Source: Callipepla californica brunnescens (Eukaryota; Chordata; Aves; Galliformes; Odontophoridae). From it: DNA of 64,000 bases. A model generated the notes under the pieces. The model was given only the letters and a program-made list of their open reading frames with translations. It was not told where the DNA came from and searched no databases. The stretch is from assembly GCA_023055505.1 (NCBI GenBank), contig JALIRH010000110.1:806001-870000 (forward strand), given 5' to 3'. Below, in pieces: positions 1-64,000 of the stretch (positions within the stretch are counted from its first letter, which is position 1; each line of letters begins with the position of its first letter). The translations under genes and the position numbers were made by a program.

Positions 1-352
1 TACAGCGCTGGGTGCACGGGGGATCCCTCCACCAAACATGCACACCAAAGAGAGAAATGAATACATATTTAAAGGTATAGCACATGCATATTCATCATAT
101 CCCAAACTCTGGTTATCAAGGGGATTAAACCTAAGGGTCAGTTTTCAAATCTTGAAGGGGGAGAGCTCCTCATTATGCCTGAAGAAAGGGACCTGTTGGG
201 TTACCTTGTTGGGACAACAAGATGTCCATCCTGCTTTCTTATCAACAAGCTTATTATTTTGGTTTAAGCCCATCCAACACATCTAGCCCAACAGATAAAT
301 CAGCAGGGAGTAGCAGTTGTCTTTACTGTAGAGAAGCTGTTCTCATGATTCA
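1..352 (-). mobile_element. ERVK-like LTR, cut by window start
   Basis: Read on the minus strand, a purine tract (AAAAGGGGGGA) ends just before a TG at position 352. That is the arrangement of a polypurine tract followed by an LTR start. The LTR would run down to position 1 and end near a GTGCACCCAGCGCTG motif that I associate with avian ERVK LTR ends. A small reading frame for a membrane protein overlaps its beginning, as env does in betaretroviruses. The other LTR is outside the window. The class call is inference from layout, not alignment. Confidence 0.42.
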
Positions 353-572
353 GTCCCCCCTTTTCAATATAATTGGCAAATTCTGTTGCCCATAGCATAC
401 TACTGTCCATTATTGCCTTCCTGAAATATTTCCCAGGTTCTGCTTGGTGGTTTATGCAATTTCTTTTCCAGGTGGCATAATCATCTAGGTTCCTTCGACA
501 CTGCACACATATACAAGTTATCACTGTAAGAACAAAGAGCACAACTATTGCTACAAACAGTTGCTTTAGCAA
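300..572 (-). pseudogene. Probable retroviral env C-terminal tail (fragment)
   Basis: A 90-residue frame with a strong hydrophobic segment at residues 5-24, followed by a Cys/Arg-rich turn and a polar tail of about 60 residues. This is the shape of a transmembrane-subunit anchor and cytoplasmic tail. The frame crosses the polypurine-like tract and ends inside the putative LTR, which fits the 3' end of env in an ERVK-type element. Upstream on the same strand (573-780) the frame is broken by stops, so the rest of env is decayed or diverged. It could instead be a chance frame; I found no signature motif beyond the hydrophobic anchor. Confidence 0.35.
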
Positions 573-1027
573 GCATCTTCAACAATAAAGATTGCAAAGG
601 CTTGTCACATTATTTACATTATAGCCAATTAACGTGAATGTCAGCAGATGGTATCACCCTGCCTCTGAAGTCTCCTGCAGTCCTTGTCCTGAAGCCGCTT
701 GTGACAACATGTTTTGGCAGTGAATGAGAGCAGAATAAAAAAAAATATATAGTAACTTGTAGAAGAGTGGCAATGAATCACAACGTTGTTTCCATGGATT
801 TCTTAGAGAAGTCCATGATGAGTTGCATTTTTTAGAGTCTACTGATGCACATTTTGATTTAAATTTCTCCTTGATCTATGCTTTTTATTTCTCTTCTTTA
901 TCTATAAGGACCGAGTTCAAGATGCAGCCTTCCTATTCAGCTGAATACTAATAGGATTTCTACCTCCTACTCTGATGCCTGTTTTCATTAAACTTTGTGG
1001 AATTTGGCATCTCAGACTTTTACCCCC
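573..1027. other. No gene recognised
   Basis: AT-rich sequence with no convincing exon. The first part may be decayed env of the neighbouring ERVK-like element. Confidence 0.4.
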
Positions 1028-1232
1028 TGTTGTGGTTTTGTGGTTTTGGTGGTGGCGTTCCACATCAGAACACCATGCAAGCAGTTACAGAGTTAATGCT
1101 GTGCTGGGAAGTGGCAGAGGGTTGGAACTGCAGACCATTGGGCAGCCGTGGCCACCGACAGTGCAGTTTTTTCCTCCACCTCTGCCTTCTTTTTTTTTCC
1201 TTGTGTCCCCTGTCACGGATAACACCGTGACA
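1028..1232 (+). mobile_element. Shrunken solo LTR of the ERV-L-like family
   Basis: It begins TGTTGTGGTTTTGTGG and soon has TTCCACATCA, matching the first 50 bases of the LTRs at 9619 and 43276. It ends TCACGGA...ACCGTGACA, matching the end of the 43276-type LTR (TCACGGA...ACCGTTGACA). The outer bases are TG and CA, and CCCCC flanks both ends, which could be a 5-bp target duplication but is low-complexity. At about 205 bp it is less than half the length of the intact LTRs, so its middle is deleted or diverged. Confidence 0.55.
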
Positions 1233-2239
1233 CCCCCTCCTTCAGTTTTCATGTAAACTCACAAAGAGTTTCAAACATTTTTGAGGAGAGACTGGAAGCA
1301 GATAGGTAGAAATAAATATTTATCTACACACAGATTGACGGGACACTGGTTTAACTGATGGACACACTTTCCCCCTTAATTAATTAATTAATTAATTCAA
1401 ACAGGGGATAAGGGCAATGGAAAAGCCAGATGAAGAAGAAATGCTCAGCACATTGTCCAAGGAATAATTGTGACGGGTTTACCTTGGAAGGCCACCAGGT
1501 GCCCACCTGCCACCTGCCCACTTGGACTCCTCAAAGGACGGGGAGAAAATATGGAGCAAAAACTCGTGGTGAGAACAAACAGAACACTCACTAATTACCA
1601 TCATGGGCAATGGGGATGATGAGTTTAGTTAGTTGCCAATTAATAAGAGAGTAAGTCAGTGAGGACTGAAGTCAAACCAAAGATCTCATCTCCACACCCT
1701 ATTCCCACACTGACCTCGGTGCCCGTAGGGCCTCTTCTCACCCTTCTCCCGCAGATGCTGTGGTGCAGGAATTTTCCAACTCCTAAATCTGCTCTCCTGG
1801 AGCACGTCCAGTATTATCCATGGCTTAGTTCTGGCAGCAGTGGGTCCCTTCTGGAGCAGCTGGAACTGGCTCTGCTCTGACATGCTTGCCATGTAAACCT
1901 CATACTAGAGCATAGATGGGAAGGAGGCAAAGCTCCCAAAACAGCCATAGGAACTACAGAGGATTATTAGTGTATACCATTTTGTGCAGTAAAGCATCAG
2001 AGGTCAAATTTCAGCAAATCATTTCTTAAACAAACATTTCTGATGGCGATTTCCATTAGGCATACTGTCCCAAAGATCTGTAACAACAATGACTCATTTT
2101 AGTGGGACCATTAATTATGGCAACAGCCAATATCGGTCTGGTTTCAAGTTTACTATGCCTAAAATAGAAACGCATGACTATGCCGTTTTTCTAATAAAAG
2201 GAGCTAGAAGTATTTAAATCCTTTTCTCTTTCACTAGCT
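1233..2239. other. No gene recognised; possible old LTR remnant
   Basis: No splice-bounded coding exon seen. The stretch 1750-1900, ending near GCCATGTAAACC, vaguely resembles avian LTR ends, but I could not support it further. Confidence 0.3.
1376..1397. repeat. (TTAA)n microsatellite
   Basis: Five to six tandem TTAA units. Confidence 0.9.
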
Positions 2240-2628
2240 TGCCCCTCTGGGCAGCTCCGCCCTGCACTCCAAGTCCGTCGGAGCCGGGTAGACTTGGCCG
2301 ATCGCGGCAAGCCGACCAGACGGCGCCCTCTAGGCGCCTCATCGGACCGTTCGTCCTGGTCGGATCCGGGTAGACGAGGCCGGACGCGGCCAGACGCCCC
2401 GGCGGCGCACTTTAGGCGCCTCAGCGGACCGTTAGGCCTCGTCGAAGCAGGGTAGAAGTGGCCGAGCGCGGCAAGCAGCCCCGGCAGCGCCCTCGTGGCA
2501 GCTCTGCCCTGCACGCTGAATCCCCGTGGACGGGAGGGGGAAGTAAGCTGGCGGACAGGTCTACCCCGGAGGCGGGGAGGACATGTCTATCCCGCCTGCC
2601 GGCCAGACAGTTTTACCCCCCTCTCTCT
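2240..2628 (+). repeat. 82-bp GGTAGAC satellite block 1
   Basis: GC-rich monomers, each with a GGTAGAC box, a CGCGGCAAG box, a GGCGCCCTCTAGGCGCC box and a CGGACCGTT box. The monomers are diverged. The block ends in 26-bp-type units and a CTCTCTC tract. Open frames across it are a product of base composition. Confidence 0.85.
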
Positions 2629-2630
2629 CT

Positions 2631-2672
<42 letters not shown>

Positions 2673-2832
2673 AAAAACCTGTCAAAAATTAAGAAGTAAT
2701 ATAATAATCAGGAGGAAAGAAGAATCAGAAAGAGGAAAACATATTTTAAGCTCGTTTAATTGTACTTTTATTAAACAATCATCCTCATTTAAAAACAAAA
2801 CCAAACAAAACGCGCATTTATCCAACCTGCCC
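2629..2832 (+). repeat. Poly-A tract plus AT module, copy 1
   Basis: A long A run is followed by a roughly 140-bp AT-rich segment (from 2686) that recurs almost unchanged about fifteen times in the window. On the reverse strand it holds an AATAAA (TTTAATAAAAGT). It sits directly after satellite arrays wherever it occurs. Confidence 0.85.
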
Positions 2833-3808
2833 TGCGGCCCTCTAGGTGCCTCAGCGGACCGTTCGGCCCGGTCAGAGCCGTGTAGACGTGGCCGGACGCG
2901 GCAAGACGCCCCGGCGGCGCCCTCTGGGCAACTCCGCCCTGCGCGCCAAGTCTGTTGGAGCCGGGTAGACGTGGCCGAGCGCGGCAAGCCGACACGGCAG
3001 CGCCCTATAGGCGCCTCAGCAAACCGTTCGTCCTGGTCGGAGCCGGGTAGACGTGGCCGTACGCTGCGAGCCGCCCCGGTGGCGCCCTCTGGGCAGCTCC
3101 GCCCTGCGCGCCAAATCTCTGGAGCCTGGTAGACGTGGCCGAGCGCGGCAAGCCACCGCGGCGGCTATCTCTTGGCGCCTCATCGGACCCTTCTGCCCGG
3201 TCGGAACCTGGTAGACGCGGCCGGACACGGCAATCATCCCCGGCGACGCCCTCTGGGCTGTTCCGCCCAGCGCGCCAAGTCTGTCGGAGCCCGGAAGACG
3301 TGGGCGGACGCGGCAAGCCACCCTGGCGGCTATCTCTAGGCGTCTCATCGGACCGTTCTGCCCTCTCGGAGCAGGGTAGACAGGGCCGAGCGCGGCAAGA
3401 CGTCCCGGCGGCGCACTCTAGGCGTCTCATCGGACCGTTCTGCCCTCTCGGAGCAGGGTAGACAGGGCCGAGCGCGGCAAGACGTCCCGGCGGCGCACTC
3501 TAGGCGCTTCATCGGACCGTTCGTCCCTGTCGGAGCAGGGTAGACGTGGCCGAGCGCGGCAAGCCGCCCCGGCAGCGCCCTCTAGGCGGCTCAGCGGACC
3601 GTTCGGCTCCGTCGGAGTCCGGTAGACGTGGCCGAGCGCGGCAAGTAGCCCGGGCACCGCACTCGTGGCAGCTCCGCCCTGGACGCTGAATCCCCGTGGA
3701 CGAGAGGGGGAAGTAAGCGGGCGGACAGGTCTACCCCGGCGGCGGGGAGGACAGGTCTACCCTGCCTGCCGGGCGGACAGGTCTATCCCTCAGGCCGGCC
3801 GGACAGGT
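2833..3808 (+). repeat. 82-bp GGTAGAC satellite block 2
   Basis: About eleven tandem monomers. Two adjacent ones starting at 3361 and 3443 are nearly identical and fix the period at 82 bp. Most monomers carry a GCGCCCTCT core, the reverse complement of AGAGGGCGC. The last 90 bp are 26-bp units (ACAGGTCTACCC...GGCGG), so both monomer types belong to one composite repeat. Confidence 0.88.
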
Positions 3809-3992
3809 TTACCCCCCCCCCAAAAAAAAAAAAAAAAAAGGGAAAAAAAACTGTCAAAGATTAAGAAGTAATATAATAAACAGGAGGAAAGAAGAATCAG
3901 AAAGAGGAAAACATATTTTAAGCTCAAGTTTAATTGTACTTTTATTAAACAATCATCCTCATTTATAAACAAAATGAAACAAAACGCATGTT
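3809..3992 (+). repeat. Poly-C/poly-A plus AT module, copy 2
   Basis: Same order as copy 1: homopolymer, then the conserved AT module ending in AAACAAAATGAAAC. Confidence 0.85.
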
Positions 3993-4307
3993 TTGATATG
4001 CCTCAGTTGGGTTAGAGGTGGCATTGTGGATGGTGATACACAATTCTCCCTCAGTTCACTTCAGCATTCCTCACATCCCATGTTAACAGCAACATGTCTA
4101 GTGCCATTGGTTTTGCAAGGCCACCTTGGATACCTGTTGAACCCGTACATTTGGTTCTGCAAAAGCATATCTTGTCCAACTTCATAGCACATGGACCTAC
4201 CAAATTAGATCCTCTAGGGTAAGCTGGTGTCAGACAATAAGTGTGCTTGGTGCCAAAACTGCCTCAGATGTCAAAGGCATTCTCATATCCCAGGTGTAAT
4301 GATCAGG

Positions 4308-4417
4308 CCATAGGACTGAATGAAGTCACACCACGTCAGTGCTGTACCAGACGTTCTAGAACTCCAGTATGGACTGGAGTCAAAGGCAACCAACTGGTAT
4401 GCCACAACTGACATCAC
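4308..4417 (+). mobile_element. ERV-L-like reverse transcriptase scrap
   Basis: The segment shares short exact stretches with the RT coding region at 12780-12890, such as CTGAATGAAGTCACAC and ACTGGAGTCAAA, interrupted by small indels. It is a roughly 110-bp remnant of pol. Neighbouring sequence at 3993-4307 and 4418-4688 shows no recognisable gene. Confidence 0.7.
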
Positions 4418-4688
4418 TCCTCACAGTAGCCAGGCAGCGTGGTCTCACTTGCAGCTTCCTGCAGAAAGCCAGACCAGTTTCTAGTGCGTTACTTGCTACG
4501 TACATTCATACATATCTATGAATTGTCATAACTGTTATCCTTCTCTCTATGTCACCAAACAGCTTTATCTCAACTCACAAGTTCTACTAAGGTGTTTTAT
4601 TTATTATTATTATTCTCTCCCCCAACCCACTGGGAAGCAGAGGAGTGAACAAAAGACTGGGTAATGCGAAGTTAAAACATAACACCCT

Positions 4689-5216
4689 TTACAGTCTCTT
4701 TCCACTGTGGAAGGTGAGTGTAGAACTGCTTCTAAAGCTCTTTCCACGCTCAGGGCACTTGTAAGGTCTCCCTTCTGTGTGGATGCACTGGTGGTGGGTG
4801 ACACGGGAACTGCTTTTGAAATTCTTCCCACATTCAGGACACATAAAGGGTGTCTCTCCTGTGTGGATGTGCTGGCAGCAGGTGAGGTGGGAACTGTGTA
4901 TAAAGCTGTTCCAGCACTCAGAGCACTTGAAGGGTCTCTCTCCTGTGTGAATGTGCTGGTGGTAGGTGAGGGCGGAACTGCTTTTGAAGCTCTTCCCACA
5001 GTCAAGGCACATGTAGGGTTTCTCTCTTGTGTGGGTCAGCTGGTGGGAGTACAGGGTAGAACTGCTTTTGAAGCTCTTACCACACTCAGGACATTTAAAG
5101 GGTCTCTCTCCAGTGTGGATGCGCTGGTGGCAGATGAGGGTAAAACTCTGTTTGAGACTGTTCCCACACTCAGAACACTTATATGGTCTCTCTTCTGTGT
5201 GGGTGGGCTGGTGCAT
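4689..5216 (-). pseudogene. C2H2 zinc-finger exon, degenerate and truncated
   Basis: 175 residues with six C2H2 zinc-finger units joined by TGERP-type linkers (HTGERPFKC, HTREKPYMC). Fingers 1, 2, 3 and 5 keep the C-X2-C...H-X3-H ligands. Finger 4 has Cys for the first His, and finger 6 has Arg for the second Cys and loses its His pair before the stop. The recognition helices are strikingly uniform (KSFKSSS in most fingers), as in a recently expanded array. Such arrays normally form the last exon of KRAB zinc-finger repressor genes. No KRAB exon lies upstream on this strand, and satellite DNA begins 380 bp away, so this is a dislocated last-exon fragment, probably dead. The KRAB exons elsewhere in the window are not in register with it. 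Confidence 0.8.
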
Positions 5217-5597
5217 GTGATCAAAATTCTACAATTTCTGTACTTGTTGACCAAAATGACTCAAGAGAGATGTGTCAGTGTTTCTCAGTGTTTTATTCCT
5301 GAGAACTATGTAGTTTGTAGAAGTCTCAAAATAGATATATAAATGTTTTGTCTAAAAACTTTGTAGTTTGTGCAAATTAGAGCCACAGCGCTTAGTTCTA
5401 ACACCTGGACAATGAACAACAGATAGCAGTGACCTTGAAAGAAACTGCAAAAGAAAAGTAAGTGTAAATCTCCTCTTGAGTGTGCATGATCTGAGCTGAA
5501 GAGGACTACGGCCTTCTTCATCTCGATCACCAGGAGGCAGGGAATGACAGCCAAATAAGAGCTGGCGCAGCACAGGAAGAGAAAGATAAAACACGAG
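5217..5597. other. No gene recognised
   Basis: Flank of the zinc-finger exon; no supported exon. Confidence 0.4.
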
Positions 5598-5858
5598 TAG
5601 AGTTCAAGGGAGGGGAGCTGAGTGGAGTAGAGTGGATTTATTTGGGGTAGAGTGTAGGGGAGTGGAGTGAAGTGGATTCATTTGGGGTAGAATGGAGTGG
5701 AGTGGGGTGGAGAGGAGTGAATATTATTGGATTGGGGTAGAGTGTAGGGGAGTGTAGTTTAGAGGATGGAAGTGGAGTGGAGTGGATTCGATTGGTATAG
5801 AATTGAGGGGAGTGGAATTGCAGGGATGAGAGTGGAGTGGAGTGGAGTGCCCCGAGGG
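5598..5858 (+). repeat. GAGTGGAGTGG satellite
   Basis: Degenerate G-rich pentamer repeat (GGAGT/GGATT) punctuated by TTTGGGGTAGAGTG blocks. The purine-rich strand is the plus strand. Note the GGTAGAG box, close to the GGTAGAC of the adjoining satellite. Confidence 0.85.
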
Positions 5859-5973
5859 CGCCGCCGGGTGGCCGTGCCGCGTCCGGACAAGTCTACCCTG
5901 CTCTGACGGACATAGCGTGCCGTGCGGAGATGCCTAGAGGGCGCTGCCGAGGGGCCGTGCCGCATCCGGCACC

Positions 5974-5985
<12 letters not shown>
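5859..5985 (-). repeat. 82-bp satellite, inverted fragment
   Basis: The monomer boxes appear as reverse complements (AAGTCTACCCTG, GCCTAGAGGGCGCTGCC), so this is one to two units in opposite orientation to blocks 1 and 2. Confidence 0.8.
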
Positions 5986-6009
<24 letters not shown>

Positions 6010-6104
6010 TGACGGGCTGTATGTACAAAGGGCAGGGACTTAAAAAACGCTCAGTCATTCATTCACTCATACGCACAAACGTACGTAAGTACGTAATTTA
6101 TATT

Positions 6105-6339
6105 TCTCCCCCCTGCGCCTCCCCCCCCCATCACACTGCACCCTCCCTCTTCCAAGCTGCTGACCCGCCCAGAGGATGGACGGCGGGTAGACCTGGCCGC
6201 CCGCTCGCTTCCCCATCCCGTCCCTGTGGATTCGTTAATCCGTGTTTTTTAACCTTTTTATTATATTTTCAGTTATTTGCCTTTGTCCGGCCTAAGTTGC
6301 CTTCTTCAGTGGGGTAGACGTGACACGGCGGCTGGACTC

Positions 6340-6370
<31 letters not shown>

Positions 6371-6500
6371 TTCTCCCCTCCCCTCCCCATCCCTCTCCCC
6401 CCACATCTTCCCCCCTCCCCCACAACTCCTCAACCTTACCCCCCCCACTGATCCGCCCCGCCCCACCCAACACGTGTCGTGTTGTTTCATAATTTTATTA
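6105..6500 (-). repeat. C-rich module of the composite satellite, with (CT)n
   Basis: Contains a GGTAGACCTGGCC box, then a T-rich stretch, then GGGGTAGACGTGACACGG, a CT run at 6343-6373 and long C runs. It is a diverged version of the module at 30,945-31,260. Confidence 0.75.
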
Positions 6501-6534
6501 TTTTTATTTTTACCGCGAAAGGGGAGGGGGGGTG

Positions 6535-6705
6535 AAATGCATTTTACGTTTTTTTTTTAAATTAGGATGACTGTTTAATAAAAGTAGAATTAATTGTTTC
6601 TTTGGGAATTTGTCTTAAGATTAAAATGTTTTCATCTTTCTGATGTTCTTTCCACCTGCTTATTATATTTTTTAAAAATTTTGACCATTTTTTTTCTTTT
6701 TTTTT
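6535..6705 (-). repeat. AT module, diverged inverted copy
   Basis: Holds GACTGTTTAATAAAAGTA and CTTTCTGATGTTCTTTCC, the reverse-complement signature of the AT module, with more changes than other copies. Confidence 0.75.
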
Positions 6706-8800
6706 TGTTTGTTTGTTTATTTTGGGGGGGGGTGAGGTGGGATGGAATGGTGGTGGCGGTGGTGTTTAGCGGGTGGTGGTGTAAGGCTGTTTCATTCGTT
6801 TAAAAGTTTATTAAATAATTAATTAATTTTTGTGTGTTGGGGGGAGGGGTTGGTCGTGAGGGGCGCCTGTTGGTTTTTATATTATTTATAGACGTCTTTT
6901 GCTAGGTAGGTATTGCGCCCCCGAACCACGTTTCTTTTCGTTTTCTCCTCCCTCACCTGCCACGAGGAAATGATGGTTCGTGCGGACGGCGGCCGGCTTC
7001 CCCCGAGCCCCCCCTCCACCCTGGATCCGCCTGCTGGTTGGTTTTCATTTTATTTTTTCCTCCCACCCCCCCCCCCCCCGCATCCTACCCTCCAGGAGAT
7101 CAGTCGTCTTGTCACCCGCCTGTTCCTCCTTCTTCTCGCCGGGACGTCGCTCGAGCAAGCCGCGGGGCTTTCGCTGTCTTCTTCTTCTTTTTTTTTTTTT
7201 TTTTTTTTCCTCCTCTTTTTCCTTTCCCTATCCCCGGCTCCCCACTCTCGCCGCTTCTCCCCCCCCCCCAATCCCTTCCGATGGACAAGGCTGTCTCCCG
7301 CCGGACTACCTCTGCTGCAGCCTTCCCACCGTTGTATTTTGTTTTTTTTTTTCCGCGCGAGCAAGCGAATTGAGCGTGCGTCCGCTGCCGAACCCGCAGA
7401 AACTTTTCTACCCGAGCCCGTGCCAGCGCGCTCCATCTGGAGGTCGGGGACACGGCCCCGCCCCGTCCCCGTCCCCTCGCCTCCCCCCCCCCCACCGTAC
7501 CTTAATGACCAACCGCCACGACGCGTCCCCTTGCCCCGTCACCGGCGACAAGAGAAGGGACCCACCCTGCTCCCACTGCCGTTCCCTTCCGGGGTTCGGA
7601 GTGCCCGGCTCCTGCTCGGACGGCTGTCCGCGGGGCACGCCGCGGGGAGGGGGTCCTGCACCATCGGGCGCGTTTCCGCCCGCTCCTCCCCGAGCCCGTG
7701 CGGTGGCCCGGGGCGGCCGTGGCCGACACCGAGCGCCCGCTGCTAGGCCCCTTTCGAGCGCGTACGGCTTACCTCGGCCCGCCCGTCCATCCACCCGCTC
7801 TGCCTGGCTCACTTCTCCCAGAGAGGAAGGGGGGGAGGGGGAGGCGGCTTTACGGCGGCGGCGGCTTTACGGCGGCAGCGGCTTTAGCGCGGAGAGGCTT
7901 AGGCCTCAAACGCTCAACCTAGAACCGTGTCGAGAGTGGAAAGAAACAAACACGGGAGTGACGTCGACACCCAATGGACCGACTGCTGCCCGACCGCGCC
8001 GCGTGGCACCCGAGAAGACGGCGGTCGATCGCTTCCGCTTCTGGCTATGGAACCTGGGAGGGCTCTGCCCGACTCGCGCGCTCCGCAGCGGCGGCCAGAG
8101 GGCGCTGCCAGGTTCAGCGGGGGGGGGGGGGCACGGGGGGGTCGGTTGAGGAGGGGAAGGAGGGGTCTCGCGCTCTCTGGCCAGGTCTACCCTGCCCACA
8201 CGCACCCGAAAGCTCCGCGCTGGCGGCTCTTCCTGAGCGCGCGCGCACAGGGCGGCTCGTCATCTCTGGCCAGGTCGGCCCGGCACCACGGCGAACCGCG
8301 CATCCTCGCCACCGGTACGGCTACGGAACGCCGGCCAGGGATAACCGGCCACGGCCCGCTCGGGCGTCCGTCCCAAATGGTGGCAGACAGAGCTCGCTGC
8401 CGGTGCGTCTCCGGTGGACTCGAGCGCGGCTGGGCGGCTCGCCGTCTCCGGCCGCTAACGCCCGGCACCTGGTGTGATCCACAGGTTCTCAAACGGCGGG
8501 GGCCAGAGTTCGCTCCCCAGACCGTATCGGAAAAGGCCGGCATTGTCTACCGGGATACGGCATCCCCGCGCTTCCCAAACGGGCGGCGGTGGTGGACTAC
8601 AGCGGGCCTTTTAAAAACGCCCGCCAGGTCTAGCCGGCTACAGCCATCTCGCGCGTCTCGAGCGGTGGCATCCGGTGCTCGATGCTGGTGCCGCCGGGGA
8701 ACACCGGACACGTCTTCCAGGCTACGGCCAACCCGGTCGTTCCCCGCGAGCGGTGGTGGACGGAAGTGGCTGCCGGGGCATCGCGCGATCTCCAAGAGTA
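6706..8800. other. GC- and CpG-rich tract, function unknown
   Basis: G/T-rich then strongly C- and CpG-rich sequence with T and C homopolymers and small GGCGGCTTTACGGC direct repeats (7850-7885). Some parts are decayed GGTAGAC-type units (AGGTCTACCCTGCC at about 8184, AGGTCTAGCCGG at about 8628). Frames of up to 389 codons have the Pro/Arg/Ser bias of random GC-rich DNA, and no domain was recognised. It could be old satellite or a CpG-island promoter; I cannot decide. Confidence 0.5.
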
Positions 8801-9053
8801 CATTCTCCTTTGTTCCAGTTTTCCTCTCCTGCAGTCTACTTCAGTTCAATACATATTTTTTTCCCCATGTAAAAGAGCAGCTGGGATTCAAAGCAATCTG
8901 AATTTTTCCCTTTTGTTTTCTGTTAAAAGAAACTAGCTTGGGAGTCGGAGACCTCCAGAACAAGATTTTTGACCACAGATCAGCTCGATTCAGAGTGCTG
9001 ACAGCGCTGCCTTTAATACATCAGCGCTAGATGACACATTGCAGGAAAACAGG
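8801..9053. other. Unique sequence between GC tract and LTR
   Basis: No gene or repeat recognised. Confidence 0.4.
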
Positions 9054-9393
9054 TGTATGGGAACTGTTGAATCACGGCCTGAACCACTGATTGATCGCCT
9101 GAGGCAAGCACTGTGTCAGCCACAGGGGCACAAGTGAGTGTGATTGGAAGGGGTGGAGTTTGACTCCACCTCTCCCAAGACCCCATTTAAGGGCTGACCA
9201 CCACCAGGCAAGTATCTCTGGTTGGAGATCCGTCCCTAGTTGAGTTATCGGCAAGCCTCAACCATCTTCAAAGGTGAGCCACTATTTCCTTATTAACTAT
9301 CTGTATACTATCTACTTAAGCCCATCTAAAATATACCATCTTTGGCACTATTTCTTTTGGGTGATATTCTTGGGGGTTATTTGCCTTATGACA
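9054..9393 (+). mobile_element. LTR of a second family, copy 1 (solo)
   Basis: Begins TGTATGGGAACTGTTG and contains GGGGTGGAG...CCACCTCTCCC, a TATA-like CCATTTAAGGG, and ends near TTATTTGCC. Two close relatives lie at 34,294 and 35,748. ACAGG occurs just before the TG and again at 9391-9395, which may be a target duplication if the end is placed there. The copy lacks the last 55 bp or so shared by the other two. Confidence 0.65.
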
Positions 9394-9618
9394 GGAAATA
9401 CATTTTCATTGCATTTTTCCTTATTATGCAGTGCTGTTCTTTTACAGCATTAAAAACTCAGGGAAATAGCTGGAAAGAGAAAATCATCAACTGGACCAGG
9501 GACAGCTAATCAGCCTGAGACAGCCCGCTCCTTCCTGCTGCTGCAGCCAGGCAGAAGTGGCTGCGCTGTGCAGCTGAGGCCCAACTAAGTGCTGCTGGTC
9601 CCAGGTGCTGCGAGGTGA
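9394..9618. other. Unique flank of the provirus
   Basis: No gene recognised. GGTGA at 9614-9618 is the target site duplicated by the next insertion. Confidence 0.5.
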
Positions 9619-10141
9619 TGTCGTGGTTTTATGATTTTTTGGTACTGGTATTCCACATCATGGCATCATGTGGTGCATTGGGAGTCAGGGAGAACTACAT
9701 TCCCCAGAGGACTTTGCAATGCTTTGTATTTTTTCACTTGTTTTTCGCTCAGAGGGAACAGATAAAAACCCTCTGCAGTCACGGGACGTCCTCTCTCTTT
9801 CCTCTAGGATCACTTAGGAGTGGGTGCTCGCTGCCGTCCGCCTTCAGCGTTAGCGTAAGGCCTTCGGTTTATCGGGCACTCACTCTCTCTCTCTCTCACT
9901 CATTTTGTTTGATTATTGGGCTTAATTCCAAATTGTATTGCATTATATTGTGTTATTACTTCCTGATGTCTTATTTAGTAAATTAGCTTTTCCCCCTCAG
10001 ATCGTTGCCGCTGTTTTATTTTGGGGCTTATCTCCCTTTTTTTTTCCCTTTCCCCCTTCCCCTTGTCCGGGGTGTGGGCCTGTGGGTCTCCTTCCTCGGT
10101 TGTTGCGGGGCCGGGCCGAACCAGCTCACAAACTCCTGACA
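9619..10141 (+). promoter_or_regulatory. Provirus 1 5' LTR
   Basis: TG...CA termini, 523 bp. A TATA-like GATAAAAACC lies at 9761. A CT repeat lies near 9880-9900 and a C/T-rich stretch before the end. Confidence 0.92.
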
Positions 10142-10147
10142 TTTTTT

Positions 10148-10165
10148 TGGTGCCCAACGTGGGGC
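10148..10165 (+). other. Primer binding site, lysine-tRNA type
   Basis: TGGTGCCCAACGTGGGGC, six T bases after the LTR. It matches the 3' end of tRNA-Lys(1,2) with one mismatch (T at position 4; provirus 2 has the perfect C). ERV-L elements are named for a leucine primer, so the primer differs from that name. Confidence 0.85.
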
Positions 10166-10373
10166 ACGACCAGCTGCCTTAGCCGGGCAGAGACAAACTT
10201 TTAGAGTGAATCTCTGTCTGTTGTTAACAAGCTTATCTGTACTGCAAGTGCTGTAGAGCAAAACACGACCTTGAAGTCCGGGCGTACTGCCAGTTGTTTT
10301 GGGATATCTGTAAACTTCTTTTGGGTACTGCCAGATTGTTTTAGTACAAGAAAAAATAATAATAATAATAAAA

Positions 10374-12131
10374 ATGTCTTTTCTGTTTCTGTTAAAACTG
10401 CCCTTACAGGGATTGTACTTCACCGCTTTTTCCCTCTTAATGCTCAAAACGTACTGGAACTTGGTTAAGTTTGCCATTCTGTTCCATTGGGTCTGGTCCC
10501 TATATGATAAATTAAAAGCAATGATAGAGGCACCTGCCAGATACCAGGGCACCCCAGCTAATGGAAAAAACGATAGCATGTTAACGAACCATGTGATGTT
10601 TGAATGGGTATCCAGGTTCCCCTCTCAGTTTTTTATGAATTTTCAAGATCACAGCTTAGGGATGGTGTTAATAATTGGGATATTAGTCCTCCTGCATGTA
10701 GTAGCACTTTACATCATGTGCAGGAAGCTTCTCCCAGAAACAGAGAATGTTGAATGGCAGGGAGAGTGGAGAGTTTTAGGAAAGAAATTAGAAGCATGGG
10801 GACACCTGGTGTCATGGGATTTTTCTCCTGAACAATTGCAGGATCCTGAGGAGCTAGGCCTGTATCTGAGTAAAGGGTTTTGCGGCTCAGAATGATCTGA
10901 GGTGGAACAGCTTATTTGGGGCTTGGCTTATGCTTACCCAGGTTTATATACTATTATGAAGAGAGAGAGTGTCCAAACTGAGGCCCAAACCAAAGAGGAA
11001 AACCTCCCGGTCACACTTGACCAGCCAAAGGAAGCACCAGTATCAAAGTCAGTTGCCCCTGTGGAAGGCAAGAAATGGAAACGTGTGTCCTCGTGCCTAG
11101 AACGCAAAGAAGAGGTGCCGAAAGAAGAGGAAGATATAGGTGAGGGGGTGGCCACAACCCCACCACCATCGAGAAAGGCAACAAAGAAAAGTGAGAGACA
11201 TGGAGAAGAAAGTGATGATGAAGGTGAAGAGAAAGTTAAAGTTACGACGTTTCGTCGGCCCATGAAAATGTCTGAGATCCAAGGCTCAAGAAAGGAGTTT
11301 GTTCGACGTCCGGATGAGAGTATTGTCACTTGGTTGCTTCGGTGTTGGGACAACGGGGCCAACAGTGTGTCCCTTGATAGTAACGAAGCTCGCCAACTAG
11401 GAAACATTGCCCGAGATCCGGCTGTCGACAGAGGAATCAGCAGGTATATGGATGGAATCGCCAGCCTCTGGCAACGAATGCTAGTAGCTGTGAGGGAAAG
11501 ATATCCCTACAAGAGTGACCTGGCACCTAAAGTGAAAAGATGGAAAACTATTGAGGAAGGCATCCAGTATTTGAGAGAAACAGCTGTGGCGGAAATGCTG
11601 TATGATCCCACGTTTGATCCTGATGATTGGGACCATGATCCAGAGAGAGTAAGGAGTACACCCAAAATATGTCAGAAGCTTTCAAAGTCAGCACCAGAAA
11701 GGTACGCCGGTACACTAGTGACAACGTTCAACAGATATGAGGACCAAGACAGAAAACCCTCAGTTTTTGAACTAATTCTTACACTTCAAAACTTCGAACA
11801 AAAATTTCCACCGCCATACGTGTCCATTTCAGCCATATCAAAGTTAGAAAGACAAATGGTAGATATATTGGGAAAATTATCCCAACTGATTGATAGGGTT
11901 GAATTGGTCGCAACTATCAGAAGCAAACGCCGTCCTGCTCGAGCAAATGACAACACTAACTTTACTAACTTCATGTCGCGCTCGGCTTTGTGGAGTTATT
12001 TACGTGCAAATGGAGAAGATATGAAGGAATGGCATCAAAAACCCACCCCTGCACTGCGAGCACGGGTGAGAGAATTACAACACAGACCAACTACCAGCGA
12101 AGTTGTTCCTGTCACTACAGGTAATGAATAG
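10374..12131 (+). pseudogene. Provirus 1 gag-like gene, one internal stop
   Basis: One frame of 586 codons interrupted by TGA at 10893-10895; the same site in provirus 2 is open. The first 173 codons are unusual for Gag: hydrophobic stretches at residues 2-26 and 31-44, and a clear membrane-type helix at residues 95-116. The part after the stop has a Lys/Glu-rich linker and then a capsid-like region (from about 11270) of the kind seen in ERV-L Gag, with no CCHC zinc knuckle. It ends at TAG 12129-12131. The pol frame follows in the same phase with no other stop, so a readthrough-type junction is possible. Gag would form the particle core. The domain assignment beyond capsid is inference. Confidence 0.78.
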
Positions 12132-15100
12132 AGGGGCCCTGCCCTCAGCCAGAGGAGGGAGAGGGATAATAGAGTGTATTGGACTGTGTGGATTCGGTGG
12201 CCTGGCACATCAAACCCACAGAAATATGAGGCACTGGTGGATACTGGTGCACAATGTACTCTAATGCCTTCAAGTTATAAAGGGGCAGAATTGATTCATC
12301 TCTCTGGAGTGACTGGGGGCTTTCAGGAATTGTCTGTGCTGGAGGCAGAAATAAGCCTCACGGGTAAAGACTGGCAGAAGCATCCTATATTGACCGGACA
12401 GGGGACCCCATGCATACTTGGTATAGACTATCTCAGAAGGGGGCACTTTAAGGATCCCAAGGGGTATCGATGGGCTTTTGGAATAGCTACTGTGGACACA
12501 GATAGCATTAAGCAACTATCTGTTTTACCTGGCCTGTCAGAAGATCCATCTGTTGTGGGGTTGCTACAAGTGGAGGAGCAACAAGTACCAATTGCTACAA
12601 AAACGGTGCACAGATGGCAGTACCGCACCAACAGGGATTCCTTGCTCCCTATTCATAATCTTATTCGTCAGCTAGAGAGCAAGGGAGTGATCAGCAAAAC
12701 TCACTCCCCGTTTAACAGCCCCATATGGCCGGTGCGTAAAGCCAATGGAGAATGGAGGTTGACGGTAGATTATCATGGCCTGAATGAAGTCACACCCCCA
12801 CTGAGTGCTGCTGTGCCGGACATGCTTCAACTCCAGTATGAACTGGAGTCAAAAGCAGCCAAGTGGTATGCCACCATTGACATTGCTAACGCCTTCTTTT
12901 CAATTCCCTTGGCCACAGAATGCAGGCCACAGTTTGCCTTCACCTGGAGAGGCGTTCAGTACACCTGGAACCGTTTGCCCCAAAGGTGGAAGCACAGCCC
13001 AACCATTTGCCATGGGTTGATCCAAACTGCATTGGAACAGGGTGGCGCTCCTGAGCATCTGCAGTACATCGATGATATTGTTGTATGGGGCAATACAGCA
13101 GAGGAAGTTTTTAAGAAAGGAGAGACAATAATGCAGATCCTCCTGCGAGCTGGCTTCGCTATTAAGCGAAGCAAAGTAAAAGGGCCTGCACAAGATATTC
13201 AGTTCCTAGGCATAAAGTGGCAAGATGGACGTCGTCACATCCCAACAGATGTGATTGATAAAATTACTGCCATGTCTCCACCCACCAATAAGACAGAGAC
13301 CCAAGCTTTTCTGGGTGTAGTGGGATTTTGGAGACTGCATGTTCCAAACTACAGCCTCATTGTCAGCCCTCTCTTTCGGGTAACACGGAAGAAGAATGAT
13401 TTTGTGTGGGGTCCTGAGCAGCAGCAGGCTTTTGAGCAAATGAAGCAGGAGATAGCCCGTGCCGTGGCCCTGGGGCCAGTGCGGACGGGACAGGATGTAA
13501 AGAACATCCTCTACACTGCTGCTGGAAAGGAAGGTCCCACTTGGAGTTTGTGGCAAAGAGCTTCTGGAGAGACCCGAGGCCGACCCCTTGGTTTCTGGAG
13601 TCGAGCATACAGGTGGTCTGAGGAGCGCTACACTCCAACTGAGAAGGAAATCTTAGCCGCGTATGAGGGGGTTCGAGCTGCTTCCGAAGTAATCGGTACC
13701 GAAACACAGCTCCTTCTGGCACCTCGACTGCCAGTACTGAACTGGATGTTTAAAGGAAAGGTTCCCTCCACCCATCATGCTACTGATGCCACCTGGAGTA
13801 AGTGGATTGCGCTGATTACACAGCGAGCTCAGATGGGGAACCTCAGTCATCCAGGAATCCTAGAAGTGATCTTGGACTGACCTGAAGGTAAGAAGTTTGG
13901 AACAACACCCGCAGAGGAGGTATCACGTGCTAAAGAGGCCCCACCATATAATGAACTACCAGACAATGAAAAGAGATATGCCCTGTTCACAGATGGATCA
14001 TGTCGCTTTGTGGGAAAGCACCGCAGATGGAAATCTGCAGTGTGGAGCCCCATGCAACAAGTTGCAGAGGCCACTGAAGGATAAGGAGAATCAAGTCAAT
14101 TTGCAGAGGTAAAGGCTGTCCAATTAGCCTTAAATATTGCTGAACGTGAGAGGTGGCCAGTGCTTTATCTTTACACTGACTCATGGATGGTGGCAAATGC
14201 CTTATGGGGGTGGTTACAGCAATGGGAACAAAATGGCTGGCAACGGAGGGGTAAACCTATTTGGGCCGCCAAACTGTGGAAAGATATTGCTGCCCGAATA
14301 AAGAATATGGTTGTAAAGGTGCGCCATGTAGATGCTCATGTTCCTAAGAGCCGGGCAACTGAAGAACAGCAAAACAACCACCAGGTAGATGGAGCTGCCA
14401 AAGTTAAGGTGACTCAAGTAGACTTGGACTGGCAACATAAGAGTGAATTATTTGTAGCTCGGTGGGCCCATGAGACCTCGGGCCATCAAGGAAGGGACGC
14501 GACCTATAAGTGGGCTAGAGACCGAGGGCTGGACTTAACTATGGATGCCATCGCACAGGTGATCCATGACTGTGATACATGCGCCGCAATTAAACAAGCC
14601 AAGAGGATGAAACCTCTTTGGGAGGAAGGGCGATGGCAAAAATATAAATATGGGGAGGCGTGGCAGGTTGATTATATCACCTTGCCACGAACTCGCAGTG
14701 GTAAGCGTTATGTGCTCACCATGGTGGAGGCGACCACTGGGTGGCTTGAAACATATGCAGTACCCCATGCTACCGCCCGAAACACCATTCTAGGTCTGGA
14801 GAAACAAGTCCTGTGGCGACATGGTACTCCAGAAAGAATTGAGTCTGATAATGGAAGTCATTTTAAAAATTCTCTTGTAGATACTTGGGCCAAAGATCAT
14901 GGCATTGAGTGGATTTATCATATCCCCTATCACGCACCAGCTTCTGGTAAAATTGAAAGGTACAATGGATTGTTAAAAACCATGTTGAAAGCAATGGGTG
15001 GTGGAACATTTAAGCACTGGGAGAAGCATATGGCTGAAGCCACCTGGTTGGTCAACACCCGAGGATCCATCAATCGCAATGGTCCTGCCCAATCCAGCTC

Positions 15101-15317
15101 TCTGCCTATGGTAGAGGGAGATAAGGTCCCTGTAGTACATGTAAAGAACATGTTAGGCAAAGCAGTTTGGGTACTTCCAACTTCTGGAAAGGGCAAACCT
15201 CTCCGTGGAACTGTCTTTGCTCAGGGACCTGGGTCTACCTGGTGGGTGATGCAGAAGAATGGGGATGTTCAATGTATACCACAAGGGAATTTGATGTCTG
15301 GAGACCGCCCTCAGTAA
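12132..15317 (+). pseudogene. Provirus 1 pro-pol (PR-RT-RNase H-IN), two internal stops
   Basis: One continuous phase from the gag stop to 15317. Protease: DTG at 12240-12248 in LVDTGAQ. Reverse transcriptase: YIDD at 13065-13076. RNase H: TDGS (Asp at 13992) and TDS (Asp at 14178). Integrase: zinc-binding His at 14469 through Cys at 14571 and 14580; catalytic Asp 14670, Asp 14847 and Glu 14955, with 35 residues between the last two. TGA at 13878-13880 and TAA at 14082-14084 interrupt the RT/RNase H region; both also occur at the same sites in provirus 2. No dUTPase or env is seen downstream. The product would copy and integrate the element, but as read it cannot make a full-length polyprotein without suppression. 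Confidence 0.9.
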
Positions 15318-15415
15318 TTCTATGTATATACTTGTATATATATTGTGTGCGTGTATCTAATGCACGTTAATCATTGTTCTTCTGTATGTATCAAGCATGA
15401 TACAGTGATGTGGAA

Positions 15416-15427
15416 TAAGGGGTGGAA
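15416..15427 (+). other. Polypurine tract
   Basis: AAGGGGTGGAA directly before the 3' LTR, the expected plus-strand primer. Confidence 0.85.
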
Positions 15428-15953
15428 TGTCGTGGTTTTATGATTTTTTGGTACTGGTATTCCACATCATGGCATCATGTGGTGCATTGGGAGTCAGGGA
15501 GAACTACATTCCCCAGAGGACTTTGCAATGCTTTGTATTTTTTCACTTGTTTTTCGCTCAGAGGGAACAGATAAAAACCCTCTGCAGTCACGGGACGTCC
15601 TCTCTCTTTCCTCTAGGATCACTTAGGAGTGGGTGCTCGCTGCCGTCCGCCTTCAGCGTTAGCGTAAGGCCTTCGGTTTATCGGGCACTCTCTCTCTCTC
15701 TCTCTCTCTCACTCATTTTGTTTGATTCATTAGGCTTAATTCCAAATTGTATTGCATTATATTGTGTTATTTACTTCCTGATATCTTATTTAGTAAATTA
15801 GCTTTTCCCCCTCAGATCGTTGCCGCTGTTTTGTTTTGGGGCTTATCTCCCTTTTTTCCCTTTCCCCCTTCCCCTTGTCCGGGGTGTGGGCCTGTGGGTC
15901 TCCTTCCTCGGTTGTTGCGGGGCCGGGCCGAGCCAGCTCACAAACCCCTGACA
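15428..15953 (+). promoter_or_regulatory. Provirus 1 3' LTR
   Basis: 526 bp, near-identical to the 5' LTR, followed by the GGTGA duplication. Confidence 0.92.
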
Positions 15954-15958
15954 GGTGA

Positions 15959-18900
15959 GCACTTCACCAACTGCAGCCTAGACAAATCCAATTACTCCCA
16001 AACTCTTAGCATGGGAACGATCGCACTTTATAATGGCATTGTGGAAAAACACCAGCTACATTCCCATTACATATAGGCATGCTAGGCGAGCTGTTCTTGT
16101 CTTATGTTCTTTGTCATTATGCTAATGACAAAATGCTCGTTTAACTCTGCAACGGGTGATGCAGCTTGAGATTAGGCAACAAAAGGAAAAAAAACACAAC
16201 CTCATTTCCAAGGTTTTCCAACCAAGCATTTCCAAGGAGTGAGGATGCCCATTACACTGTCTAGGCTAACAGAGAAAAAACATTAAAGAGATGCTCTGAT
16301 GAAAGGTGTTTGGGTATAAGCACTTCCTTCAAGTGCCCCACGGTCCCTATAGCTGTAATGTAAGCCTGAATAAGTTAGCAGGTTCCCACAAACTTTGATG
16401 GGATTTGGGTTTGCTCTTGGATGGAAAAACTTACCAGAGTATTTAAAAGAACTCTGGTAAATATAGCTATCGCTGCATTACAGGGCTGGCAAACAAAATT
16501 ATTACCTGTAATACGTTCTTTCCCAAAAGAACTTCTCTTTCAGAACGCACAGATCTCTGACAAAGAACATTATCACCCTTCTCATCCCAGATCCTGGCAG
16601 GAGGAAATACGCCAGGAAAAAAAAAAAAAAAAAGAGAATGCAAAATTGATTTCTACTTGAAGAGTGAAAGAATGACTCATGACTCATCAGATGGCTCTTC
16701 TGAAAAGGAAGTTCACATTCACAGGCAAGTGAAGAAATCCTACTCTGGGTTTCAGTGTTACACAGGGAGGGAAACAGAATTTCAAGAGATCCATAATAAA
16801 TTGATTAGATACATCAGGGAAATGAAACCCTGCTCAAGGATTTAAGCAAACGGAAAAGTTTGGGGACAGATTTTAAATTGTTTAAGGACTTTTATTTGAC
16901 TTTTAAATGTTTTTGCACTTTTTAATTAAAAAAAAACCAAAAAAAAAAAAACACCTTGTCAAGATTAAAATATCCAAAACTTGCCTTTGCAGAAGAGCAG
17001 TGTCCTTGAGGCGCTTGGGACCGAGATGTAATTGGAACACAGCACCTGTTCCACCTGCAGGAAGCAGAGCTCGAGGCAGACACTGAGCAGCAACAGAATT
17101 CAGAGAAATAAAGGATGAGAAGAGAGACATAAATAGAGCTAGAATAATATCTCATCGTTTTTGTCTTCCTATACAGTGCTCCAGCATGACAGATGTGCTG
17201 CTGACACCCCCTGTTTTATTGGTTGCCACTTTTGAAGATGGTGTTTTCACTCTGAAGTGCAGAAACTACATTGTAGGCAATAACAAAGTGGGTCTTTGAC
17301 AGCCATGGAAAGGTGAGAAGTTAGACGTGTTCTGCTGAGTTAAATTAAATGCAAGCTTTGTGGTTTATGAAAACCTGCAGCAAAAGCTAACACGGTCAAG
17401 AAGTTCCCATAATATTATTTCTTTTCATTTTGATAATATCAGCAAACAGGTGCCATTCCCAACACGTAACTCTGGGAACTCTAGTCCAACAAGGACACTA
17501 ACAAAAATAGAGATGCACTACCAAATGAGTAACCTCTACCACGCACCTGGCATTGAGGGCAGGCCAGGTGCATGATGGCATTTAGCACAGACAGAAACCA
17601 CAGCTTCAATACCTCCACAGAAGCACCCCGTGCTTTTATTTCCACCCCTATGCACAGCCATCATATCGTCACAGCCCTGGGCCAGATTCAGAGGTGTAAA
17701 ACCATAAAACCCCCCAACTCAGATGAGGTTTCTGCCTTACTCTAATGTACCGGCCATGCTACAAAGTGAGCTGAACAAACCTTGTGGATAGGCAGAGGAA
17801 GAGGGAGGAGGAGGAGGAGGAATGCCTGTAGTGCCTCCCAGGGTTATATGCTTGCACCAAAAATTGAAAGGCTTCTGTTGAACATATTTTGTGATACCGC
17901 ACATTTGACAGAAAGGACGTTCTGATAGTTATCTAGCAATAGTTGTGGGCTGCTTAGATGGAAAATAAAAAGACCATGAGTCAAGGCCTTAAACCTGATT
18001 TATGAAGACACGTTACTGTATTAGTAAAACGGGGATTCAGGGAATGCGGGAAGCTCTGAAGCAAATGGGAATTAGAAGTAAATCTGAAGAAACAGGCTGA
18101 GCACTTTGATGTACTCCGCATCAAACAAGCACTCTACAAAACATCCACTTTTGCAAACAGTCCAATAGTCACCATCAATTCCAAATGATTATTTTGGAGG
18201 CAGATTGCAAATGCATTTTACTGAATAGTGGTGCCTTCACTTAACCCTTGGTGACTTTTCTCCCTCAGAAACTATCACTGTGCGTACCTGCTGCTCGCAG
18301 CTCAGGGGGAGCAGCAGTCAGCCCATGGGATGGCTGCACCAGTACGGACAGAGATGCACGTGTAAGGAAAGCAAGCACTTGCAATGAGCAGAAAACCAAT
18401 TCCTGGAATTGCAGGGGCACCTCAGTGAATGTAGCTAAGCTATAACAACATGATTTCACATGATTATCCACTGCTAGGACATGCTGGATATGAGATTTCC
18501 CCATGCTCTTCCATTTAAGCTGCATCTTTAACCTCACTTCACTGGAGTAAAGGAGAACCTGCAGCAGTGGCTCTTGCTGCTTGGCATCCATCCCCCTTCT
18601 GTCCACACGCTCCCTGACACTCCTCAGGTGTGGACAGAGCAGCAGGAGACATGGAAGCCATGAAGGGCAATTACACAGGGCACAGGCCCAGGCACCACTC
18701 ATCAGAAAAGCACCCCCACTGCTCCCCTCTCATGGGGCTTTGTGCCCTGAGAGTACCCAGCAGCAATCCAGGGCTGAGCATCTCTACCCCAGCACAGGGC
18801 CCAGCAACCATGAGATTAATTCTTCCAGGATCTCCTGGGTAACGTAGCATTAGCCACAGAGATTAACGTGATTCATGCTGTGGGGGATCTCATCTCATTC

Positions 18901-21900
18901 CTTTGAGTTAACATAGTTCTACTTTACAGACAGCAACACCAGCTTTTCAGTGCATCTCCAAAGAACAGTTATATCACTATATGCCTGATAGTCTCTTGGC
19001 AGTGCCAACCCAAGCATCCACAACAAAAAATAAGGTTGAAGATCCAGCCAGACATCAATAGTTATGTAGGTATTCACAGCTTGTTTTGAATGAGAGTTGT
19101 AGCCATGCAATGTGATGGACAGATCCCAGAGGCAGTGTGGGAGGTACAGGTTCTGCTCCTGCACAGATTCTGCTGTTGGTTGGGCAGCCTTGTGCTACTC
19201 TGTTCACCACAGCACTGCGTCTGCAAAACTGAGCCAGTCCACCTGACCTACAAGAAAAGCGTTGAGGTCTGTTGAGGACTGCACAGATACATCAGCTCAG
19301 TCCTACAGGAATCTGCTTACAGCACAGACAAAAATACAAGCTAGACCTAGTCAATGAAGGCTTCCGGAAATGACAGCTTTTGAGAATTTGCCTTTAACCT
19401 CCAGCCAGTGATGAGAGTTTTTCAGACACAGCAAAAATTACTGAACCTTGGAGTCCAGAGTGCTGGGCAAGGTTTGAAAGAACCAAGGGGAATCGCAGCT
19501 CGCACTAACCAGGAATGATCATGGATTTTATTATTATTTCTTTTTTCTGCTAGTGATGATGGTTTTGACTGTTTTAACTCTTTCCTGTAAGACTTCTTCA
19601 TTTTTGCCAAACATACCACACTTCTGTTTTGTTCACCTACACCTGTACTAAAGAAACTTCATTTTGAAACCAGTGGGTTCTTCCAGACAAAGCAAATGTG
19701 AGATGGTAAATCAATGATCCATCTCAAGAATACAAATTTGACTACTCTGAGGGTAAAATAAGGCCAAACCCCTGGGCAGGAATACCTCCATGTGGACAGT
19801 GCCAGCAAGCAACAGAAACACATCCAAGAGATGAGATTCTCTGTTTCAGTCCTGGGCCCAGCAGGCAAAAGGCTCCTCTGCAACTGGCATGAACAAGTCC
19901 CCCTGCCAGAAACCTGAAGAGGTTTTAAACATAGCACTTGAATTCAATCCATCAATTACATTCCCGATTGCATCCACTTTTTGTGCAAGAGAATTCTAAC
20001 CCATCCATCATCTCACGGTTGGGAACAGAATGAAGGCATCTGTGTTTGGAGTGAACAGATAAACATGTGAAACTCAGAAAACATTTTCCCTCCTCTTGTA
20101 CCAAGGAAATTTTTATGAATGGCTTGGATCCCAAACACACTGAACACTCAGACCACTTGCTTAGAACACACGCTGCTTCCTCCAACTGCTGCTGGCTGAG
20201 AGAAAACAAGTTCTTTCAGCACATCCACATTTATGCTGCATTTTGAGTGCTTGGTGGAGGAAAGAGTTGACAGAGCATCAACATGAAGATGCCAATTAGC
20301 ACTCTTTGCCATGACAGCCACTGCATCTTCCAAGGAAACCGGGGATGATTCTACATCTTCTCTAGGAATCAACTTGTTAGCAAACTCTGCAGGTTCTCAC
20401 TTTTTTTAGGAAACGCTTGTTATTCTTCCATGCCAAAGAAGAGGGAATTCAGAAATGAGTGGGAAAACTATTTTAATGAGGTGGGACAAAAATTAGGAGT
20501 GATCAGAAGCCAAGTTAAGTCACATCGTTGGGAATTAACTTATTACTAAAGAAATACACCATTTGTCTTTTTTTTTTTTTTAAAGATCAGCAGTATTTTG
20601 AAGAAAAATGAAGAAAAATATCACATAAATACGTTCAGTAGCAGCAGCAGAGGCAACGTTTCATTCTTATCAATGGGAGATACTCTACCGGAGATGCTGC
20701 AAAGTGCAGCACTGCACTTAGCAATGCTGATGCAACTTGAATGCTGGCCAACCAGCAGGTATTTTGCTGATTTTAATTATAATTTTAGGACTCCTTTCCT
20801 GCACAGTGCTGCAGATGTTGACCCTGATTAAAAAAAAAACACTTTCAGTTATACAAGAAATACCCCCTACCACGAGGCTACTCACAGCCTGAGCTGTAAT
20901 AATGTGCTTAAAGGCAATTGGACACTGTGCTGTTAAGTTACTCATTAGCTGGTCACCCACTGGCACCATCCAAGGTAAGTTCCCAGCCCTTATTCTGCTC
21001 TGAATTTCAAAATCTTCAGGAATTTGCATCATTCTTTACACCATTTTCAAAAACAAGACAGTACTTCAGAGTGAGACAGGATGTGGCTGGAAAAGAACAA
21101 AGGCGTTTTCAGCATGACAGCCTCTTTCAGATGATGTGGGAAGGGGGACGCAGCTCCCCTAGCACAGGTGATGATGAGCAGTTATGCCCCAAAGAGTTTT
21201 AGTGGTATATAATGAAACGTCAGTAACTTTCAAACTTTCTTCATCTATAAACAAATAAAAAAAATCCACGGCAGATTTGTGAGGATCGCCAACTCTGCCA
21301 CAGGAAGCTTCACAAGAATATCCAAACAGTGAAAACATACCCTACCCACTTTTGCACAGTACAATCGAAGACAAATCCATACAGAGAAAGAATTCAGAAA
21401 AAGAAGTTGAGCGGTGTTTCTAGAATTCTCCATCAGTGAGATAATGCCACTGCCATGTTTCCAGTGCAGCTGCAAGCAAGGACTGGAGTTAAACAGTTTC
21501 TGTGCCATCTCCCATTGTTTTCTTTCAAATGAGTTTTCTTTGAGAATGGAAAGCATTCTGCTTTTGTTGTCTGGGACGAGTGAGTAATTGTTGGCCCCTG
21601 TCCACATTTATGGAAATCAGCTCTCACAGAAGAATATGTCATTGCTCATATTGGGACAAGGAAGGCAGGTCAATCAAGTCACATTGTATTTTGCACCTGA
21701 CAGCAGCAGGTAATGACTGCATCAGGAAAAAAATCCCCATCATACACTTAGTACACGTGAAATGATGCAACTAATGGGATGTTCCTACACAGCTCCCACA
21801 GGGACTGCCTTAAAAGCTAGTTGGCAAGACTGGTTCTCAATGATCTTAACCTGCACCAATAGGATCATTTGCATTTGTCGCTGTATGTTCACAATAACGT

Positions 21901-23032
21901 TTATGGAAATGCACCACCATTGATAACTCCATTCTTTGCCTAGACACTAAAAGCTTCTCAGTGGCAAACAGGGCAGTGAGAATGGCACTGCCACATCAAA
22001 AGGTGTAATAGTAATTTCTCTACTCCACGCAGCTCAAGCCAGCGGGATTTGTTCCTCTCTCCCACACTGAAGAAGGGGAAGGTTTTAAAGGAAATCTCCA
22101 AGGGGTGAAGACAGCGAGATCCCAGAATAATTGTTTCACAGGAGAGCAAAATATCTTCTGCACATCAGTCTTGCACAACCCAGTAAGTGGCAGCTCCTCC
22201 AGTTATCACTGCCAGCCAGGGACAGCACTCCTTCAGAGCTGAGCTACTTCTTATTTATAAATGCTTACCACAGGCAAGATACAAAGATAAGGCACGACAT
22301 ACAGCCAGAACATGATTGACCACGGGTTAAAGTGTGCTTCCCACTAAGATTTAATTTACACAAGGAAGAGCAGCTCCAGCAGCAGAGGTTGAGACCAAGA
22401 CCCCAGGGAGTCCGGAACCACAGACCCCATGCCCCGCTCAAGGCTGCCCCACTGCTGATGCACGGTAGAAACCTCATCCTTCAAAACTTCATCTTTTTTT
22501 TTTTTTTTTTTCCCTCCCACTTCTGAAAAAGCAGTGAAGCTCTGCACTTCAAATCAGCACTTATAGGAAGAAAGAGCACTCGCCGCAGTGTGTTCCGTCA
22601 GCTTTAGCTGAAGTTTGATGGCAGAAATACAAAAGCACCTTCAACTGTTTACACGTATTGCTCTGAGAATAGACTGCAGGGAAACATTTTGCATCAGTAA
22701 AACCATTTAAGTTCATCTTTGTCAGGTCTTCTCACAATTTGTAGGATACTGCTGCATGGCATTGGGAAGTCAACAGAATTCAAGGCAGAGCTTAAAAATC
22801 AGAATAAATTAGGTTAGAGTTGCACAGAAACCAGGGCACAACCAGATGGTGAAAAAAATAAAAGCCCATGCCACAGTGTCTTAATATCTGTAACAAAATT
22901 TGCTCGTAATGTATTGAAGTTATTTTCCTCATAACTTCTACCAGAATGAAATTTTATTTGCTCTGCATCTGTTTTTCCATTACAGAAAGTAGGGCTGCTG
23001 AAATGATTTCTCTAAGTCACTGAATCACACAG
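15959..23032. other. Gene-poor unique sequence
   Basis: About 7 kb of AT-rich sequence with short poly-A tracts (16619, 16928) and a GGA-rich run near 17800. Open frames are short and lack family motifs or matched splice sites. It could be intergenic or intronic. Confidence 0.5.
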
Positions 23033-23142
23033 GGATTTGATTTAGTAGCTTGGTGGGTCGGGATGGTGGTGGGAGGATGGTTGGACTAGATGGTCTTGTA
23101 GGTCCTTTCCAACCTAATGAATCTATGAATCTATGAATCTAT
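23033..23142 (+). mobile_element. CR1 LINE 3' end fragment
   Basis: Carries the CR1 tail (GGTTGGACTAGATGG, AGGTCCTTTCCAACC) and ends in three AATCTATG units. It starts at GGGATTTGATTTAGTAGC, the same point as the stop region of the larger CR1 at 25.6 kb. Confidence 0.88.
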
Positions 23143-25515
23143 TTAGAGGAAAAATTCTCTGCTTTGGAATACACTATACCAGCAGAGATGCCAGCTTTCT
23201 GCTGCAGTTAGAGCATCATAAAGCTCCACAAAACCATGAGGGGAGAATGTTTCTGGCTCACCAGTAGCACACAGCTAGGTAACAGCTGTAGGGAAGATGA
23301 CCACAATGCCTGAGTTCACACCACAAAGATCACTGCTCCATCCCACTCGCTATTTCACCGATGGTACTCATCAGACTGGGCTTCCAATGCTCAATTTAGG
23401 CAACCCTCATTCACCATACATCATAACGAGTAAGCCAAGTACCTCAAAACCCTATGCCTGCAACACCAGGTATGTGGGCTCCAAAATCCCAATACAGGAC
23501 CACATCTGCACCATCAGGAGTGCAATTAAAGCATCAGAAGAGGGCGTATCCTCCATTTTTCTGCTTCATTTCTTTTTCCTGCCAAAAGTTAGTTATATTT
23601 TAGCTTCCTGAGCAGCAAGTCATGTAGGCCACCCAAAGCTACACCAGCATACCGAACATTTCCAAGTGATCAGTTCCCACAGCAGGCTGCCATTTCAGAG
23701 GACAGAACACACCATGAGGAGCAACGTTTTAACCTCACCTCCAGGAAGAACAAATAAAAAGAACAGCTTCTCTCACCATAGGCACAAACAAGCTGAACAC
23801 AACATCAGAGAAAAGGCCACAAAGGTTTCAGCAATCAATTATGCCTTGTTTTTAATATTCTTCTTCAGTGCCATTTCAAAAGGCCTTAGTTGGCATCCCC
23901 AAAGCAAGCACTATTAAACATAGTTAAGCCAGTTCTTACACTAGGCAGCAATGTGACATCAATAGTAATCCTCAGCTCATCAACACAAGTTCCAGTGCAA
24001 AGTGGGCACTTGTTTGTTGTTAAATTAATCTTCTGGTACTTCTTTGTTTGTGTCATAAATTACAGCATTTCACATTTGTTCCCTAATAAATCAGAGCTCA
24101 CCACATAATCACAGCGCAGAAGAAAGCCATTGTTCAAAGCCACTTTCAGAAACATCCTGAGCAGTCAAAAGTGATGCATTTGCTTTCATGTTAAAAGTGA
24201 AACAAATGAACGGAAGCACGTCCTGCAAGTCTGCTTTCACAGCAGGAGCACAGAGCCTGCCCTACATAGGTCAAAATACCATTGTTGTTTGGAAAAGTAT
24301 TACACAGAAATGTCATGGTTTTACTGGGATATAAGAGAGCAGTGCGATATTTATCTGCCCAAACATCATCAAGCAGCAGCAAATCTTGAAGGAATGGTCA
24401 AGTCATATCAAAAGTCATGATCAAAAAGGTATCAGGAAAAAAAAGACAATAAAAATCTCTTAAAGGAAAAAAAAACAAAAAACAAAAAAAAAAACAAATT
24501 ATAAAGAGCTCCCATATTTCACAAGCTACCAGGAAACACCGATTTTCTAGAGGAACAAAGAGGAAGAACTTCCCAGAGATTTTAGAGGCTCAGATCAATA
24601 GCACTGATTCAACTTCCACAACTGTTTGGATTTATATTTAAACATTGCTGCCTCTGAGAATACTGCCAAAAGCGTCCTGAGATTCATCAGTTGGCATGCT
24701 GCGGAAGCCGACACTCATGCAACGCACTACTGACTCAAGTTTGGAGCACAGAATAAGCAATATTCCTCATTTCCAATATGCCAAATAGTTTTGTATCAGG
24801 GATGTTACACATGATTTGTTTACTTTCAGGGAGATAACAAAACTCAGCTGGCTATTTTTCTCTTAAAGCATCACCAAGGCAAACGGAAACAGCTCTGTGT
24901 CCTGGAAGTAAACATGATTCTTTTCTTCACCCTGGTGCTATGCGTACAGGTTTGCTTGATTTCTGACTTTCTGGTCTTCCATAAGACATGGAACTTCTTA
25001 CTAAAGACTACACAACTTCAAAATAGTAGTAATGTTGCAGGCACAACGCCACCATGTAAGAAGAATTCATAATTAATGTATTAGGCTGATAATGGAGCTG
25101 AGGAAATGCAGATCACAGACTGTAGAGTAAGAAAGATACACTGAACACTGTGCAAAATTAACGAAAATAAAGCAAAGAGAGGCTCTTTTACAAATGCTTG
25201 AAACAAAAGGAGATTACTGCAAGGACTGATGTGGGAGCTGTGCCACCCAGTCCGTTGTGAGGCAGGGACAGGCCAGATGACCATCAGGGGATGTTCAACC
25301 AGATGGTCCCAAGCAGTTTTATAGTCTACACTTTAAGACATACCAGAAGTGATAGAAATTGTTTCACTTCTATTCCCATCTGTCAGTAGCTCTCTCATGG
25401 ACTGAGGAGCTTCAGAATCTCTTTCCAAGGGCAAGCACTGTTGCTCCTAGGCATGCAGGAAACACGACGTAATAAATCCTGTAAGCTTTAACTTCACCTC
25501 CACAATGCATTTTGA
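23143..25515. other. Gene-poor unique sequence
   Basis: No supported gene. A-rich tracts at 24440-24500. Confidence 0.5.
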
Positions 25516-25630
25516 AATATGTCTTGTTTAATATCTTTTTTAATATCTTCTTGTTTAATAATATCGTCTTGTTTAATATCTTGTTTAATATCTTCTTTAA
25601 TATCTTTAATATCGTCTTGTTTAATATCTT
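25516..25630 (+). repeat. TTTAATATC minisatellite at the CR1 5' junction
   Basis: About eight imperfect copies of a 12-14-bp unit (TCTTGTTTAATATC and variants). The CR1 sequence just inside the junction reads TTTAATATCTTTATTGATG, so the repeat unit looks copied from the element's own first bases. Confidence 0.8.
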
Positions 25631-26583
25631 TATTGATGACCTGGATGAGGGGATTGAGTGTACCCTCAGTAAGTTTGCGGATGACACCAAGTTGGGAGGA
25701 TGTGTTGATCTGCCTGAGGGTAGGGAGGCCCTTCAGCGGGATCTGGATAGGCTGGACAGTTGGGCTGAGGTCAATGGGATGAGGTTCAATAAGGCCAAGT
25801 GCCGGGTCCTGCACTTTGGCCACAATAACCCCATGCAATGCTATAGGCTTGGGGCAGAATGGCTTGAGGAGTGTATAGAGGAAAAGGACCTGGGGGTGTT
25901 GGTTGATGCTCGGCTCAGCATGAGCCGGCAGTGTGCCCAGGTGGCCAAGAAGGCCAATGGCATCCTGGCCTGTATTAGGAATAGTGTGGCCAGCAGGAGC
26001 AGGGAGGTGATCATCCCCCTGTACTCAGCTCTGGTGCGGCCGCACCTCGAGTACTGTGTTCAGTTTTGGGCCCCTCACTACAAGAGAGACATCGAGGCCC
26101 TGGAGCGTGTTCAGAGAAGGGCAACAAAACTGGTGAGGGGTCTGGAGCACAGGTCTTACGAGGAGCGGCTGAAGGAGCTGGGATTGTTTAGTTTGGGGAA
26201 AAGGAGGCTCAGAGGAGACCTCATTGCACTCTACCACTTCCTGAAGGGAGGCTGTGGTAAGGAGGGTGTCGGCCTCTTCTCCCAGGTAACTAATGACAGG
26301 ACGAGAGGGAATGGCCACAAGTTGTGCCGGGGAAGATTTAGATTAGACTTGAGGAAAAATTTTTTCTCTGAGAGAGTGGTCCGGCACTGGAATGGCCTGC
26401 CTAGGGAGGTGGTTGAGGCACCGTCCCTAGCGCTGTTCAAGAAGCGTTTAGATGAGGTGCTGAGGGATTTGATTTAGTAGCTTGGTGGGTAGGGATGGTG
26501 GTATGAGGAAGGTTGGACTAGATGATCTTGTAGGTCCTTTCCAACCTAATGTATCTATGAATCTATGAATCTATGAATCTATG
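25620..26583 (+). mobile_element. CR1 LINE, 5'-truncated
   Basis: The last kilobase of a CR1 non-LTR retrotransposon: end of ORF2, a short 3' UTR and four (A/T)ATCTATG tail units. 5' truncation is usual for CR1. Confidence 0.92.
25630..26477 (+). pseudogene. CR1 ORF2 C-terminal part (reverse transcriptase)
   Basis: About 280 residues open to the natural stop. It starts just before the RT catalytic FADD box ([10 protein letters not shown]) and continues through the thumb-like and C-terminal region with [11 protein letters not shown] near the end. Upstream endonuclease and most RT motifs are missing by truncation, so it cannot act alone. The frame has no internal stop, suggesting a fairly young insertion. 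The apparent start at 25512 lies in the junction minisatellite and is not a real initiation site. Confidence 0.9.
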
Positions 26584-29500
26584 TCAGAATCTTTGAAAAA
26601 GGAACTTTAAAGATACAACACCAAAAACTTGTGAAATTTTAACAGCATTGCAGCCAAAGGCAATTGTGGTTGGAACCCACAAGCAGCTTTTTAAGGCTGC
26701 TGAAGAGGTAGAAAATGACTAGCTAGAATTGGTAGTTACCAAACATCCATTTTTCAGTGTCCTGGCTACTCTGATTTCTCTTCAGCTTTTAGCAGCCACG
26801 TTGTGCTTCACTCCCTCTTTCACCGCTTACCAGGCAGAACAAGCAGTCCATCTGCACCACCAACGCTGCTGAGTCAGAAACTCGCAAAGAGATCAGTAAG
26901 GATGAACTGGTATCACGGTCCTGTAAAGTTATCTGCATCAGCTCAAGGTAGGTCGGAGAGAGCAATCAGCTTTATCCGAAGGACTGCACATGGATTAGGT
27001 GCACAGGAGAGTGGTTATCCATATGGAAATGGTGGCTTTGCTTTTTATGTGCCCAAAGCCCCAGCTGACTAAGGATGCAGTCTGATCAGTTCCTATGCAA
27101 GTGGGATGCTTAAGGAGAGAGGCGGTATCACCAATAGGAATCCTAACCTGTCATTTTAAAGGAAGCCATCAGCTTCAAAATAGAGGTCTTATTCATTGTA
27201 CATCCATCAGTACATCTAGAATGGGTTTCTCCTCAGTTTGAAAGGCCTTTCTTCTCTCCCATCTACTACGTTCTGAATTCCCTCCTCTGCAACAATTGCT
27301 GGCACCAGGCTATTAGCAGTGCTCCACAATCCTTTCTCCCAGCTTTACTGTCCTACTTTCATCCCGATTGAGCTCCCTTACCTATGACAGAGCTTTCCAC
27401 TATGATCAGCTTCATCGAGGCTCCCTCCGCCTTGCTGTCAAATAAGCTCAGAAGAATTCTGAACATCTTGTCACAGTTTCATTTTAGCAGATTATTTTTC
27501 CTTAACCGAGATAGGCAGGAGCTAGTAGCTCCCAGAGCTGCCCTTCAGATGCTGAGGCTGAGCTGCAGAGTACTGAAGCAGGGTTGGGCTGTCCCCCCTC
27601 TTCCATTACACTCTTTGCTTAGATATTTTTGAGTTCAGAGAGTTCTAAAGCAAGGTTGGGCTGTTTCCCCTCCCTTCCATTTTTACTCTTTCCTTCAACA
27701 TTTTGGAGTTCAGAGGGCTCTGTAAACAGACAAGAAACAATTTTCCAATTGGCCAGCTCAAGACTCCTAAGGAGAACACCAAATGAGCAGTAATGGATTA
27801 CATGAAGGAAGATGGCTTTTGCTCATCTGTAGCCACGCTCTGCCCCCAAGGGACAATTTTTGCAAGTACAGTAACATTATTCAAATGGTTCCCTTCAAAT
27901 CTAGACTCACTCATTTATCAGTGGCTGGTAGTGTTGTCAAAGTAAACGTAGATGTGCCATCACAGAGCAAAGAGCAGACTGGAAGGCTCAAGACTGTCAA
28001 GCTATTAGCATCATGTTGGGAACGGCTTGCACTGCAGCTCCAAAGCAGGTCTTACGTAAGCTGTAAGTTTCCTATTCATCCCCATAAAATTCTAGCTGTT
28101 AACACAGCAGAAGTGTTCACAGCCAGTTAAACGTAAAATGATTTTATAGGTTTCCAGAGGTGATGTCATTTGGGAACAATGCACTGCATTTATGCATGAT
28201 GTCTGAAAAAACATGGTCAAATGCAAATCACAAGGAAACACAGTCAGTGTTTTACGAGTTTGTAAATCTGAGGCTATGGATGCGGAGGGAGAAAAGTTTG
28301 AATTTAGCATCGTAATTTGTGGACACAAAGATTCAACTTCACAGTATTTAGAATAAACACAAAATATGCTGCAGCAGAAGCAAATATATAGGGCACAAGA
28401 ACAGCTCAAACTAGAAATATTTCATTATTGTTGCTTCACTGCCCAAGTTCATAGACAGTAGTCTCAACATACCAGTACATATCAATGAGAGATGCAGCGA
28501 GGACAGCCCATGTGCAGCGCCTAGCATATGCTCCAACTTGGCTGAGCATTACATAAGGGCTTTTGTTTCTCCCCCCTTTTCTTTCCCCCTCAAGAGCAAC
28601 CCAAAAGAATAAGTGTATAACAGACAGGGTCCTATCCTGATTCACATCTGCGGTATTCTTAATAACTGTATATTTCTCAAGTCTGTCAAGACAAATGATG
28701 TTCAAACACATAATGACCGAAGTTTGATCAGCATTCATCCACAGCCAGGAAGCACACAGTAGCAGAGTGAAGACAGTGAAGAAAAAAAAAAAACACTGTA
28801 CACTACGACGTGGGCAGTTTAAAATCCCTATTTTTAAGCCAAACAGGACCCCTTCTCCCTAGCTACATCTGCCTGTTCTGCAGCACAACGTCTCAGCACA
28901 CCAGCAGCTGAAAGCCACGTCAGCCATGCTTCAGTGGGGCAGAAAAATACCTTCTGTTGAAGGGAGAGGGACAGCAGAGTAATTTAATTTAATGCAAAAT
29001 TTAATGTTACACTGCCCACCAGCTTCTGGGGTGACATGTACGATCGCACACTTGGAAATTATGGTAAAGGCTCAGATATTAGTGGGGCCTGAGACATTGC
29101 CACAGAGCTCCCCAGGTGCAGACCAACGATAGGCTCCAACTGGTAATCCATCCTTCACACAGAGAAAAGTCCAGGTACTTATAGTTGCTCCATTCTGTTT
29201 CCTATTCTTCCATCTCACCCCCACACAAACACCATGTCACAGCTATTTTTGCTGGGTTTTAAGAGGTCATTTACACTGTCTTTACTATCATATGCATTAC
29301 AATGCCTGGTAAGCACTACTACTTAAACAGTAATAATAGCTCTTTTAAAAAGCTTTCCATCAGAAGATCACTAAGCTAGGCAGTCTGCATCATCCCCTTT
29401 TTAGAGGGAAAGAAAAAATAGATATACATATATACACACAGATCCTGGAGAATAAAGTAACTCCTGCACCATTCAGCAAAACCAGGTATGGAGACCCACT

Positions 29501-29996
29501 GCTTCCAGTGCCCCAAGAACTGAGCTCCTAGTGAAGCCACTGTTTACTTTCTGTTCCCACAACTCAGGCAATGCCAGGAGGAGCTTTCTCTGCAGCTCAG
29601 TCCCGTTTCAACCACTGCTGCTGTGCGCTCCAGTTCAGGCTCCTATTCACTCTGAGAAAACAATTCAGGTAATTCAGGTAATTCAGGTAAGTAGCTTAAG
29701 AGCTAGTTTAGGAACAAAGTTATAATATAAAGCAAATACTGAAATGAACGACAATTGGGATCTTCAAATAGAAGAAAAAAATAAAGAAAGGCAGGAAAAT
29801 TAAATGCCTTGAGCTTGAGGTACAATAAAACATACCCCTGCATTACAAATTCCAAGATATACAGGTCTCTCAATGAAGCAAGGTGACAAACCATTCCCCT
29901 CACTACTTTCAAGTGCATTCTCACATGCAGGAGCAACCTGATACAGAAATTTTGTGCAGTACATTCAAAACTATTGTAGTTAAATAAATTACATGT
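26584..29996. other. Gene-poor unique sequence
   Basis: No supported exon. A short 10-bp triplication (AATTCAGGTA) lies at about 29,662-29,692. Confidence 0.5.
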
Positions 29997-30287
29997 TTGG
30001 ATTCAATTAGCAGACCAATGAGTCACAGCTCTCATTTAGCATCTATTAAAAAAAAAAAAAAGCCTTGGAAGCCTCTAGCAGCACCAAGGAAATTCAAAGG
30101 GAGGGTGAAGTCAAGTATCTAAAAGAAATGAGAGATGCATTAATCAGCAGGTTCAGACTCCCAACGGCAGGAAAAAAAATTATTGCTCGTCTCAGGCATT
30201 CTTCAATCTGACCTGCAAAGCAAGCACATTTCAAGTAACACCCAGTACCTCACCGAGGCTGCAAGCCAAAGCCCCCATTTCCCATAC

Positions 30288-30325
30288 ACACACACACACA
30301 CACACAGACACACACACACACAGAC
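30288..30325. repeat. (CA)n microsatellite, left arm
   Basis: CA dinucleotides with single interruptions; mirrored at about 63,672-63,709. The flanks 29,997-30,287 and 30,326-30,597 hold no recognised gene. Confidence 0.92.
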
Positions 30326-30597
30326 GAGCGTCTTAACCACATCAAGGTCATCCAGTAACAAGACCATTAAATTAAGTTTTCCTCTAAAATGAGGTCTTCA
30401 TTATCAAGACTAATGAAAGGATGACAAAACCTTCTGAACAACTCCAGTCCTCAGTGAAGGCTTATTCGTGACTACAGCATTCTTTAGAAATGAAGTTAAT
30501 TAGAATTATTAAGAGCTATTTTAGCCTATGTTAAAGGTCATCTGACTATCAACGCCAGAACTGCATAGGACTGCAATGATACATAGTTCTCTGTACT

Positions 30598-30719
30598 TCT
30601 AAAATTTTTTACTTCTAAAAGTAAAATTAAACTAGAGCTTAAAATATGTTTTCCTCTTTCTGATTGTTCTTTCTTCCTGTTTATTATATTACTTCTTTAT
30701 TTTTGACCTTTATTTTTTT
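30598..30719 (-). repeat. AT module, inverted copy (left arm)
   Basis: Part of the conserved AT module in reverse orientation; its outer end at about 30,600 borders unique sequence. Confidence 0.8.
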
Positions 30720-30960
30720 TGTGGGGTAGACCTGTCCGCCCTGCCGCCGGGGTAGACCTGTCCGCCCTGTTGCCGCGGTAGACCTGTCCGCTCTGCTGCC
30801 TGGGTAGACCTGTCCGCCCGGCTTTCGGGGTAGACCTGTCCTCCCTGCCGCAGGGGTAGACCTGTTCTCCTGGCCGAGGGGGTAGACCTGTCCACCCGAG
30901 AGAGGGTTTAGACCTCTCTGCCCAGCCGCCGGGGTAGACCTGTCCTCCCGCTCGCTACCC
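30720..30960 (-). repeat. 26-bp GGTAGACCTGTCC array (left arm, outer)
   Basis: Nine or so units of GGGGTAGACCTGTCCGCC plus an 8-bp variable part. 26 bp is not a multiple of three, so three units give a 26-residue repeat in each open frame; these frames are artefacts. Confidence 0.92.
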
Positions 30961-31281
30961 CCTCCCCCACCTCCTCCCCCTCCCCCTCCCGAGGTTTTTT
31001 ATTCTCTATTATTCTTTTCTTTTTAGTTAGTGATCTTTCTCCGGCTAAAGTCGTCACCTTCGGCGGGATAGATTTGACACGGTGCCTGGACTCGGCGTCC
31101 CCCCCCTTTGCCCCCACCTCTTCCCCCCCCCCCCTCAACATTTCCAACCTTACCCCACGCTCATCCGCCCCACACCGCCCGACTCTTCTGTCGTGCTGCT
31201 ACCCAATTTTATTACTAGTTTTATCTTTAACCGCCTTTTTACTTTAAATGATTTTTGGGGGACGGGGGGGGGCATAGGGGG
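30961..31281 (-). repeat. C-rich module (left arm, outer)
   Basis: T-rich TTTTTTATTCTC, then AGTGATCTTTCTCCGGC, a GATAGATTTGACACGG box, C runs, and TGTCGTGCTGCTACCC; closes with G runs. Repeats at 31,976 and, inverted, at 37,860. Confidence 0.85.
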
Positions 31282-31436
31282 GGAAATGCGTGTTTTGTTT
31301 TTTTTTTAAAGGAGGATGGTTGTTTAATAAAAGTAAAATTAAACTTGAGCTTAAAATATGTTTTCCTCTTTCTGATTGTTCTTTCCTCCTGTTTATTATA
31401 TTACTTATTAATTTTTGACCGGTTTTTTTTTTTTCG
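31282..31436 (-). repeat. AT module, inverted copy 2 (left arm)
   Basis: Same module, complete, followed by a T run and the next 26-bp array. Confidence 0.85.
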
Positions 31437-31975
31437 TGGGGTAGACCTGTCCTCCCTGACGCAGGGGTAGACCTGTCCTCCCAGGCGCAGGGGTAGACCT
31501 GTCCGCCCGACCACCGGAGTAGACCTGTCCGCCCAGCCGCCGGGGTAGACGTGTCCGCCCAGCCGCCGGGGTAGACCTGTCCGCCCAGCTTTCGGGGTAG
31601 ACCTGTCCTCCGGGCCGCAGTGGTATACCTGTCCGCCCTGCCGCCGGGGTACACCTGTCCTCCCGGCCGCAGGGGTAGACCTGTCCGCCCGACCACCGGA
31701 GTAGACCTGTCCGCCCAGCCGCCGGGGTAGACGTGTCCGCCCAGCCGCCGGGGTAGACCTCTCCGCCCAGCTTTCGGGGTAGACCTGTCCTCCCGGCCGC
31801 AGTGGTAGACCTGTCCGCCCTGCCGCCGGGGTACACCTGTCCTCCCGGCCGCAGTGGTAGACCTGTCCGCCCTGCCGCCTGGGTAGACCTGTCCTCCCGG
31901 CCGCAGTGGTAGACCTGTTTGCCCGGCCGCCGGAGTAGACCTCTCCGCCCAGTCGCTGGGGGAGACCTGTCCTCC
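31437..31975 (-). repeat. 26-bp GGTAGACCTGTCC array (left arm, inner)
   Basis: About 21 units. Blocks of several units recur within it (for example those around 31,480-31,600 and 31,660-31,780), a sign of higher-order duplication. Confidence 0.93.
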
Positions 31976-32309
31976 CACTTGCTTCCCCACCCCGTCCACG
32001 GGGATTCGTTTATTCGAGGTTTTTTATTCTCTTTATTATTCTTTTCTTTTTAGTTAGTGATCTTTCTCCGGCTGAAGTCGCCTCCTTCGGCGGGGTAGAT
32101 GTGACGCGGTGCCTGGACTCGGCGTCCCCCCCTTTGCCCCCACCTCTTCCCCCCCCCCCCCCCTCAACTTTTCCAACCTTACCCCATGCTGATCCGCCCC
32201 ACACCGCCCGACACTTCTGTCGTGCTGCTACCCAATTTTATTACTAGTTTTATCTTTAACCGCCTTTTTACTTTAAATGATTTTTGGGGGAGGGGGTGCG
32301 GCAAGGGGG
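31976..32309 (-). repeat. C-rich module (left arm, inner)
   Basis: Close copy of the outer C-rich module, with GGGGTAGATGTGACGCGG. Confidence 0.85.
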
Positions 32310-32440
32310 GGAAATGCGTGTTTTCTTTCGTTTTGTTTTTAAATGAGGATGATTGTTTATTAAAAGTAAAATTAAACTTGAGCTTAAAATATGTTTTCCT
32401 CTTTCTGATTGTTCTTTCCTCCTGTTTATCGTATTACTTC
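32310..32440 (-). repeat. AT module, inverted copy 3 (left arm)
   Basis: Ends abruptly at CGTATTACTTC, after which KRAB-locus sequence begins. Confidence 0.85.
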
Positions 32441-33452
32441 TGGGCTGATTATGAACAGTGTCTCTGGGAATGCCCAGGGCTAATGCTTCCTTATTTATTT
32501 ATGCAAAGATTGATTACTCTGCTTTCAGAGATTTGTTTGCAATTCTATAGATTGACTCTCCTCTGCTTTTGCTTCTGTTCCCTGTTCCCGTCTATTTCTG
32601 TTCTTCTTTCCTTCATATGCAGCTTCCAAACCTGGCATTTTGCAGGTGACACCTCTCTCCTTTCATTTTTGTGTGGACCCTCGTGACTTTCCAGTTTGTC
32701 ACAGATGGATACAAATGCAATATTCAATACTATGAGACAGAGAAGCAGGGCTGTCTTTTTTGATGCACTACAGATATGCTGTAGTGATTTAACAGCGACT
32801 GAGTAAGATGGGAGATGGCTGGATGCACTTGGTTATTTACTGCATAGAGGGTAGGGTTACACACACACCTACAGGAGCCCCTCCCATTGAGTGGCACCCG
32901 TTCTGTCTCAGCTCCTCAAACCACAAAGTTAAGGAGCACTGGCACTGGTGGATCCTCTTCTAGCCCCAGACTTGGTCACGGTTTTCTGGAATTACATGTG
33001 CACAGTCTAGGACATAACCTTAGAGAAGGTCACAAAGCTCCAGAGTAACTGTGAGTCTCCTTCAGCAGATCTGCATCAGCAAGGTGACTGGACATTGAGG
33101 TGTGAGGGATCTCTGCTCAGGTGTGACCTCACCCACTTGGGCTGCTCTCTGTTTTGGGGTAAGATGACTGTCTCCTTGCCATGCTTTGTCTTTAGTCCCA
33201 TGGTCAGTCAGCCCTCAGCTGTTGAACTGTCAGCTGTCAGTTCTTTCAGCCTCCCAGTTTGAGACAGCTTTGTGATGGCTACTATCTTTTTAGCCAGAGT
33301 GTTTTGAATTCTGTTGCTCATTGCCTTCCTGTGCAAGGTGTGGTGTGCCATCCCTCAGGCAGTGCCCAGCAGATAAGCTGAGGAGGCCTGGGCTTAGACA
33401 GGGACTGCTGTGTTCCCTCACAGTTCCGCTGACATTTCCCTTGTCCTTGCAG
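32441..33452. other. Upstream region of the KRAB locus
   Basis: Unique sequence; may hold a 5' exon or promoter, but I cannot identify one. Confidence 0.4.
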
Positions 33453-35368
<1,916 letters not shown>

Positions 35369-35419
35369 GCGGACCTCCCCGTCTTGGTACCTTTGAACCA
35401 CCTGTATTACTCCTCGTGA

Positions 35420-35747
35420 GTCTATGAGTCACCGGAGGGAACCAAATGATGCTGAAGTATTCCAGAGTTGCTATAAGATCCTGTGCAACATCCAGTGATG
35501 GTCTGCCCGGGACTGATGAAAAGTAGGATGGTCCTGCACAACGTGACTGCATGCTTCCAGTAGATACCACCGAGCACTGGCCCAAGGAAGAACACGAGCC
35601 ATATGCTGATCATCACTCGTCCCAGATTACATCAACATGCATCGTGATGGGGCATTATGTAAGCGTCGTGATGTATTGGGTCTCTGTATTAAGGAGGGCT
35701 CACCCTATAGTTACTTATTCAGTGGTTCATGTCATGAAGGGGTGGAG
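35420..35747 (+). mobile_element. Internal remnant with polypurine tract
   Basis: Ends GAAGGGGTGGAG directly before the LTR, a polypurine tract like that of provirus 1. The segment is probably the 3' end of an otherwise lost provirus; its coding content is not recognisable. Confidence 0.5.
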
Positions 35748-36153
35748 TGTATGGGAACTGTTGGATTATGGCCTGAACCACTGATTGATCACCTGAGGTG
35801 AGCACTGAGTCAGCCGCAGGGGCACAGGTGAAGGTAACGTACCTGTGTGATTGGAAGGGGTGGAGCCTGGCTCCACCTCTCCCAGACCCCATTTAAGGGC
35901 TGACCACCCCCAGGGAAGGATCTCTTGTTGGAGATCCCGCCCTAGTGGAGTCTTTGTTGAGGCTAGACCATCATAAAAGGTGAGCCACTCTCTTTTTACT
36001 ATTTGTTTGTATACCGTCTACTTAAGCCTACCAAAAATATGCCATCTTTGGCATATTTCTTTTGGGTGCTGTTCTTGGGGGGTTATTTGCCCTACACAGA
36101 GATATTAAAGGAGTGCCATGCTTTGAAGAAGGATGCCTGTGTGTCTTGGCCCA
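35748..36153 (+). mobile_element. Second-family LTR copy 3
   Basis: A 3' LTR by position (polypurine tract before it). It runs straight into 82-bp satellite at 36,154. Confidence 0.75.
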
Positions 36154-36470
36154 TGCGGCGCCCTCTAGGCGCCTCAGCGGACCGTTCTGCTCTGTTGGAG
36201 CCTGGTAGACGAGGCCGGATGCGGCAAGACGCCCCGGCGGCGCACTTTAGGCGCCTCAGCGGACCGTTAGGCCTCGTCGAAGCAGGGTAGAAGTGGCCGA
36301 GCGCGGCATGCAGCCCGGGCACCGCACTCGTGGCAGCTCCGCCCTGCACGCTGAATCCCCGTTTACGGGAGGGGGAAGTAAGCTGGCAGGCAGGTCTACC
36401 CCGGAGGCAGGGAGGACATGTCTATCCTGCCGTCCGGCCAGACAGGTTTACCACCCTCTCTCTCTCTCTC
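36154..36470 (+). repeat. 82-bp satellite with 26-bp units (left arm)
   Basis: Three to four monomers, then CTGAATCCCCG and 26-bp-type units, closing with CTCTCTC. Confidence 0.85.
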
Positions 36471-36718
36471 AAAAAAAAAAAAAAAAAAAAGGAAAAAAAA
36501 CCTGTCAAAAATTAAGAAGTAATATAATAATCAGGAGGAAAGAAGAATCAGAAAGAGGAAAACATATTTTAAGCTCGTTTAATTGTACTTCTATTAAACA
36601 ATCATCCTCATTTATAAACAAAATGAAACAAAACGCACATTTCCCCCACACCTATCCCCCCCCTTCCCCCATCCCGCATAAAAAAAAAAAAAAATTAAAG
36701 TAAAAAGGCGGCTAAAAA
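36471..36718 (+). repeat. Poly-A plus AT module, forward copy (left arm)
   Basis: A run, AT module (about 36,505-36,640), C-rich run and a second A run. Confidence 0.83.
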
Positions 36719-37620
36719 TAAAGCAAGACGCCCCGGCGGCGCCCTCTGGGCAACTCCGCCCTGCGCAAGTCTGTTGGAGCCGGGTAGACGTGTCCGAGCG
36801 CGGCAAGCCGACACGGCAGCGCCCTCTAGGCGCCTCAGCATACCGTTCGTCCCGTCGGAGCCGGGTAGACGTGGCCGAGCGCGGCAAGTAGCCCCGGCGG
36901 CGCCCTCTGGGCAGTTCAGCATAGCGCGCCAAGTCTGTCGGAGCCCGGACGCGGCAAGCCGCCCCGGCGGCTATCTCTAGGCGTCTCATCGGACCGTTCT
37001 GCCCTCTCGGAGCAGGGTAGACAGGGCCGAGCGCGGCAAGACATCCCGGCGGCGCACTCTAGGAGTCTCATCGGACCGTTCGTCCCTATCGGAGCCGGGT
37101 AGACGTGGCTGGACGCGGCAAGCATCCCCGGCAGCGCCCTCTAGGCGTTACAGCGGACCGTTCAGCTGGGTTGGAGCCGGGTAGACGTGGCCGAGCGCGG
37201 CAAGCCGACACGGCAGCGCCCTCTAGGCGCCTCAGCAAACCGTTCGTCACGGTCGGAGCCGGGTAGATGAGGCCGTACGCGGCGAGTCGCCCCAGTTTCA
37301 CCCTCTGGGCAGCTCCGCCCTGCGAATTCCGTCGGAGCCTGGTAGACGTGGCCGAGCGCGGCAAGCCGCCCCGGCTGCGCCCTCTAGGCGCCTCAGCGGA
37401 CCGTTCGTCCCTGTCGGAGTCCGGTAGACGTGGCCGAGCGCGGCAAGTAGCCTGGGCACCGCAATCGTGGCAGCTCCGTCCTGCACCCTGAATCCCCGTG
37501 GACGAGAGGGGGGAAGTAAGCGGGCGGACAGGTCTACCCCGGCGGCGGGGAGGACAGGTCTACCCCGCCTGCCGGGCGGACAGGTCTATCCCGCCGTCCG
37601 GCCTGACAGGTTTACCCCCC
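36719..37620 (+). repeat. 82-bp satellite, main block (left arm)
   Basis: About ten monomers, ending in three 26-bp units and CTCTCTC. The GCGCCCTCTAGGC or GCGCCCTCTGGGC core recurs in most. Confidence 0.88.
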
Positions 37621-37629
37621 TCTCTCTCT

Positions 37630-37664
<35 letters not shown>

Positions 37665-37859
37665 GAAAAAAAACTGTGATATAATAAACAGGAGGAAAGA
37701 AGAATCAGAAAGAGGAAAACATATTTTAAGCTCAAGTTTAATTGTACTTTTATTAAACAATCATCCTCATTTATAAACAAAATGAAACAAAACGCACATT
37801 TCCCCCACACCTAGCCCCCCCTAGCCCCCCCACCGTACAAAAAAAATTAAAGTAAAAAG
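37621..37859 (+). repeat. Poly-A plus AT module, forward copy 2 (left arm)
   Basis: Longest A run of the arm (about 30), then the AT module. Length of the A run differs slightly between arms. Confidence 0.83.
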
Positions 37860-38150
37860 GCGGCTAAAAATAAAACTAGAAATTAAATTGGGTAGCAGCA
37901 CGACAGAAGTGTCGGGCGGAGCGGGGCGGATCAGCGTGGGGTAAGGTTGGAAAAGTTGAGGGGGGGGGGGGGAAGTGGTGGGGGCAGAGGGGGGTTGCCG
38001 AGTCCAGCCGCCGCGTCACATCTACACATCTGAAGGAGGCGACTTCGGCCGGAGAAAGATCACTAACTGAAAAGAAAAGAATAATCAAGAGAATATAAAA
38101 CCTCGGATAAACGAATCCCCATGGATGGGAGGGGGAATCGAGCTGGCAGA
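37860..38150 (+). repeat. C-rich module, opposite orientation (left arm)
   Basis: Reverse complement of the modules at 30,961 and 31,976 (GGGTAGCAGCACGACAG, GGAGAAAGATCACTAAC). Confidence 0.85.
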
Positions 38151-38345
38151 CAAGTCTACCCCCCCCCCCCCAAAAAAAAAAAAAAAAAGGGAAAGAAAAA
38201 CCGGTCAAAAAATAAGAAGTAATATAATAAAGAGGAGGAAAGAAGAATCAGAAAGATGAAAACATTGTAATCTCAAGATTAATTTTACTTTTATTAAACG
38301 ATCATCCTCATTTAAAAACAAAACCAAACAAAACGCGCATTTATC
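38151..38345 (+). repeat. Poly-C/A plus AT module, forward copy 3 (left arm)
   Basis: AT module with a few private changes (AAGATGAAAACATTG). Confidence 0.83.
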
Positions 38346-38865
38346 CACCCCGCCCTGCGGCCCTCTAGGTGCCTCAGCGGACCGTTGGCCCTGTCAGAGC
38401 CGTGTAGACGTGGCCGAGCGCGGCAAGCCGCCACGGCGGCTATCTCTAGGCGCCTCATCGGACCGTTCTGCCCCATCGGAGCCGGGTAGACGTGGCCGGA
38501 CGCGGCAAGCCTCCCCGGCGACGCACTCTGGGCACTTCCGCCCAGAGCACCATGTCTGTCGGAGCCGGGTAGATGAGGCCGAGCGCGGCAAGACGCCCCG
38601 GCGGTGCCCTGTAGGCGCCTCAGCGGACTGTTCGTTCCGGTCAGAGCCGGGTAGACGTGGCCGAGGGCGGCAAGCCGCCCGGGCGGTGCCCTCTAGGCCC
38701 GTCAGCGGACCGTTCGGCTCTGTCAAAGCCTGGTAGACGTGGCTGGACGCAGCAAGCCGCCCCAGCAGCGCTCTCCCGGCGCCTCAGAGGACCGTTCTTC
38801 CCCTTCGGAGCCAGGTAGCCGTGGCCGAGCGCGGCATGCCGCCACGTCAGCGCCCTCTGGAATGA
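38346..38865 (+). repeat. 82-bp satellite, inner block (left arm)
   Basis: Six monomers; ends at GCGCCCTCTGGAATG, where YTHDC2-related sequence begins. Confidence 0.87.
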
Positions 38866-39368
38866 TAAAGGAGACGTGATTAGATAACGGCAAGTATCTT
38901 TAAACTTGTAACGTTCACGTTATTGAAGATGATCAATTAAAAAAAGGCATGCTTTTGGCTTTCGGTTGATAAACATTTTGCTAATATAATGGCATAGATT
39001 TGCATGTTATGCTGTGTGTTGCCTCCATGGAAAAAATACAGAACAAGATGACACGATGTGTTGACATAGAGGTACAGATTAAATTGCAGCCATTGAACAG
39101 CGCAGGATTGTGTACATCTTGCACAGAAACAGTTCCTGTTAGTAGCACCTGGATAGTACTTCTCACTGTGCTCTTGGAGCACACATTTGCAGTCATGCAC
39201 TTCGTGTGCCCTTACAGAATTTCTGTTGGACTGGTACCAACTTCTGGATTGAGTAAAATAGAATGCTATAGGTAAACTTGTGATTTGAAGTCACTATTTT
39301 TGTAACGGAAAGCAGTAGATCATTAAAGTGATTATAAAACTGTTCTGAAAATATTTTTCACCTTCTAG
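38866..39368 (+). other. Probable intron of the YTHDC2 relic
   Basis: AT-rich, no exon recognised; ends in a CTTCTAG acceptor. Confidence 0.5.
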
Positions 39369-39517
39369 AAGAAGAGCAGCCAAGTGCTCCTACTGAGTGG
39401 TGTTCTGATGGAGAAAACAGCAGCAACCCACAGTCAGGGAGAAAAAAATCTGTTGCAAGTGTATCTGAATGATATAATGTGCTGGGGAGCGGCGGTGAGA
39501 CGGTATTTGATGATCTG
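39369..39517 (+). pseudogene. YTHDC2: YTHDC2 exon relic 1, left arm
   Basis: 149 bp between a CTTCTAG acceptor and a GTAAGC donor. The translation resembles YTHDC2 between its helicase core and ankyrin repeats: EEEQPSAPTEWCSDGEN, then KKSVASVSE, stop, YNVLGSGGETVFDDL. The stop is TGA at 39470-39472. YTHDC2 is a 3'-5' RNA helicase with a YTH m6A-reading domain, needed for meiotic entry. This and the next two blocks are in order and spaced by introns, so the copy arose by DNA duplication or gametolog decay, not by retrotransposition. The family match is from memory of the vertebrate protein. Confidence 0.78.
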
Positions 39518-41028
39518 GTAAGCTTTTCCTTTGTTGGAAGAAATGTTCCAGATTTACGTAGTTAACCTTTAAAAAACTGTTTTCTAAAGATATTGGGAAA
39601 GGATGGTTTGAGACCATCTAAGAGTTCTGGGTGTGCACAAGTCTGTGGTGTCTGGTGAGGTTCATGTGAGGGTGTGGAGAGAGTAGTTGAAACCTGGCTT
39701 GCTGAGAAAGGCCACGGGAACCAGGTGCAGGACCAGCTGCAGTAGCTTGAGCAAAAACATGAAGGGGCACCATCCAATTACAGACAAGGGCACGGTAACC
39801 TTGCCGCAAAGTGAAGGTGGTAGGAGTAAATATTTAAGAAAGTAGTGACCAATGAAACTTCTGCTTAGCCACAAGAATGTATAACAGAAACTTCTGTGCA
39901 CTTATATCTTTAACCTATTAGGAGCTCAGGTTTTGCAATATGTATGAACTTCATTACCACTACTATAAATGTACACAGCCTTCTGATTGAAGTTGAGACC
40001 ATTTGATCATACTGATTGTGTCTTTGTCTCCCGTCGACTTCATTGGGGCCCGACAATTTTCTGCCGCGCTCCGACATGAGGGTACTGAGGAAACTGGGTG
40101 AGGAAATTGCTGTGCATCATCTTTGGCATGCCATGGCAGTCTTGTGAAGTTCTCAGTGATTCGGCCTTTTCTCTCGTGTGGGTAGTGATAGGACTAGAGG
40201 GAATGGCTTCAAGCTGCGCCAAGGGAGATTCAGGCTGGATGTTAGGAAACACTGCGACTCTGAAAGAGTGGTCGGGCACTGCCCTGTCCAGGGAGGGGCT
40301 GGAGGCACCGATACTGGAGGTGTTCAGGGTACGTTTGGACATTGTGTAGAGGGACATGGTTTGGTGAGAACTATTGGTGATGGGTGAGTGGTCAGACGTG
40401 ATGATCTTACAGGTCTTTTCCAACCTTGGTGATTCCATGACTGGACAAGAAGAAACATAACTCCCATTATTAAAACATTAAAGAAGAAAGATCTGTACAA
40501 CCACAGGCCACTCCTTTTCTGAGCCTGATAAGGTCATAGAGCATATCCTTCTGTGAACTGTTATAGCACATGGAAAACAGATTACTAGTGTCAGTCAGCA
40601 TGTATTCTCTGAGGGCCTGGGGGTGAAACATGGTTGTGTGAAGTGGATGGATTGGATATTCGGAATAGGGATTGTCTGGATTATTGAATTCAGATAGTTG
40701 CAGTCAGTGACTTGATCTTCAGGTGGGTCCAGTGATGAGTATTGACCCTCAGGGGCTTGGATTGGAGCTGGTATTATTTGTAACCATGTGTGTTGTTAAT
40801 GTGGAATGTGAGATGAAGTGCATTTCAGAAAGTTTGTGGGTGGCACAAAGCTGAGCGATGGAGTCGACATGCTCGAGTGAAGATACCATAAATGCATTAA
40901 CTGATAACTGAATTCTGTATTTCTAGTTGTTTAAAAACTAGATTTCTTAGTTCCTCATCTGTGAGAATGAAGACAAAAGAACATCCTGAAGAGATTCATC
41001 AATTTAATCCTGTTTTCTTTCTCCTCAG
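39518..41028 (+). other. YTHDC2 relic intron, with CR1 insertion
   Basis: Non-coding apart from the CR1 at 40,172-40,440; ends in a TCTCCTCAG acceptor. Confidence 0.6.
40172..40440 (+). mobile_element. CR1 LINE 3' end, left arm
   Basis: CR1 tail of a different subtype from those at 23 and 25 kb (GATAGGACTAGAGGGAATGG, ACAGGTCTTTTCCAACC), with one terminal unit (GATTCCATGA). Coding part broken. Confidence 0.9.
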
Positions 41029-41152
41029 GTTGAAAAAGGTTCAGGTTGTCTTGAACCATGGCTAATAAAAGATGGATTTTTGTCTGTCTAACATAACGAT
41101 ATCAATTCCTTTGCTCAGGTGTTCCATTTCATTTTAACCGAAAACGTCAGCG
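41029..41152 (+). pseudogene. YTHDC2: YTHDC2 exon relic 2, left arm
   Basis: 124 bp with intact TCTCCTCAG acceptor and GTAAGT donor. Reads EKGSGCLEPWLIKDGF...stop...INSFAQVFHFILTENVS, matching the YTHDC2 segment that leads into the ankyrin repeats. TAA at 41089-41091 breaks the frame. Confidence 0.85.
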
Positions 41153-41493
41153 GTAAGTTGCTTTTGTTCATCTTGTTAAATAAGGAAAAAATAAATGACA
41201 AAGTGATTTTTCTATGACTTTATATCTTTTTTTAAGTGTTAATTTTTGTTTCTTATCTTTCCCTTTTTGAACAATGAGTATGTGGAATAGTTAACGAATG
41301 GAGTACTTGTTCCTTTCTCATTTGGAAGTATTGACAAGGAGGTTGATGCTGTTTGACAGACATTACGTTCATGTGAACTGACTGGTAGATGAAGAAACAA
41401 AATTTTGTTGGTGAAGATTTTGAAAGTCATATTTGTGTTTTGTTTAGATGAAAAAAATGCGTAATGTTTTGGCCCATGTGTTTTGCTTCTCCG

Positions 41494-41695
41494 TTGATTA
41501 TAGGCATAGTGAAACCAGTGCAGCTGCACTAATGACTGCGTCAGGGAGAGGCTTTACAAGTGAAGTAGAGCAACTGATCAGTGTGGGAGCAAGCATCTAC
41601 TGCAGATCATCCGATGGCTGCTAAAAGGAAAAGCAGATTTTGAGAAACTTACTTCCAAGTATAAAAATGAGAACTTGGGAGATGTAGCAGAATTT
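41494..41695 (+). pseudogene. YTHDC2: YTHDC2 exon relic 3, left arm
   Basis: Begins with codons for VDYRHSETSA and continues ALMTASGRGFTSEVEQLISV, the first ankyrin repeat of YTHDC2. A small deletion then shifts the frame; WAK and ETY, separated by a stop, can still be picked out in another frame. The acceptor dinucleotide reads CG instead of AG (41492-41493). Three independent lesions across the three exons make it a pseudogene. Confidence 0.85.
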
Positions 41696-43275
41696 TTAAT
41701 TTACTGATTTATCAGAATGCTGCAGGTGGTAGCAAGTTTTAATAGTCAAAGTAATTTAGAATACGTTTCATCAGATTGCTTTCCATGAATTCTACATTAA
41801 TTCTCAGGCAGTCTTAAGAATGGGTTGTATGCTTCTACTTTCAAGGGAGCTGATGTAATGTATGATTAGGAAAAGATGAGGATCCTTCTTGATAGATTTA
41901 ATTAGACTATAAATGCTTGATTATTCCAATCTATATGACAGTGAACTGTGCAGACTTTTAAATGATATAGTGCGGGGTGAAGGTCTTTGCAATGTGTGGC
42001 TGCAGGTATGTCATAGCGTGTATCAAAATCTAAACATTCATATCTAAACGTTCAGATTTTTGTGACCTTGAATTTATCTTGGGAAAAGAGGAAGCTACTG
42101 TAAACTATAGTATGTAGTGTGGAAGGGTAAGAGTTAGGATTCCAGGTGTCTGTTATTTGAAGAATCTGAGAGGTAATGCAGTTTGAAAGGAAAACAGAAT
42201 GATTTGCTTTGTGAAGAGAATGGTTCTTGTATTAAAAAGCTCAGCATCCTTAACATGTGTAGGAGAAAAACGTCTGGGGCATGAATTCTCAGGATGATTT
42301 AAAGGAGTTAAGAAAAGAACACCTTAAAAAGGCACGGCTTAGGTGTGTGCATTGATTTCTGTTTTTTGAAGGAATGGTGCATTCTTCTACTCCTTCCTCT
42401 CTGTGTGTTTGCATGTACTGCTGTGAAGAGGTAGTGTTCATATGTGGTAAAGATTTGCAGCCATTTAAAAATCATGCAGCTATTTATTACGTGTTTTTGC
42501 ATTTGGGAAGATGGAGATCTAGCAGTAATGGCCCTACTTAAATGGTAATGATAGAACGTGATAGAACACAAGCTGTCATCTTGCATGAGGTGCTGACCTT
42601 ACATATCTTTTGAAGAGATAAATAGTAAAGACTGTTACGCAGTTCTGTCAGGGTGGCTTTAGACTGGGCTAAGCACTTTGGACAGACAGAGGTGTTGACC
42701 TGTTGGAATCTTACGGGTAAGCTGTGACTGATTTGCTAAAGCAGTTGTTTAGCGTGCTATGTGGACATCTGTATCTTGTCACCTTTTAATCAGGATGATT
42801 TTTAGTTGGAACATTTTGGAAGTGTATTTAAAAAGTATATATAAGTTCAGCATAATAGTGATTTTTTTTCTATGCAGCTCCTATGATAAATGTGGTGTAC
42901 AAACTTTTTTTTTATCATTAGCCTTTGTTGCCCTATGTCATTGTAGTTGGAATTTCTGTATCTAGTCAAGATGTGGTCATGGTAACTTACATAAATACAT
43001 AGGTCACTCTGAAAGAAAGGGCTCTTACTTATTTCTGTGGAATAGAAATAGGAATGTGGAATAGAGATAGGAAGAGCTCAAAAACACTCTGATAGAGCAA
43101 GTTCTTAGCTACAAAAACACTATTTTTTCTGCATATTAACCATTATTGTCCGACTCATGTGAATAAGCTGATCAAGAAACTCCTTTTCTTGAGGTGTGGC
43201 AGCTGTGAATGGTTGTCCAGAACCTGGCTCTTTTTTTATTTATTTTTTTTACATCACTGCAGCCACTGTTGAAAT
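41696..43275 (+). other. Probable YTHDC2 relic intron or flank
   Basis: AT-rich; no further exon recognised. Confidence 0.45.
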
Positions 43276-43842
43276 TGTCATGGTTTTATGATTTTTGGTA
43301 CCGGTATCCCACATCATAACATCATGTATTGCATTAAGAGTTAAAGAGCTAATACTCCAGCTTCATAAATCATTGATAATTCCAGGTACACCTGCCTCAG
43401 AAGAGAAGAAGCACTACATTCCCCAGAGGACTTTGCGATGCTTTGTATTTTTACGTGTTTTCCGCTCAGAGGGAACAGATAAAAACTCTCTGCGGTCATG
43501 GGACACTCTCTTTCCTTCGGGATCGACTCAGCAGTGGGTGCTAGCTGCCGTATCGCCTTCAGCGTTAGCGTAAGGCCTTCGGTTTATCGGACACTCTCTC
43601 TTGCTCATTTTATTTGATTTATTAGCCTCAATTCCAATTATATTGTATTATATTGTGTTATTTCACTTTCTGATATCTTATTTAGTAAATTAGCTTTCCT
43701 CCTCAGATTGTTGCCGCTGTTTTGTTTCTAGGCCCATCTCCCTTTTCCCTTTTTCCTTCCCCTTTCCTGGGGTGTGGGTCCGTGGGTCCCCCGCACCAAT
43801 CGTCACGGAACTGGGCCGATCCATCCCGGTAAACCGTTGACA
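43276..43842 (+). promoter_or_regulatory. Provirus 2 5' LTR (left arm)
   Basis: TG...CA, 567 bp, TATA-like AGATAAAAAC near 43,477. Confidence 0.92.
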
Positions 43843-43848
43843 TTTTTT

Positions 43849-43866
43849 TGGCGCCCAACGTGGGGC
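43849..43866 (+). other. Primer binding site, perfect tRNA-Lys(1,2) match
   Basis: TGGCGCCCAACGTGGGGC, seven bases after the LTR end. Confidence 0.9.
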
Positions 43867-43993
43867 AAACGAGCTGCCTTAGCTGGGCAGAGACATACTT
43901 TTAGAGTGAATCTCTGTCTCTTGCTAGCAAGATTATCTGTACTGCAGGTGCTGTACGGCAAAACATGACCTTGAAGTCTGGGCGTACTGCCAG

Positions 43994-44668
43994 TTGTTCT
44001 GGGATATTTGTAAACTTTTTTGGGTGCTGTTAACTTGTTATAGTAAAGAAGAAAAAATGCTCTCTCTTTTTAAACTGCTCTTAAAGGGGCTGCATTTCAT
44101 TGCTTTTTCCCTTTTAATGCTCAAAACGTACTGGGACCTTTTCCCTGAGCACCTGCAACATCCTGAGAACTTGAGCAGATATTTGAGACAGGGATGCTGC
44201 GGCTCAGACAGATCTGAGGAGGCCCAAATTATTTGGGGTCTGGCTTATGCCAATCGGACCTTATTCAATACTATCCCAGAGAGGCACAGAGTTTCTGAAA
44301 TAGAGCGAGAGAGTCTCCGAGCCGAGAGGGATAGTGTCCAGATCCAGAAAGAGAGTCTTTTAGCTGACAATCAAACTCTCCTGACCAATTTAGACAGCCT
44401 CCAGTCTGATCAAGACACCCTCCAGACCAAGCAAGTCGCTTTTCAGTTCAAGAAAGATGCCCTCCAGCCTGAAAGAGATGCCCTCCAGTCCAAACTCAAC
44501 AACCCTCAGTCTCAACAAGATGGTCTCCAGTTTGTGCAACAAGATGGTATCCAATCTGAGCAAGATGCCCTCCAACCTGAAAGAGACACTCTCCAGTCTG
44601 AGCGAGACATCCTCCTGTCTGAACGGTACTCCTTCAGAACTGAGCGAGGTACCTACCAGCCACAATAG
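43994..44668 (+). CDS. Provirus 2 gag-like gene with heptad repeats
   Basis: 224 codons; by comparison with provirus 1 the likely start is Met 22 (44057). Residues 22-47 form a hydrophobic N-terminus like that of provirus 1. The region holding the 95-116 helix of provirus 1 is absent. From residue 100 to 217 the protein is about fifteen 7-residue units of the type LQSERD, encoded by 21-bp repeats, predicting one long coiled coil. No capsid-like part remains. The frame ends at TAG 44666-44668 and pol lies in another phase. It may be a deleted Gag or a structural variant. The palindrome boundary (44535) falls in this repeat. Confidence 0.75.
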   Translation: MFWDICKLFWVLLTCYSKEEKMLSLFKLLLKGLHFIAFSLLMLKTYWDLFPEHLQHPENLSRYLRQGCCGSDRSEEAQIIWGLAYANRTLFNTIPERHRVSEIERESLRAERDSVQIQKESLLADNQTLLTNLDSLQSDQDTLQTKQVAFQFKKDALQPERDALQSKLNNPQSQQDGLQFVQQDGIQSEQDALQPERDTLQSERDILLSERYSFRTERGTYQPQ

Positions 44669-44699
44669 CCCGTGCCCCCCAGCCAAGGGGGGGGAAAGG

Positions 44700-47600
44700 G
44701 ATAATAGAGTGTACTGGACTGTGTGGATTCGATGGCCTGGCACATCAGAACCACAAAAATATAAGGCATTGGTGGACACTGGTGCACAGTGCACTCTAAT
44801 GCCCTCAAGTCACCAAGGGACAGAATTAATCAGTATTTCTGGGGTGACTGGGGGTTCCCAAGAACTGACCAAGTTGGAGGCTGAAATAAGCCTAACTGGT
44901 AAAGACTAGCAAAAACATTCTATTGTGACTGGCCCAGGGGCTCCATGTATACTTGGTATTGATTACCTCAAAAGGGGATATTTTAAGGATCCCAAAGGGT
45001 ATCGATGGGCTTTTGGAATAGCTGCTGTGGACGCAGATAACATTAAGCAGCTGTCTGCTTTGCCTGGCCTATCAGAAGATCCGTCTGTTGTAGTGTTGCT
45101 ACAAGTAGAGGAGCAACAGGTACTGATTGCTACAAAAACGGTGCACAGACGGCAGTACCACACCAACAGGGATTCCTTGCTCCCCATTCATAACCTGATT
45201 CATCAGCTAGAGAGCCAGGGAGTGATCAGCAAAACTCACTCCCCGTTTAAGAGCCCCATATGGCCAGTGCATAAAGCCAGTGGAGAATGGAGGCTGACGG
45301 TAGATTATCGTGGCCTCAATGAAGTCACACCCCCACTGAGTGCTGCTGTGCCAGACATGCTTCAACTCCAGTATGAACTGGAGTCAAAAGCAGCCGAGTG
45401 GTATGCCACCATTGACATTGCCAATGCCTTCTTTTCAATTCCTCTGGCCACAGAATGCAGGCCGCAGTTTGCTTTCACCAGGAGGGGCGTTCAGTACACC
45501 TGGAACCGTTTGCCCCAGGGGTGGAAGCACAGCCCAACCATTTGCCATGGGTTGATCCAAACTGCATTGGAAAAGGGCGGTGCTCCTGAGCACTTACAAT
45601 ACATTGATGACATCATTGTGTGGGACAATACAGCAGGGGAAGTTTTCGAGAGAGAATAATTCAGATCCTCCTGCGAGCAGGCTTCGCTATTAAGCAAAGC
45701 AAAGTGAAAGGGCCTGCACAGGAAATTCAGTTCCTAGGAATAAAGTGGCAAGATGGACGTCGTCACATCCTAACAGATGTGATTGACAAAATTACTGCCA
45801 TGTCTCCACCCACCAGTTAGACAGAGACCCAAGCTTTTCTGGGTGTAGTGGGATTTTGGAGACTGCATGTTCCAAACTACAGCCTCATTGTCAGCCCTCT
45901 CTTTCGGGTAACGCGGAAGAAGAATGATTTTGTGTGGGGTCCTGAGCAGCAGCAGGCTTTTGAGCAAATTAAGCAGGAGATAGCCCGTGCCGTGGCCCTG
46001 GGGCCAGTGCGGACGGGACAGGATGTAAAGAACATCCTCTACACTGCTGCTGGAAAGGAAGGTCCCACTTGGAGTTTGTGGCAAAGAGCTTCTGGAGAGA
46101 CCCGAGGCCGACCCCTTGGTTTCTGGAGTCGAGCATACAGGGGGTCTGAGGAGCGCTACACTCCAACTGAGAAGGAAATCTTAGCCGCGTATGAGGGGGT
46201 TCGAGCTGCTTCCGAAGTAATCGGTACTGAAGCACAGCTCCTTCTGGCACCTCGACTGCCAGTGCTGAACTGGATGTTCAAAGGAAAGGTTCCCTCCACC
46301 CATCATGCTACTGATGCCACCTGGAGTAAGTGGATTGCGCTGATTACACAGCGAGCTCAGATGGGGAACCTCAGTCATCCAGGAATCCTAGAATTGATCA
46401 TGGACTGACCTGAAGGTAAGAAGTTTGGAACAACACCAGCAGAGGAGGTATCATGTGCTAAAGAAGGCCCACCATATAATGAACTACCAGACAATGAAAA
46501 GAGATATGCCCTGTTCACAGATGGATCATGTCATATTGTGGGAAAGCACCGCAGATGGAAATCTGCAGTGTGGAGCCCCACACGACAAGTTGCAGAGGCC
46601 ACTGAAGGATAAGGAGAGTCAAGCCAATTTGCAGAGGTACAGGCTGTCCAACTGGCCTTAGATATTGCTGAACGTGAGAGGTGGCCAGTGCTTTATCTTT
46701 ACACTGACTCATGGATGGTGGCAAATGCCTTATGGGGGTGGTTGCAGCAGTGGGAACAAAATGGTTGGCAACGGAGGGGTAAACCTATTTGGGCTGCTGA
46801 ACTGTGGAAAGATATTGCTGCCCGAGTAAAGAATATGGTTGTAAAGGTGCGCCATGTAGATGCTCATGTTCCTAAGAGCCGGGCAACTGAAGAACAACAG
46901 AATAACCATCAGGTAGATAAAGCTGCCAAAGTTAAGATGGCTCAAGTAGACCTGGACTGGCAACACAAAAGTGAATTATTTTTAGCTCGATGGGCCCATG
47001 AGACCTCGGGCCATCAAGGAAGAGATGCAACATATAAGTGGGCTAGAGACCGAGGGCTGGACTTAACTGTGGACGCTATTGCACAGGTTATCCATGACTG
47101 TGATACTTGCGCCACAATTAAACAAGCCAAGAGGATGAAACCTCTTTGGGGGGAAGGGCGATGGCAAAGGTATAAATATGGGGAGGCGTGGCAGGTAGAT
47201 TATATCACCTCGCCATGAACTCGCAGTGGTAAGCGTTATGTGCTCACCATGGTGGAAGCAACCACTGGGTGGCTTGAAACATATGCAGCACCCCAAAACT
47301 GCCCAACTGCCCAAAACACCATTCTAGGTCTGGAGAAGCAAGTCCTATGGCGACATGGCTCTCCAGAAATAATTGAGTCTGATAATGGGACTCATTTCAA
47401 AAATTCTCTTGTAAGTAATTGGGCCAAAGATCATGGCATTGAATGGATTTATCATATCCCCTATCATGCACCAGCTTCTGGTAAGATTGAAAGATACAAT
47501 GGTTTGCTAAAAACCATGTTGAAAGCAATGGGTGGCGGAACATTTAAGCACTGGGAGAAGCATTTGGCCGAAACCACCTGGTTGGTCAACACCCGAGGAT

Positions 47601-47782
47601 CCATCAATCGTGATGGTCCTGCCCAATCCAGCTCCCTACCTACTGTAGAGGGAGATAAGGTCCCTGTAGTACATGTAAAGAACATGTTGGGCAAAGCAGT
47701 TTGGGTACTTCCAGCTTCTGGAAAGGGCAAACCTCTCCGTGAACTGTCTTTGCTCAGGGACCTGGGTCCACTTGGTGGGTGA
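44700..47782 (+). pseudogene. Provirus 2 pro-pol, multiply broken
   Basis: Protease DTG at 44775-44783 and RT YIDD at 45600-45611 are kept. Breaks: TAG at 44907; a small deletion near 45,640-45,655 that shifts the frame (stop at 45657); TAG at 45818; TGA at 46406; TAA at 46610; TGA at 47216; and loss of one base near 47,743 leading to an early stop at 47780. The stops at 46406 and 46610 coincide with those in provirus 1. RNase H and integrase regions are otherwise recognisable, including the integrase SDNG and IERYNG boxes. Confidence 0.9.
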
Positions 47783-47964
47783 TGCAGAAGAACGGGGATG
47801 TTCAGTGTGTACCACAAGGGAATTTGATGTTGGGGGAGTGCAGTCAGTAATTAAATGTATATACTTGTATATATATGTTGTGTGTGTGTATATCTAATGC
47901 ATGTTAATCATTGTTCTTCTGTATGTATCAAGCGTGATGTAACAATGTGGAATAAGGGGTGGAA

Positions 47965-48514
47965 TGTCATGGTTTTATGATTTTTGGTACCGGTATTCCA
48001 CATCATAACATCATGTATTGCATTAAGAGTTAAAGAGCTAATACTCCAGCTCCATAGATCATTGATAATTCCAGGTATACCTGTCTCAGAAGAGAAGAAG
48101 CACTACATTCCCCAGAGGACTTTGCGATGCTTTGTATTTTTACGTGTTTTCCGCTCAGAGGGAACAGATAAAAACCCTCAGCGGTCACGGGACACTCTCT
48201 TTCCTTTGGGATCGACTCAGCAGTGGGTGCTAGCTGCTGTATCGCCTTCAGCGTTAGCGTAAGGCCTTCGGTTTATCGGACACTCTCTCTTGCTCATTTT
48301 ATTTGATTCATTAGCCTCAATTCCAATTATATTGTATTATATTGTTATTTTGCTTTCTGATATCTTATTCAGTAAATTAGCTTTCCTCCTCAGATTGTTG
48401 CCGCTGTTTTGTTTCTAGGCCCATCTCCCTTTTCCCTTCCCCTTTCCTGGGGCGTGGGTCCCCCGCACCGATCGTCACGGAACCGGGCCGATCCAGCCCG
48501 GTAAACCATTGACA
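47965..48514 (+). promoter_or_regulatory. Provirus 2 3' LTR
   Basis: 550 bp, preceded by AAGGGGTGGAA. It differs from the 5' LTR by scattered substitutions and short deletions in the T/C-rich end. It is the only LTR in the spacer. Confidence 0.92.
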
Positions 48515-48731
48515 CCCAACTAGAACTGAACTTGGCCACTAAGGTGAAAGACAACAATAAACTGAGCAGGGTTTGTGGTTGTCCAGGTGTTTTTCCGCAG
48601 GCTATGCGAGGTACTTCCACAGCATGCTGCGTCCTTGTCATGCTGAGTATTCCATCTGATTTGGGAATTGACTTTAAAGAGCAGCAGCCTGATTTACCCC
48701 AGATGGTAATCAACCACCAACCAGAGGGTCA

Positions 48732-48897
48732 GGTTTAGGGGTAAGGGTTAGAGTTGGGATTAAGGTAAGAGTTAGGGCTAGGGTTAGCACTGGGGATGAG
48801 AGTTAGAGTAGGAAGGAGTGCTAGGACGTGAGTTAGTGTTAGAGATAGGGTTGTGATAAGGGTTAGCATTTAGGGGGAAGTGTTAGGGATTAGGTTT
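48732..48897 (+). repeat. Degenerate telomere-like (TTAGGG) tract
   Basis: Repeated GTTAGGG, GGGTTAG and GTTAGAG variants over 165 bp, G-rich strand on plus. Too diverged for a functional telomere; an interstitial remnant. Confidence 0.75.
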
Positions 48898-49339
48898 GGA
48901 AGCTAAACAATGCCAACTTCCTCAATCTGTGATCAAAAGAGCGGTGCTCCAGCCCTGTCAATCATAGAGAGAAGAAACAAGACAAAGGGCGCCATCAGAG
49001 GAAACAGCCAGAGTCAGGACATACACCAGTATGGTTAACTATGCACGCTCTGTTTATTACTCAGACAGCCTCCTTTTTACAGCACTTAGGACAGGGGCAT
49101 ATAGAAAATAGCGCACAATCACTGGCAGAAAGCCTCGAGAAAAACAACTCTAAAAAACACTCCCAGTGGTTAACAGTGCTGCAAAACACATCCCGGAGGA
49201 GGTAACTTTTTGATTGTGATATCGTACTAGTTCTGCAAAGTCTCTGCTGAAGGTCAGCTCCATGAGTCATTCCAAGCCATGCACTCTTCCTCCAAATAGG
49301 GTCTGCAATCCCACAGTTTACTTGAACTTGTTTTCCTTT

Positions 49340-49999
49340 TCATATGGAAGCACCCTTGGTTCTCAGCCTTCCTTTCTCAAGCTGCTTATCTTGTTCCACA
49401 GCTTCTGCTCTAAATACACTTACTTGTATTCCCACAGAAGTGAAATACTGGAAAGGAACAAACTGGAGACCATCTTGTTGAGACTGAGGGTTGTTGAGTT
49501 TGGACTGTAGGGCATCTCTTTCAGGCTGGAGGGCATCTTTCTTGAACTGAAAAGCGACTTGCTTGGTCTGGAGGGTGTCTTGATCAGACTGGAGGCTGTC
49601 TAAATTGGTCAGGAGAGTTTGATTGTCAGCTAAAAGACTCTCTTTCTGGATCTGGACACTATCCCTCTCGGCTCGGAGACTCTCTCGCTCTATTTCAGAA
49701 ACTCTGTGCCTCTCTGGGATAGTATTGAATAAGGTCCGATTGGCATAAGCCAGACCCCAAATAATTTGGGCCTCCTCAGATCTGTCTGAGCCGCAGCATC
49801 CCTGTCTCAAATATCTGCTCAAGTTCTCAGGATGTTGCAGGTGCTCAGGGAAAAGGTCCCAGTACGTTTTGAGCATTAAAAGGGAAAAAGCAATGAAATG
49901 CAGCCCCTTTAAGAGCAGTTTAAAAAGAGAGAGCATTTTTTCTTCTTTACTATAACAAGTTAACAGCACCCAAAAAAGTTTACAAATATCCCAGAACAA
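49340..49999 (-). CDS. Chimeric frame: gag N-terminus joined to spacer sequence
   Basis: 219 codons. Residues 1-181 are identical to the provirus 2 gag-like product; at 49,458 the frame leaves the heptad repeat and reads about 38 residues from spacer DNA before stopping. The added part is Glu/Lys/Gln-rich and continues without a break, which may be chance or the true continuation of another gag allele. No expression evidence can be read from the sequence. Confidence 0.5.
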   Translation of the reverse strand: MFWDICKLFWVLLTCYSKEEKMLSLFKLLLKGLHFIAFSLLMLKTYWDLFPEHLQHPENLSRYLRQGCCGSDRSEEAQIIWGLAYANRTLFNTIPERHRVSEIERESLRAERDSVQIQKESLLADNQTLLTNLDSLQSDQDTLQTKQVAFQFKKDALQPERDALQSKLNNPQSQQDGLQFVPFQYFTSVGIQVSVFRAEAVEQDKQLEKGRLRTKGASI

Positions 50000-50717
50000 C
50001 TGGCAGTACGCCCAGACTTCAAGGTCATGTTTTGCCGTACAGCACCTGCAGTACAGATAATCTTGCTAGCAAGAGACAGAGATTCACTCTAAAAGTATGT
50101 CTCTGCCCAGCTAAGGCAGCTCGTTTGCCCCACGTTGGGCGCCAAAAAAATGTCAACGGTTTACCGGGATGGATCGGCCCAGTTCCGTGACGATTGGTGC
50201 GGGGGACCCACGGACCCACACCCCAGGAAAGGGGAAGGAAAAAGGGAAAAGGGAGATGGGCCTAGAAACAAAACAGCGGCAACAATCTGAGGAGGAAAGC
50301 TAATTTACTAAATAAGATATCAGAAAGTGAAATAACACAATATAATACAATATAATTGGAATTGAGGCTAATAAATCAAATAAAATGAGCAAGAGAGAGT
50401 GTCCGATAAACCGAAGGCCTTACGCTAACGCTGAAGGCGATACGGCAGCTAGCACCCACTGCTGAGTCGATCCCGAAGGAAAGAGAGTGTCCCATGACCG
50501 CAGAGAGTTTTTATCTGTTCCCTCTGAGCGGAAAACACGTAAAAATACAAAGCATCGCAAAGTCCTCTGGGGAATGTAGTGCTTCTTCTCTTCTGAGGCA
50601 GGTGTACCTGGAATTATCAATGATTTATGAAGCTGGAGTATTAGCTCTTTAACTCTTAATGCAATACATGATGTTATGATGTGGGATACCGGTACCAAAA
50701 ATCATAAAACCATGACA
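49458..50717 (-). mobile_element. Truncated 5' part of provirus 2, right arm
   Basis: LTR at 50,151-50,717, primer site at 50,127-50,144, leader and gag start; cut at the arm boundary. It has no partner LTR on this side. Confidence 0.93.
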
Positions 50718-52297
50718 ATTTCAACAGTGGCTGCAGTGATGTAAAAAAAATAAATAAAAAAAGAGCCAGGTTCTGGACAACCATTCACAGCTGCCACACC
50801 TCAAGAAAAGGAGTTTCTTGATCAGCTTATTCACATGAGTCGGACAATAATGGTTAATATGCAGAAAAAATAGTGTTTTTGTAGCTAAGAACTTGCTCTA
50901 TCAGAGTGTTTTTGAGCTCTTCCTATCTCTATTCCACATTCCTATTTCTATTCCACAGAAATAAGTAAGAGCCCTTTCTTTCAGAGTGACCTATGTATTT
51001 ATGTAAGTTACCATGACCACATCTTGACTAGATACAGAAATTCCAACTACAATGACATAGGGCAACAAAGGCTAATGATAAAAAAAAGTTTGTACACCAC
51101 ATTTATCATAGGAGCTGCATAGAAAAAAAATCACTATTATGCTGAACTTATATATACTTTTTAAATACACTTCCAAAATGTTCCAACTAAAAATCATCCT
51201 GATTAAAAGGTGACAAGATACAGATGTCCACATAGCACGCTAAACAACTGCTTTAGCAAATCAGTCACAGCTTACCCGTAAGATTCCAACAGGTCAACAC
51301 CTCTGTCTGTCCAAAGTGCTTAGCCCAGTCTAAAGCCACCCTGACAGAACTGCGTAACAGTCTTTACTATTTATCTCTTCAAAAGATATGTAAGGTCAGC
51401 ACCTCATGCAAGATGACAGCTTGTGTTCTATCACGTTCTATCATTACCATTTAAGTAGGGCCATTACTGCTAGATCTCCATCTTCCCAAATGCAAAAACA
51501 CGTAATAAATAGCTGCATGATTTTTAAATGGCTGCAAATCTTTACCACATATGAACACTACCTCTTCACAGCAGTACATGCAAACACACAGAGAGGAAGG
51601 AGTAGAAGAATGCACCATTCCTTCAAAAAACAGAAATCAATGCACACACCTAAGCCGTGCCTTTTTAAGGTGTTCTTTTCTTAACTCCTTTAAATCATCC
51701 TGAGAATTCATGCCCCAGACGTTTTTCTCCTACACATGTTAAGGATGCTGAGCTTTTTAATACAAGAACCATTCTCTTCACAAAGCAAATCATTCTGTTT
51801 TCCTTTCAAACTGCATTACCTCTCAGATTCTTCAAATAACAGACACCTGGAATCCTAACTCTTACCCTTCCACACTACATACTATAGTTTACAGTAGCTT
51901 CCTCTTTTCCCAAGATAAATTCAAGGTCACAAAAATCTGAACGTTTAGATATGAATGTTTAGATTTTGATACACGCTATGACATACCTGCAGCCACACAT
52001 TGCAAAGACCTTCACCCCGCACTATATCATTTAAAAGTCTGCACAGTTCACTGTCATATAGATTGGAATAATCAAGCATTTATAGTCTAATTAAATCTAT
52101 CAAGAAGGATCCTCATCTTTTCCTAATCATACATTACATCAGCTCCCTTGAAAGTAGAAGCATACAACCCATTCTTAAGACTGCCTGAGAATTAATGTAG
52201 AATTCATGGAAAGCAATCTGATGAAACGTATTCTAAATTACTTTGACTATTAAAACTTGCTACCACCTGCAGCATTCTGATAAATCAGTAAATTAAA
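50718..52297 (-). other. Probable YTHDC2 relic flank, right arm
   Basis: Mirror of 41,696-43,275; no exon recognised. Confidence 0.45.
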
Positions 52298-52498
52298 AAT
52301 TCTGCTACATCTCCCAAGTTCTCATTTTTATACTTGGAAGTAAGTTTCTCAAAATCTGCTTTTCCTTTTAGCAGCCATCGGATGATCTGCAGTAGATGCT
52401 TGCTCCCACACTGATCAGTTGCTCTACTTCACTTGTAAAGCCTCTCCCTGACGCAGTCATTAGTGCAGCTGCACTGGTTTCACTATGCCTATAATCAA
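52297..52498 (-). pseudogene. YTHDC2: YTHDC2 exon relic 3, right arm
   Basis: Same ankyrin-region sequence, frameshift and CG acceptor as the left copy, so these lesions predate the duplication or were homogenised. Confidence 0.84.
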
Positions 52499-52839
52499 CG
52501 GAGAAGCAAAACACATGGGCCAAAACATTACGCATTTTTTTCATCTAAACAAAACACAAATATGACTTTCAAAATCTTCACCAACAAAATTTTGTTTCTT
52601 CATCTACCAGTCAGTTCACATGAACGTAATGTCTGTCAAACAGCATCAACCTCCTTGTCAATACTTCCAAATGAGAAAGGAACAAGTACTCCATTCGTTA
52701 ACTATTCCACATACTCATTGTTCAAAAAGGGAAAGATAAGAAACAAAAATTAACACTTAAAAAAAGATATAAAGTCATAGAAAAATCACTTTGTCATTTA
52801 TTTTTTCCTTATTTAACAAGATGAACAAAAGCAACTTAC

Positions 52840-52963
52840 CGCTGACGTTTTCGGTTAAAATGAAATGGAACACCTGAGCAAAGGAATTGATATCGTTATG
52901 TTAGACAGACAAAAATCCATCTTTTATTAGCCATGGTTCAAGACAACCTGAACCTTTTTCAAC
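52840..52963 (-). pseudogene. YTHDC2: YTHDC2 exon relic 2, right arm
   Basis: Mirror of 41,029-41,152 with the same TAA and intact splice sites. Confidence 0.84.
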
Positions 52964-53551
52964 CTGAGGAGAAAGAAAACAGGATTAAATTGATGAATCT
53001 CTTCAGGATGTTCTTTTGTCTTCATTCTCACAGATGAGGAACTAAGAAATCTAGTTTTTAAACAACTAGAAATACAGAATTCAGTTATCAGTTAATGCAT
53101 TTATGGTATCTTCACTCGAGCATGTCGACTCCATCGCTCAGCTTTGTGCCACCCACAAACTTTCTGAAATGCACTTCATCTCACATTCCACATTAACAAC
53201 ACACATGGTTACAAATAATACCAGCTCCAATCCAAGCCCCTGAGGGTCAATACTCATCACTGGACCCACCTGAAGATCAAGTCACTGACTGCAACTATCT
53301 GAATTCAATAATCCAGACAATCCCTATTCCGAATATCCAATCCATCCACTTCACACAACCATGTTTCACCCCCAGGCCCTCAGAGAATACATGCTGACTG
53401 ACACTAGTAATCTGTTTTCCATGTGCTATAACAGTTCACAGAAGGATATGCTCTATGACCTTATCAGGCTCAGAAAAGGAGTGGCCTGTGGTTGTACAGA
53501 TCTTTCTTCTTTAATGTTTTAATAATGGGAGTTATGTTTCTTCTTGTCCAG

Positions 53552-53820
53552 TCATGGAATCACCAAGGTTGGAAAAGACCTGTAAGATCATCACGTCTGA
53601 CCACTCACCCATCACCAATAGTTCTCACCAAACCATGTCCCTCTACACAATGTCCAAACGTACCCTGAACACCTCCAGGGTCGGTGCCTCCAGCCCCTCC
53701 CTGGACAGGGCAGTGCCCGACCACTCTTTCAGAGTCGCAGTGTTTCCTAACATCCAGCCTGAATCTCCCTTGGCGCAGCTTGAAGCCATTCCCTCTAGTC
53801 CTATCACTACCCACACGAGA
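53552..53820 (-). mobile_element. CR1 LINE 3' end, right arm
   Basis: Mirror of 40,172-40,440; two bases differ, giving GACCCTGG opposite GATACTGG. Confidence 0.9.
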
Positions 53821-54474
53821 GAAAAGGCCGAATCACTGAGAACTTCACAAGACTGCCATGGCATGCCAAAGATGATGCACAGCAATTTCCTCACCCAGTT
53901 TCCTCAGTACCCTCATGTCGGAGCGCGGCAGAAAATTGTCGGGCCCCAATGAAGTCGACGGGAGACAAAGACACAATCAGTATGATCAAATGGTCTCAAC
54001 TTCAATCAGAAGGCTGTGTACATTTATAGTAGTGGTAATGAAGTTCATACATATTGCAAAACCTGAGCTCCTAATAGGTTAAAGATATAAGTGCACAGAA
54101 GTTTCTGTTATACATTCTTGTGGCTAAGCAGAAGTTTCATTGGTCACTACTTTCTTAAATATTTACTCCTACCACCTTCACTTTGCGGCAAGGTTACCGT
54201 GCCCTTGTCTGTAATTGGATGGTGCCCCTTCATGTTTTTGCTCAAGCTACTGCAGCTGGTCCTGCACCTGGTTCCCGTGGCCTTTCTCAGCAAGCCAGGT
54301 TTCAACTACTCTCTCCACACCCTCACATGAACCTCACCAGACACCACAGACTTGTGCACACCCAGAACTCTTAGATGGTCTCAAACCATCCTTTCCCAAT
54401 ATCTTTAGAAAACAGTTTTTTAAAGGTTAACTACGTAAATCTGGAACATTTCTTCCAACAAAGGAAAAGCTTAC

Positions 54475-54623
54475 CAGATCATCAAATACCGTCTCACCGC
54501 CGCTCCCCAGCACATTATATCATTCAGATACACTTGCAACAGATTTTTTTCTCCCTGACTGTGGGTTGCTGCTGTTTTCTCCATCAGAACACCACTCAGT
54601 AGGAGCACTTGGCTGCTCTTCTT
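54475..54623 (-). pseudogene. YTHDC2: YTHDC2 exon relic 1, right arm
   Basis: Mirror of 39,369-39,517 with the same TGA. Confidence 0.78.
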
Positions 54624-55126
54624 CTAGAAGGTGAAAAATATTTTCAGAACAGTTTTATAATCACTTTAATGATCTACTGCTTTCCGTTACAAAAATAGTG
54701 ACTTCAAATCACAAGTTTACCTATAGCATTCTATTTTACTCAATCCAGAAGTTGGTACCAGTCCAACAGAAATTCTGTAAGGGCACACGAAGTGCATGAC
54801 TGCAAATGTGTGCTCCAAGAGCACAGTGAGAAGTACTATCCAGGTGCTACTAACAGGAACTGTTTCTGTGCAAGATGTACACAATCCTGCGCTGTTCAAT
54901 GGCTGCAATTTAATCTGTACCTCTATGTCAACACATCGTGTCATCTTGTTCTGTATTTTTTCCATGGAGGCAACACACAGCATAACATGCAAATCTATGC
55001 CATTATATTAGCAAAATGTTTATCAACCGAAAGCCAAAAGCATGCCTTTTTTTAATTGATCATCTTCAATAACGTGAACGTTACAAGTTTAAAGATACTT
55101 GCCGTTATCTAATCACGTCTCCTTTA

Positions 55127-55646
55127 TCATTCCAGAGGGCGCTGACGTGGCGGCATGCCGCGCTCGGCCACGGCTACCCGGCTCCGAAGGGGAAGAACGG
55201 TCCTCTGAGGCGCCGGGAGAGCGCTGCTGGGGCGGCTTGCTGCGTCCAGCCACGTCTACCAGGCTTCGACAGAGCCGAACGGTCCGCTGACGGGCCTAGA
55301 GGGCACCGCCCGGGCGGCTTGCCGCCCTCGGCCACGTCTACCCGGCTCTGACCGGAACGAACAGTCCGCTGAGGCGCCTACAGGGCACCGCCGGGGCGTC
55401 TTGCCGCGCTCGGCCTCATCTACCCAGCTCCGACAGACATGGTGCTCTGGGCGGAAGTGCCCAGAGGGCGTCGCCGGGGAGGCTTGCCGCGTCCGGCCAC
55501 GTCTACCCGGCTCCGATGGGGCAGAACGGTCCGATGAGGCGCCTAGAGATAGCCGCCGTGGCGGCTTGCCGCGCTCGGCCACGTCTACACGGCTCTGACA
55601 GGGCCAACGGTCCGCTGAGGCACCTAGAGGGCCGCAGGGCGGGGTG
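55127..55646 (-). repeat. 82-bp satellite, inner block (right arm)
   Basis: Mirror of 38,346-38,865. In this orientation the CTAGAGGGCGC-type core reads on plus. Confidence 0.87.
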
Positions 55647-56327
55647 GATAAATGCGCGTTTTGTTTGGTTTTGTTTTTAAATGAGGATGATCGTTTAATA
55701 AAAGTAAAATTAATCTTGAGATTACAATGTTTTCATCTTTCTGATTCTTCTTTCCTCCTCTTTATTATATTACTTCTTATTTTTTGACCGGTTTTTCTTT
55801 CCCTTTTTTTTTTTTTTTTGGGGGGGGGGGGGGTAGACTTGTCTGCCAGCTCGATTCCCCCTCCCATCCATGGGGATTCGTTTATCCGAGGTTTTATATT
55901 CTCTTGATTATTCTTTTCTTTTCAGTTAGTGATCTTTCTCCGGCCGAAGTCGCCTCCTTCAGATGTGTAGATGTGACGCGGCGGCTGGACTCGGCAACCC
56001 CCCTCTGCCCCCACCACTTCCCCCCCCCCCCCTCAACTTTTCCAACCTTACCCCACGCTGATCCGCCCCGCTCCGCCCGACACTTCTGTCGTGCTGCTAC
56101 CCAATTTAATTTCTAGTTTTATTTTTAGCCGCCTTTTTACTTTAATTTTTTTTGTACGGTGGGGGGGCTAGGGGGGGCTAGGTGTGGGGGAAATGTGCGT
56201 TTTGTTTCATTTTGTTTATAAATGAGGATGATTGTTTAATAAAAGTACAATTAAACTTGAGCTTAAAATATGTTTTCCTCTTTCTGATTCTTCTTTCCTC
56301 CTGTTTATTATATCACAGTTTTTTTTC

Positions 56328-56363
<36 letters not shown>

Positions 56364-56382
56364 AGAGAGAGAGGGGGGTAAA
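55647..56382 (-). repeat. AT and C-rich modules (right arm, inner)
   Basis: Mirror of 37,621-38,345: AT module, homopolymer, C-rich module, AT module, long T run. Confidence 0.83.
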
Positions 56383-57274
56383 CCTGTCAGGCCGGACGGC
56401 GGGATAGACCTGTCCGCCCGGCAGGCGGGGTAGACCTGTCCTCCCCGCCGCCGGGGTAGACCTGTCCGCCCGCTTACTTCCCCCCTCTCGTCCACAGGGA
56501 TTCAGGGTGCAGGACGGAGCTGCCACGATTGCGGTGCCCAGGCTACTTGCCGCGCTCGGCCACGTCTACCGGACTCCGACAGGGACGAACGGTCCGCTGA
56601 GGCGCCTAGAGGGCGCAGCCGGGGCGGCTTGCCGCGCTCGGCCACGTCTACCAGGCTCCGACGGAATTCGCAGGGCGGAGCTGCCCAGAGGGTGAAACTG
56701 GGGCGACTCGCCGCGTACGGCCTCATCTACCCGGCTCCGACCGTGACGAACGGTTTGCTGAGGCGCCTAGAGGGCGCTGCCGTGTCGGCTTGCCGCGCTC
56801 GGCCACGTCTACCCGGCTCCAACCCAGCTGAACGGTCCGCTGTGACGCCTAGAGGGCGCTGCCGGGGATGCTTGCCGCGTCCAGCCACGTCTACCCGGCT
56901 CCGATAGGGACGAACGGTCCGATGAGACTCCTAGAGTGCGCCGCCGGGATGTCTTGCCGCGCTCGGCCCTGTCTACCCTGCTCCGAGAGGGCAGAACGGT
57001 CCGATGAGACGCCTAGAGATAGCCGCCGGGGCGGCTTGCCGCGTCCGGGCTCCGACAGACTTGGCGCGCTATGCTGAACTGCCCAGAGGGCGCCGCCGGG
57101 GCTACTTGCCGCGCTCGGCCACGTCTACCCGGCTCCGACGGGACGAACGGTATGCTGAGGCGCCTAGAGGGCGCTGCCGTGTCGGCTTGCCGCGCTCGGA
57201 CACGTCTACCCGGCTCCAACAGACTTGCGCAGGGCGGAGTTGCCCAGAGGGCGCCGCCGGGGCGTCTTGCTTTA
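56383..57274 (-). repeat. 82-bp satellite, main block (right arm)
   Basis: Mirror of 36,719-37,620, with 26-bp units at its outer-left end. Confidence 0.88.
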
Positions 57275-57526
57275 TTTTTAGCCGCCTTTTTACTTTAATT
57301 TTTTTTTTTTTTATGCGGGATGGGGGAAGGGGGGGGGATAGGTGTGGGGGAAATGTGCGTTTTGTTTCATTTTGTTTATAAATGAGGATGATTGTTTAAT
57401 AGAAGTACAATTAAACGAGCTTAAAATATGTTTTCCTCTTTCTGATTCTTCTTTCCTCCTGATTATTATATTACTTCTTAATTTTTGACAGGTTTTTTTT
57501 CCTTTTTTTTTTTTTTTTTTTTTTGA
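57275..57526 (-). repeat. AT module and homopolymers (right arm)
   Basis: Mirror of 36,471-36,718. Confidence 0.83.
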
Positions 57527-57843
57527 GAGAGAGAGAGAGAGGGTGGTAAACCTGTCTGGCCGGACGGCAGGATAGACATGTCCTCCCTGCCTCCGGGGTA
57601 GACCTGCCTGCCAGCTTACTTCCCCCTCCCGTAAACGGGGATTCAGCGTGCAGGGCGGAGCTGCCACGAGTGCGGTGCCCGGGCTGCATGCCGTGCTCGG
57701 CCACTTCTACCCTGCTTCGACGAGGCCTAACGGTCCGCTGAGGCGCCTAAAGTGCGCCGCCGGGGCGTCTTGCCGCATCCGGCCTCGTCTACCAGGCTCC
57801 AACAGAGCAGAACGGTCCGCTGAGGCGCCTAGAGGGCGCCGCA
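57527..57843 (-). repeat. 82-bp satellite with 26-bp units (right arm)
   Basis: Mirror of 36,154-36,470. Confidence 0.85.
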
Positions 57844-58249
57844 TGGGCCAAGACACACAGGCATCCTTCTTCAAAGCATGGCACTCCTTTAATATCTCTG
57901 TGTAGGGCAAATAACCCCCCAAGAACAGCACCCAAAAGAAATATGCCAAAGATGGCATATTTTTGGTAGGCTTAAGTAGACGGTATACAAACAAATAGTA
58001 AAAAGAGAGTGGCTCACCTTTTATGATGGTCTAGCCTCAACAAAGACTCCACTAGGGCGGGATCTCCAACAAGAGATCCTTCCCTGGGGGTGGTCAGCCC
58101 TTAAATGGGGTCTGGGAGAGGTGGAGCCAGGCTCCACCCCTTCCAATCACACAGGTACGTTACCTTCACCTGTGCCCCTGCGGCTGACTCAGTGCTCACC
58201 TCAGGTGATCAATCAGTGGTTCAGGCCATAATCCAACAGTTCCCATACA
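57844..58249 (-). mobile_element. Second-family LTR copy 3, right arm
   Basis: Mirror of 35,748-36,153; polypurine tract at 58,250-58,261 on minus, and the internal remnant to about 58,577. Confidence 0.75.
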
Positions 58250-58628
58250 CTCCACCCCTTCATGACATGAACCACTGAATAAGTAACTATAGGGTGAGCC
58301 CTCCTTAATACAGAGACCCAATACATCACGACGCTTACATAATGCCCCATCACGATGCATGTTGATGTAATCTGGGACGAGTGATGATCAGCATATGGCT
58401 CGTGTTCTTCCTTGGGCCAGTGCTCGGTGGTATCTACTGGAAGCATGCAGTCACGTTGTGCAGGACCATCCTACTTTTCATCAGTCCCGGGCAGACCATC
58501 ACTGGATGTTGCACAGGATCTTATAGCAACTCTGGAATACTTCAGCATCATTTGGTTCCCTCCGGTGACTCATAGACTCACGAGGAGTAATACAGGTGGT
58601 TCAAAGGTACCAAGACGGGGAGGTCCGC

Positions 58629-60544
<1,916 letters not shown>

Positions 60545-61559
60545 CTGCAAGGACAAGGGAAATGTCAGCGGAACTGTGAGGGAACACAGCAGTCCCTGTC
60601 TAAGCCCAGGCCTCCTCAGCTTATCTGCTGGGCACTGCCTGAGGGATGGCACACCACACCTTGCACAGGAAGGCAATGAGCAACAGAATTCAAAACACTC
60701 TGGCTAAAAAGATAGTAGTCATCACAAAGCTGTCTCAAACTGGGAGGCTGAAAGAACTGACAGCTGACAGTTCAGCAGCTGAGGGCTGACTGACCATGGG
60801 ACTAAAGACAAAGCATGGCAAGGAGACAGTCATCTTACCCCAAAACAGAGAGCAGCCCAAGTGGGTGAGGTCACACCTGAGCAGAGATCCCTCACACCTC
60901 AATGTCCAGTCACCTTGCTGATGCAGATCTGCTGAAGGAGACTCACAGTTACTCTGGAGCTTTGTGACCTTCTCTAAGGTTATGTCCTAGACTGTGCACA
61001 TGTAATTCCAGAAAACCGTGACCAAGTCTGGGGCTAGAAGAGGATCCACCAGTGCCAGTGCTCCTTAACTTTGTGGTTTGAGGAGCTGAGACAGAACGGG
61101 TGCCACTCAATGGGAGGGGCTCCTGTAGGTGTGTGTGTAACCCTACCCTCTATGCAGTAAATAACCAAGTGCATCCAGCCATCTCCCATCTTACTCAGTC
61201 GCTGTTAAATCACTACAGCATATCTGTAGTGCATCAAAAAAGACAGCCCTGCTTCTCTGTCTCATAGTATTGAATATTGCATTTGTATCCATCTGTGACA
61301 AACTGGAAAGTCACGAGGGTCCACACAAAAATGAAAGGAGAGAGGTGTCACCTGCAAAATGCCAGGTTTGGAAGCTGCATATGAAGGAAAGAAGAACAGA
61401 AATAGACGGGAACAGGGAACAGAAGCGAAAGCAGAGGAGAGTCAATCTATAGAATTGCAAACAAATCTCTGAAAGCAGAGTAATCAATCTTTGCATAAAT
61501 AAATAAGGAAGCATTAGCCCTGGGCATTCCCAGAGACACTGTTCATAATCAGCCCAGAG
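60545..61559 (-). other. Upstream region of the KRAB locus, right arm
   Basis: Mirror of 32,441-33,452; no exon recognised. Confidence 0.4.
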
Positions 61560-62021
61560 GTAATACGATGAACAGGAGGAAAGAACAATCAGAAAGAGGA
61601 AAACATATTTTAAGCTCAAGTTTAATTTTACTTTTAATAAACAATCATCCTCATTTAAAAACAAAACGAAACAAAACATGCATTTCCCCCCCTTGCCGCC
61701 CCCCCTCCCCCAAAAATCATTTAAAGTAAAAAGGCGGTTAAAGATAAAACTAGTAATAAAATTGGGTAGCAGCACGACAGAAGTGTCGGGCGGTGTGGGG
61801 CGGATCAGCGTGGGGTAAGGTTGGAAAAGTTGAGGGGGGGGGGGAAGAGGTGGGGCTAAAGGGGGGGACGCCGAGTCCAGGCACCGTGTCACATCTACCC
61901 CGCCGAAGGAGGCGACTTCAGCCGGAGAAAGATCACTAACTAAAAAGAAAAGAATAATAAAGAGAATAAAAATCCTCAAATAAACGAATTCCCGTGGACG
62001 GGGTGGGGAAGCAAGTGGGAG
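61560..62021 (+). repeat. AT and C-rich modules (right arm, outer 1)
   Basis: Mirror of 31,976-32,440. Confidence 0.84.
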
Positions 62022-62560
62022 GACAGGTCTACCCCAGCGGCTGGGCGGAGATGTCTTCCCAGGTGGAAGGGCGGACAGGTCTACCACTGCGGCCGGGAGG
62101 ACAGGTCTACCCAGGCGGCAGGGCGGACAGGTCTACCACTGCGGCCGGGAGGACAGGTGTACCCCGGCGGCAGGGCGGACAGGTCTACCACTGCGGCCCG
62201 GAGGACAGGTCTACCCCGAAAGCTGGGCGGACAGGTCTACCCCGGCGGCTGGGCGGACACATCTACCCCGGCGGCTGGGCGGACAGGTCTACTCCGGTGG
62301 TCGGGCGGACAGGTCTACCCCTGCGGCCGGGAGGACAGGTGTACCCCGGCGGCAGGGCGGACAGGTCTATCACTGCGGCCCGGAGGACAGGTCTACCCCG
62401 AAAGCTGGGCGGACAGGTCTACCCCGGCGGCTGGGCGGACACGTCTACCCCGGCGGCTGGGCGGACAGGTCTACTCCGGTGGTCGGGCGGACAGGTCTAC
62501 CCCTGCGCCTGGGAGGACAGGTCTACCCCTGCGTCAGGGAGGACAGGTCTACCCCACGAA
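62022..62560 (+). repeat. 26-bp array (right arm, inner)
   Basis: Mirror of 31,437-31,975. Units at 62,040-62,080 differ from the left arm (GATGTCTTCCCAGGTGG), so the array has changed after duplication. Confidence 0.92.
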
Positions 62561-63041
62561 AAAAAAAAAAAACCGGTCAAAAATTAATAAGTAATATAAT
62601 AAACAGGAGGAAAGAACAATCAGAAAGAGGAAAACATATTTTAAGCTCAAGTTTAATTTTACTTTTATTAAACAACCATCCTCCTTTAAAAAAAAAACAA
62701 AACACGCATTTCCCCCCCTATGCCCCCCCCCGTCCCCCAAAAATCATTTAAAGTAAAAAGGCGGTTAAAGATAAAACTAGTAATAAAATTGGGTAGCAGC
62801 ACGACAGAAATGTCGGGCGGTGTGGGGCGGATGAGCGTGGGGTAAGGTTGGAAATGTTGAGGGGGGGGGGGGGAAGAGGTGGGGGCAAAGGGGAGGGACG
62901 CCGAGTCCAGGCACCGTGTCAAATCTATCCCGCCGAAGGTGACGACTTTAGCCGGAGAAAGATCACTAACTAAAAAGAAAAGAATAATAGAGAATAAAAA
63001 ACCTCGGGAGGGGGAGGGGGAGGAGGTGGGGGAGGGGGGTA
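62561..63041 (+). repeat. AT and C-rich modules (right arm, outer 2)
   Basis: Mirror of 30,961-31,436. Confidence 0.84.
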
Positions 63042-63277
63042 GCGAGCGGGAGGACAGGTCTACCCCGGCGGCTGGGCAGAGAGGTCTAAACCCTCTCTCG
63101 GGTGGACAGGTCTACCCCCTCGGCCAGGAGAACAGGTCTACCCCTGCGGCAGGGAGGACAGGTCTACCCCGAAAGCCGGGCGGACAGGTCTACCCAGGCA
63201 GCAGAGCGGACAGGTCTACCGCGGCAACAGGGCGGACAGGTCTACCCCGGCGGCAGGGCGGACAGGTCTACCCCACA
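63042..63277 (+). repeat. 26-bp array (right arm, outer)
   Basis: Mirror of 30,720-30,960. Confidence 0.92.
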
Positions 63278-63399
63278 AAAAAAATAAAGGTCAAAAATAA
63301 AGAAGTAATATAATAAACAGGAAGAAAGAACAATCAGAAAGAGGAAAACATATTTTAAGCTCTAGTTTAATTTTACTTTTAGAAGTAAAAAATTTTAGA
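63278..63399 (+). repeat. AT module (right arm, outermost)
   Basis: Mirror of 30,598-30,719; unique sequence follows to the window end. Confidence 0.8.
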
Positions 63400-63671
63400 A
63401 GTACAGAGAACTATGTATCATTGCAGTCCTATGCAGTTCTGGCGTTGATAGTCAGATGACCTTTAACATAGGCTAAAATAGCTCTTAATAATTCTAATTA
63501 ACTTCATTTCTAAAGAATGCTGTAGTCACGAATAAGCCTTCACTGAGGACTGGAGTTGTTCAGAAGGTTTTGTCATCCTTTCATTAGTCTTGATAATGAA
63601 GACCTCATTTTAGAGGAAAACTTAATTTAATGGTCTTGTTACTGGATGACCTTGATGTGGTTAAGACGCTC

Positions 63672-63709
63672 GTCTGTGTGTGTGTGTGTCTGTGTGTGTG
63701 TGTGTGTGT
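63672..63709. repeat. (GT)n microsatellite, right arm
   Basis: Mirror of the CA repeat at 30,288; surrounding sequence to 64,000 shows no gene. Confidence 0.92.
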
Positions 63710-64000
63710 GTATGGGAAATGGGGGCTTTGGCTTGCAGCCTCGGTGAGGTACTGGGTGTTACTTGAAATGTGCTTGCTTTGCAGGTCAGATTGAAGAATG
63801 CCTGAGACGAGCAATATTTTTTTTTCCTGCCGTTGGGAGTCTGAACCTGCTGATTAATGCATCTCTCATTTCTTTTAGATACTTGACTTCACCCTCCCTT
63901 TGAATTTCCTTGGTGCTGCTAGAGGCTTCCAAGGCTTTTTTTTTTTTTTAATAGATGCTAAATGAGAGCTGTGACTCATTGGTCTGCTAATTGAATCCAA

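What the first reader, a model, noticed from the sequence alone, without database searches (positions are those of the whole stretch)
29997..64000. Near-identical inverted repeat of at least 14.5 kb per arm with a 4.9-kb spacer
Paired coordinates sum to 93,992-93,997 over the whole length. Arm lengths within the window are 14,539 and 14,543 bp. Differences are few, including inside fast-evolving arrays and A runs, so the duplication is very recent or the arms are kept alike by gene conversion. Such palindromes are known on bird and mammal sex chromosomes. The outer ends are not in the window.
Basis: partly seen in the sequence, partly recalled or inferred. Interest (0 to 1): 0.85.

Follow-up and report, generated by a model that had tools for sequence, protein, structure and literature searches.

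The report
Bird W-chromosome-type palindrome split at retrovirus
A bird chromosome carries a stretch of DNA and its near-perfect mirror image on either side of part of an old endogenous retrovirus; the mirrored DNA holds a dead copy of a gene that normally sits on the Z chromosome, so this is most likely a palindrome of the female-specific W chromosome, a known kind of structure, here with signs that its two arms have been copying from each other.

Summary
The inverted repeat is real in the sequence as given: arms 29,997-44,535 and 49,458-64,000, 99.57% identical (47 mismatches, 9 indels), spacer 4,922 bp; the outer ends are cut by the window. The spacer is mostly an endogenous retrovirus (LTRs 43,276-43,842 and 47,965-48,514). 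That provirus runs unbroken out of arm A into the spacer but stops inside its gag-like region in arm B, so 49,457/49,458 is the rearrangement junction. The arms hold a KRAB exon and four collinear, decayed YTHDC2 exons with introns. YTHDC2 is Z-linked in birds, and the remnant groups with chicken and guineafowl, so a galliform W chromosome is the likeliest place; this is inference. Single-copy arm DNA differs by 0.08%, yet a 1,003-bp repeat block differs by 2.8%. That mosaic fits gene conversion that skipped one block better than a single recent copying. Formation by fold-back (spacer of the right size) is inferred. Duck W already has 38 TE-rich palindromes without robustly expressed genes in print, so this is a new member of a known kind. 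Assembly error is not excluded: no reads could be examined, and the own-genome search did not complete.

The parts
29997..44535 (+). Arm A of the inverted repeat (outer end cut by the window)
   Evidence: 99.567% identical to 49458-64000 on the other strand
49458..64000 (-). Arm B of the inverted repeat (outer end cut by the window)
44536..49457 (.). Spacer, 4922 bp; its only inverted matches in the window are its LTR (to the LTR of arm B, 93.8%) and 40 bp of a short gag-like repeat
   Evidence: 48515-49457 has no other match
43276..48514 (+). Endogenous retrovirus 2 (ERV2), crossing the arm A/spacer boundary; RNase H reading frame recognised; no target-site duplication seen
   Evidence: LTR pair and 91.9% match to ERV1 internal part; PF00075 in 46613-47218; flanks
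43276..43842 (+). 5' LTR of ERV2 in arm A; exact copy in arm B at 50151-50717
   Evidence: 567 of 567 identical between arms
47965..48514 (+). 3' LTR of ERV2, in the spacer
   Evidence: 19 substitutions in 550 ungapped columns to the 5' LTR (93.8% with gaps counted)
49458..50717 (-). Truncated ERV2 copy in arm B (5' LTR plus start of the gag-like region; gag-like by position, no Pfam match)
49457..49458 (.). Rearrangement junction: spacer flank joined to the interior of the inverted gag-like region
   Evidence: ERV2 is continuous through 44535 in arm A but ends here in arm B
48735..48890 (+). Degenerate telomere-like (TTAGGG-like) repeats in the spacer flank
   Evidence: (37-bp unit at 48735-48809), sequence read
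33727..33852 (+). KRAB-A exon, open, flanked by AG and GT; exact copy in arm B (60147-60272 covers 33725-33850)
   Evidence: (ZNF93 KRAB, E 7.3e-7)
39368..39520 (+). YTHDC2 remnant, stretch i, with an in-frame stop
41029..41151 (+). YTHDC2 remnant, stretch ii, with an in-frame stop and shorter than in birds
41490..41618 (+). YTHDC2 remnant, stretch iii (ankyrin repeat)
42653..42697 (+). YTHDC2 remnant, stretch iv (short, weakest match)
31438..32440 (+). Divergent block of arm A: 28 mismatches in 1003 bp against arm B (16 in the 26-bp array, 12 in 463 bp outside it)

Best explanation
A palindrome of the W chromosome of a galliform bird. Shown: near-identical inverted arms; a spacer mostly of ERV2; one arm cut inside the ERV2 gag-like region; decayed YTHDC2 exons with introns in both arms; strongly patchy arm-to-arm divergence. 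Inferred: the locus is W-linked; a break near 49,457 folded back or switched template onto the gag-like region near 44,535 and copied the neighbouring DNA in reverse, leaving the loop as the spacer; afterwards gene conversion between the arms kept most of them alike (0.08% apart), while the 26-bp array and its neighbour (2.8% apart) escaped recent conversion. It probably has no gene-preserving function: the only sex-linked gene recognised in it is dead, with the same lesions in both copies. What it does is act as a template pair for conversion and inversion on a chromosome that otherwise does not recombine.
For: Arms and boundaries. Provirus in the spacer and asymmetric boundary. Bird: a retroviral ORF of ERV1 has 59 relatives, 27 with a species name, 26 of these birds; the best named ones are Lagopus, Excalfactoria, Tympanuchus and Numida. 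YTHDC2: four collinear tblastn matches per arm, E 5e-14 to 0.002, none with the reversed control, and only matches of E 0.2 or more in two of three shuffles; repeated with 35 of the 120 listed proteins, of which 35 matched stretches ii and iii, 34 stretch i and 23 stretch iv, guineafowl scoring best. A tree with 26 orthologues joins the remnant to Gallus and Numida at 100% ultrafast bootstrap. Z linkage of YTHDC2: passages of PMC7692361; chicken YTHDC2 lies on a contig of 86,044,486 bp, which I recall as the length of chicken Z. Conversion: 8 mismatches in 10,117 bp against 39 in 4,422 bp, Fisher P 1.2e-13; 32 of 47 mismatches fall in one 1.6-kb stretch, against a maximum of 17 in 2000 random placings. 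Of 12 mismatches in 31,978-32,440, outside the array, 8 are private to arm B and 3 to arm A, so no other copy found in the window is the donor. Order of events is consistent: ERV2 LTRs 3.45% apart, skipped block 2.6% outside the array, rest 0.08%. The spacer of 4,922 bp lies within 766-70,466 bp (median 3,428) for human fold-back duplications (PMC3907307 passages). Duck W palindromes are TE-rich and without robustly expressed genes (PMC7787181 passages and section 9).
Against: No reads, depth, sex comparison or flanking sequence were available; the genome search on the own genome did not complete six times. W linkage rests on one dead gene plus retrovirus content, and a Z-linked duplication covering YTHDC2 is on record in birds-of-paradise. 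The AU test does not exclude grouping with ducks (P 0.09) and cannot tell whether the remnant split before or after the chicken-guineafowl split. Chicken YTHDC2 itself did not match stretch i at the cut-off used. The divergent block coincides with a repeat element, so conversion from a copy outside the window, or a high local mutation rate, would also explain it; the element's copies in the arms are mirror pairs, so the independent copies compared are few, three at some sites. ERV2 has no target-site duplication, so its LTR pair may come from two insertions and its age is uncertain. No microhomology could be judged at the junction, because the ancestral continuation beyond 49,457 is not in hand.
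Confidence: 0.5

Rival explanations
1. A single recent inverted duplication without gene conversion. The 0.08% divergence is its age and the divergent block is merely a fast-mutating or ectopically converted repeat.
For: The four non-repeat pieces are alike, 0.05-0.14% apart; the divergent block coincides with a repeat family that has other copies in the window.
Against: 12 mismatches lie in 463 bp that is not tandem array, and no other copy found in the window carries the 8 states private to arm B; 31 of 47 mismatches lie between 31,102 and 32,438, while the other large array block, 36,155-38,858, has only 8 in 2,704 bp.
Confidence: 0.2
2. Assembly error: two haplotypes or two loci falsely joined head to head at a retrovirus copy.
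For: The junction lies inside a retroviral repeat, a common misjoin site (general knowledge); 0.08% is also a plausible level of heterozygosity; no reads could be examined.
Against: The boundary is asymmetric with a 4.9-kb spacer, unlike a missed-adapter fold-over, which leaves no spacer (general knowledge). The junction joins non-retroviral flank to the interior of the gag-like region, and identity runs straight through the LTR into 13 kb of flank, so a join by shared retroviral sequence alone would rest on an overlap of about 1.26 kb.
Confidence: 0.13
3. A real inverted duplication on the Z chromosome or an autosome that happens to carry an old YTHDC2 pseudogene copy.
For: A Z-linked duplication covering YTHDC2 is reported in birds-of-paradise (PMC7692361 passages); the arms also hold an open KRAB exon.
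Against: The remnant is long decayed, with a branch about ten times that of chicken or guineafowl, it lies in retrovirus-rich sequence with two proviruses in 64 kb, and its exons are still separated by intervening sequence, as in a non-recombining gametolog.
Confidence: 0.17

Closest known systems
Palindromes of the Pekin duck W chromosome (38; PMC7787181)
   Same: TE-rich inverted repeats on an avian W, 15.2-345.5 kb, without robustly expressed genes, gene copies perhaps dead before amplification
   Different: This one appears galliform, has a retrovirus at the junction and a mosaic of arm divergence; W linkage here is inferred, not shown
W-linked palindrome with part of a CHD1W intron in sparrows (Davis et al. 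2010; as cited in passages)
   Same: Bird W palindrome with signs of conversion
   Different: Songbirds, other gene; the paper itself was not held
Primate Y-chromosome palindromes (PMC3723533, start of abstract; PMC3403216, passages)
   Same: Inverted arms over 99.9% alike, unduplicated spacer, conversion; here 99.92% outside repeat blocks
   Different: Primate arms average 73-344 kb and (recalled) carry testis genes; here no working sex-linked gene was seen
Fold-back inverted duplications of the human genome (PMC3907307, passages)
   Same: A normal-copy spacer of a few kb between inverted copies, with the new junction at one end of it
   Different: Those are patient variants with known ancestral sequence; junction homology could not be tested here

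Membership tests
Sex-limited (W or Y) chromosome palindrome | Long inverted arms of very high identity | tested here: met
   99.57% over 14,549 columns, 99.92% outside repeat blocks
Sex-limited (W or Y) chromosome palindrome | Unduplicated spacer between the arms | tested here: met
   4,922 bp; apart from its LTR and 40 bp, no inverted match in the window
Sex-limited (W or Y) chromosome palindrome | Location on a chromosome found in one sex only | not testable with these tools
   Only indirect: decayed copy of a Z-linked gene; own-genome search unanswered
Sex-limited (W or Y) chromosome palindrome | Gene conversion between the arms | tested here: inconclusive
   Mosaic divergence favours it; no relative with the same palindrome to prove it
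Gene-preserving (ampliconic) palindrome | Working sex-linked genes in the arms | tested here: inconclusive
Fold-back inverted duplication | Spacer of roughly 0.8-70 kb with the new junction on one side | tested here: met
   4,922 bp and ERV2 continuous only on the arm A side
Fold-back inverted duplication | Short inverted homology at the junction | not testable with these tools
   Needs the unrearranged sequence beyond 49,457

The most novel reading that the evidence does not exclude
A galliform W palindrome, outside songbirds and ducks, nucleated inside a retrovirus, whose arms have been homogenised by gene conversion although the only sex-linked gene recognised in them was already dead. If so, palindromes on a W chromosome arise and are kept alike as a mechanical consequence of retrovirus-rich, non-recombining DNA, with no selection to preserve genes, and the skipped repeat block records where conversion tracts stop.
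Probability: 0.4. Interest if true: 0.55.

Novelty: new member of a known kind. Interest (0 to 1): 0.42.

Why it matters
Y and W palindromes are usually explained as a way to rescue genes where there is no partner to recombine with. A palindrome with arms 99.9% alike around a long-dead gene would separate 'conversion happens because inverted copies are there' from 'conversion is kept because it saves genes'. The junction inside a provirus also gives a concrete case of retrovirus build-up turning into large-scale chromosome structure.

Tried and rejected
Rfam (gathering threshold) and tRNA scans of the window gave nothing. Pfam found retroviral and zinc-finger domains, but nothing in 5 of the 10 ORFs sent: two arm ORFs, 34,747-35,211 and 40,040-40,477, and three gag-like ones. 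Ectopic conversion as the source of the divergent block was tested against the other copies in the window and rejected for those copies only. Placing the remnant outside neognath birds or with Neoaves was excluded by the AU test (0.004 and 0.036; the SH test gives 0.038 and 0.095, so it does not exclude the second); ducks were not excluded (AU 0.09). The direct match 12,136-15,488 to 44,668-48,024 is not part of the palindrome; it is two members of one retrovirus family. Print searches for bird, chicken or galliform W palindromes. Apart from the duck and sparrow cases no report was seen in the listings; they cover open-licence papers only and were capped in part (20 of 27 shown, 12 of 857; one search found no paper). 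In the main text of the complete chicken genome paper (PMC9974502) the word-starts palindrom, inverted and YTHDC2 do not occur; its supplement was not read.
Full report
What is there. A self-comparison of the window finds a single dominant inverted match: 29,997-44,535 against 64,000-49,458, 14,549 columns, 99.567% identity. Realignment gives 47 mismatches and 16 gap columns in 9 events. Because the window ends at 64,000, the outer ends are unknown.

What the spacer is. LTR-like copies lie at 43,276-43,842 and 47,965-48,514, with internal sequence between them that matches a second provirus at 9,618-15,953 at 91.9%. In that second one (ERV1) RT, RNase H and integrase domains were recognised, and in the first (ERV2) RNase H in the one pol frame sent. 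So ERV2 begins in arm A and continues without a break into the spacer. In arm B only its 5' LTR and the start of the gag-like region (so called from its position; no Pfam match) are present, in inverted orientation, and at 49,457/49,458 this meets 943 bp of flank (48,515-49,457) that has no other match in the window. The arm A boundary is therefore ordinary sequence and the arm B boundary is the rearrangement junction. Short tandem repeats of the gag-like region straddle 44,535. ERV1 has a GGTGA target-site duplication; ERV2 has GAAAT on one side and CCCAA on the other, so it may be a recombinant.

What the arms carry. A KRAB-A exon lies at 33,727-33,852 (best solved relative the KRAB of ZNF93, E 7.3e-7), open and flanked by AG and GT. 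Four stretches at 39,368-39,520, 41,029-41,151, 41,490-41,618 and 42,653-42,697 match YTHDC2 in order and on one strand. I first saw this with a protein recalled from memory (the reversed query found nothing, of three shuffles one found nothing and two gave only matches with E of 0.2 or more). A database search then showed the recalled text to be 100% identical to a stored protein and listed 120 of 3,547 relatives. Of these I tried 35 (33 birds, a turtle and the unnamed one): all 35 matched stretches ii and iii, 34 matched stretch i (chicken did not at the cut-off), 23 matched stretch iv; guineafowl scored best and ducks next. Two of the four stretches contain an in-frame stop, and all four are letter-identical in the two arms. 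The stretches are separated by 0.3-1.5 kb, so this is a DNA-based copy with introns.

Which bird and which chromosome. The gag-like ORF of ERV1 has 59 relatives; the four best are unnamed, 27 have a species name, 26 of these birds and one a record named Klebsiella pneumoniae; the best named are galliforms. In a tree of 26 orthologues and 148 columns the remnant joins Gallus and Numida with 100% ultrafast bootstrap, outside that pair at 90%. Constrained trees: sister to Gallus plus Numida, with Numida, or with Gallus are equally good; ducks are not excluded (AU 0.09); a position outside neognath birds (0.004) or with Neoaves (0.036) is, though for the latter the SH test does not agree (0.095). 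YTHDC2 lies on the Z chromosome of birds-of-paradise (PMC7692361, passages); the chicken protein comes from a contig of 86,044,486 bp, a length I recall as that of chicken Z. A long-dead, intron-bearing galliform copy in retrovirus-rich DNA is what a W gametolog should look like, but an old Z or autosomal copy would look similar. I put W linkage at about 0.75 if the palindrome is real.

Recent copy or conversion. Outside repeat blocks there are 8 mismatches in 10,117 bp (0.08%); in repeat blocks 39 in 4,422 bp (Fisher P 1.2e-13). The block 31,438-32,440 has 28 in 1,003 bp, of which 12 lie in 463 bp outside the 26-bp array; the other large array block, 36,155-38,858, has 8 in 2,704 bp. The densest 1.6 kb holds 32 of 47 mismatches; in 2000 random placings the mean was 10.3 and the maximum 17. 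At the 12 sites outside the array, arm B alone has the odd state at 8, arm A alone at 3, and one is split, judged against the other copies of the element in the window that cover each site, which are few at some sites. The block therefore looks like sequence that has been accumulating its own mutations, as expected if conversion skipped it, though a donor outside the window or a hot spot of mutation remains possible. The divergences fit an order: ERV2 LTRs 19/550 apart, then palindrome formation and the skipped block at 12/463, then the last homogenisation at 8/10,117. ERV1 LTRs are 6/521 apart.

How it formed. Human inverted duplications that arise by fold-back have an unduplicated spacer of 766-70,466 bp, median 3,428, between the inverted copies (PMC3907307, passages). 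The spacer and the asymmetry here fit. The test of short inverted homology needs the ancestral sequence beyond 49,457.

What is known. Duck W carries 38 palindromes of 15.2-345.5 kb built of nested repeats, without robustly expressed genes, and the authors suggest the gene copies may have been dead before being amplified (PMC7787181, passages and section 9). A W palindrome with conversion is cited for sparrows (the paper was not held), and tandem, not inverted, HINTW copies for galliforms. So the kind is known. A galliform palindrome did not appear in the listings, which cover open-licence papers only and were capped in part.

Verdict. Probability that the palindrome is real in the genome: about 0.87. 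I also changed the gene-preserving row of the membership test from not met to inconclusive, since the arms were not fully scanned for genes.

Noticed in passing
2243-3988, 30616-32441, 36155-38858 and mirror positions in arm B; weaker at 6204-6669: A composite repeat family: 82-bp GC-rich tandem units, 26-bp tandem units (GGGGTAGACCTGTCCGCCC...), an A-run and a shared tail, in several copies mostly 80-93% alike; reminiscent of a composite VNTR retroposon, family not identified.
   Followed up: partly
4689-5228 (-): Open reading frame of about six C2H2 zinc fingers, outside the visible arm and on the strand opposite to the KRAB exon of arm A.
   Followed up: no
4313-4414: A 107-column match (78.5%) to the reverse-transcriptase part of both proviruses, next to the zinc-finger frame: a retroviral fragment.
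   Followed up: no
9618-15953: A younger provirus of the same family as ERV2: LTRs 6 differences in 521 columns, target-site duplication GGTGA, RT, RNase H and integrase frames.
   Followed up: partly
48735-48890: Degenerate telomere-like repeats (variants of TTAGGG) in the spacer flank next to the palindrome junction.
   Followed up: no
5609-5849: Degenerate GGAGT satellite-like stretch with 40- to 60-bp higher-order periods.
   Followed up: no
about 34060-34600 and 35720-36020 in arm A, also about 8970-9330: Similar segments (minus-strand ORFs reading MGSGRGGARLHPFQSHRY... and relatives) seen by eye; a probable interspersed repeat.
   Followed up: no
25485-26477 (+): Part of a reverse-transcriptase frame (PF00078, E 8.8e-6, below its curated cut-off) that I take, from recall, for a CR1-like LINE, with an AT-rich tandem repeat at its start.
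   Followed up: no
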